Positions 1 to 33,278 of a stretch of DNA of 33,278 nucleotides are shown here, piece by piece (positions within the stretch are counted from its first letter, which is position 1; every line of letters begins with the position of its first letter). The DNA is from Clostridia bacterium (lineage in GTDB: Bacteria; Bacillota; Clostridia; Christensenellales; Aristaeellaceae). The stretch covers positions 1 to 33,278 of the forward strand of contig JAFUHD010000117.1 of NCBI GenBank assembly GCA_017469025.1, read 5' to 3'. The notes beneath the pieces are model-generated. The model made no database searches, had not been told where the DNA came from, and saw nothing but the letters and a program-made list of their open reading frames with translations. The position numbers were made by a program, and so were the translations under genes.

Positions 1-84
1 AAAGATTCAGGACCGGTTTATGCCGCTCTTACCGGCGACCAGTGTGCCATAACGGATATCCACATTACGGAAGAAAACCCATAA
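1..84 (+). CDS. C-terminal end of an unidentified protein (partial)
   Basis: Frame 1 is open from the window edge to a TAA at 82-84 and gives 27 residues ending TDIHITEENP. A strong rho-independent terminator lies just downstream, as expected for the end of a transcription unit. Too little is left to name the family; the real gene begins outside the window. The only support is the open frame plus the terminator. Confidence 0.45.
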   Translation, partial: KDSGPVYAALTGDQCAITDIHITEENP

Positions 85-106
85 TGATCACACCGTCACT
101 ACAAAC

Positions 107-140
107 AAAAAAGCAAAGGCTTCTGGGCCTTTGCTTTTTT
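107..140. terminator. Bidirectional rho-independent terminator
   Basis: GCAAAGGC (113-120) pairs perfectly with GCCTTTGC (127-134), with an A tract before and a T tract after, so it can end transcription on either strand. It lies between the tail of the plus-strand partial gene and the minus-strand peptidase gene and probably serves both. Confidence 0.85.
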
Positions 141-248
141 GTTATCTTTATGATTTTCAAATCTCGCGTTGGAAACAAAAACAGTTCAATTGATGCTGCG
201 TGCTTCCGTTGCACTCATGATCCATACGCTCTAATCTTATTCTTATGC

Positions 249-1718
249 TTACCAGATATTTACACGGTCAGCAGGCGCCAGGTACATTCCATCACCCTCA
301 GTAATGCCGTAAAAATTCAGGAACTCGTCATACTGCTGAAGTGTGCCATTGATACGCAGATAACCCATGGCATGTTCATCGTTGATGCGCGTATACGCCA
401 TCTGCAGTGTATCCTTGGTGAACCAGAGATCCGCATATGCACGGAAGAAGGCATCATAGTCGAAGTTTTCCTTCTCAGATGCAATACGCAGAATCACTTT
501 CATACCTGCCATGTCAGCACAGGCTTCAGCGGTCATGATGGAAGCATAGAAATCCTGTCCCTCCCATGGGTGCATGGCACTGTAATAATCCTGCATCTTC
601 TGATTACGCTCCATGAAAGCAGCACTGTCTTCCTCAGTCCACCAGTTTGACATATTTCCATCTTTATCAAACTGAGATCCCTTAACATCAAAAGCATGGG
701 AAATCTCATGTCCAATGACCGTGCCCATCTTTGCAAGCATCTCCTCGTCACTCATATCGCTGTTATACAGGTCGCCCTGAGCAAAAGCACCGAGGATAAA
801 GACGCTGTTGGAAGTTGGGGAATAGAAGCAGTTGAACGTATTTGGAGGATAATACCATAATTCCTTATCTACTGGACCAGACAATTGTTTAATTAATTTA
901 TCGGTTTCAAACCTGTTCTTATTCTGGACTGCATCAAAAAGCGTACCACCCTCGGCAACACCCTTGATCTCCAGATCCTCACAGCTGTATTTATCCCAGT
1001 CATCCGGATAAAGTGAATAGGACTTTATGGCATCAAGCTTTTCAATTGCTTTGGCACGGGTCTCATCAGAGAGGAAATCCGCCTCCTCGATGATGCCGTG
1101 GTAAGCCAACCTGATCTCTTCGACCATTTCTGCAATGCGGTCCTTGTCTTCCTGCTTCAGGTAAACAGAAGTATAGAGTTTTGCTGTAGGCCATTTCAAA
1201 GCTGAAGATGTTTGGACTGCAAAGAGCGTAACATCTTCGAGAGAACCACTGGCGCCGGAAATGGCATTGCTGCATTCCTGACCCCATTCATAGCACTCCC
1301 GGTCAAGTAAATTGACTGCACCGATTGAGCCGCGCACAATCAGGCAATCCTTAATGAGCTGCAGATTTTCCTCTGTGTACAGCTCGTTGAATTTTTCAAC
1401 AAAAGCCGGATTTCCAACAAGATAAACATCCGTCTCTGGGTATCCATTTGCTGCAAGTCCTTCCAGAATGGGCAGATTCCCCTCAAGTGAACGCATATCC
1501 ACAAGACTTAGGTAATTGAGTATTTTTCCATAATAATCGGGATTTCCCTGCTCCTCAACCGTATAGATTGCAGGGGCCAGCATTGTCTCAAAAGCCAGAC
1601 TGTTTTCGATCTTCTGCTCGGCTTCACTCTCAGAATAGCCAAGCTTGACAAGCATTTTCCGTGCAAGTTCGGTGTATGCCTGTTTTTTCATCTCGCCAAA
1701 GGGGGGTAAGCTTGGCAT
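249..1718 (-). CDS. M13 family zinc metallopeptidase, C-terminal part (frameshifted gene)
   Basis: This is the catalytic part of a neprilysin/PepO-like (M13) endopeptidase. Visible hallmarks are the substrate-binding strand NCFYSPTSNSVFILGAF (canonical form NAYYxPxxN), the zinc motif HEISH within VIGHEISHAFD, the downstream EACAD glutamate motif supplying the third zinc ligand, and a C-terminus ending in RVNIW as is usual for the family. The first residues of this open frame have no ribosome binding site and overlap the signal-peptide-bearing N-terminal part (1630-2289) in another frame. The two join if one C is removed from a six-C run (plus-strand G run 1701-1706), giving about 679 aa, normal for M13. 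As written the catalytic domain is not translated from a proper start, so this is a broken gene or a sequencing or slippage artefact. Confidence 0.9.
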   Translation of the reverse strand: MPSLPPFGEMKKQAYTELARKMLVKLGYSESEAEQKIENSLAFETMLAPAIYTVEEQGNPDYYGKILNYLSLVDMRSLEGNLPILEGLAANGYPETDVYLVGNPAFVEKFNELYTEENLQLIKDCLIVRGSIGAVNLLDRECYEWGQECSNAISGASGSLEDVTLFAVQTSSALKWPTAKLYTSVYLKQEDKDRIAEMVEEIRLAYHGIIEEADFLSDETRAKAIEKLDAIKSYSLYPDDWDKYSCEDLEIKGVAEGGTLFDAVQNKNRFETDKLIKQLSGPVDKELWYYPPNTFNCFYSPTSNSVFILGAFAQGDLYNSDMSDEEMLAKMGTVIGHEISHAFDVKGSQFDKDGNMSNWWTEEDSAAFMERNQKMQDYYSAMHPWEGQDFYASIMTAEACADMAGMKVILRIASEKENFDYDAFFRAYADLWFTKDTLQMAYTRINDEHAMGYLRINGTLQQYDEFLNFYGITEGDGMYLAPADRVNIW

Positions 1719-2289
1719 ACTCTGCAGAATCTCCCAGCATCAGGTTAGTATTGGCGACTCCGATGACATAGCGGTTGGAATCTATCAGATCGCTCACTGT
1801 ACCAGCCTCCCAGAGATCCATCAGGCGTTTCTCAGATGGCATCACAAAATAGGCAGTAAGTTCTTCAATAGATGCAATTGCCTCTACCTGATCAACCTGT
1901 GCTTTGAGAGGTGTTATTCCCAGAGCATTGCGCCCATCCCAGTCCATCAGGAGGTGGAAATAATTGTACGCAAGAAGTTCGTCGTGTCCTTCAGGTGCCT
2001 CTCCAAGAAACATTTTCTTGATGTCTTCGAACATCTTGATATTGACATCCATCATGGTTCCGGCACTGGAATACCCCTCCTGGATCTCAACCGAAAGCAG
2101 TTTATCCTTGTTGACAGCAAGGGCAAAATTGTCCTTAATATTGGTCTCCATATCAGCAGTCACTACGCCAACCAGGTCCGTATCCGGCCATGGCGTTCCG
2201 GTGGTATAATCAATTCCTTCTGCGAAAGCAGGCAGGGCAAAACACAAGAGCATGGCAAGTACAGCAAAAATGCCAAACAGCTTTTTCAT
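1630..2289 (-). CDS. M13 family metallopeptidase, N-terminal part with signal peptide
   Basis: The protein opens with a classic Sec signal peptide (MKKLFGIFAVLAMLLCFALPAFA, cleavage after AFA near residue 23), with AAAGGAG upstream of the ATG at 2289. About 170 residues of M13 N-terminal helical domain follow. After AKLTP the frame runs into a short out-of-frame tail and a stop at 1630. In the other frame the sequence continues smoothly (FGEMKKQAYTELARKM), which shows the single-base slip. The intact protein would be secreted or surface-bound and cleave oligopeptides. No lipobox is visible. The promoter at 2409-2436 drives it as a single-gene unit. Confidence 0.85.
   Translation of the reverse strand: MKKLFGIFAVLAMLLCFALPAFAEGIDYTTGTPWPDTDLVGVVTADMETNIKDNFALAVNKDKLLSVEIQEGYSSAGTMMDVNIKMFEDIKKMFLGEAPEGHDELLAYNYFHLLMDWDGRNALGITPLKAQVDQVEAIASIEELTAYFVMPSEKRLMDLWEAGTVSDLIDSNRYVIGVANTNLMLGDSAEYAKLTPLWRDEKTGIHRTCTENACQAWLF
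1701..1706 (-). other. Frameshift site in a homopolymer within the M13 peptidase gene
   Basis: Six consecutive G on the plus strand (C on the coding strand) mark the exact point where the peptidase reading frame switches. Five bases restore AKLTPFGEMKK and a continuous ~679-codon gene. Runs like this are prone to slippage and to base-calling error, so it may be a true mutation, a phase-variable switch or an assembly error. Confidence 0.8.
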
Positions 2290-2408
2290 ATAATATCTCC
2301 TTTCTTCTGTCGGGTGATCCCGGAAAGATGCATGACATCCTTATATTCTCCGGATCACAGGTATCTCAGCTCCAATGTTGTTTTGACATTTCAAAGCCGA
2401 ATATGAAT

Positions 2409-2436
2409 ATTATAACATAACTTTGCATGTCGTAAA
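2409..2436 (-). promoter_or_regulatory. Sigma-A-type promoter of the M13 peptidase gene
   Basis: On the minus strand there is a perfect TATAAT (2414-2409) preceded by TGT, an extended -10, with TTTACG (2436-2431) 16 bases upstream as -35. It lies about 120 bases before the start codon at 2289. Confidence 0.65.
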
Positions 2437-2648
2437 CAGCATTGGTAAAAAAAGATCAGTTCTGAAAACAGATTGGGGCAATTAACTGGCTTCGACTATA
2501 ATTCTAAACGGGCAAAAAATTTCTGCCCGGAGAATTCTATCTTTACGGGCAAGGGAGAAAAGCAAAAAGTGGCATGAGGTCGAGAAAATCATTGAAAATG
2601 CGCTATACTCATGAATTTTGGGCACCAAGAAATTTTAGGTGCACCCAT

Positions 2649-2825
2649 ATGAATATGATGCATGATCAGTTAGATGCAGTTGTTGTCGAAAATGTATTGA
2701 TAGAGCCTTTTGCAGAAAAAGGTGAAGAAAAACAGCACTGCTTTGTTGCGGCTGAACGAGTAGATGCGACTGCAAAAGATGCTTTTAACAGATTGGTCAC
2801 ATTTATTGATGACAAGACAAAATAG
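2649..2825 (+). CDS. Small hypothetical protein (58 aa)
   Basis: An open frame beginning MNMMHDQLDAVVVENVLIEP has TAGGTG seven bases before its ATG and is followed within 30 bases by a good terminator hairpin. That arrangement is typical of a short real gene or the surviving end of one. The frame is open further upstream (to 2574) but without a better start. I recognise no family. The product is acidic and soluble, without membrane segments or cysteine motifs. It could equally be a remnant of a larger lost gene. Confidence 0.4.
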   Translation: MNMMHDQLDAVVVENVLIEPFAEKGEEKQHCFVAAERVDATAKDAFNRLVTFIDDKTK

Positions 2826-2852
2826 TATATCTCATTTCTGATATTACTACAG

Positions 2853-2878
2853 AAAAGGATCGGGAAACCGATCCTTTT
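2853..2878 (+). terminator. Rho-independent terminator
   Basis: AAAAGGATCGG pairs with CCGATCCTTTT around a GAAA-type loop, giving a hairpin ending in a short T run just after the 58-aa ORF. Confidence 0.7.
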
Positions 2879-2882
2879 ATCA

Positions 2883-3125
2883 CGCCCGGAGGAAGGTTGG
2901 CATTTATATCCGTTCAGCAATCCTTTCCTTGAAGCGGTGAAAGCGAATACAAGAAAGTATTACTGGACCGACATGATCACAATAACTGCCGGAATGGTTT
3001 ATGCGTTTGATCAGGATGATATGGTCGAGGGAAGTGGATATATCACTTCTCAGTGCTGCGGTTCCACAGAGATCGAACCGGAAACAATGTATGCTGCGGA
3101 AATAGGGATTTCCCTGTTCTCTTAG
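2883..3125 (+). pseudogene. Protein-like remnant without a start codon
   Basis: The frame reads sensibly as protein from about 2886 (RPEEGWHLYPFSNPFLEAV) through KYYWTDMITITAGMVYAFDQ to SLFS and a stop at 3123-3125. Its first possible start is a GTG at 2937 without a convincing ribosome binding site, and the open frame runs back into the terminator hairpin. This suggests the truncated C-terminal part of a lost gene. The family is not recognised. An overlapping minus-strand frame (2904-3203) looks less protein-like. Confidence 0.3.
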
Positions 3126-3255
3126 ATCAATCGGTACACGCCAAGAGCGGTGAGACCCCTTCCCTGATCCTCCCAGAAACCCGGTTATACCGTTTTCCTC
3201 CAAGCGCAGCCGACCGCTGGACTCCGTTTTTATTCTTTCTCACCAGTCGCTCCCA

Positions 3256-3292
3256 TAAAAAGAAAAAGCTGTATTCACAGCTTTTTCTTTTT
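3256..3292. terminator. Bidirectional rho-independent terminator
   Basis: AAAAAGCTGT pairs with ACAGCTTTTT around a four-base loop, with A and T runs on both sides. It lies directly downstream of the minus-strand gene ending at 3334 and so ends the redox operon. On the plus strand it would end any reading from the 2.6-3.1 kb remnants. Confidence 0.85.
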
Positions 3293-3333
3293 TGTGTTTT
3301 TCAGTTAATCCTGCCATCTTTTCCGGAGTATCC

Positions 3334-4077
3334 CTAATCGTCCGCCTCACGGGATTCGGTACCATTGGCCAGCGCCCTGGCATATTTTTCGCTCATCAGG
3401 TCTATGGAATAGAGATATTTTTCTCCATTGATCTCCGCAGTACACTCCCTGATATCCTTGTACTCGTCATTTTCCTTCATCTGGGCGAGAATCAAATCCA
3501 TCCTGTCCTTTGGAAGAAAGAACGGCTGACGGGCAAAATAGTAAACCGGGGTGGGTGTCGGAAATGCCCTGCAATTAAACCGAACCATTTCTGCAACCGT
3601 GCGTGCATCATCCTTTTCCAGGGTAAGCATGGCTATTTTTGCATAGTTATGGGCCATCAGGTCTTCAGAATAGTAATACACATCCTTGTGGCCTTCAACC
3701 TTCAGAATGTCCTTGCAGGTTTCATCTTCTGCCATTGCCGCAAGAAGACCATCTACATCCTCTTCATCTTTGGCGATCAGCGCTTTCGGTGTAATCAAAG
3801 CTGATTTACAGCGTTCCCGAATGAAATCAGCCAGAAGCTGTGCTTTTGTTTTTTCAGGTTCCGGCGGCGGTGCTGCCTCTGGCTCAGAAGACGGAAACGG
3901 ATCCTCGACATCCGGCAGTGACTGCATGTACTCAAATACATCCTGACCGTCCGGCTTTTCTTCTGCCGGAGGATTTATCGCGGGATCCAGCGCATCGCTG
4001 AATTCTCCCGGGATCTCGCTGGGTTTCATTTCCACCTCACGTGAAAAACCGGGTTTCCGGCGTCCAAACAATGACAT
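3334..4077 (-). CDS. YdhW-like partner protein of the AOR operon
   Basis: A 247-aa soluble protein starts at an ATG with AGAGGAGG eight bases upstream. The first ~85 residues are proline/glutamate rich and probably disordered. The rest holds two diverged copies of one unit: about 95-150 (DxxxGLLAAMAEDETCKDI ... DVYYYSEDLMAHNYAKIA) and about 195-240 (DRMDLILAQMKENDEYKDI ... EKYLYSIDLMSEKYARAL). It is the last gene of a unit whose first two genes match E. coli YdhY and YdhV, so by position it corresponds to YdhW, a protein of unknown function in the FNR-controlled ydhYVWXUT operon. I could not confirm sequence homology to YdhW without a search. No cofactor motif, signal peptide or membrane segment is visible; a chaperone or scaffold role for the oxidoreductase is only a guess. 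Confidence 0.75.
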   Translation of the reverse strand: MSLFGRRKPGFSREVEMKPSEIPGEFSDALDPAINPPAEEKPDGQDVFEYMQSLPDVEDPFPSSEPEAAPPPEPEKTKAQLLADFIRERCKSALITPKALIAKDEEDVDGLLAAMAEDETCKDILKVEGHKDVYYYSEDLMAHNYAKIAMLTLEKDDARTVAEMVRFNCRAFPTPTPVYYFARQPFFLPKDRMDLILAQMKENDEYKDIRECTAEINGEKYLYSIDLMSEKYARALANGTESREADD

Positions 4078-4147
4078 GGCAAAACCTCCTCTAACAGGCA
4101 GCTGCTTTGTCTTACTGTATTACACCAACATCTGCCCATTTTTTAAA

Positions 4148-4172
4148 TACCGCACCGGCTGATGCCGGTGCG
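4148..4172 (-). terminator. Intercistronic hairpin after the AOR gene
   Basis: A ten-pair GC-rich stem (CCGCACCGGC / GCCGGTGCGG, loop TGAT) lies between the AOR stop and the ribosome binding site of the next gene. On the minus strand it is not followed by a clean T run, so it more likely protects the AOR mRNA or partly attenuates read-through than ends the transcript completely. Confidence 0.5.
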
Positions 4173-4180
4173 GTTGTTTA

Positions 4181-6376
4181 TCAGATCAGACCAAGCTCTT
4201 CGAGCTTGTCGGCACAATCGCCGAGATCAAACTTTTCAAGCGTCTCACGGGTCGGAATACCGGTTTCCTTGTTCCAGCCCATGGCCTCATACCACATGTC
4301 GAGGCTCTTTTCCCAGTCTTCACGGTCCAGTTTGACGGTTCCTTCTTCAAAAGCCTTGAAATCAGGCTCTTTGTCGAAGACCCACTCGCTGACCTTGTCA
4401 TGATCCTTGCGCAGATTCGTGCTGCCCAGATTCAGTTTAAAGCTGATTGCCGTGATGACACGCAGCAACTGGCTGATGCGCTCGGAATCATGCTCCTGAT
4501 CCTCGCGGGTGTACTCTTCGCCTGTAACGGCGGTCATGTACTTGGCATCCAAATCAAGGTCGCCAATATAATCGCGCTTCTTGCTGGTTGCAATGGTCAT
4601 GGGATACATCCAGTTGCACAGCGTAGCGCTGTCATGCCACTGCTTGCCGATGAACGCCCACTTGGCAAGCTTGATCTTGTTCTCATTGATCGGTGTGTAC
4701 TTCTTCTGGGCATCCGTGCAGCCTTCACCGAAGAAGTGCTCGAGAACAGGCTTGGTGATCTCGTTGTACGGTGCACCGGAAGAGCAGAAGTTGATCAGAT
4801 GATGGATCATGCAGTCACGGTTGTACATCATGGAGTACAGCGTACCTGCCTGCCAGCAGTTTTCCGGTCCATGGTGCCGCGGATAGCCGTTGTGGCCGAT
4901 GTTGAAGTTCTTGCCGTTGACGAAGTCATAGAAGTTGACGCCTGCAACGTTCTTGGATGCGTCATCCATGCCCCACTTCTCATACAGCCGGTAGGTACCG
5001 AGTCCCAGATCTGCGAAGAGACCTTTTCCGGTAGAAATCCGGCGGTAAACCTCAACAACCCAGCGCGGGTCACCGCTCTCCATCCGGTTCCACGGAATCT
5101 GATCCCATTCGCCCGGATACAGACGATCAGCAACATCCTTGAGAACGCCGGTCGTGTAAGCCATATTGAAGTCTTCGTAAAGATTGCCGTAGTTGCACCA
5201 CACGCCATAATCGTCTGCTGCACGGGAGCCGGCACCGCCCAGAATCATCTTGGCATCATTCTTGTCAACAAAATCATGAGTGGATGCTACAGATTCGCCA
5301 TTCTCATTCTTATGGTTCGGATACCACTCAAGCATCTTGATGATCGGCATACAGGTATTGGAAACATGGGTCGGCAGGTCATACTCAGCCAGCGGATCCA
5401 TATCATACTCTGTATAGCAGCGGACCGGGCAGGAAGAACATCCGCCCTGCTTTACGGTATACTTTTCAGCGATCTCGCCGAAGTCAAATACACCCTTGTT
5501 GCAGCGCAGCGCAGCTACATTGATCTGTCCGCTTGGCTGCTCGCCCATGTCGATAGGGCCCTTGGATGCTTTATCCCAGGTAATTCCGGGGGCACCCTGC
5601 CAGCGGTTATTGGTTGCCACATATTCTGACCAGCTCTGGGCATGGCACGGAACAGTGTGGTTATTGTTGCCGCCGACCAGATCCTTGATCATGTAGTTGG
5701 ACAGCAGACGAACCTTCATGGGTTCTGCAATCTTAACAGCACCGGTACCGCGTACAGCAATGCCCTTGACTTTCTTGCTGCCCAGGAGCGCGCCGATTCC
5801 AGCACCACCGCTGTTTCCAAATGAAGTGATGATGTTGCTCATGGGAACCAGGTTTTCGCCAGCCGGTCCGATGGTAGCAACGTCAAATTCAGGGCCATTT
5901 TCCTTGGCCAGTGTTGCATTGGCTTCAAAGGTGCCTTTACCCCAGATATGGGAAGCATCCTCAATGGTTACCTTGTCGTCTTCAATCTTGATATAAACAG
6001 GCTTGTCACTCTGACCTTCAACAATCATGGCATCATATCCCGCATATTTGAACGCATGCGCGATATGTCCGCCCATATGGGCATCCACAATAGAATAACC
6101 CTTGCTCCAGCAGGAAAGGAGCGTGATGTTCATACGTCCGGAACAGGGAACGCCGGAAGCCGTCAGTGGGCCAACACCAAATACACACTTGGCATCCGGT
6201 CCAAGCGGATCCGTATCCAGCGGCACTTCATCCCAGATTACCTTGTAACCGATGCCCATGCCGCCGATATACGGCTTGTACTTTGGCAGGGTATCTTCCT
6301 TTGTGATAGAACCGGTGGTCAGGTTGACACGTACAATTGTACCTGCCCATCCGTTAATCCCGTTTTTTACAGACAT
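4181..6376 (-). CDS. ydhV: Aldehyde ferredoxin oxidoreductase family protein (YdhV-like)
   Basis: The 731-aa protein belongs to the tungsto/molybdo-bispterin AOR superfamily and resembles E. coli YdhV closely along its length, from the start (NGWAGTIVRVNLTTGSIT) to the end (WNKETGIPTRETLEKF). The 4Fe-4S cysteines are C313, C316 and C320 (CSSCPVRC), with a further cysteine in the YNRDCMIHHLINFC segment as possible fourth ligand. Pterin-binding glycine stretches (GGMGIGYK, NSGGAGIGALLGSKK) are present. The start is fixed by GGAGG upstream of the ATG. It lies between a four-cluster ferredoxin-like gene and a YdhW-like gene, so electrons probably pass from this enzyme to the YdhY-like protein. 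Its substrate is unknown; no signal peptide is present, so it is cytoplasmic or carried out with the Tat-type partner. Confidence 0.92.
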   Translation of the reverse strand: MSVKNGINGWAGTIVRVNLTTGSITKEDTLPKYKPYIGGMGIGYKVIWDEVPLDTDPLGPDAKCVFGVGPLTASGVPCSGRMNITLLSCWSKGYSIVDAHMGGHIAHAFKYAGYDAMIVEGQSDKPVYIKIEDDKVTIEDASHIWGKGTFEANATLAKENGPEFDVATIGPAGENLVPMSNIITSFGNSGGAGIGALLGSKKVKGIAVRGTGAVKIAEPMKVRLLSNYMIKDLVGGNNNHTVPCHAQSWSEYVATNNRWQGAPGITWDKASKGPIDMGEQPSGQINVAALRCNKGVFDFGEIAEKYTVKQGGCSSCPVRCYTEYDMDPLAEYDLPTHVSNTCMPIIKMLEWYPNHKNENGESVASTHDFVDKNDAKMILGGAGSRAADDYGVWCNYGNLYEDFNMAYTTGVLKDVADRLYPGEWDQIPWNRMESGDPRWVVEVYRRISTGKGLFADLGLGTYRLYEKWGMDDASKNVAGVNFYDFVNGKNFNIGHNGYPRHHGPENCWQAGTLYSMMYNRDCMIHHLINFCSSGAPYNEITKPVLEHFFGEGCTDAQKKYTPINENKIKLAKWAFIGKQWHDSATLCNWMYPMTIATSKKRDYIGDLDLDAKYMTAVTGEEYTREDQEHDSERISQLLRVITAISFKLNLGSTNLRKDHDKVSEWVFDKEPDFKAFEEGTVKLDREDWEKSLDMWYEAMGWNKETGIPTRETLEKFDLGDCADKLEELGLI

Positions 6377-6411
6377 TCTTGTGTCCCTCCTGTATTTTCT
6401 TTCAATCCACG

Positions 6412-7050
6412 TCAGATCTTCTGAGATACAGAGACAATGCTATCCCATGGTACCAGAGAAAGGGCACCGGAGGGACATCCTTCCGCACAGGCACCGCACA
6501 TAATGCACTTGGATGACTTATGCGTTTCAGGATTGACCGTCGGCATATGCCACGGGCAGGCCTGTGTACAGGCACCGCAGCCAATGCACTTTTCAGTGTC
6601 AACCCGGCGCACGCCAAGATCATCTGCATAGATCGCGCCCTGCGGGCAGGCTTCGCCGCATGCAGGCTTTTCACACTGACGGCAGGTATCCGGGAAATAT
6701 GTCCAGTTATCCTCCGTATACAGTCCGGAGCCATTGCGGCTGGAGTAAAGATTACGGGTAACCTTAACTCTGGAAATATAGCTGGAGCAGCAGCCGTCAT
6801 TTGTCAGCGTACAGTTGATTTCACACCTCTGGCAGCCAACGCAGCGGTCCGCATCCACCACCAGGAGTCCCTGTGGGAATGCCCATACACGAACCTTATC
6901 TTCAGCGATAGCTTCCTTGGATACACCCAGCACGCTCAGCAGGGATGTGGAAAAAGTCAGCCCGACAAGACTCTTTCCCGACAGTTTCAGAAACTGACGA
7001 CGTGTATAGTCCTTGTCGAGGAAACTTTTCCGGTCTTTCGTTTCAGTCAT
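6412..7050 (-). CDS. ydhY: 4Fe-4S ferredoxin-type electron transfer protein (YdhY-like)
   Basis: This 212-aa protein has a twin-arginine-like N-terminus (TRRQFLKLSGKSLVGL) and cysteine clusters for about four 4Fe-4S centres: CVGCQRCEINC, CRQCEKPACGEACP, CIGCGACTQACP and CIMCGACAEGCP. It resembles E. coli YdhY over its whole length. The start at 7050 is chosen because GGAGGT lies a few bases upstream; the 48 extra in-frame codons before it have no ribosome binding site. It is the first gene of the operon, 35 bases before the AOR gene. It probably accepts electrons from the AOR and passes them on. No membrane cytochrome (YdhU equivalent) follows here, so the final acceptor is unclear. Confidence 0.9.
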   Translation of the reverse strand: MTETKDRKSFLDKDYTRRQFLKLSGKSLVGLTFSTSLLSVLGVSKEAIAEDKVRVWAFPQGLLVVDADRCVGCQRCEINCTLTNDGCCSSYISRVKVTRNLYSSRNGSGLYTEDNWTYFPDTCRQCEKPACGEACPQGAIYADDLGVRRVDTEKCIGCGACTQACPWHMPTVNPETHKSSKCIMCGACAEGCPSGALSLVPWDSIVSVSQKI

Positions 7051-7724
7051 ATTGACCTCCTTCAAACTCCCAAAAATAATCCATCCGACACAAAACAGAG
7101 CCCAGTATCCCCCTATATTAATTTTGGACGCATTTAATAAAGGGAAATTCTGGACTCCTTCGCAAAAGGCAAGCATCTCCGTTGCCGGAAACACTCATTG
7201 GTCATGCCGGCCCGGAGGGTCAAACATGACTCGGAGCACTGTTTTCTTGCTTCAATTTTATCATATTCGTGGAAGCGCTTCAATAATGCTGAAATAAAAA
7301 AGTCTGAATATCCCCAGATTCTGGGACGAAAGCAGCAGTCCCACTTTGATTTAAACAAGTGTTCCATTTTATGCGATTTTCCAGCAGTCCGTATAACTCA
7401 GAAATCCCCCGGCACTTGCCGGGGGAGGAAAGAGCATACTGTCTCCTGTTATCATTTCTTCTGATGGCAAGATGAAAACGCACTGCGCTTGTAATGCTTC
7501 GCACCGGGCAGTTATTCCATCGTCACAGACCATAATTGCCCTTACAGTGTAACACGTTGTGGGCACCTGAAGATGTCCGGCACCAGATAATGCATAAAAA
7601 GATCCACGGAGACGTCTCGCGGCAGAAATGATCGTTCAGCAGATTGTCTGCCTCATAAAGGCCCTGTCAGGGTCATGATCTGGCAGTTTCCCGTTATCAG
7701 CAGACAGGCATGTACTGCTAGAAA
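7051..7724. other. Long intergenic region
   Basis: About 675 bases without a convincing gene separate the redox operon from the DUF2200 gene. The only clear structure is a nine-pair hairpin (CCCCCGGCA / TGCCGGGGG, about 7406-7427) without a T run on either side. Short frames such as 7369-7566 (-) have no ribosome binding site and no recognisable motif. The operon promoter should lie in 7060-7150; I see AT-rich candidates there but no clear -35/-10 pair or FNR-like palindrome. Confidence 0.5.
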
Positions 7725-8075
7725 TCATCTGCGCAGCACCTTTTGCATCGGTCTCCCCTTTGCCAGCTCATCCACAAGCTTATCCATCTGTCTGACTTTC
7801 TTCATCAGGGGATCTTCTATCATTTCCACCTGTATCCCGCAGATTTTCCCTGTTATTCGTTCTGAAAGAGGATTGTACGCCGGTGCCTGTCTGAAAAAGT
7901 CGCCATAGCTCAAATCAGATGTCATGAAGGCTGCAATCTGTTCCTGGGTATATCCTGTCAGCCACGCAGTAACTTCATCCACCTCTGACCGGGTTCTGTT
8001 CTTTCTTTCAGCCTTGTTTATCAGTGCAGCATAGACGCTTGCAAATGACATGTCAAAAACGGATTTTGCAGGCAT
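7725..8075 (-). CDS. DUF2200 family protein
   Basis: A 116-aa protein shows the DUF2200 pattern from end to end: FDMSFASVYAALINKAERKNR, then EVDEVTAWLTGYT, FFRQAPAYNP, ITGKICGIQVEMIEDPLMKK and a final RQMDKLVDELAKGRPMQKVL. Function is unknown; members are small single-domain cytoplasmic proteins. I take the second ATG (8075) because GGAGG lies eight bases before it and only two before the first. It is preceded directly by a copy of the leader element described at 8082-8152, whose peptide frame runs through this start region. Confidence 0.9.
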   Translation of the reverse strand: MPAKSVFDMSFASVYAALINKAERKNRTRSEVDEVTAWLTGYTQEQIAAFMTSDLSYGDFFRQAPAYNPLSERITGKICGIQVEMIEDPLMKKVRQMDKLVDELAKGRPMQKVLRR

Positions 8076-8081
8076 TATCAT

Positions 8082-8152
8082 ATCCTCCGTAAAGAAATAG
8101 TTGTGCTTTCGGCACCGTATCTATCGCTGTAATCATTATTTGAAAAACCAGA
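8082..8152 (-). repeat. Leader element copy F (before DUF2200)
   Basis: Read on minus, this copy contains the family core GATACGGTGCCGAAAGCAC and the flank TTCAAATAATGA, and ends at the GGAGG of the DUF2200 gene. The shared peptide frame is kept (LVFQIMITAIDTVPKAQL) but lacks the usual stop and runs on into the start of DUF2200. The first hairpin of the family (CCAGCA/TGCTGG) is lost, so this is a diverged copy. Confidence 0.75.
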
Positions 8153-8255
8153 TCAACTCCTGCGGACTGTCTTTTTTCGTTTGCCGGGTAAATTTGTTCA
8201 TAAGAGCGTGTTTTAATTATCGAGTCATAGATTGATTGGTAAAAGAGGTGTAGAT

Positions 8256-8510
8256 ATGCTCCAAAACAACATAGAACTGGATCTGAAAACTCGGATGATC
8301 GAAGCCGATTTGTCACAAAAGGAAATTGCTGAGAAAGTCGGGATTACGCTTTCCTACGTTAATCGCATAACCAAAGGGCGGGAGCAGATTTTGAATAAGA
8401 CCTTTGTGAAGATGATGGAAGCGCTTGGCTACGACGTGGAGCTAACCTATAAGAAAAAGGCAGCCGACCGAGGCCGCGGCAAATCAGTATTCTGCTTATG
8501 CTTCGGATGA
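8256..8510 (+). CDS. Small XRE-type helix-turn-helix regulator
   Basis: The 84-aa protein has a single Cro/CI-type helix-turn-helix at about residues 10-60 (MIEADLSQKEIAEKVGITLSYVNRITKG split over the helices) and then a short basic tail. The start at 8256 follows AGAGGTG; the eight upstream in-frame codons have no better site. The last 15 bases overlap the end of the convergent GNAT gene, and the tail (ADRGRGKSVFCLCFG) does not look like a natural end, so the C-terminus may be a degraded or read-through version of a longer protein. DNA target unknown; toxin-antitoxin antitoxins often have this form, but no toxin lies beside it. Confidence 0.8.
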   Translation: MLQNNIELDLKTRMIEADLSQKEIAEKVGITLSYVNRITKGREQILNKTFVKMMEALGYDVELTYKKKAADRGRGKSVFCLCFG

Positions 8511-9095
8511 CTGTTTCAGCAGTTTGTATTGTTCAGCAGTTACGATTTTTCCGAATTCAATCATGGCTTTTTCGTATTCGTTTTCATAATGCGAAAAAGA
8601 TACTGTTTTCTGCAGCTTAAAGCCTAGTGAAATATACAGAAGAATTGCTTTCCAACTCCACGGCTGTGTATGGATATAGACAGGAAGGCCCTGGCGCTCT
8701 GCATAGATATTCATAACTGCGGTGCCAAGCGCTCTCCCAAGACCAATTCCCTGGTATCGTTCATCAACCACCAGCCAATGCAGGGAGGAAACACTGTTTA
8801 TCCCCTGCATATCCTGCCATGCTATGCAAGAGCCTATCAGATCATGATCCCTGTTCACGACGAAAAGAATGTTTGGGAGTAATTCAGCCCTCTGCAGATA
8901 AGTCTCTGCGAAATACTTCTCTGCTTCCGCTTCTGAATCAAAGTCGCCAATGGTGTATTCCAGTTTTGCCCATTCTTTTTCATACCCGGCCTGATATGAA
9001 ACGATAGAAAAACCGTCCGGCAGCGCCGGCTTCCTGTATTCATAATCGGAGCATTTCATAATCGTATTGCAGAATGGAATGGTTCTGTCAAGCAT
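8496..9095 (-). CDS. GNAT family N-acetyltransferase
   Basis: A 199-aa protein with the acetyl-CoA binding motif A of GNAT enzymes, LHWLVVDERYQGIGLGRAL, where Q-x-x-G-x-G/A is seen as QGIGLG. It is followed by a motif B-like segment ending LLYISLGFKL. The start at 9095 is set by GGAGG five bases upstream; the longer frame runs into the preceding GrpB gene. It lies 25 bases after GrpB and is probably co-transcribed with it. Acceptor substrate (small amine or protein N-terminus) cannot be told. Confidence 0.85.
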   Translation of the reverse strand: MLDRTIPFCNTIMKCSDYEYRKPALPDGFSIVSYQAGYEKEWAKLEYTIGDFDSEAEAEKYFAETYLQRAELLPNILFVVNRDHDLIGSCIAWQDMQGINSVSSLHWLVVDERYQGIGLGRALGTAVMNIYAERQGLPVYIHTQPWSWKAILLYISLGFKLQKTVSFSHYENEYEKAMIEFGKIVTAEQYKLLKQSSEA

Positions 9096-9120
9096 AATGT
9101 CCTCCGTAAATTCCGATTTC

Positions 9121-9687
9121 TCAGTATCGGTCTCCATATTCCTTTCGTGCTTCCGCTGTCCATTTGGAAATAAAACCTGTCTTTGCATCTGTATAAGCAT
9201 TCCGGTTATGCTCATATTGTTTCCAAAGCCGGAGTTTCAATGCTTCATATTCTTTTGCCACATCAGGATGCTCATTCAGATAGTCACGAAAGTACAGTTC
9301 ATCATTGTCTCCGGCGTACCGCAGATGGATATGATAAACCTTGTCCGCAAATCCATTTTCAGTATATCCCTTATTGAGCGAGATCCGATTTGCCTCGGCA
9401 GACATGATGATAAAGCCGTTCTGTTCCAATATCCGTGCCATATCCATCAAGCGGCTGCTTTCAGGTATTTCGACCATCACATCCACAATATTCTTTGCCC
9501 ATATCCCTTTAATCGCTGTGCTTCCAATGTGGTTGATTCCATGAACGGGACAGCCTGCAAACAAATCCCGCAGCAATGTCTCGATCTCTTTGTAGTCATC
9601 TATCCACTTATCGGTATGCTCGACAAGGAAGATTGGGAACAGCTTCCATAGTTCTTCCAAAGTCATTTTTGATAATTCTTTTCCCAT
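9121..9687 (-). CDS. GrpB family protein (nucleotidyltransferase fold)
   Basis: The 188-aa core matches the GrpB/UPF0157 family: start MGKELSKMTLEELWKLFPIF, nucleotidyltransferase-type strand HIGSTAIKGIWAKNIVDVMV, and the C-terminal YFRDYLNEHPDVAKEYEALK block. The function of these proteins is not firmly known. The start at 9687 fits the family but has no clear ribosome binding site. An ATG at 9774 preceded by GAGGAA would add 29 residues with several cysteines and is a real alternative. First gene of a pair with the GNAT gene. Confidence 0.85.
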   Translation of the reverse strand: MGKELSKMTLEELWKLFPIFLVEHTDKWIDDYKEIETLLRDLFAGCPVHGINHIGSTAIKGIWAKNIVDVMVEIPESSRLMDMARILEQNGFIIMSAEANRISLNKGYTENGFADKVYHIHLRYAGDNDELYFRDYLNEHPDVAKEYEALKLRLWKQYEHNRNAYTDAKTGFISKWTAEARKEYGDRY

Positions 9688-9982
9688 AAATTCAGATTTG
9701 TAGACATGTTCACGCGAACAGGCGGGTTTCAGTGGACAAGTTTCCACGAACGTTGGCAGGATATGAAGCATCATTCGTATTTCCTCATGCCATATCAGAT
9801 TCGTCGGAGCTCTTTCCGGCAGGCAGTCTTTTCCCACAGAACTGATTACCTTACGAGACCTAGCCTGTACTGACCCGTGTCATCCGGATTTACATGCCCG
9901 GAGTCGCCAGCACTGTTCCGGATGCTTTTCCTGCAGCCCTTACTGAAATTGATTGTCAATAGATAATGTATCAAAACAGATC

Positions 9983-10019
9983 GCTGCCTCCGGATACATG
10001 AAAGTATCCGGAGGCAGCG
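9983..10019 (-). terminator. Terminator of the alpha-glucosidase operon
   Basis: A perfect 15-pair stem (GCTGCCTCCGGATAC with its complement, 5-base loop) starts right after the stop of the 10022 gene and on minus is followed by a short T-rich stretch (TCTGTTTTG). Confidence 0.8.
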
Positions 10020-10021
10020 TG

Positions 10022-10363
10022 TTAATTTGCCGGTGTTTCCAGATAACGGACCTGTTTCCCATGTGCCTTGGCATAGGCAATTTCGGAGCGGGTGCTTTCG
10101 CCGATATAACCGCCGGCATTGATTACGAATATTTCATCCGCCATATCGATTTTCCGCTTATGCATGTCATCCAGCATCGCCTTTGTCGCCGTCATGGTGT
10201 CCTCCGTCATTCCCTCCCAGACTTCACTGTCTCCGGAATGACCAAACAGTCCCACACTGATCACAATGTTGCCTTCAAGTGTCAGCCTCTTCTGGGCAGC
10301 CATGAATTCGTCTTTGAAACGGGTACTGCCGCACAGCGTTATGACCTTATATCCACCGACCAT
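10022..10363 (-). CDS. Nucleoside 2-deoxyribosyltransferase-like protein
   Basis: A 113-aa single-domain protein with a Rossmann-like start KVITLCGSTRFKDEFMAAQK and the segment ADEIFVINAGGYIGESTRSE followed by IAYAKAHGK. This is the pattern of small 2-deoxyribosyltransferase/DUF4406-type proteins (phosphate-binding STR and GESTRSEI). These bind or cleave nucleotide-like ligands, but activity has not been shown for many of them. It begins three bases after the stop of the alpha-glucosidase gene and is translated from an AGGG within that gene's end, so the two are one transcript. No functional link to sugar use is obvious. Confidence 0.8.
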   Translation of the reverse strand: MVGGYKVITLCGSTRFKDEFMAAQKRLTLEGNIVISVGLFGHSGDSEVWEGMTEDTMTATKAMLDDMHKRKIDMADEIFVINAGGYIGESTRSEIAYAKAHGKQVRYLETPAN

Positions 10364-10366
10364 TTG

Positions 10367-12043
10367 TTATTTCCCTGTAGCCAGAAAGACCCGTGCCTCA
10401 TAAGGCTGCAGTTGTCCCTCCTGATGTGTCGAATAGTTGGAAATCAGTTCATCTCCAGTTTCTGCTGCAGACAGACTGCAGGGCGCCGTATGATCCGTCC
10501 AGTTGCACAGGACAATCAGTTTCTGTCCGTCCAGAACGCGCTGATACGCATAGACACTGGGATCATTTTCAAGAAGCGGCTCAAAGCTGCCATAGACAAT
10601 AATATCGTGCTGATGCCGCAGCGCAATCAGTTTCCGGTAATAGTTAAAGACGCTGTCCGTATCCGCCATTTCATCCTCGGCATTCACAGCCAGATAATTG
10701 AGGTTCACATCAATCCATGGCGTTCCTGTTGTAAAACCGGCGTTGACATCACGGTTCCACTGCATGGGCGTACGAGCATTGTCACGGGATATTTTTGCAA
10801 ACCAGCGCAGCATGTCCTGCCCGTCAACAAGGCCTGAATCCACCCACTGACGCCAGGCATTGATCACCTCTACATCTTTGTACTGGTCAATCCGTTCAAA
10901 GTATATATTGGTCATTCCAAGTTCTTCGCCCTGATAGACAAACGGCGTACCGTGCATCATGTGCAGCAGGGTTCCGAGCATCTTTGCACTCCGTGCGCGC
11001 CAGAGAGGACTGTCGTTGCCAAAGCGGCTCACCTGTCTCGGCTGGTCATGGTTGGACATGTAAACCGTCCCCCACGCTTTTCCCTGCAGATCTGTCTGCC
11101 AGCGGTTCATAACCTCACGGACCTCAGCAAGTGGCGCACCATAGTCACACCATTTTCCGGTTTCGGTGTGGGCATTGATACCGTCTGTATGCTCAAAGCC
11201 AAATGTCATATTGAGTTCGGAGCCGTCCAGATTGGAATAACGGATGGCATCTGCCGTACCGCCGCCGGCCTCACCGATTGTAATCAGGTCATATTTGTCC
11301 AGGACACGCTGACGCATCTCCCGCAGATAACGGTGGGTTGTCTCTGTATGCATGCAGGATGGACCGAAATCACCGTAAAGCGCACCCGGTGTCATCGGAC
11401 CGTCATTGAAATTTTCCTTTCCGATCATACCGATGACATCCATACGGAACCCGTCAATGCCTTTATCGCACCACCAGGACATCATATTAAAGATTTCGTC
11501 ACGTACTTTGGGATTTGCCCAGTTCAGATCGGGCTGCTTTCTGCTGAACAGATGCAGATAGTACTGATCCGTTGCCTCATCATACTGCCAGGCAGAACCG
11601 GAGAAGCAGCTGCCCCAGTTATTTGGTTCCCTGCCGTCCTTTGCATCTTTCCAAATGTAATAGTCACGGTACGGATTGTCCTTGCTCTTGCGGCTTTCTA
11701 CAAACCACGCATGTTCATCGGATGAGTGATTGGCAACCAGATCCATCACCAGTTTCATCCCGCGGGCATGAATGCCATCCAGCATCCGGTCAAAGTCCTC
11801 CATGGTGCCGAATTCGGGCATAATCGCCTGATAATCTGAAATATCATATCCATTGTCATCATTGGGTGATGCATAGACCGGGCTCACCCAGATCACATCC
11901 ACACCAAGCGTTTTCAGATAATCCAGATGCGCGGTAATACCGTTCAGATCACCGATACCGTCCCCGTTTGAATCCGCAAAACTGCGCGGATAAATCTGAT
12001 AGACAACTGCCTCCTTCCACCAAGCGCGTTTTTCACTGTTCAT
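10367..12043 (-). CDS. GH13 alpha-glucosidase / oligo-1,6-glucosidase
   Basis: This 558-aa cytoplasmic enzyme has the GH13 conserved regions in order: VVYQIYPRSFADSNGDGIGD at the start, DLVANHSSDEHAWF, GFRMDVIGM with the nucleophile Asp, ITIGEAGG with the acid/base Glu, and YMSNHDQPR with the transition-state Asp. Length and motifs fit the MalL/oligo-1,6-glucosidase subfamily (GH13_31), which releases glucose from isomaltose-type or alpha-1,4-linked short sugars. The start at 12043 follows AAGGAGG; 31 upstream in-frame codons lie in the promoter region and are not coding. A 19-bp palindrome (12071-12089) between promoter and start suggests sugar-dependent repression by a regulator encoded elsewhere. 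No transporter gene adjoins it. Confidence 0.93.
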   Translation of the reverse strand: MNSEKRAWWKEAVVYQIYPRSFADSNGDGIGDLNGITAHLDYLKTLGVDVIWVSPVYASPNDDNGYDISDYQAIMPEFGTMEDFDRMLDGIHARGMKLVMDLVANHSSDEHAWFVESRKSKDNPYRDYYIWKDAKDGREPNNWGSCFSGSAWQYDEATDQYYLHLFSRKQPDLNWANPKVRDEIFNMMSWWCDKGIDGFRMDVIGMIGKENFNDGPMTPGALYGDFGPSCMHTETTHRYLREMRQRVLDKYDLITIGEAGGGTADAIRYSNLDGSELNMTFGFEHTDGINAHTETGKWCDYGAPLAEVREVMNRWQTDLQGKAWGTVYMSNHDQPRQVSRFGNDSPLWRARSAKMLGTLLHMMHGTPFVYQGEELGMTNIYFERIDQYKDVEVINAWRQWVDSGLVDGQDMLRWFAKISRDNARTPMQWNRDVNAGFTTGTPWIDVNLNYLAVNAEDEMADTDSVFNYYRKLIALRHQHDIIVYGSFEPLLENDPSVYAYQRVLDGQKLIVLCNWTDHTAPCSLSAAETGDELISNYSTHQEGQLQPYEARVFLATGK

Positions 12044-12070
12044 ACGTATCAGCCTCCTTAAAAACATATT

Positions 12071-12100
12071 GACAGGAACAGTTCCTGTCTTTTCTTTATA
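12071..12100 (-). promoter_or_regulatory. Operator palindrome and -10 box of the alpha-glucosidase gene
   Basis: GACAGGAAC-A-GTTCCTGTC is a perfect 9+9 inverted repeat centred about 37 bases before the start codon. A TATAAA box on minus (12100-12095) lies just upstream, so the palindrome covers the expected transcription start: a typical place for a repressor operator. The regulator family cannot be told from the site alone. Confidence 0.6.
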
Positions 12101-12103
12101 TCT

Positions 12104-12623
12104 CACAATATGGTTCTGCTGCCGGCAGATCGCCAAATTATCTAAAAATACGGATCTCCTGCGCAGAATTCATTTCTGCTTTATCTGTGTATTATCATCC
12201 CAGAAGTTCAGGATAATGATACCGCAGATCATGGAAAACCGCAATAAGCCAGTCCATTGTTCCGGTCATCCAGGTTATGCCAATTTCATCAGCACATACA
12301 GAGGCTTTTTTCTTTTCAAAGGAAGTGCTCTGCGAATAAAAATGTCTTTCCCACTCTGCGGATTTCTTTGAAAGATCACCCAGGTTTGGCATTTTGTGAA
12401 TCGTCTTCACATGTGATTTCTTTTTCATTTCTCAGTGCCCAGACGATCAGGAACTGTGCCAAAACAAAGTCCTGCACAGTTTTCTGTATGAACCAGATCC
12501 GGTTGAAATATACGAAACGCCTATTGGACCAACTTAAGAGAGAGTCATTTTTTCTGTGTTGGCCCATCTTTCCGCTTTGAGGCAGACCGGCAGTATGCAC
12601 AGATCATCTTCTGACAAGTGACA
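12104..12623. other. Intergenic region with weak ORFs only
   Basis: About 520 bases hold two overlapping minus-strand frames (12195-12428 and 12376-12600) without ribosome binding sites or known motifs. Some stretches (WERHFYSQSTSFEKKK; KTVQDFVLAQFLIVWALRN) look slightly protein-like and might be debris of a lost gene. I see no RNA gene or repeat here. Confidence 0.35.
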
Positions 12624-13136
12624 TTATTTGTGAATCCGGATTTCCGGCAGAACAGCGTCAACATCTACAAAGGCGATGTCCTCATTCATCCGGTCGATAT
12701 ATACAGGCACCTCATCAGAGGTAAGCAGATCGCGGACATCCGTATATAGATAGCGGCTGAAATAAACATGCGCCACACCTGAATGCGGATCGACATAATG
12801 ACATTCCAGCACATATGGATGGCGCCCATTCAGATGCACACTGCTTATTGTCTGCAGACCTGTAATTTTAGCCATCACATAATTGCCGCTTTCATAAGCC
12901 CGTCTCAGACCGCTGCGCCTGTAAAGTTCGAGGAAGAGACATATCAGCCCCACTGTCAGGAGAATTACGCCTGTCCCGCCAAATGAAGCCAGAAAAATGA
13001 GCGATTCCCTTCGGTCTCCCATCACATCAAAATACCAGAGAAGCAGTCCAAGCAAAAGAAAAACCGCACTGATTGAAAGAAATATCAGTGCAATTATCCC
13101 ACGGACTGTCCAGCCATATTTTCTGGATGTTTCCAT
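12624..13136 (-). CDS. Two-helix membrane protein of unknown function (DUF3592-like layout)
   Basis: The 170-aa protein has two transmembrane helices near the N-terminus (about residues 10-38, IIALIFLSISAVFLLLGLLLW, and 45-70, SFGGTGVILLTVGLICLFLEL) and then a soluble domain of about 95 residues containing YVLECHYVDPHSGVAHVYFS and VPVYIDRMNEDIAFVDVD. This order resembles DUF3592-type envelope proteins, but I cannot confirm the family. The second ATG (13136) is chosen because GGAGG lies six bases before it and would overlap the first. Probably a single-gene unit. Confidence 0.7.
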   Translation of the reverse strand: METSRKYGWTVRGIIALIFLSISAVFLLLGLLLWYFDVMGDRRESLIFLASFGGTGVILLTVGLICLFLELYRRSGLRRAYESGNYVMAKITGLQTISSVHLNGRHPYVLECHYVDPHSGVAHVYFSRYLYTDVRDLLTSDEVPVYIDRMNEDIAFVDVDAVLPEIRIHK

Positions 13137-13460
13137 TTCCATCCTCCATCTCTTGTCCGAATCAAACGGACAGGCAAAGCATTCATCCTGAACTTCATGT
13201 GCCTGACCGGTACCTGGTTTTGAATATCACAAATCTATTAAAACCAACCGGATTAAAAGAACAAATCCAGGCAGCAGACAGTTGAGATTTTTTCGCTTTT
13301 CGAATCAGCAGCGGGCGCAACAACGAACTCTGTTACTCACCTGAGGAATCATCATAACATCAGGCAGGAATAGCAGCATGGGAGCGGTTTTCAAGGTATG
13401 GTGAATCCGCATCCGGTTCATCCTTCTTAAATACCGTTCAGAATCTGTCCTGTATTCAGC
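13137..13460. other. Intergenic region
   Basis: About 320 bases between the membrane protein and the HAD gene. No ORF with a ribosome binding site and no clear terminator hairpin is seen. It must contain the promoter of the 12624-13136 gene, but no clear -35/-10 pair stands out. Confidence 0.4.
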
Positions 13461-14285
13461 TCAGATGAGGCCGAGCGTGCGGAATGCCCACTCAATTCCA
13501 TCCTCTTCTACGGACGGACAGATCAGGCTGCTTTTTTCCCTCAGCTGCGCACTTCCATTGGCCATACAGACCGAGCAGCCTGTTGTTTCCAGCATTTCAA
13601 GATCATTCATGCTGTCTCCGAAACCAATTGTATCCTGCAGCAGAATACCGAAATGATCCGCAATGATGCGCACACCGCGTCCCTTGTCAAACTTGCGGTT
13701 TATTAACTCGCCATCCACGCAGTTGTATTCCGTCAGCTCATGGACCAGAAATCGGAATCTGTCCCCAAGTGCCTGCCTGGCCGGTTCGATCTGCTTTTCA
13801 TTTCTGCACATGAAAACGATCTTGTAAACCGGTTGTCCGCCATATTCCCGCATTGGACGGATATTCAGCTGCTCTGCCAGAGCAGTCCGCCACCGCTTCA
13901 GTTCACTTCCGCCTTCTCCGGCCTGTGCCACGAACTCATCCAGCTTATCATCCATCCAGGTGCCCTCGCACGCTTCGATTGTGCGAATCACATCATTTTC
14001 CTCAAACAGCCGCATGGCGGTATTGAGCTCCGTCTGTGTCATCGGGCAGTCAAAAAGAACGTCTTTTCCTGCAAATACATATCCGCCTGTACTGGCCACT
14101 GCACCTTCAAACCCGAGCTTTAGAACAGGCTGGAGCATATCAAGGTTACGGCCGGTACACAAAAAGATCCTGTGACCGTTTGACTGTGCTGCCCTGACAG
14201 CCCTCATGGCACTTTCCGGCGGAACGTTTTTGCCAGGTGATGTCAGTGTACCGTCTATATCCAGAAAAACCAGTTTCTGATTCAT
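13461..14285 (-). CDS. Cof-type HAD-IIB family phosphatase
   Basis: The 274-aa protein starts with the HAD motif I FLDIDGTLTSPG (nucleophile Asp and general acid Asp in DIDGT). Motif II Thr lies in RIFLCTGRN and motif IV in GFGDSMNDLEML, with a class IIB cap between (about residues 85-190). These enzymes remove phosphate from small phosphorylated metabolites such as sugar phosphates or flavin precursors; the substrate cannot be told. GGAG lies seven bases before the ATG. It is followed upstream by an alpha/beta hydrolase gene in the same direction, about 95 bases away. Confidence 0.92.
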   Translation of the reverse strand: MNQKLVFLDIDGTLTSPGKNVPPESAMRAVRAAQSNGHRIFLCTGRNLDMLQPVLKLGFEGAVASTGGYVFAGKDVLFDCPMTQTELNTAMRLFEENDVIRTIEACEGTWMDDKLDEFVAQAGEGGSELKRWRTALAEQLNIRPMREYGGQPVYKIVFMCRNEKQIEPARQALGDRFRFLVHELTEYNCVDGELINRKFDKGRGVRIIADHFGILLQDTIGFGDSMNDLEMLETTGCSVCMANGSAQLREKSSLICPSVEEDGIEWAFRTLGLI

Positions 14286-14380
14286 GCAAGTTCTCCATTC
14301 TCCTCAGTTTTCCGTGCTCCACATTGGGTACAGAACGTGTCTTCTTCAGGGGATTCCAATGCCGCTTCCGCAGAAGCTGG

Positions 14381-15100
14381 TCATTTGTTCTGCAGAATCA
14401 GTTCAACCGTCTGGCGCTGCTGCTCTTGTGCAGATATAGACGCTTTGCCATCGCCCTTTTGTTCTCCATAATTGCCAAACTGGGCATGATTGCCGCCCTG
14501 TATGACACATGTTCCGGCATTTACCGGCAAATTCTTCTCTCCTGCTGCCAGTCGTCCCATATTCAGTACACCATCTTCAGAACCATAAATCGTAACAGCA
14601 GCAAGACTGTCGTCCAGATGTTTTAAAGAATACGCAGCAAGCATGACAATGCCGGTCAGCTGTTCATGGTGCCCTGAAGCATACTCTGCAGCCATTGCTC
14701 CGCCCAGGGAATGACCGCCGATATAAAAGTGATCGTACTTGTAACCGGAAATCACATTATCTGCCTTATCTTTTCCGAAGATAGACAGGTGAAAAGGCAT
14801 TTCTATCAGGAAGGCATCCATACCCTTTTCTGCAAGAAGATGCATAAGCGGTGCATACGATGCTTCTTCAATCTTCGCGCCAGGATAAAAAATAAGCGCA
14901 TCACTTTCAGACGGTCCGTCAAACAGCCAGCCCTCGGCGGTCCTGGTGACGGTTACCGTTCCATCAGAATTCAATGCAGCCAGTGCATTTGCATCTGCAT
15001 GATAATAATCTGCCACATAGAGAAAAAAACAGCCGGAAAGAACTGCCAATACAACAGCAATTCCTGTCAGTCTCTTTAACCTGAGTTTCTTCTTGCCCAT
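14381..15100 (-). CDS. Membrane-anchored alpha/beta hydrolase
   Basis: The 239-aa protein begins with a basic stretch and one hydrophobic helix (about 12-31, GIAVVLAVLSGCFFLYVADY), so the catalytic domain is probably outside the membrane. The triad is visible: Ser in GGHSLGGAMAAEYA, Asp in IYGSEDGVLN and His in QGGNHAQFGNYG. The GSEDG and GGNHAQFG blocks are those of the alpha/beta hydrolase group often annotated 'alpha/beta hydrolase family' (carboxymethylenebutenolidase-like), which hydrolyses esters. The first codon of the long frame is a GTG; the next codon ATG (15100) with AGGGG upstream is preferred. Substrate unknown. Confidence 0.88.
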   Translation of the reverse strand: MGKKKLRLKRLTGIAVVLAVLSGCFFLYVADYYHADANALAALNSDGTVTVTRTAEGWLFDGPSESDALIFYPGAKIEEASYAPLMHLLAEKGMDAFLIEMPFHLSIFGKDKADNVISGYKYDHFYIGGHSLGGAMAAEYASGHHEQLTGIVMLAAYSLKHLDDSLAAVTIYGSEDGVLNMGRLAAGEKNLPVNAGTCVIQGGNHAQFGNYGEQKGDGKASISAQEQQRQTVELILQNK

Positions 15101-15497
15101 CACTTTCTGCCCCTATGGATTAAATGTCTGCATAAATCATAATACCAGAAAAAATAACAATCCACAATTCGAAATGTCTCTTCCCTTTCAGCCACTGCAT
15201 TCACCCACCTGTTCCCGCGTAATTCCTATCAGGCCTGACATTTGGCGGCCTGTCATTAAGCCGATCATCAACCGACAGGCTGATGATTCGCAGCAAACCC
15301 TCTCCTGCCGGCAGCCCTCTCTCATATTCTGGTCAAAGGCTGTCCGCATCTGATCATATGGAAACCGATTCCGTAATATGATACGGGACTGGGCGTAACA
15401 GGCCGCCCCGGGAAAGACCGGGGCAGACGTTAGACGCTCTTCTTTCGGAAAGGAACAATAGTGGCGGCAGACACAATGCCGATCCTGGCAGGCTGCT
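15101..15497. other. Intergenic region
   Basis: About 400 bases between the MFS gene and the hydrolase gene. A GC-rich hairpin (GCCCCGG / CCGGGGC, 15405-15424) lies after the MFS stop and may end that transcript, though no T run follows. No gene is supported here. Confidence 0.4.
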
Positions 15498-16670
15498 TTA
15501 TCCGCGTTTCTTTCTGAACCATACGATTGCTGTACCCGCCGCACCGCAGGCAACCGCTGCAATCAGCATGCCATTTACACCAATGGTATCAATCAGCCTG
15601 CCGCCGATAATCGAACCGATAATCGTTGCCACCGACAAAGACATGGTCATGTATGCCTGTCCCTTGATCCGGTCCTGTTCCCGCATAATTTCGTTTACAT
15701 AATAAACGGAGGAAACTGTAAGCAGTCCCCAGCCCATGGGCTGGATCAGCTGAACCAGGTACAACATGACTACGTCTGATGCCAGAAGGGTTCCCAGCGC
15801 TTTCAGTGTAAAGAAGATGCCGGCAAGCTTAAACCAGAATCCGCTGTTCTTCTTTTGCAGCATCCAGGGGAAAATAAGCATGGGAATGATCTCAAGTATC
15901 CCGGCCAGTGCCATGGCAATCCCCATATGATCGCTTCCGCCGCCCTTGGCAACGACAATCTGATACACGAAATTATTGATCAGTACGTGGCTCACATAAA
16001 TGAGGACACAGCCAACCAGCATAATGCAGAATGACGGATAACGGCGGACAAAAGATGCGACCGTATCTTTGCCTGCCCGGTCTTTCGCAGTTTCCCCTCT
16101 CATCTTTTTGAATGGGAAACAGCAGATGGAAACCATCAGACAGATACAGAAGATCATCAGCGCCAGCGGATGTATCTGCGGACCTTTTAAGGCCATCAGC
16201 TGACCCATGGAAAACGACATGACTGCATAGCCAATGGAACCAAATCCTCTGGCAAGACCGAAATTCAGCGGGAAACCCGCATTCATGCTTTCAGTGGCAA
16301 GCGCATTTACCAGCGGCAGTCCCAGCTGGATGATCAGAATATCCAGTCCAAGCAGAAGACCGCTGCCCGCACTGCTCCTGCCTGTCATCAATACAAGCAT
16401 GGCCGTCAGAGCAGTCATCATTCCAGTCATGATCAGCAGAATTGCTTTGAGCGACAGACTTTTCCCCCTGTCTGCATAAGCAGACAAGGCCGGCTGAATC
16501 ACGACTGACAGCGTACATGCAGCTGCATTGATCAGTCCAATTGCCGTGTTGGACAATCCGCATGCCAGAAGATACGGACTGGCATATGCCAGCGCAGTAC
16601 CATAGGCAAACCAGAAAAAGAACTGGACTGCTGCATAGGAGACAGTCCATCTGACAGCACTGTTTTTCAT
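15498..16670 (-). CDS. MFS transporter (LacY/HcaT-like)
   Basis: A 390-aa integral membrane protein with about 12 hydrophobic helices, for example FFWFAYGTALAYASPYLLA at the start and GMLIAAVACGAAGTAIVWF at the end. The loop after the second helix has PALSAYADRGKS, a form of the MFS motif A. Overall pattern resembles the MFS_1-like group that includes lactose and 3-phenylpropionate permeases, which import sugars or aromatic acids with protons. GGAGG stands four bases before the ATG. It lies downstream of the UroD-like gene in the same direction, with a terminator-like hairpin between them. Location next to a glucuronide locus suggests a glycoside or aglycone as cargo, but this is inference. 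Confidence 0.88.
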   Translation of the reverse strand: MKNSAVRWTVSYAAVQFFFWFAYGTALAYASPYLLACGLSNTAIGLINAAACTLSVVIQPALSAYADRGKSLSLKAILLIMTGMMTALTAMLVLMTGRSSAGSGLLLGLDILIIQLGLPLVNALATESMNAGFPLNFGLARGFGSIGYAVMSFSMGQLMALKGPQIHPLALMIFCICLMVSICCFPFKKMRGETAKDRAGKDTVASFVRRYPSFCIMLVGCVLIYVSHVLINNFVYQIVVAKGGGSDHMGIAMALAGILEIIPMLIFPWMLQKKNSGFWFKLAGIFFTLKALGTLLASDVVMLYLVQLIQPMGWGLLTVSSVYYVNEIMREQDRIKGQAYMTMSLSVATIIGSIIGGRLIDTIGVNGMLIAAVACGAAGTAIVWFRKKRG

Positions 16671-16743
16671 AAAACCTCCACTTTGGAAAGGAAAACCGTC
16701 TCACATGTTTGGAACTGGTGTTTGTTCGTTTGTGAGCAAATAA

Positions 16744-16771
16744 CAAGCATCTGTACTTTCACAGATGCTTG
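16744..16771 (-). terminator. Terminator-like hairpin after the UroD-like gene
   Basis: CAAGCATCTGT pairs perfectly over 11 bases with ACAGATGCTTG around a six-base loop; on minus it is followed by TTATTTG. It probably ends or attenuates the transcript before the MFS gene. Confidence 0.65.
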
Positions 16772-16842
16772 CAAGAGTATCCCTATATGAATGGCGCTGT
16801 AAATAATCTGCTGCCATTTTTTACAGGTGGTCCCGGAATCAA

Positions 16843-17799
16843 TCAGATCTGCCGTGCCTTCTCCACTACCCAGCGGATGCGTTCTTCAGGAAGTTCATCG
16901 TGAATGCTGCAGTCTGAGCCGAGTATATATCCGCTCTTCCCGCCCTCTGCAATCATCTTTTCCACTTCCTTTTCAATGTCCGCCCTGGAGGCCGTGTACA
17001 GGAAGGTCCCCGGTCTGTTGTCAAATCCGCCCCACACGGTACATCCGAAATGTGCTTTGGCTTTCTGAATGTCCATGATATCGAAATAGCGGCTCCAGCT
17101 GATAACCGGTGCTTTGTAATCCGCCCATACACTCAGACGGTTAGGTTCCTCTTCCCATGCGCAGAAATGAATGGCATTCATGCTGCTGAGGCTGTTTGCA
17201 TAATCCAGCACGGTTCTGTCACTGGGCATTACCGAGTCACGATACTCCTCATAAGTGAAACGTCTCTGTTCGCCGTTCTGAACACTGTAGAAGATACCAT
17301 CTGCACCGGATTCCTGAATGATGCCCTGGACCAGCAGCCGGACGTCCTCAGCAACAATTCTGCATGCCCTTTTCATAGCTTCAGGGTTTTCACGGATAAA
17401 CTGCATCATCTTCGGATAACCGATTTTCAGCCGGATATAGCTGAGCGGCGCAAAAATCAGATAAATGGCAGGACATTCGCCGCCCAGTGCCTTTACCACC
17501 TTTTTGGTGCGCTCAATCTGTCCGCGGATATATGGATGGTTCGGACCAAGCGGCATGATTCTGTTGAGATCCTCTGCCTTCTCAATTCCCTCAAGAACCG
17601 AAGAAGGCCAGCCGAAATACTTGTCGCCGCTCAGCTTCATGAAGTCTACATCAGTATCCTTAAGAAATTTGGCCTGACACTCAGCAAACCGGTCATCATT
17701 TTCCCAGTACGCCGGAGGAACATGCTTCCACATGCATACCGGGACATGGTCCGTCTCAAGGCCCTTGAATGCAGCTTCAACCCGTTCTCTCTTGTTCAT
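16843..17799 (-). CDS. Uroporphyrinogen decarboxylase (URO-D) family protein, methyltransferase-like
   Basis: The 318-aa protein has the URO-D/MtaA barrel pattern: start MNKRERVEAAFKGLETDHVP, then AIYLIFAPLSYIRLKIGY, GIIQESGADGIFYSVQNGE, NAIHFCAWEE and the final GGFDNRPGTFLYTASRADIE with GKSGYILGSDC. In anaerobes such proteins outside haem synthesis usually act on methyl groups with corrinoid partners, but no corrinoid protein gene is next to it, so the role is open. The start at 17799 is set by AAAGGAG eight bases upstream; the 16 extra in-frame codons lie inside the leader element. Three tandem leader copies precede it, the strongest concentration in the window. Confidence 0.85.
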   Translation of the reverse strand: MNKRERVEAAFKGLETDHVPVCMWKHVPPAYWENDDRFAECQAKFLKDTDVDFMKLSGDKYFGWPSSVLEGIEKAEDLNRIMPLGPNHPYIRGQIERTKKVVKALGGECPAIYLIFAPLSYIRLKIGYPKMMQFIRENPEAMKRACRIVAEDVRLLVQGIIQESGADGIFYSVQNGEQRRFTYEEYRDSVMPSDRTVLDYANSLSSMNAIHFCAWEEEPNRLSVWADYKAPVISWSRYFDIMDIQKAKAHFGCTVWGGFDNRPGTFLYTASRADIEKEVEKMIAEGGKSGYILGSDCSIHDELPEERIRWVVEKARQI

Positions 17800-17811
17800 A
17801 TCATGTTCTCC

Positions 17812-17897
17812 TTTAATGACATAGTCGTGCTTTCGGCACCGTATCAATTGCAGTTGTCATGATTTGACAAACCAGCATGAAATGCTGGGCCATCTCC
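17812..17897 (-). repeat. Leader element copy A with 26-aa peptide ORF (before UroD-like gene)
   Basis: Best-preserved copy. On minus it reads GGAGATGGCCCAGC, hairpin CCAGCA/TGCTGG, TTTGTCAAATCATGACA, core GATACGGTGCCGAAAGCAC, then TATGTCATTAAAGGAG. A peptide frame starts at ATG 17893 and stops at TAA 17813-17815 (26 aa, core QIMTTAIDTVPKARLCH). Its stop overlaps the AAAGGAG of the downstream gene, so the two could be translationally coupled. AATGACA/TGTCATT-type outer pairing and an inner GTGC/GCAC hairpin are both possible. Confidence 0.85.
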
Positions 17898-17980
17898 TTT
17901 GTTTATAGTTGCGCTTTCGGCGTCGTATCAATCGCAGTTTTCATTATTGGACAAACCAGCACAAAGTGCTGGCCATATTC
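17898..17980 (-). repeat. Leader element copy B with 28-aa peptide ORF
   Basis: Tandem copy directly upstream of A. The hairpin CCAGCAC/GTGCTGG is perfect. The inner stem has changed from GTGC/GCAC to ACGC/GCGC, keeping a pair by changing T-A to C-G. The peptide frame runs from ATG 17989 to TAA 17903-17905 (28 aa, core VCPIMKTAIDTTPKAQL) and is followed by AAAGGAG. The outer stem is lost in this copy. Confidence 0.8.
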
Positions 17981-18052
17981 TTTATTCATAGTTGCGCTTT
18001 CGGCGTCGTATCAATCGCAAAAGTCATATCTGACAGACCAGCTCATTTTCTG
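17981..18052 (-). repeat. Leader element copy C (diverged)
   Basis: Third tandem copy, with the core GCGATTGATACGACGCC and GAAAGCGCAACTATGA intact. The first hairpin is degraded and one base is missing before the core, which breaks the peptide frame; only MTFAIDTTPKAQL remains readable. TGTCAGATATGAC keeps the upstream pairing. Probably a decaying duplicate. Confidence 0.7.
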
Positions 18053-18189
18053 CACACCGGGCGGAAGTCAGGCACGACGCTCTCCGGTCCGGGAATAGAA
18101 ACACCCATAACCGCTAAAGCGTCAGTGCAAATACCTTACCGGATTTGCGTGAGACGTGCAGCGCGGATCACGCAGGCATTCATATCGCT

Positions 18190-18468
18190 TTATGCGGGAA
18201 AATGAACCGCCTTGTACTGCTGCGGCGTCATGCCGGTAACGCGTTTGAACTGCTTGTGAAAGTATGACGTGCTGGAAAAGCCGCATTGATCTGAAATTTC
18301 CTGTATTGTGATCTGAGAAGACGCAAGCAGTTTCTTAGCGAGATCTATCCGTGCATTTGAAATATAGGTGGTCAGGGCCTGGCCGGATTCTTTATGGAAG
18401 AGATACGAAATGTAATCCGGGTTCATATGTACCCTTTCAGCAATAAAGGCACGGTTCAGTTCCGTCTC
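18190..18468 (-). pseudogene. AraC-type DNA-binding domain cut off from its response regulator
   Basis: After the TGA at 18469-18471 the same frame continues as ETELNRAFIAERVHMNPDYI, then a complete AraC-type double helix-turn-helix (YISYLFHKESG ... ITIQEISDQCGFSSTSYF ... HKQFKRVTGMTPQQYK) to the stop at 18190. This is the DNA-binding half of a YesN-type regulator of about 243 aa. An internal ATG (18426) could start a shorter protein but falls inside the first helix-turn-helix and has no ribosome binding site. Unless the TGA is read through, the domain is not made. Confidence 0.8.
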
Positions 18469-18921
18469 TCAGATGTTTGTTGTAATGCATTTCTTGACCG
18501 ATATCATGAAAGAAGATTCAGGCACCGGAATCTCTGCCTGTACCTGATTCAGCCTGACTGCCTCTACCGCGCTTTTCAGTTCTTCGGTCAGTACATCTGG
18601 TGATGCGGGTTTTAGGATATACCCAAAGCAGTGCAGTTTTACTGCCCGCTGGGCATAATCAAACTGCGGATGCCCGGTGAGGATCAGCGAAACAGGATTA
18701 TATCCATGCTCATGAGCCCAGCTAATCAGTTCAAGACCGGATTGTCTTGGCATTTCCACGTCCGTCAGCAGAATATCAATCTTTTTTTCTGCAAAAATAT
18801 CCTGGGCCTGCTGGACACTGAATGCCGTTGACACCGACGTGATACCCAGTGCATCAAAATCCAGATCACGCACAATAGATTTTACGATGAAGTATTCGTC
18901 GTCCACAATCAGCAGATTCAT
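18469..18921 (-). CDS. Response regulator receiver domain (truncated YesN-type)
   Basis: The 150-aa product is a full CheY-like receiver: acidic pair D7-D8 in LIVDDE, phospho-acceptor D54 in LLTDVEMP, T82 in ILTGHP and K104 in YILKPAS. A short linker then ends in KKCITTNI and a TGA stop. The missing AraC domain follows in the same frame. Its partner kinase gene ends 33 bases upstream. As written this protein can be phosphorylated but cannot bind DNA, so it could act only as a phosphate sink. It would normally activate the divergent transport operon. Confidence 0.88.
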   Translation of the reverse strand: MNLLIVDDEYFIVKSIVRDLDFDALGITSVSTAFSVQQAQDIFAEKKIDILLTDVEMPRQSGLELISWAHEHGYNPVSLILTGHPQFDYAQRAVKLHCFGYILKPASPDVLTEELKSAVEAVRLNQVQAEIPVPESSFMISVKKCITTNI

Positions 18922-18953
18922 GTTTCCTCCTCCTTCAGGTCATCCACCTGAGT

Positions 18954-20792
18954 TTACGGATCTGCTCCATCTGCATCCTCATGACATTCCGGTCCGGCGC
19001 ACCGGTCCGGTTCCCTGCTCAAAAAGGGAATTTGGATATCCACCCTGGCACCTGCGCCAGGTTCATTTGAAAATACAACCTGTGCTTCATCCCTGAAGAC
19101 CAGTTCAATGGATTTGACTATGTTGTAAATCCCAATATGCCGTCCATCCCGGACCGCTTCCGGATGATCGAGTATGTGGTTACAGTGTTCAAGTGCTTCC
19201 AGCGGATAGCCTGTGCCGCTGTCGACAAAGCCGATGTGGATCATCTGTCTGCCTTTTATTTCAGCAGCCTGCACGGATACCGATATTTTTAGCCATTCTC
19301 CCATGATCAGGTTGTGTTTGAGCGTATTCTCACACAATGTAAGCAGTGTCATGGGCGGTATGCAGGCCAGCGTGCATGACCGGGGCAGATCCAATTCATA
19401 GGAAAGACTTCCGGGATATCTGATACAGGCCAGTTCCAGATAATTGTCCAGATGATCAAATTCCTGTTCAAGCGGGATCACATCACCTGTTGCAAATGAG
19501 TACCGGATGTGCTGGGACAGGGTCTGTGTCAGCCGCTGGGCAGCATCATGATCGCTTTCATCAGGCGATGAAGCCAGATAGGAAAAGGTATTCAGGCAGT
19601 TAATGAGAAAATGCGGCGTAATCTGGGATTTCAGAAACTGAAGTTCCATTCTGCTCTGTGTCAGCTGATCTTCATAAATCTGCGCCTCAAGCGTCTGAAT
19701 ATTGTCAAGCATGCCGTTGAGCACATGGAACATCTGGCGCACTTCCAGACACCGGCTGTCAGTAGGCAGAATCGGCGCTTTCTGTTTACCATCCTGCAGC
19801 GCCCTGAGGGTCTGCTGCATGGATTTGACAGGCTGACCGATCATCCGCTTGAAAAGTGCTGAAAAGACCAGTACAGCCAGCGCAATCACCCCGATCATCG
19901 AGAGCGTATTCTTGAAAACGGGAGAAAGCATGGACTGCAGCAGGGAAAAAGGTGTAAAGACAATCAGATAACAGTCACTGTAGGATGTCCTGTGGGCATT
20001 CACCATGTATCTGTACCCGTCAGGTGCGGTATAGCTCTGATAATGTGTCAGGGAAATATCGTCAAAAACATAGTCCGGAAAAAGATCCCCCTGCAGCAGA
20101 TGGCATTCAGGGTCCAGCATACTCACTACGCTCTCTCTCGGCAGGATGTTGCGGAAAGACGCAATCAGTGTCGGAACACTGGTCCATGCGCCAAGCACAC
20201 CACTGCCGGAATAGACATAACGCACAAGGTAGGTGCTGTCTTCATACCGGATCAGCTGCCACTTTTTAAAGACATTCTGCATCCGGGAAAAATCCTCCCG
20301 GGTATCGGAGAGAAAACGTTTCACATACTCAGAGCAGCCATAAGATGCCGTCCTTGCAACATACGGCGTGTAATCATCTGCAGACGGAGAATAGAAAAAA
20401 AGGCCGTCTGTTTCCGGGAATACCGGTGCAAGATTTGTCAGTTCCTTATATAGTGTCATCTTCGCCTGATAAAACACCTGTGCGTCACTGGTCGTATTGA
20501 TCAGGGATACATTGGTATTATAGGCACCAAGCTGAAAAAGCTGACGGTCCAGCGTATTGAAAGCCGCCTCCGTATCGCTGTTAATCTGTGACTCCATGCG
20601 GCCTATGGTATCCAGATACTGGTCGGTAAACTGTCCCTGAAAGTAGACCGATACAAAGCCAATTACCACCAGTGAAAAAAGAAGCAGAAAGACCGCCGTA
20701 AGGATGCTGATGGTCGCCAGCGAATATGTAAATTTCCTCGGCTGCCTGAAAGCAGAGCCCTTCCCCGCCTTTTCCGGTTTCAATGTTTCCAT
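18954..20792 (-). CDS. YesM-type sensor histidine kinase
   Basis: A 612-aa membrane kinase. Helix 1 at about 24-48 and helix 2 at about 296-315 enclose a ~245-residue extracellular sensing domain. A HAMP-like linker follows, then the His_kinase domain with phospho-acceptor H394 (SQITPHFLINCLNTF; canonical QINPHFLFN). The ATPase domain has N box LCENTLKHN (486-494), DSGTGYP (524-530) and GIYN (554-557). Kinases of this class sense sugars or oligosaccharides outside the cell and act with YesN-type regulators beside LplABC-type transporters. Here it is divergent from such a transporter operon, with a palindrome in the shared promoter region. The N-box asparagines are intact, so activity is expected. 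Confidence 0.93.
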   Translation of the reverse strand: METLKPEKAGKGSAFRQPRKFTYSLATISILTAVFLLLFSLVVIGFVSVYFQGQFTDQYLDTIGRMESQINSDTEAAFNTLDRQLFQLGAYNTNVSLINTTSDAQVFYQAKMTLYKELTNLAPVFPETDGLFFYSPSADDYTPYVARTASYGCSEYVKRFLSDTREDFSRMQNVFKKWQLIRYEDSTYLVRYVYSGSGVLGAWTSVPTLIASFRNILPRESVVSMLDPECHLLQGDLFPDYVFDDISLTHYQSYTAPDGYRYMVNAHRTSYSDCYLIVFTPFSLLQSMLSPVFKNTLSMIGVIALAVLVFSALFKRMIGQPVKSMQQTLRALQDGKQKAPILPTDSRCLEVRQMFHVLNGMLDNIQTLEAQIYEDQLTQSRMELQFLKSQITPHFLINCLNTFSYLASSPDESDHDAAQRLTQTLSQHIRYSFATGDVIPLEQEFDHLDNYLELACIRYPGSLSYELDLPRSCTLACIPPMTLLTLCENTLKHNLIMGEWLKISVSVQAAEIKGRQMIHIGFVDSGTGYPLEALEHCNHILDHPEAVRDGRHIGIYNIVKSIELVFRDEAQVVFSNEPGAGARVDIQIPFLSREPDRCAGPECHEDADGADP

Positions 20793-20841
20793 GGCCTGCC
20801 CCCGCTGTTGTCGGATGAACTAAGAAAATTACAATGAACAC

Positions 20842-20883
20842 TAAGAAATGTTTCTTAAATCCTGATAGGAAAAATTATATACT
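20842..20883 (+). promoter_or_regulatory. Divergent promoter region with palindromic operator
   Basis: TAAGAAA-TG-TTTCTTA (20842-20857) is a 7+7 inverted repeat midway between the kinase gene and the solute-binding protein gene; ACTAAGAAA occurs again as a half site near 20820. A possible -10 TATACT lies at 20878-20883, with TTCTTA about 20 bases before it. The layout suits a YesN/AraC-type activator or another regulator covering the -35 region. Confidence 0.5.
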
Positions 20884-20957
20884 CTTTTTACAGAAAAACA
20901 AGCCACAATCACAGCTTGTAAACTGAAACCAGTGTTTTTTCTGAAAGGAGTATCAGC

Positions 20958-22439
20958 ATGAAAAACCTCGTTATCGCAATTTTGTGCCTCCTGATGGTCC
21001 TGTCAATGACCAGCATTGCATTTGCCGATATGCCCACCGTCGTTATGGCATATCCGACCTGGACCGGACGGCCCGCCGGTGAAGACCGCATTCAGGCGCG
21101 TCTTTCCGCCATCACCGAAGAAAAGCTCGGTGTGAAGCTCGAAATGGAAATCCTCGACTATGGTTCCTGGAACCAGAGCATGACCCTGATGCTGGCCAGC
21201 GGTGAGAAGATTGACATCTTCAACACCCTTGGACTCGGCTACTCCAACTGCGTCAACAAGGGTTATGCCCTTGAGCTGGATGAGCTTCTGGCAAACTATG
21301 GCCAGGGCATCCTCGAGACCATCAATCCGGCTTACATCGAAGCCTGCCGCATCGACGGCCAGGTGTTCGGTCTGCCGCAGCAGCGCGATATCGCCCAGGG
21401 CAAAGGCGCTTATGTCATCGCCACCAAGTATCTTGACGAGATCGGCTATGACTGGAAGAGCAAGCTGGATGCCGACGGCGAATCCATCTATTGCGAACTC
21501 GATGAAATCAAGGACATCTTCGCTAAACTGCATGATGCAGAGCCCAGCAAATTTGTTCTCTGCCCCAACAAGGGAACCCAGCTGAACAATACCGTGTTCT
21601 TTGATGACATCGGCAATGACTACTTCGGTGTTCTGATGGATCCCGCCAACAGTCTCACGGTTTCCAACCTCTTCGAGAGTGAAGATTTCCTGAATGCCTG
21701 CAAAATGTTCTACGACTGGAACCAGATGGGCTATATCTCCAAAGATGCCCTGACCGACAGCAACACCCCGCAGCAGAACATGAAAGCCGGCCTCGGCATG
21801 TCCACCCTGGCTGCCTACAAGCCGGGCACCAAAATGGAACAGGTTGCCCAGAGCGGTCTTGATGTAGTCGTTTTCAAGACTATGGGTGTATTCACCAAAT
21901 CTGCAGCCGTTACCAGCATGAACTGGGCACTCAATTCCAATACCGACGTGGCTGAGGAAGCCATGAAGGTTCTGAACCTGCTTTATACCGACGCTGAGGC
22001 TGCCACCCTGCTGGCCTGGGGCGAAGAAGGCGTTGACTACAAGGTTACCGATGACGGCTTCCTGACCTATGCTGACGGCATTGATGCCAGCAACCAGCAA
22101 TACAGCACACTGAACTTCCTCATGCCCAACCAGTACCTGACCGGCGTATGGGAAGGCAACCCGAAGGACATTTATGAGCAGACCGAGAAGTTCAACGACG
22201 ACTCTGTCAAGTCTCTGGCCATGGGCTTCACCTTCGACAACTCCGCCGTTATGGCTGAGTACACCGCTCTGACCAACGTTTATAACGAGTACATCAACCA
22301 GATCATCCTGGGCTTTGTCGAGCCTGAATCCGCCATTGCTGAGATGAACAACAAGCTTTATGCCGCCGGACTTGAGCGCTATATGAACGCCAAGCAGGAC
22401 GCCCTCAATGCATGGGCTGCCGTCAAGGGCATTAAGTAA
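20958..22439 (+). CDS. ABC transporter solute-binding protein (LplA-type carbohydrate)
   Basis: The 493-aa protein has a Sec signal peptide (residues 1-23, cut after SIAFA) and then the cluster-B binding-protein fold: PTVVMAYPTWTG strand, LMLASGEKIDIFNTLG (the usual 'SGD.pDi' segment), and DLLTDAEAATLLAWGEEG-like C-terminal segment seen here as NLLYTDAEAATLLAWGEEGV. It should capture a sugar or oligosaccharide outside the cell. Unusually for a Gram-positive binding protein I see no lipobox cysteine at the cleavage site. AAAGGAG precedes the ATG. Codon use is richer in GCC/GGC than in neighbouring genes, typical of a highly expressed gene. It heads the operon; a strong hairpin after it would let it be made in excess over the permeases. 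Confidence 0.93.
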   Translation: MKNLVIAILCLLMVLSMTSIAFADMPTVVMAYPTWTGRPAGEDRIQARLSAITEEKLGVKLEMEILDYGSWNQSMTLMLASGEKIDIFNTLGLGYSNCVNKGYALELDELLANYGQGILETINPAYIEACRIDGQVFGLPQQRDIAQGKGAYVIATKYLDEIGYDWKSKLDADGESIYCELDEIKDIFAKLHDAEPSKFVLCPNKGTQLNNTVFFDDIGNDYFGVLMDPANSLTVSNLFESEDFLNACKMFYDWNQMGYISKDALTDSNTPQQNMKAGLGMSTLAAYKPGTKMEQVAQSGLDVVVFKTMGVFTKSAAVTSMNWALNSNTDVAEEAMKVLNLLYTDAEAATLLAWGEEGVDYKVTDDGFLTYADGIDASNQQYSTLNFLMPNQYLTGVWEGNPKDIYEQTEKFNDDSVKSLAMGFTFDNSAVMAEYTALTNVYNEYINQIILGFVEPESAIAEMNNKLYAAGLERYMNAKQDALNAWAAVKGIK

Positions 22440-22473
22440 TTCCCGGCCGGAAAACGCATAGCATCGATTCGTG

Positions 22474-22506
22474 AGGCGCTGCGCAGAAAGCGCAGCGCCT
22501 TCTCTG
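22474..22506 (+). terminator. Intra-operon terminator/attenuator after the binding protein
   Basis: AGGCGCTGCGC pairs perfectly over 11 bases with GCGCAGCGCCT around loop AGAAA and is followed by TCTCTGTTTC. It lies 35 bases after the binding-protein stop and before the permease gene, where partial termination commonly sets the ratio of binding protein to permease. Confidence 0.8.
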
Positions 22507-22517
22507 TTTCATAAGAA

Positions 22518-22603
22518 AATGGCCAGGTGCTTCACGCAGGCCTGTCAGAATAACAGACAGTACAGATGAATCGGTGCCGAAAGTTCAAAATGCTGTCTGA
22601 AAG
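22518..22603 (+). repeat. Leader element copy G, diverged (before permease 1)
   Basis: This copy keeps ATGGCCAG, CTGTCAGAATAA, the core CGGTGCCGAAAG and the final AAAGGAA ribosome binding site of permease 1. Outer-stem bases differ from the other copies, yet pairing is complete: CAGACAG (22554-22560) with CTGTCTG (22593-22599). CTGTC (22542-22546) can pair instead with the same GACAG, a competing stem also possible in the other copies. The shared peptide frame survives only near its end (ESVPKVQNAV, TGA). Confidence 0.55.
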
Positions 22604-22614
22604 GAAATTCCGCA

Positions 22615-23538
22615 ATGAAGAAGAAGAACAAGACACTCAGGATGATGATCCGGAACATCCCCATCTATGTAATGGCTCTGCCGGGTCTCATCTATCTGTT
22701 CATCAATAACTATATGCCTCTGCCCGGACTGGTTCTTGCATTTAAGAACTATAATGCGCGCAAAGGCATCTGGGGGTCTCCCTGGGCCGGTCTGAGCAAC
22801 TTTACCTATCTGTTTGCAACCAGCGACGCTTATGTCATCACCCGCAATACCATCTTGTACAACCTCGCCTTCATCGTGATCAATACAGTCCTGTCCATTG
22901 CCGTAGCCATCATCCTGAGCGAGCTCAAGAACAAAATCAAGAACTTCTATCAGTCCGTCATTCTGCTGCCCCACCTCATTTCTGCCGTTATTATCAGCTA
23001 TATCGTATTTGCCTTCCTGTCCACCGAATCCGGTTTTATCAACAATACCATGCGCCGTCTGTTCAATGCCGAGCCAATCGCATGGTATGCCGAAAAGAAG
23101 TACTGGCCGTTTATCCTGGTCTTTGTGTCGGCATGGAAGAGCGTTGGTTATCAGTGCATCATCTATCTGGCCACACTGCTGGGCTTTGACCGATCCTATT
23201 ATGAAGCGGCGGATCTGGATGGTGCCACAGTCTGGCAGCAGATCCGTCTGATTACACTGCCGCTCCTCCGTCCTACCATCATCATGCTCACCATGATGGC
23301 CGTAGGCCGTATCTTCTATTCCGATTTCGGCCTGTTCTATCAGGTTCCTCAGAATTCCGGTGCACTGTTCCCGGTAACTAATACCATTGATACCTATGTG
23401 TACCGCGGACTCCTGGAGGCAGGGAACATCTCCATGTCTGCAGCCGCCGGCTTCTACCAGTCCATCGTAGGATTCATTCTGGTTCTGGGCGCCAATCTGC
23501 TGGTCCGTAAATTCGACCGCGACAGCGCACTGTTCTGA
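22615..23538 (+). CDS. ABC transporter permease 1 (LplB-type)
   Basis: A 307-aa inner-membrane permease with about six helices. Its ATPase-contact EAA loop reads YYEAADLDGATVWQQIRLIT followed by LPLLRP. The N-terminal LPGLIYLFINNYMPLPGLVL and AFKNYN stretch is typical of the LplB half of LplABC/YtcQP-type carbohydrate importers. The start follows AAAGGAA. Partner of the next gene; it forms the channel through which the substrate caught by the binding protein enters. No ATPase gene is present, so it must use a shared MsmX/UgpC-type ATPase encoded elsewhere. Confidence 0.95.
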   Translation: MKKKNKTLRMMIRNIPIYVMALPGLIYLFINNYMPLPGLVLAFKNYNARKGIWGSPWAGLSNFTYLFATSDAYVITRNTILYNLAFIVINTVLSIAVAIILSELKNKIKNFYQSVILLPHLISAVIISYIVFAFLSTESGFINNTMRRLFNAEPIAWYAEKKYWPFILVFVSAWKSVGYQCIIYLATLLGFDRSYYEAADLDGATVWQQIRLITLPLLRPTIIMLTMMAVGRIFYSDFGLFYQVPQNSGALFPVTNTIDTYVYRGLLEAGNISMSAAAGFYQSIVGFILVLGANLLVRKFDRDSALF

Positions 23539-23553
23539 TAAGGGGGTACAGAT

Positions 23554-24447
23554 ATGAATACGAATGACAAAAAAGCATTTCAGATCATTGGCCACATCGT
23601 CATGATTATTTTGACACTGCTGGCAATGCTCCCTCTGATCCTGATTCTCATGGCTTCCCTGACCGACGATACCGCTCTGATTCAGGACGGCTACCGTTTC
23701 GTCCCCCGTGTATTCAGCACGGCTGCCTACGAGTACATCTTCTCCTCCAGCGACACCGTACTCCGTGCATATGGCATTTCCATTGTGCTGACCATCTGTG
23801 GTACAATGATATCCGTCGTGATTACCACGATGCTCGCCTATGCGCTGGCCAAAAAGAACCTGCCCGGCAAAGGACTGCTGAACTTTCTGGTCTTCTTTAC
23901 CATGCTCTTTAACGGCGGTCTGGTGCCTACCTACATGAACTACACCAATGTGTTCGGCCTCAAAAACACATTCTGGGCACTGATGATTCCCAATCTGCTC
24001 ATGAATGCATTCAACGTCATGATGGTAAAATCCTATTTTGCCTCCAGCGTACCGGATGAAATTGTAGAGGCTGCATTCATTGACGGAGCGACCGAGTTCC
24101 AGACTTTCTACCGGATCTGTCTGCCGCTGGCAAAGCCGATTATTGCCACCATTGCACTGTTTGTCGGCATTGCCTACTGGAACGACTGGAACAACGGCTA
24201 TATCTACCTGACCAAACGCACTGACCTGTTCTCCATCCAGAACCTGCTGAACCGCATGATTAAAAACATACAGGCGCTGCAGCAGAATGCCAATGTCGTC
24301 AATACGGACAGCGCCATTGCCAGCATGCCCGCGGTCTCTATCCGCATGGCCATCGCTGTCGTCGGCATTCTGCCCGTGATCATTATCTATCCATTCATTC
24401 AGAAGAACTTCGTAAAAGGTATCACGCTGGGCGGCGTTAAGGGTTAA
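23554..24447 (+). CDS. ABC transporter permease 2 (YtcP/LplC-type)
   Basis: A 297-aa permease of the MalG/YtcP type with about six helices and the EAA loop VEAAFIDGATEFQTFYRICL followed by PLAKP. A large loop after the fifth helix (NRMIKNIQALQQNANVVNTD) is usual for YtcP relatives, and the end KNFVKGITLGGVKG is the classic family C-terminus. AGGGGG stands a few bases before the ATG, 15 bases after permease 1, so the two are translated from one message in a 1:1 ratio. Confidence 0.95.
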   Translation: MNTNDKKAFQIIGHIVMIILTLLAMLPLILILMASLTDDTALIQDGYRFVPRVFSTAAYEYIFSSSDTVLRAYGISIVLTICGTMISVVITTMLAYALAKKNLPGKGLLNFLVFFTMLFNGGLVPTYMNYTNVFGLKNTFWALMIPNLLMNAFNVMMVKSYFASSVPDEIVEAAFIDGATEFQTFYRICLPLAKPIIATIALFVGIAYWNDWNNGYIYLTKRTDLFSIQNLLNRMIKNIQALQQNANVVNTDSAIASMPAVSIRMAIAVVGILPVIIIYPFIQKNFVKGITLGGVKG

Positions 24448-24463
24448 CTGCTGCCGGAATTGC

Positions 24464-24496
24464 AGTGCCGGGGCAGAAATGCTCCGGCACTGTCTG
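24464..24496 (+). terminator. Intra-operon hairpin after permease 2
   Basis: AGTGCCGGGGCA pairs with TGCTCCGGCACT (12 pairs with one G-T) around a GAAA loop and is followed by GTCTGTATC. Strong stem, weak T run: likely an attenuator or mRNA-end protector before the downstream genes. Confidence 0.65.
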
Positions 24497-24499
24497 TAT

Positions 24500-24588
24500 C
24501 AGGAGATCGCCCGGCACTTTGTGCTGGTTTATCAAATAATGACAACTGCAATGGTTACAGAGCCGGAAGCACGACTATGTCATTAAGG
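24500..24588 (+). repeat. Leader element copy D with 35-aa peptide ORF (before the fusion gene)
   Basis: Contains the hairpin CCGGCAC/GTGCTGG, TTTATCAAATAATGACA, a diverged core (ACAGAGCCGGAAGCACGAC) and TATGTCATTAAGGGAG. The peptide frame runs from ATG 24479, inside the preceding hairpin, to TAA 24584-24586 (35 aa, ends HFVLVYQIMTTAMVTEPEA then RLCH). The stop touches the GGGAG of the fusion gene. The outer stem AATGACA (24538-24544) / TGTCATT (24578-24584) is perfect. Confidence 0.8.
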
Positions 24589-24596
24589 GAGAGTTT

Positions 24597-26768
24597 ATGA
24601 AAAAAATAGATATTCACATTCATGCCGATTCCGCTGCCGGTGCCGCTGAAACGCTGGCATTCCTTCAAAACAAAGGCATCGACCACGGTATTCTTATGAC
24701 CATGGACCATCTGAGCGCTGCCCGGGATATCTGTCAGTCGGAAAAAAGGCTCGACTGGATGTGCGGCATTAAGCCGGGCAATCCGGATTCAGTATTTGAT
24801 GCCATGGCCGAGGCGAAGGAGGCAGGTGCCATTGGCGTTGGCGAGCTGTGCGTCAATGAATCCATGGACAGTCCTTTCCTCAAAGCTGTGTTTTCTGCTG
24901 CTGAATGCATGGAACTCCCCGTACTCTTTCATATGAGTCCTGAGGAAGGATTTGGTTATGGCATTGTGGATCAGCCAGGCCTGCCGCTGCTCGAGGAAAC
25001 GCTGAAAGCACATCCGTATCTTCATCTGATCGGACACAGCCAGCCCTTCTGGATCGAAATCTCTGGAGATGCCCCCGCTGACAGGGACAGCCGCAATACC
25101 CGGGGCGAGGGCCCTGTCACCCCTGGCGGACGCATTCCGGAACTCCTGCGCAAATATCCGAACCTGCACGCAGATCTGTCCGCCGGCAGCGGATACTTTG
25201 CCATCACAAGAGACGAAGCATTCGGTCTTGCCTTCCTGGAAGAATTCCAGGACCAGCTGCTCTTCGGTACTGATACCATGGATATCCACAGTCCCTGGCA
25301 GGCGCCCCTGTCCGAATGGCTTGAGGAAAAATATGCTGCCGGGCTGATTTCAAAGCAGGTTATGCGCAAAATATGCTTTGAAAATGCTGAAAAGCTGTTT
25401 GGAAAGATGCTGCATGATGATGAAAATACCATCATCACCGAAACGCCGTGCGGACCTGTAAAAGGTCTGCGTGAAGCAGCGCAGAACGCTTATCTGGGCA
25501 TTCCCTATGCACATGCAGAGCGTTTTTCCTATCCTTCCGTCACCACACACTGGGACGGCACACTGGATGCAACCGACTTTGGTCCATGCAGCTGGCAGTT
25601 CCGCGCTTTTCGGTCAGAAGCGCTGGGACAGGATCCTTTCTATTATCACGAATTCCGGCAGGACATCCGTTTCCGTTACGGCGACGACTGTCAGCGTCTT
25701 AATATCTGGACGCCTGCAGAAAACTCACATAAACTGCTGCCGGTAATCGTGTATATTCATGGCGGTGCATTTATAGGCGGCAGCAGCGGTGAAAAGCATC
25801 TGGCTCCGCCCGCCTGGACAAATGACGGTGTCATCGCTGTTTCAGTCAACTACCGTCTCGGGCCCTTTGGCTTCCTTTGTACGACCGCAGGACTCGGGAA
25901 AGACGGACATACCGGCAACTATGGAATTTATGACCAGCTGGCCGCACTGCAGTGGATCAGGGCAAATATTGCCTCATTCGGCGGCGACCCGGACAATGTC
26001 ACCCTGATGGGCCAGAGTGCCGGATGTATGAGTGCCCAGGAGCTCTGTCTGTCTCCCATGGCCAAAGGCCTGTTCAGACAGGCTGTACTGTGCTCGGGTG
26101 CGGGACTGGATGACACCTTTGACGGCAACATCCGGATGGAAGACAATCTCTCCTTCGGCGATGCCGTCATGGAGGCACTTGGCTGCAAAACCATAGATGA
26201 CCTGCGCCAGGTCAGCGCATGGAAACTTCTGACTGCCTTTGGCACACAGCTGGGCAGAGCAGGCCGGGGACTCGCAGTCACATCGCCCGTCATTGACGGT
26301 GCCCTGATCCCCTGCAGCGTACACGAAGCTCTGCAAAACGGACAGATGCATCAAATTCCCTATATCATCACCTCCACCGGTCAGGATCTCTGGCAGCCCA
26401 CGCTCTTTCATGCCATCCTCAAATGGCAGGATGCCGCTGCACAGGCCGGCATTACAGCGTGCTATGCAGGACATATCAGCCGTCATCTCCCCGGAGATGA
26501 CAGGGGCGCATTCCACAGCGCAGATCTTTGGTACTGGTTTGACACACTCAGGAACAGCTGGCGTCCCAATACAGACTGGGACCGTACACTGGCCCGCACG
26601 CTGAGCCGTTATCTGACCAATTTTGCCAAAACCGGCAATCCCAATGGTCCGGATCTTCCCCTCTGGCACCGTCATGTCGATACACCTGACCATGTAATGG
26701 TCTTCGGGGATGATGCCATTGCAGAACAATCTGCAGAAAACGCAATTCCACAGGAGGAGAAAAAATGA
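24597..26768 (+). CDS. Amidohydrolase-carboxylesterase fusion protein
   Basis: A 723-aa two-domain protein. Residues 1-270 are a metal-dependent amidohydrolase barrel (amidohydrolase_2/TatD-like): H7-x-H9 in DIHIHAD, E83 in GVGELCVNE, H112 in VLFHMSPEEG, H147 in LIGHSQPFW and D226 in GTDTMD. Residues about 277-715 are a type B carboxylesterase: signature DDCQRLNIW, oxyanion loop HGG (388-390), nucleophile S474 in GQSAG, probable His H640 in GAFHSADLWYWF and a candidate acid D597. The link between domains is short and in one continuous frame, so the fusion is real unless misassembled. No signal peptide: cytoplasmic. Its stop overlaps the start of the beta-glucuronidase gene (ATGA), so the two are translationally coupled; it probably removes an ester or a second group from imported glucuronides. 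Substrate is inference. Confidence 0.9.
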   Translation: MKKIDIHIHADSAAGAAETLAFLQNKGIDHGILMTMDHLSAARDICQSEKRLDWMCGIKPGNPDSVFDAMAEAKEAGAIGVGELCVNESMDSPFLKAVFSAAECMELPVLFHMSPEEGFGYGIVDQPGLPLLEETLKAHPYLHLIGHSQPFWIEISGDAPADRDSRNTRGEGPVTPGGRIPELLRKYPNLHADLSAGSGYFAITRDEAFGLAFLEEFQDQLLFGTDTMDIHSPWQAPLSEWLEEKYAAGLISKQVMRKICFENAEKLFGKMLHDDENTIITETPCGPVKGLREAAQNAYLGIPYAHAERFSYPSVTTHWDGTLDATDFGPCSWQFRAFRSEALGQDPFYYHEFRQDIRFRYGDDCQRLNIWTPAENSHKLLPVIVYIHGGAFIGGSSGEKHLAPPAWTNDGVIAVSVNYRLGPFGFLCTTAGLGKDGHTGNYGIYDQLAALQWIRANIASFGGDPDNVTLMGQSAGCMSAQELCLSPMAKGLFRQAVLCSGAGLDDTFDGNIRMEDNLSFGDAVMEALGCKTIDDLRQVSAWKLLTAFGTQLGRAGRGLAVTSPVIDGALIPCSVHEALQNGQMHQIPYIITSTGQDLWQPTLFHAILKWQDAAAQAGITACYAGHISRHLPGDDRGAFHSADLWYWFDTLRNSWRPNTDWDRTLARTLSRYLTNFAKTGNPNGPDLPLWHRHVDTPDHVMVFGDDAIAEQSAENAIPQEEKK

Positions 26769-28555
26769 GCAATTCACAACTGTATCCCGTTAGCAATGAA
26801 TACAGACGCGCACAGCTTCTGGACGGCCTTTGGCGCTTCCAGTTTGATCCGAAGTCTGAAGGTGAAAGTGAACAGTGGGCATCTGCCGGTCTCCCGCAGC
26901 CCATTTCAATGCCTGTTCCTGCAAGTTTTGCAGATTTGTTTACTGAAGCCTGGCAGCGTGATTACTGCGGTGATTTCTGGTATGAAACTGATGTATACGC
27001 ACAGGAAATATCTGCTGATCAGCGCTATTTCATCCGGTTCGGCAGTGTGACCCACCGCTGCCGTGTATATCTGAACGGCAAACTCGCCGGTGAGCACGAA
27101 GGCGGTTTTCTGCCTGTCATGCTGGATGTAACCGGACTCATTCATACCGGATGCAATCGCCTCAGCGTGCTGGCAAATAACGAGCTCAATGAAACCAGCA
27201 TTCCCTGCGGTGCTGTCAGTGTAAAACCGGATGGAACCAAACTTGCCCGCGGCTATTTCGACTTTTTCAACTATTCCGGTATTCACCGCAGCGTCTGGTT
27301 CCTGCAGATGCCTGATGCACATATTCATGACTTCAGCCTCTCATACCGTCTGGATGGAAAGAATGCTGTCATTTCATATTCTGTTGAAGCAGATGGCGAA
27401 GTGAGCATCACCCTCAGAGACCGTGACGGCAGTATTGCAGCCACTGCAGACGGCAGCAGCGGTGAGATGTATGTAAAAGATGCCCACCTTTGGCAGGTGC
27501 GCAATGCGTATCTGTACACCCTTACCATTCTCACTAAAACGCATGGTAAAGTTACCGATCGCTATGACACATCTGTCGGTATCCGTACTGTTGAAATTGA
27601 TGGGAACAGCATTCTCGTCAACGGACAGCCAGTTTATCTGAAAGGTTTCGGCAAGCACGAGGACTCCGACATGCTCGGCCGCGGATTCAACTGGGCTGTA
27701 GCAAAGCGTGACTTTGAATGCATGAAGTGGATTGGTGCCAACTGTTTCCGCACCAGCCATTACCCCTATGCTGAAGAATGGTATCAGATGGCAGATCAGG
27801 AAGGTTTCCTGATTATTGATGAGGTGCCCGGTGTGGGCATGATGCGCAGCTTTGCCAATTTTATGGCCGCAGGCGCAGGAAAATCGAACGGCTTTTTTGG
27901 CGACTGTCCCGATGTTGATCTGCTCCAGAAAAACCACCATGCTGCCATTGAGGAAATGATTCTGCGTGATAAAAACCATCCATCTGTCATCGCATGGAGC
28001 ATTTTTAATGAAGCTGAAACCATTACTGCCGCATCGCACGACTACTTTGCCCCACTGTTTGAGACCGCCAGAGAGCTGGATCCGCAGCATCGTCCGGTAA
28101 CCGGCGTTCTTGAAAAAACCAGCAGTCCTGACCGCTGCCAGTGCTGGCCGATGATGGATTTCATCTGTTTGAACCGGTATTACGGCTGGTATATCAGCGG
28201 TGGAGATCTGAAGGATGCCGAAGCTCAGTTCATTGAGGAAATGGACCAGTGGGCAGCCAAAGCACCAGATGTTCCCTTTGTCTTCACTGAATTCGGAACT
28301 GACACGCTTGAATCCCTGCACAAACTGCCAAGTGTAATGTGGAGTCAGGAATATCAGTGTGAATACATGGATATGAATTTCAGTGTATTTGACCACTATC
28401 CGTTTGTCCAGGGTGAACTGGCATGGAACTTTACTGATTTCCAGACAGGTCAGGGCATCATGCGCGTCAACGGCAATAAAAAAGGCCTGTTTACCCGTCA
28501 GCGTCAGCCAAAGGATGCTGCCTTTACCATGAAAAAGCGTTGGGAACAGCGTTAA
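26765..28555 (+). CDS. uidA: Beta-glucuronidase (GH2)
   Basis: A 596-aa GH2 enzyme with sugar-binding domain (1-180), immunoglobulin-like domain (about 181-275) and TIM barrel. Acid/base E416 lies in WSIFNEAET and nucleophile E509 in FVFTEFGTDT. The glucuronate-specific N-x-K motif is N571-K573 in GNKKGLFTRQRQPK, which points to true glucuronidase rather than galactosidase. RTSHYPYAEE and LAWNFTDF are also family blocks. A ~20-residue insert (FANFMAAGAGKSNGFFGDC) sits where Loop 1 enzymes of gut bacteria carry their active-site loop. It starts inside the end of the fusion gene, with GGAGG just upstream. It removes glucuronic acid from conjugates or oligosaccharides in the cytoplasm. No clear terminator follows before the insertion sequence. 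Confidence 0.95.
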   Translation: MSNSQLYPVSNEYRRAQLLDGLWRFQFDPKSEGESEQWASAGLPQPISMPVPASFADLFTEAWQRDYCGDFWYETDVYAQEISADQRYFIRFGSVTHRCRVYLNGKLAGEHEGGFLPVMLDVTGLIHTGCNRLSVLANNELNETSIPCGAVSVKPDGTKLARGYFDFFNYSGIHRSVWFLQMPDAHIHDFSLSYRLDGKNAVISYSVEADGEVSITLRDRDGSIAATADGSSGEMYVKDAHLWQVRNAYLYTLTILTKTHGKVTDRYDTSVGIRTVEIDGNSILVNGQPVYLKGFGKHEDSDMLGRGFNWAVAKRDFECMKWIGANCFRTSHYPYAEEWYQMADQEGFLIIDEVPGVGMMRSFANFMAAGAGKSNGFFGDCPDVDLLQKNHHAAIEEMILRDKNHPSVIAWSIFNEAETITAASHDYFAPLFETARELDPQHRPVTGVLEKTSSPDRCQCWPMMDFICLNRYYGWYISGGDLKDAEAQFIEEMDQWAAKAPDVPFVFTEFGTDTLESLHKLPSVMWSQEYQCEYMDMNFSVFDHYPFVQGELAWNFTDFQTGQGIMRVNGNKKGLFTRQRQPKDAAFTMKKRWEQR

Positions 28556-28743
28556 TCAAAATACAGAAACTCCGTGAACCAGAGCAGAAACATACGTTTT
28601 ATTTTCTGCCTGCCTCATCCAGGTAATTAATGAGTTGGAACACAATACAGCGATTCTTATGCACCTGAGAATGAACCCGGCATGATGTATCCACAGACAC
28701 CGGAGAGCAGTTTCCCATCTCCGGAAATCTTCCCGTATAAAAA

Positions 28744-28757
28744 CGATGAGAAGACCC
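28744..28757 (+). repeat. Target site duplication, left copy
   Basis: CGATGAGAAGACCC stands immediately outside the left inverted repeat of the insertion sequence and is repeated exactly at 31014-31027 outside the right one. Confidence 0.85.
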
Positions 28758-28867
28758 CAATGGCGTCAACCAGTTTGTAGTTTTTTTACAACCAGGCTGG
28801 AAAGACAGCCTGGTTAAGGGAAAATCAGAGGACAAATACCGTATGCTACACTGTAGATCAGTATGAC

Positions 28868-30391
28868 TCATTTTCGCGTGACATATCCGTTTCCGGTTTT
28901 ACACCTGTCGATGGGAGGATTGCGCCTTCCATCGACACGAAATTTCCGGCGTGGCAATGAGCCCTTCCAACGATTCCATCTCCGTATATGTCTCCCTTCC
29001 CGAATGGCAACTTTCTCGAGGAGGCATCCTGGAATAAAACGCTCTTGAAAATCCAAGAGTTCCTGATTGCTGAGAGGGAGAGCTCTGGAGATGCTTCGAA
29101 GAACAAACGGATCCAGGCGCATGGTATCCAGAACGTTCTTCATGTTAATCTTGTATGTATACTTGTTTTGCGATCTGAAATGCGATCTTCTGCCAACGGA
29201 AGATGCTGATGTCTCTGAAGAATTAACGGGAGGTGGCTCATTAGATGATGCGGTTTTGCCTGAAGAAGGATGTTCCGCTTTCGCAGTAGCTTCATTAAAT
29301 ATGACACCACCCAGAACTAGTGCTACATATTTCGCGTAGGTTTCGCATTCGATGATACTGGCTATTCCGGAATTCAGGTTTTCTGCTTCCAAATGACTCT
29401 TAAGATTAAAATAACCAGTTTCGATTTTCCAACGTCTTCCATGGTAAATTTTCACAACTTCTTTGTCTGTAATAGAAGTGAGTTCGGAAGAAACATAATA
29501 GATTCCATCCGAAGACTCTTCTTTATTTTCAAACATATATGAAAACGTATTCTTAATTACCCGGACGTCGCATTGATAGCCTATTTCCGCAGCATACTGC
29601 TTACAGGTCTCATTTCTCATTCGTTTTATCCAGGCATCATTAAAAGAAAGCGTAATCACTTTGCTTCGCTCGATATCTTTGGTTAATTCCTTATAAAAAT
29701 TGACCTTTCCTCTGATAACGAAGGAATAGCCCATCTTTTTGCAATAAAGGAACAGTTCACCACTTCCATAATAGCGGTCAGCAAGAATGATTACTTTCTT
29801 ACCACGGAGGATATCCCTACAAGCTTCAAGGTGTTGATACAACATATCTGTCTCTGAGACATCATATGGTTGTACAACACAATCCAGTACAACGTGATTT
29901 AGCACATCATAAAGCATGGATGTCCTTGCCTGAGGTGTTGGTACATCATGGATGTCCTGACCTTTCTTGTTGATTTGCCCGCCAAAGGTCTTTCTGGCAT
30001 CGTCACTTGACGGCAAATCAAAGTGGGATCCATCCACAGCTAACAAGTAGTATCCGTCGTACAACCTATAATACTCATACGTTGTCACATACTGCACATA
30101 AAAAGCTCGAATCAGTACTCGAAATACAGCAGGATTCACTTTCAACATTGCTTTGAACATTGCTTGACGGGACACACGTTCCCTGTTCAAGTCACCAAAG
30201 AAAGCAGAAATCTCCTGATTTAGAGTGTTCAAATGACGGAAAATCATGAAGAGTAACACATCCTGCAACGTGATTTTCCTCACTTGTGTAAATCCTCGAG
30301 GCGTTTTTTGGGCAGCTTTGAACACTTCTGATGAATACAACAACTGCTCCATTATATGCAGATAAAAAAGAAAGTCAGCTAAGCACACCAC
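28868..30391 (-). CDS. IS4 family DDE transposase
   Basis: The 507-aa enzyme has the RNase-H-like triad of IS4 transposases: D120 in LLAVDGSHFD, D205 in VIILADRYYGSGEL and E324 in YHGRRWKIETGYFNLKSH, the last being the YREK-type signature with K331. The C-terminal ~70 residues are basic. The frame opens with GTG at 30391; a more likely start may be the ATG at 30352 (MEQLLYSSEVF), but neither has a good ribosome binding site, so it may be translated by coupling to the upstream accessory gene, which stops 22 bases before. It cuts and rejoins the element at its 21-bp ends. Confidence 0.93.
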   Translation of the reverse strand: MVCLADFLFYLHIMEQLLYSSEVFKAAQKTPRGFTQVRKITLQDVLLFMIFRHLNTLNQEISAFFGDLNRERVSRQAMFKAMLKVNPAVFRVLIRAFYVQYVTTYEYYRLYDGYYLLAVDGSHFDLPSSDDARKTFGGQINKKGQDIHDVPTPQARTSMLYDVLNHVVLDCVVQPYDVSETDMLYQHLEACRDILRGKKVIILADRYYGSGELFLYCKKMGYSFVIRGKVNFYKELTKDIERSKVITLSFNDAWIKRMRNETCKQYAAEIGYQCDVRVIKNTFSYMFENKEESSDGIYYVSSELTSITDKEVVKIYHGRRWKIETGYFNLKSHLEAENLNSGIASIIECETYAKYVALVLGGVIFNEATAKAEHPSSGKTASSNEPPPVNSSETSASSVGRRSHFRSQNKYTYKINMKNVLDTMRLDPFVLRSISRALPLSNQELLDFQERFIPGCLLEKVAIREGRHIRRWNRWKGSLPRRKFRVDGRRNPPIDRCKTGNGYVTRK

Positions 30392-30413
30392 TTTCTGGAT
30401 AGAAAGGTCATTC

Positions 30414-30809
30414 CTATGGACATAGTGAATCCTCCTCTTTGAGTTCGGTCAGTGCATCGGATAGAGCAGCTTCAAACTTGATAATCCGGGAAACAGATCG
30501 ATCTGTATATTCCGTGACGCGCTGCAGACACGTTTCAAGTGCTGAAACACGCTCTTCGAGTGAACTTAATCGTTCATTCAGAACAACGCTGTTATCATTG
30601 GTCGTGGATTCTTCGTTAATGGTGGAATCAGGAGTATCGGACGATTCCTTGCGGTATGTTTTCTTGGGCAGAATGTTGCCATTTTCATCTACTTTTCCAA
30701 GATACGTGCGCCTCGATCTTGGACGTTTGATATTCTTGTCCCAATAGCTGGTGCTCTCATACGCATATCGTTGTCCGTTCTTTCCTTCTGTGTATACAAT
30801 AGTCGGCAT
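30414..30809 (-). CDS. Accessory protein of the IS4-type element
   Basis: A 131-aa protein with a basic N-terminal region (RSRRTYLGKVDENGNILPKK, residues ~31-50), a serine/threonine-rich spacer and a C-terminal coiled coil (LNERLSSLEERVSALETCLQ). It lies inside the inverted repeats just upstream of the transposase. A small positively charged domain plus coiled coil suggests a DNA-binding or regulatory partner of the transposase, but no function can be assigned from sequence. The start follows a GGGGGA (complement of TCCCCC near 30812). Confidence 0.75.
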   Translation of the reverse strand: MPTIVYTEGKNGQRYAYESTSYWDKNIKRPRSRRTYLGKVDENGNILPKKTYRKESSDTPDSTINEESTTNDNSVVLNERLSSLEERVSALETCLQRVTEYTDRSVSRIIKFEAALSDALTELKEEDSLCP

Positions 30810-31013
30810 ATGTCCCCCTAGTACTATTCAGTGCTAGTATACCAAGAGAAAAGCGTGCTGTCAATGCAAATCAGAAGAAATATCAGCTATTATTCCACAA
30901 AAAATACTTTATAATTATTAGCTATTTATTACAACAAACTTTTGAACATCAGTCAGTCAGCCTAAAAAATCGTTAATATTTGTTAGTTATTAACAAACTG
31001 GTTGACGCCATTG

Positions 31014-31027
31014 CGATGAGAAGACCC
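31014..31027 (+). repeat. Target site duplication, right copy
   Basis: Exact copy of CGATGAGAAGACCC at 28744-28757, adjoining the right inverted repeat. Fourteen bases is longer than the 8-12 usual for IS4 relatives. Confidence 0.85.
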
Positions 31028-31055
31028 CTTTTGTCTGCCGATTTTCACTTACATC

Positions 31056-31171
31056 TTGTTTTCTGAATTATGATCATGTTATGATACGCCCGTCGTTAGA
31101 TACGGCACATGTCTAATGATCTCCTTAATAGTTACTGCTTCCCCCAAGCACAGGGAAGCAGTCTTTTTTTA
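31056..31171 (+). ncRNA. Small RNA-like module i (promoter, hairpin, terminator)
   Basis: TTGTTT and TATGAT stand 18 bases apart (31056-31061, 31080-31085). Then follows a perfect nine-pair hairpin GTCGTTAGA/TCTAATGAT (31092-31120, loop TACGGCACATG) and a strong terminator ACTGCTTCCC/GGGAAGCAGT with T7 (31134-31170). Predicted transcript about 80 nt from near 31092. No ORF fits inside. The block matches modules ii and iii, with paired changes in the first hairpin. Confidence 0.6.
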
Positions 31172-31226
31172 CACCAGCCCAGTTTCTACCAGCTTGCAAC
31201 CGGCATTTTGCATACCAGTACGCAGT

Positions 31227-31306
31227 CCGATTATCAACTGAGTCTTGTGTTTCCGGGAAACATTTGTTACTGCTTTCTCAGGCATATGAGAAAGCGGTTC
31301 TTTTTA
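31227..31306 (+). ncRNA. Degenerate small RNA-like module (i-b)
   Basis: CCGATTATCAACTGAGTCTTGTGTTTC matches the upstream part of the other modules in staggered form, and the end has the family terminator (ACTGCTTTCTC/GAGAAAGCGGT, T5). The -10 region and first hairpin are deleted, so it probably makes no RNA of its own and serves only as a terminator. Confidence 0.4.
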
Positions 31307-31407
31307 CCGTACTTTTCACACTCCCACACTGGGGACAATGAAGAAAGTACAATACACTATCATTTGTGTTTGCAAATTGCTTTGTTTGGTATATACTTCA
31401 GTTGAAT

Positions 31408-31492
31408 GGAGATGGTCCAGCATTTCATGCTGGTTTGTCAAATAATGACAACTGCGATTGATACGGTGCCGAAACCACGACTATGTCATTAA
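31408..31492 (+). repeat. Leader element copy E with 28-aa peptide ORF (before RelB remnant)
   Basis: Near-identical to copy A: GGAGATGG, perfect hairpin CCAGCATTTCATGCTGG (31417-31433), TTTGTCAAATAATGACA, core GATACGGTGCCGAAACCAC and TATGTCATTAA. The peptide frame runs from ATG 31406 (or 31412) to TAA 31490-31492 (28 aa, core QIMTTAIDTVPKPRLCH). Here the ribosome binding site after the stop is weakened (TAATAGAG). Outer stem AATGACA (31444-31450) / TGTCATT (31484-31490). Confidence 0.85.
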
Positions 31493-31507
31493 TAGAGCTG
31501 CTCAAGA

Positions 31508-31786
31508 ATGTCAACAAGCACAATTAGACTGGATGATGGAGTTCGGGAGGAAACTACCCGCATCGCCTCTGAAATGGGGCTCACATTCAATGCTGTGATG
31601 AACATTTTGGCCCGAAAGTTCAACGACGACTGGGGCACACTATGGGAAGGCACATCTCTGTATTTACCACGGTATGGTACGCTGTCGAGGACTTTTCGCG
31701 AATATCCAGGACAACATTGTTTCCTTCTTCACCGATGTCTGGAACGGACTGAAAAACAATCATCTTCCGTTTTTCATTATTCCTGA
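31508..31786 (+). pseudogene. Truncated RelB/DinJ-type antitoxin joined to unrelated sequence
   Basis: The first ~40 residues (MSTSTIRLDDGVREETTRIA, SEMGLTFNAVMNILARKF) match the ribbon-helix-helix N-terminus of RelB/DinJ antitoxins. After ARKFNDDWG the family pattern stops and the frame runs through phage-like debris to a chance stop at 31786. The toxin-binding half is gone and no RelE/YafQ toxin gene follows. The N-terminal part could still bind DNA, but the ribosome binding site is weak. Confidence 0.65.
31619..31776 (+). pseudogene. Remnant resembling a phage tail tape-measure protein
   Basis: Reading across frames gives NDDWGTLWEG, then ISVFTTVWYAVEDF, then FANIQDNIVSFFTDVWNGLK: the W-x-G/aromatic repeats typical of the membrane-like segments of tape-measure proteins. 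Two frameshifts separate the parts, so it is dead sequence. It suggests that a prophage once contributed here. Support rests on pattern only. Confidence 0.35.
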
Positions 31787-31825
31787 TTCCATGCACCTGT
31801 AATCCGGCCGATTTTCACCTGATAC

Positions 31826-31933
31826 TTGTATTTCATCAACACGGAATGTTATCATTCCTTTGTCGTCAGATACAGGACACTTCTGTGACCTTATCTTTAC
31901 TGCTTCCTCGGGCATAGGGGGAAGCGGTTTTTT
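31826..31933 (+). ncRNA. Small RNA-like module ii
   Basis: -35 TTGTAT (31826-31831) and -10 TATCAT (31850-31855), spacing 18; hairpin GTCG-T-CAGA / TCTG-TGAC (31862-31889, loop TACAGGACACT); terminator ACTGCTTCCTC / GGGGGAAGCGGT with T6 ending at 31933. Predicted RNA about 72 nt. Same layout as i and iii. Confidence 0.6.
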
Positions 31934-32006
31934 GTTTCAATCATCTTCCGTTTTTCATTATTCCTGATTCCATGCACCTGTAATCCGGCCGATTTTCACC
32001 TGATAC

Positions 32007-32118
32007 TTGTATTTCATCTGCACAGGATGATATCATTCCACTGTCGTCAGATACAGGATACTTCTGCGACCTTCTTTATCGATACTGCTTCCTCAGGCAC
32101 AGGGGGAAGCAGTTTTTT
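32007..32118 (+). ncRNA. Small RNA-like module iii
   Basis: -35 TTGTAT (32007-32012) and -10 TATCAT (32031-32036), spacing 18; hairpin GTCG-T-CAGA / TCTG-CGAC (32043-32070, loop TACAGGATACT); terminator ACTGCTTCCTC with its partner GGGGGAAGCAGT and T6 ending at 32118. Predicted RNA about 76 nt. The loop TACAGGA is shared with module ii. Confidence 0.6.
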
Positions 32119-32120
32119 CT

Positions 32121-32550
32121 GTTTCAATCACAGTCAGGTTTTCATGTAACTGGAATACTCCAATGCCTTGCATCTGCTGCTATTGTCAACAGTACAGCAT
32201 ATCTGAGACGAACAGTACAGGGAAAACATACTTGATGATCACTATATCGGAAACGTAGCCCATGGAATTCTCTTCCGTAAAAAGACCTGCATCATTGAAG
32301 AATATCCGTAATCCTGTCTTTCCACAGGCAGAATACCGGAACATAATTGCAATTGGTTGTTTACAAATGAGTACATCTGTTTGAAACCATTTGATGCTAA
32401 GGTTTAAGCCATAATATGGCTGAGTAGTTGGAAAAACAGACTGCTCAGAAAGGAGAAGCACAATCCAGACAAACCCGATACCGCAGAGCGCTTCGCACAC
32501 GCTCAGCACAGCTGCTCAGCCATATGAACCGACCAAGAAAGGAGCACGCC
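32121..32550. other. Intergenic region before tnpV
   Basis: About 430 bases without a supported gene. A hairpin CTGAGTAGT/ACTGCTCAG (32420-32448) stands just before AAAGGAGAAG, which looks like a ribosome binding site but has no ATG after it. The frame upstream of tnpV (from 32428) is open but basic and repetitive, probably not coding. Confidence 0.35.
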
Positions 32551-32928
32551 ATGGAAAAACTGCCGACTGAAATCACGGAAAATGGGATTCACTACACGCT
32601 TCACAGGGATTACTACTTCCCTGATCTTGTTGGGCCGGATGATCATCGGCCCATCGGGAAATGGGGATGGATGCACCAAGCCTACCTGAGGGAGCACAAG
32701 CCCGGACTGTACAGCCGGCTGTTCCTGTCCGGTAAGCTGTATCAGTACCTGGCTGATCTGAATGATCAGGCTCAGGCCCGACTGGAAGTCATCATCCGGC
32801 AGATGCAGCACAGCGAGGGCGTTGACGAGAAGATGAAGGCGATGGACCAAATGCTGTGGGTCGGAAGGATGAACAACATCCGGCAGAGGGCGGAAGAGAT
32901 CGTGATCGCAGAAATGGTGCTGGCATAG
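32551..32928 (+). CDS. tnpV: TnpV family transposon protein
   Basis: The 125-aa protein matches TnpV of Tn4451-like integrative elements: PIGKWGWMHQAYLREHKPGL, then LYSRLFLSGKLYQYLADLND, QAQARLEVIIRQM and the C-terminal MLWVGRMNNIRQRAEEIV. Start at 32551 follows AAAGGAG six bases upstream. The function of TnpV is not firmly known; in Bacillota it travels with mobilizable elements next to a recombinase. No recombinase is visible in the window, so this is probably a relic or the edge of an element. Confidence 0.88.
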   Translation: MEKLPTEITENGIHYTLHRDYYFPDLVGPDDHRPIGKWGWMHQAYLREHKPGLYSRLFLSGKLYQYLADLNDQAQARLEVIIRQMQHSEGVDEKMKAMDQMLWVGRMNNIRQRAEEIVIAEMVLA

Positions 32929-32931
32929 GAC

Positions 32932-33162
32932 ATGGAAGATCATCTCAACTTGATGTCAGAAATTTTGACCTCAAGTTGGGCAGATCCCCTACAATTATTA
33001 CATTTTCCTGATTGGCATCAAAGATATATTGCCATAACTCGTTACTGCCGCTATAATCAACTTGGAGCAGCCAGACAAAACCGGTGGTTTGTGGAGGGAT
33101 TATTTGATCCTAAATCCCGGAATATGGTGACACTATTCCTTTCGATTGTGTGTCAAAGGTAA
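32932..33162 (+). CDS. Hypothetical protein (76 aa)
   Basis: An ATG four bases after the tnpV stop opens a 76-aa frame (MEDHLNLMSEILTSSWADPL ... FDPKSRNMVTLF). It has no clear ribosome binding site of its own and no recognised family, and its end runs into the repeated ATGGTGACACTAT sequence. It may be chance. Confidence 0.25.
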   Translation: MEDHLNLMSEILTSSWADPLQLLHFPDWHQRYIAITRYCRYNQLGAARQNRWFVEGLFDPKSRNMVTLFLSIVCQR

Positions 33163-33246
33163 ACGCCATGTAGCAAGGAACCCCGTAAATAAAAGGCTTG
33201 ACGTTAATGCATGTTTCGTGTATCCTTATCGAAATGGTGACACTAT
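33122..33246 (+). repeat. 13-bp direct repeat near a probable mobile element end
   Basis: ATGGTGACACTAT occurs at about 33122-33134 and again at about 33234-33246, 112 bases apart, framing a promoter and the start of a new gene. Such repeats near an element's first gene are common as transposase-binding sites, but this is inference. Confidence 0.5.
33198..33226 (+). promoter_or_regulatory. Sigma-A-type promoter of the last partial gene
   Basis: TTGACG (33198-33203) and TATCCT (33221-33226) are spaced 17 bases apart, about 38 bases before the ATG at 33264. Confidence 0.55.
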
Positions 33247-33263
33247 ATTGAGAGGAAGATAGC

Positions 33264-33278
33264 ATGCCGCGTCAGTAT
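33264..33278 (+). CDS. Start of an unidentified gene (partial)
   Basis: ATG at 33264 with AGAGGAAG upstream and a promoter further up; only five codons (MPRQY) are inside the window. Its setting next to direct repeats suggests a transposase or other mobile-element protein, which I cannot confirm. Confidence 0.45.

Follow-up and report, generated by a model that had tools for sequence, protein, structure and literature searches.

Copies of the repeat in the window

The window, that is, the whole stretch of 33,278 nucleotides that was analysed, contains seven copies of a short repeat, which an earlier note on this DNA had described as sharing common motifs. When the window was searched with the covariance model R1 (filters off), each of the seven scored above chance (Table 1). 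R1 was built from 38 rows, including the copies at 31407 and 24501; the other five window copies were not among these rows. Repeat families and inverted pairs were visible in the window also without any model. The diverged copy at 22514 was missed by a sequence-only profile at an E value of 1e-3, and a weak match at 18926 is possibly a decayed eighth copy. Pfam confirmed that the genes served are unrelated, and both the common motifs and the link of the window copies to the ribosome binding site, also described before, were borne out. The 92-aa ORF at 31508 gave no Pfam match at an E value of 1e-3.

Table 1. Repeat copies in the window, with their R1 scores and the genes that follow them
Position	Strand	Copy	R1 score	Right end and gene
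8080..8161	-	Copy lacking most of the P1 hairpin (13 model positions absent)	50.5 bits	GGAGG, then DUF2200 gene (Pfam DUF2200, E 5e-46)
17804..17898	-	Array unit 3, gene-nearest and most consensus-like	101.1 bits	ATTAAAGGAG, ATG 8 nt on; gene matches Pfam URO-D
17899..17982	-	Array unit 2, diverged	55.4 bits	
17983..18060	-	Array unit 1, gene-distal, most diverged, partial match (model 11-85)	23.5 bits, E 2.3e-5	
18926..19015	-	Possible decayed eighth copy	17.2 bits, E 0.0017; weak	Directly 5' of ORF starting at 18921
22514..22609	+	Diverged single copy	36.9 bits	5' of permease gene (Pfam BPD_transp_1)
24501..24595	+	Single copy	83.7 bits; R1 training row	GGGAG, ATG 5 nt on; amidohydrolase/carboxylesterase fusion (Pfam)
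31407..31501	+	Single copy near consensus	93.0 bits; R1 training row	TTAATAGAG; small ORF from 31508 (RelB in the earlier note)

Copy number, unit layout and arrays

With up to 3 mismatches allowed, the core of the repeat matched the 4.25 Mb assembly 431 times, as compared to once for the reversed control. The family is genome-wide and far larger than the window alone showed. Its unit measures about 86 bp (about 83-98 bp), occurs singly or in tandem, and has (A)AGGAG on each side. Units differ in sequence and have a common layout, which reads AGGAG, P1, TTTGTCA, P2, AGGAG, and copies from five species begin with an (A)GGAG-NNGG head followed by P1. In arrays of two congeners (G003 and G008), AGGAG forms the junction between unlike unit types. 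The array edges showed no separate end modules, and the units of one family are alike.

The gene-proximal unit was nearer to the consensus in 33 arrays and the opposite was found in 10 (46 arrays, p 0.0007). Neighbouring units were somewhat more alike than random pairs (0.868 vs. 0.828), which indicates that local duplication also occurs. The two units 5' of pyk in the host genome (G000) have an identical 3' part, and one locus (L061) joins, at an array, flanks from two different host loci. Several contig ends of the host assembly fall within arrays.

Distribution among related genomes

A covariance-model search, of the kind that the earlier note had proposed, was run with R1 over 29 congeners, counting the host. 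Matches were obtained in six of them (at least 143 in G000, at least 143 in G007, 134 in G003, 82 in G008, 8 in G020 and 5 in G006) and in none of the remaining 23. Over 308 genomes of the family, searched with stricter filters and 13 candidates scored per genome, the same six alone gave matches, and no other genus did. As far as these searches show, the repeat is confined to six species within a single genus. The contig of one carrier species belongs to a Clostridia MAG from roe deer jejunum; the host bacterium probably comes from an animal gut.

Orthologous gene starts with and without units were compared among the carriers. At the start of pfkA a unit is present in G000 only, the G007 locus in this comparison being a 43% paralogue; G008 has AAAGGAGTTGGAG, with two GGAG motifs, 5' of the start. 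At argJ a clear unit is again present in G000 only, G006 and G003 show one AAGGAG, and no match was found in G008. The start of pyk has units in G000, G007 and G008 and none in G020; of the two G000 units, one is called by R1 and the other was recognised by eye. Since the pyk units occupy the same place in three species, units at some sites may date back further and have been inherited vertically. Among 83 downstream proteins sampled in five species there were two cross-species matches only, at 47% and 32% identity. Because these comparisons were made at 81-89% protein identity and not between strains, gain and loss of units are only inferred from congeners.

Two-stem fold and proposed peptide

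As judged from the alignments, the conserved feature is a two-stem fold and not a peptide: the letters of P1 and P2 differ among species and the pairing is kept. In alignment A1 the covariation score was 0.425 as compared to 0.223 after shuffling, and none of 500 shuffles reached it. Both bases had changed in 7/7 pairs of P1 and 6/7 pairs of P2, as counted on the 38 rows of A1. These rows were chosen from 132 G000, 43 G007, 17 G003 and 4 G006 candidates, some of which are chance core matches. A1 omits a short G007 variant without the 5' arm of P1 (14 of 43 G007 copies), so that the 95% pairing of P1 is overstated for G007, and the score of P2 is lowered because six G003/G006 rows are out of register at this stem.

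Duplex energies show that the arms of P2 pair within species and much less across species. When P2 arms were swapped within species, shuffles performed equally well or better in 3/40 cases for G000, 2/40 for G007 and 11/40 for G003; with the 5' arm shuffled, mean energies were -1.3, -2.4 and -3.5 kcal/mol, respectively. Single-sequence folding of the main units was unremarkable with respect to shuffles (z -1.4, -0.6 and -1.2 for G000, G003 and G008). A third stem within P2 (GTGC/GCAC in G000) was discarded, as the copies inspected by eye in G007, G003 and G008 do not retain it.

The earlier note had proposed that the units encode a conserved leader peptide. It gives the G000 consensus peptide correctly (MAQHFVLVCQIMTTAIDTVPKARLCH, followed by the stop codon); the conservation does not extend across species, and in two relatives the mini-ORF is mostly absent. 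A mini-ORF running from the linker ATG to a stop no more than 2 nt from the Shine-Dalgarno (SD) motif is present in 97/125 G000, 10/40 G007 and 2/10 G003 copies, some of the G003 rows being doubtful copies. In G000 the stop falls at one identical place at the SD in 94 of the 125. A net indel was found in 37 of 151 full G000 copies, and 27 of these 37 break the frame. Averages made by hand for the same genome show similar variation at codon positions 2 and 3, and few positions are better conserved than the wobble positions of the VPK codons. For the frame proposed, G000 gave a synonymous fraction of 0.436, as compared to 0.288 for a column-permutation null (p 0.031 before correction for three frames), and 0.489 as compared to 0.30 without P1 (p 0.04).

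Placement at Shine-Dalgarno motifs

Placement was analysed in 106 segments, which comprise 323 kb from G000 and 88 kb from G007 (including contig C43, which may be from another species), and genes were called with our own simple caller. For this sample, as for those used for edges and polarity, places were taken from BLAST hits or from matches to the core pattern, so that decayed copies are under-sampled. An ORF start lies 5-11 nt past the right-hand GGAG in 56 of 100 sampled G000 arrays, with respect to 1711/19857 random intergenic positions (8.6%) and 58/140 native intergenic AGGAG sites (p 0.036 for the latter difference). For G007 the counts were 18/25 arrays vs. 30/64 native sites (p 0.037). 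The excess over native AGGAG is only about 1.4-fold, and nearly half of the arrays in the sample do not precede a start codon. One G000 copy, on contig C148, sits within a terminator stem that contains AAAGGAG. Since native AGGAG is already often found at starts, and a unit also occupies this terminator stem, upstream placement is mostly due to preference for an SD-like target, with a modest excess. The always-upstream placement that had been taken to support a leader thus largely reflects the AGGAG preference.

The earlier note had also stated that all copies face the next gene in the same way. This is true in the window and does not extend to the genome: among 101 G000 arrays with more than 300 nt of 3' flank, the next called gene shared the strand of the array in 82 and was on the other strand in 18; no gene was called in 1. 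Hits directly 5' of an ORF start amounted to 5/18 in G003 and 9/16 in G008; in these two genomes many hits have a further unit after them, and of the nine in G008 at least one (L297) is doubtful, as it reads into a second unit.

The two edges of the arrays behaved differently. GGAG was present at the left edge in 25/38 start-adjacent arrays and 21/33 arrays away from starts (p 1.0), and at the right edge in 33/38 and 13/33, respectively (p 4e-5), as if the right-edge GGAG were kept by selection for translation. Predicted openness of the SD was 0.47 with the unit and 0.305 with the unit removed in silico (36 arrays, p 0.0014), and 0.40 at native starts (n=87, p 0.11).

Mobilising enzymes, target duplication and known families

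The Y1 transposase domain (Y1_Tnp) gave four matches in G000, all partial, and none in the carriers G006 and G020; genomes that do not carry the repeat have matches too. The one G000 ORF that was read looks like an IS200 remnant, and a search of 20 Y1 loci with the G000 profile detected no unit. A RAYT was on these grounds rejected as the mobiliser, although the G000 assembly is 94% complete and a missed gene is possible. Little speaks for a general target-site duplication (TSD): 15 of 36 young arrays have something other than GGAG at one edge or at both, and the same variant was found on both sides in 1 of these 15. Arrays with GGAG on both sides, the common case, are uninformative in this count, which was made from a listing. 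Terminal inverted repeats do not apply, as both ends are direct (A)AGGAG motifs, and neither does targeting by complement of the group II intron kind, as no CTCCTTT was seen by eye in the G000 consensus unit.

No Rfam 15 family reached its gathering score in the window or in seven loci searched, in agreement with the earlier note, whose author knew of no matching family; a search of five loci gave a single match, with an E value of 0.65. Phage or plasmid origin was discarded, one unit being unmatched in plasmids or phages at an E value of 0.1, and the exact pattern had no match in viral contigs. Among the literature matches listed, none described SD-targeted repeats.

Comparison with known systems

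Integron gene cassettes (attC) are hairpin-bearing units that form head-to-tail arrays. The repeat may be likened to them in its hairpins, its head-to-tail arrays of different units and possibly growth at one end; unlike cassettes, the units are gene-free and lie at hundreds of places. MITEs and IS200-IS605 remnants are non-autonomous, structured and prefer a target motif, and by analogy the repeat could be seen in the same way, whereas it differs from them in that no terminal inverted repeats and no general TSD were seen at its edges.

Pneumococcal BOX elements (PMC3049150) are small Gram-positive interspersed repeats of variable size, with modular tandem units and a predicted RNA structure, all of which these units share. 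In BOX, distinct A and C end modules surround boxB repeats, and the ORFs encoded are described there as lacking good SD candidates. The present units do not follow the boxA-boxB(n)-boxC layout; each is complete, lies between AGGAG motifs and provides the gene's SD with its right end. The REPs tabulated in PMC2817692 are short (about 20-40 nt) and have a GTAG/GTGG head, and in BIMEs their orientation often alternates; they exceed 100 copies per genome, have a hairpin after a short conserved head and form host-specific families. Our units are equally high in copy, intergenic, and built as a palindrome behind a short fixed head, but they are about 86 nt long with two stems, are directly oriented in arrays and target AGGAG at SDs, and no RAYT was found. 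The suggestion of a mobile or copied, structured, REP-like cassette is supported.

Interpretation

Drawing on the directly observed copy number, structure conservation, edges, target-motif statistics, unit-free orthologous starts and array composition, we consider it probable that this is a lineage-private, non-coding, two-hairpin interspersed repeat that spreads by insertion at SD-like (A)AGGAG motifs and whose right end supplies the SD. In each genome this spread would produce single units as well as tandem arrays. Since a unit is typically bounded by (A)AGGAG on both sides, insertion at a gene's SD would leave a usable SD 5-11 nt from the start codon, and insertion at this common intergenic motif would be nearly harmless through the restored SD. 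The units themselves would move, rather than being copied by recombination, and P1 and P2 may form the structure, in single-stranded DNA or RNA, recognised by a recombinase or transposase acting in trans. The pyk units in three species, with their possibly vertical inheritance, and the failure to find a mobilising enzyme stand against this reading, as do the failure to see a TSD, the many arrays away from start codons, the unremarkable single-sequence folding and the signs of local duplication. More tentatively, and with considerable doubt, the units may constitute a new cassette system in which the SD is the attachment site: a single-strand recombinase that acts in trans and recognises structure, not sequence, would add them successively at the gene-proximal SD, and each addition would restore the ribosome binding site.

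The conservation of structure through compensatory change, the SD retained at the right edge beside genes and the different openness of the SD with and without the unit would also be expected of a cis-regulatory RNA leader, whose SD-adjacent two-stem structure controls translation or mRNA stability of many genes, with copies maintained by selection and spread being secondary. The excess of arrays at starts over native AGGAG fits such a leader, and selection would equally bring gene-proximal units nearer to the consensus. Nevertheless, this explanation seems unlikely: the excess is small, almost a fifth of the arrays face a gene on the opposite strand, one copy is located within a terminator stem, the window copies precede unrelated genes, and downstream genes, pyk excepted, are rarely common to species in our sample. 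Even less probable are translationally coupled leader peptides, each unit encoding a peptide of about 26 aa with its stop overlapping the SD. We regard them as very unlikely, since the mostly uniform stop position and the raised synonymous fraction in G000 are opposed by the frame-breaking indels, the few G007 and G003 copies in which the mini-ORF reaches the SD, the conserved VPK wobble positions and a start codon 0 nt past GGAG.

Passive repeats, arising by tandem duplication and by homologous recombination or gene conversion among dispersed copies, with AGGAG as microhomology and no dedicated mobility, would agree with the slightly greater likeness of neighbouring units, the shared 3' part of the pyk pair, the joined flanks at L061 and the failure to find a transposase or a TSD. 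This origin is improbable as well, if somewhat less so than the peptides, because the seeding of hundreds of new places at SD motifs and the joining of unlike unit types at AGGAG are hard to explain by it.

Annotators should be aware of spurious small ORFs that arise from the units. The usual view is that short interspersed repeats persist by landing in harmless gaps. The target favoured by this repeat resembles a constrained intergenic motif, the ribosome binding site, and its survival appears to rest on the replacement that it brings. If so, it would imply an integration machinery with an AGGAG target, offer a natural collection of interchangeable 5' leaders, and explain how a compact genome accommodates hundreds of copies.

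Copy number and arrays

All seven leader-like copies that the earlier note had placed directly before start codons in the window were confirmed by a covariance model with filters off. They are a small fraction of a genome-wide family, whose unit is a two-stem element of about 86 bp ending in the Shine-Dalgarno (SD) motif (A)AGGAG. In the source assembly (G000; 4,252,068 bases in 373 contigs, the window being contig C100), a 19-base core searched with up to three mismatches gave 230 forward and 201 reverse matches, as compared to 0 and 1 for the reversed-pattern control. The copies were sampled in 106 segments (323 kb of G000 and 88 kb of the congener G007). A profile from 122 seeds found 188 copies in the G000 segments and 43 in those of G007, which group into 111 and 26 arrays, respectively (71 single, 42 two-unit, 20 three-unit and 4 four-unit arrays in the two genomes together). 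The step between G000 units is 86 in 46 of 77 cases. True arrays may be longer, because some of the matches listed are no more than about 250 bases from the end of a contig. Given the arrays at contig ends (e.g., C1, C70, C97, C218, C235 and C292), the G000 assembly probably understates tandem length.

Further features of the window and of other contigs are collected in the table. As far as seen, the direct repeat of the window is unrelated to the SD repeat.

Positions of additional features in the window and in other contigs
Sequence	Position	Strand	Feature
Window	8232-8510	plus	Small ORF of helix-turn-helix type (HTH_3), opposite strand, immediately past the first copy
Window	18926-19015	minus	Possible decayed copy; overlaps the end of ORF 18954-20792 and directly precedes the following start (18921)
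Window	31757-32145		Direct repeat, 136 nt twice, 93% identity, step 181
Window	31261 and 32076		Shorter pieces related to the direct repeat
G006:C262 (L147)	about 640-1040	minus	Units at 87-bp steps; one open frame reads as a 29-residue repeat
G007:C222 (L131)	about 988-1154	minus	Second G007 unit type, P1 CTACTGC/GCAGTAG, core GGTGCCGAAAG
L061	1-1500		Left 225 bases 94% identical to one G000 locus, bases 149-1500 84% to another (G000:C159, G000:C162)

Structure and coding potential of the unit

The G000 consensus unit reads GGAG-ATGGCCCAGCAC-NNN-GTGCTGG-TTTGTCAAATAATGACA-ACTGCAATTGATACGGTGCCGAAAGCACGACTA-TGTCATTA-AAGGAG, with stems P1 (CCAGCAC/GTGCTGG) and P2 (AATGACA/TGTCATT) and an (A)AGGAG motif on either side. 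Across 38 rows chosen from four species, the two-stem covariation score was 0.425 vs. 0.223 in shuffles, none of 500 shuffles reaching the observed value, and it fell to 0.214 or less once the stem partners were slid; double changes occur in 7 of 7 P1 pairs and 6 of 7 P2 pairs. The P2 arms of one copy pair with mean energies of −5.8 (G000), −3.6 (G007) and −6.4 kcal/mol (G003), while arms combined across species pair at only −1.2 to −2.8 kcal/mol; arm swaps inside a species altered the pairing energy little. G008 has P2 letters very unlike those of the other species (TGACGAGC/GCTCGTCA), and in five copies its arms pair with energies from −9.6 to −15.8, as compared to means of −2.1 to −5.6 with the arms of other species. 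Speaking against the structure, the main units of G000, G003 and G008, each folded by itself, did no better than dinucleotide-shuffled sequence (z −1.4, −0.6 and −1.2), although one G007 unit did (z −2.5). The unit types seen vary between species.

A leader peptide as the conserved feature of the copies is not supported. In G000 the proposed frame does show an elevated synonymous fraction (0.436 vs. 0.288, p = 0.031, three frames tested), and 97 of 125 copies contain a mini-ORF that stops no more than 2 nt from the SD. However, such a mini-ORF is found in 10 of 40 G007 copies and 2 of 10 G003 copies, and of the 37 net indels counted in 151 full G000 copies, 27 have lengths not divisible by three and break the frame. 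We read the repeat as a structured, mainly non-coding element. At the G006 locus L147, two of three frames stay open through the units, since the step is a multiple of three.

Distribution among relatives

The repeat was detected in 6 of 29 congeners and in none of the other 23 with R1, a covariance model built from 38 chosen rows; matches were at least 143 in G000, at least 143 in G007, 134 in G003, 82 in G008, 8 in G020 and 5 in G006. The same six were the only carriers among 308 family genomes (stricter filters, 13 candidates scored per genome), and both surveys would miss diverged unit types beyond the reach of R1. A core-pattern scan of genome contigs gave two roe deer gut MAG contigs, L061 (Clostridia bacterium RGIG4336) and L062 (Lachnospiraceae bacterium RGIG5021); the 3,000 bases compared between L061 and G007 contig C43 are identical.

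Comparison of three genes indicates that relatives differ in unit presence at orthologous starts. Before pfkA, G000 has one unit, G006 one AAGGAG before the same start and G008 AAAGGAGTTGGAG; R1 gave no match at the pfkA loci of five relatives (the G007 locus is a 43% paralogue). One unit lies between the upstream ORF and argJ in G000. At argJ, G006 (AATGAAGGAGATTCTC-ATG) and G003 (GTAGAAGGAGATACC-ATG) have one AAGGAG and no R1 match, G020 retains a 17-bit remnant by R1, and G007 shows no R1 match and a hairpin-like remnant by eye; G008 gave no argJ match. Before pyk, G020 reads TGA-AAGAATTGGAGGGACAGGC-ATG, without a unit, G007 carries a single unit and then GGAGGGACATCA-ATG, G008 one unit, and G000 one by R1 and a second by eye, with no R1 match in G003 and G006. 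The pyk site is thus common to several species, owing either to shared descent or to recurrent insertion. Among 83 downstream proteins sampled from G000, G007, G003, G008 and G006, only two cross-species matches were found (47% and 32% identity).

Proposed insertion at AGGAG motifs and growth of arrays

Where a copy matches the consensus body at 95% or more, its internal positions hardly vary. In these copies, per-position conservation is 71-98% for the left AAAGGAG and 78-96% for the right AGGAG of copies away from genes, the latter being least conserved at the outer end. GGAG is present at the left edge in 25 of 38 arrays adjoining a start codon vs. 21 of 33 away from one (p = 1.0), and at the right edge in 33 of 38 vs. 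13 of 33 (p = 4e-5). One copy (G000:C148, L117) has AAAAAGGAG before it and CTGCCGTCGCAGCTCCTTTTT after it, and these flanks give a terminator-like stem, AAAGGAGCTGC/GCAGCTCCTTT, that spans the insertion. A start codon lies 5-11 nt past GGAG in 56 of 100 sampled G000 arrays, as compared to 58 of 140 repeat-free intergenic AGGAG motifs and 1711 of 19857 random intergenic positions; in G007, start proximity holds for 18 of 25 arrays vs. 30 of 64 AGGAG motifs (arrays vs. motifs, p = 0.036 in G000 and 0.037 in G007). Since native AGGAG motifs also often precede starts, the gene-start preference of the repeat is mostly an SD-motif preference, plus a modest surplus beyond it.

Most likely, the folded single strand (P1, P2) would be recognised by a recombinase or transposase acting in trans, which would place the unit at AGGAG; with AGGAG also at the end of the unit, the gene would retain an SD at the proper distance. 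In 36 usable arrays, the mean unpaired probability of the SD was 0.47 with the unit and 0.305 with the unit cut out in silico (p = 0.0014), the former not differing from 87 native starts (0.40, p = 0.11). When the mobilising enzyme was sought as a Y1 transposase, G000 gave partial matches and the carriers G006 and G020 none.

The make-up of the arrays suggests that units were inserted repeatedly at the gene-proximal SD. Of 46 arrays, 33 have a gene-proximal unit nearer the consensus than their first unit, vs. 10 with the reverse (p = 0.0007): 19 vs. 5 next to a start, 9 vs. 5 away from one and 5 vs. 0 in cut arrays. Selection on the gene-proximal unit could also make it look young. In 62 pairs of neighbouring G000 units, similarity is only slightly higher than between units from different arrays (0.868 vs. 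0.828). At three G008 loci the main unit is joined at AGAGGAG to a differently sequenced unit of the same layout, namely P1 CCATCGC/GCGATGG, TTTTGTCAG or close, P2 GCAGGTAC/GTACCTGC and AGAGGAG, with ATG or GTG a few bases beyond as candidate starts; one such unit folds with z −2.2. A second unit type is likewise joined, at AAGGAG, at two G003 loci. In L061, the junction of two G000 loci inside a repeat array is due either to recombination between arrays or to an assembly chimera.

The repeat resembles REP and BOX repeats, but the RAYT partner that defines the former was not found here, and the A-B-C module layout that defines the latter is absent. With one defining feature of each not found, we regard it as a separate variant of short interspersed repeats, distinguished by AGGAG as both its target and its end.
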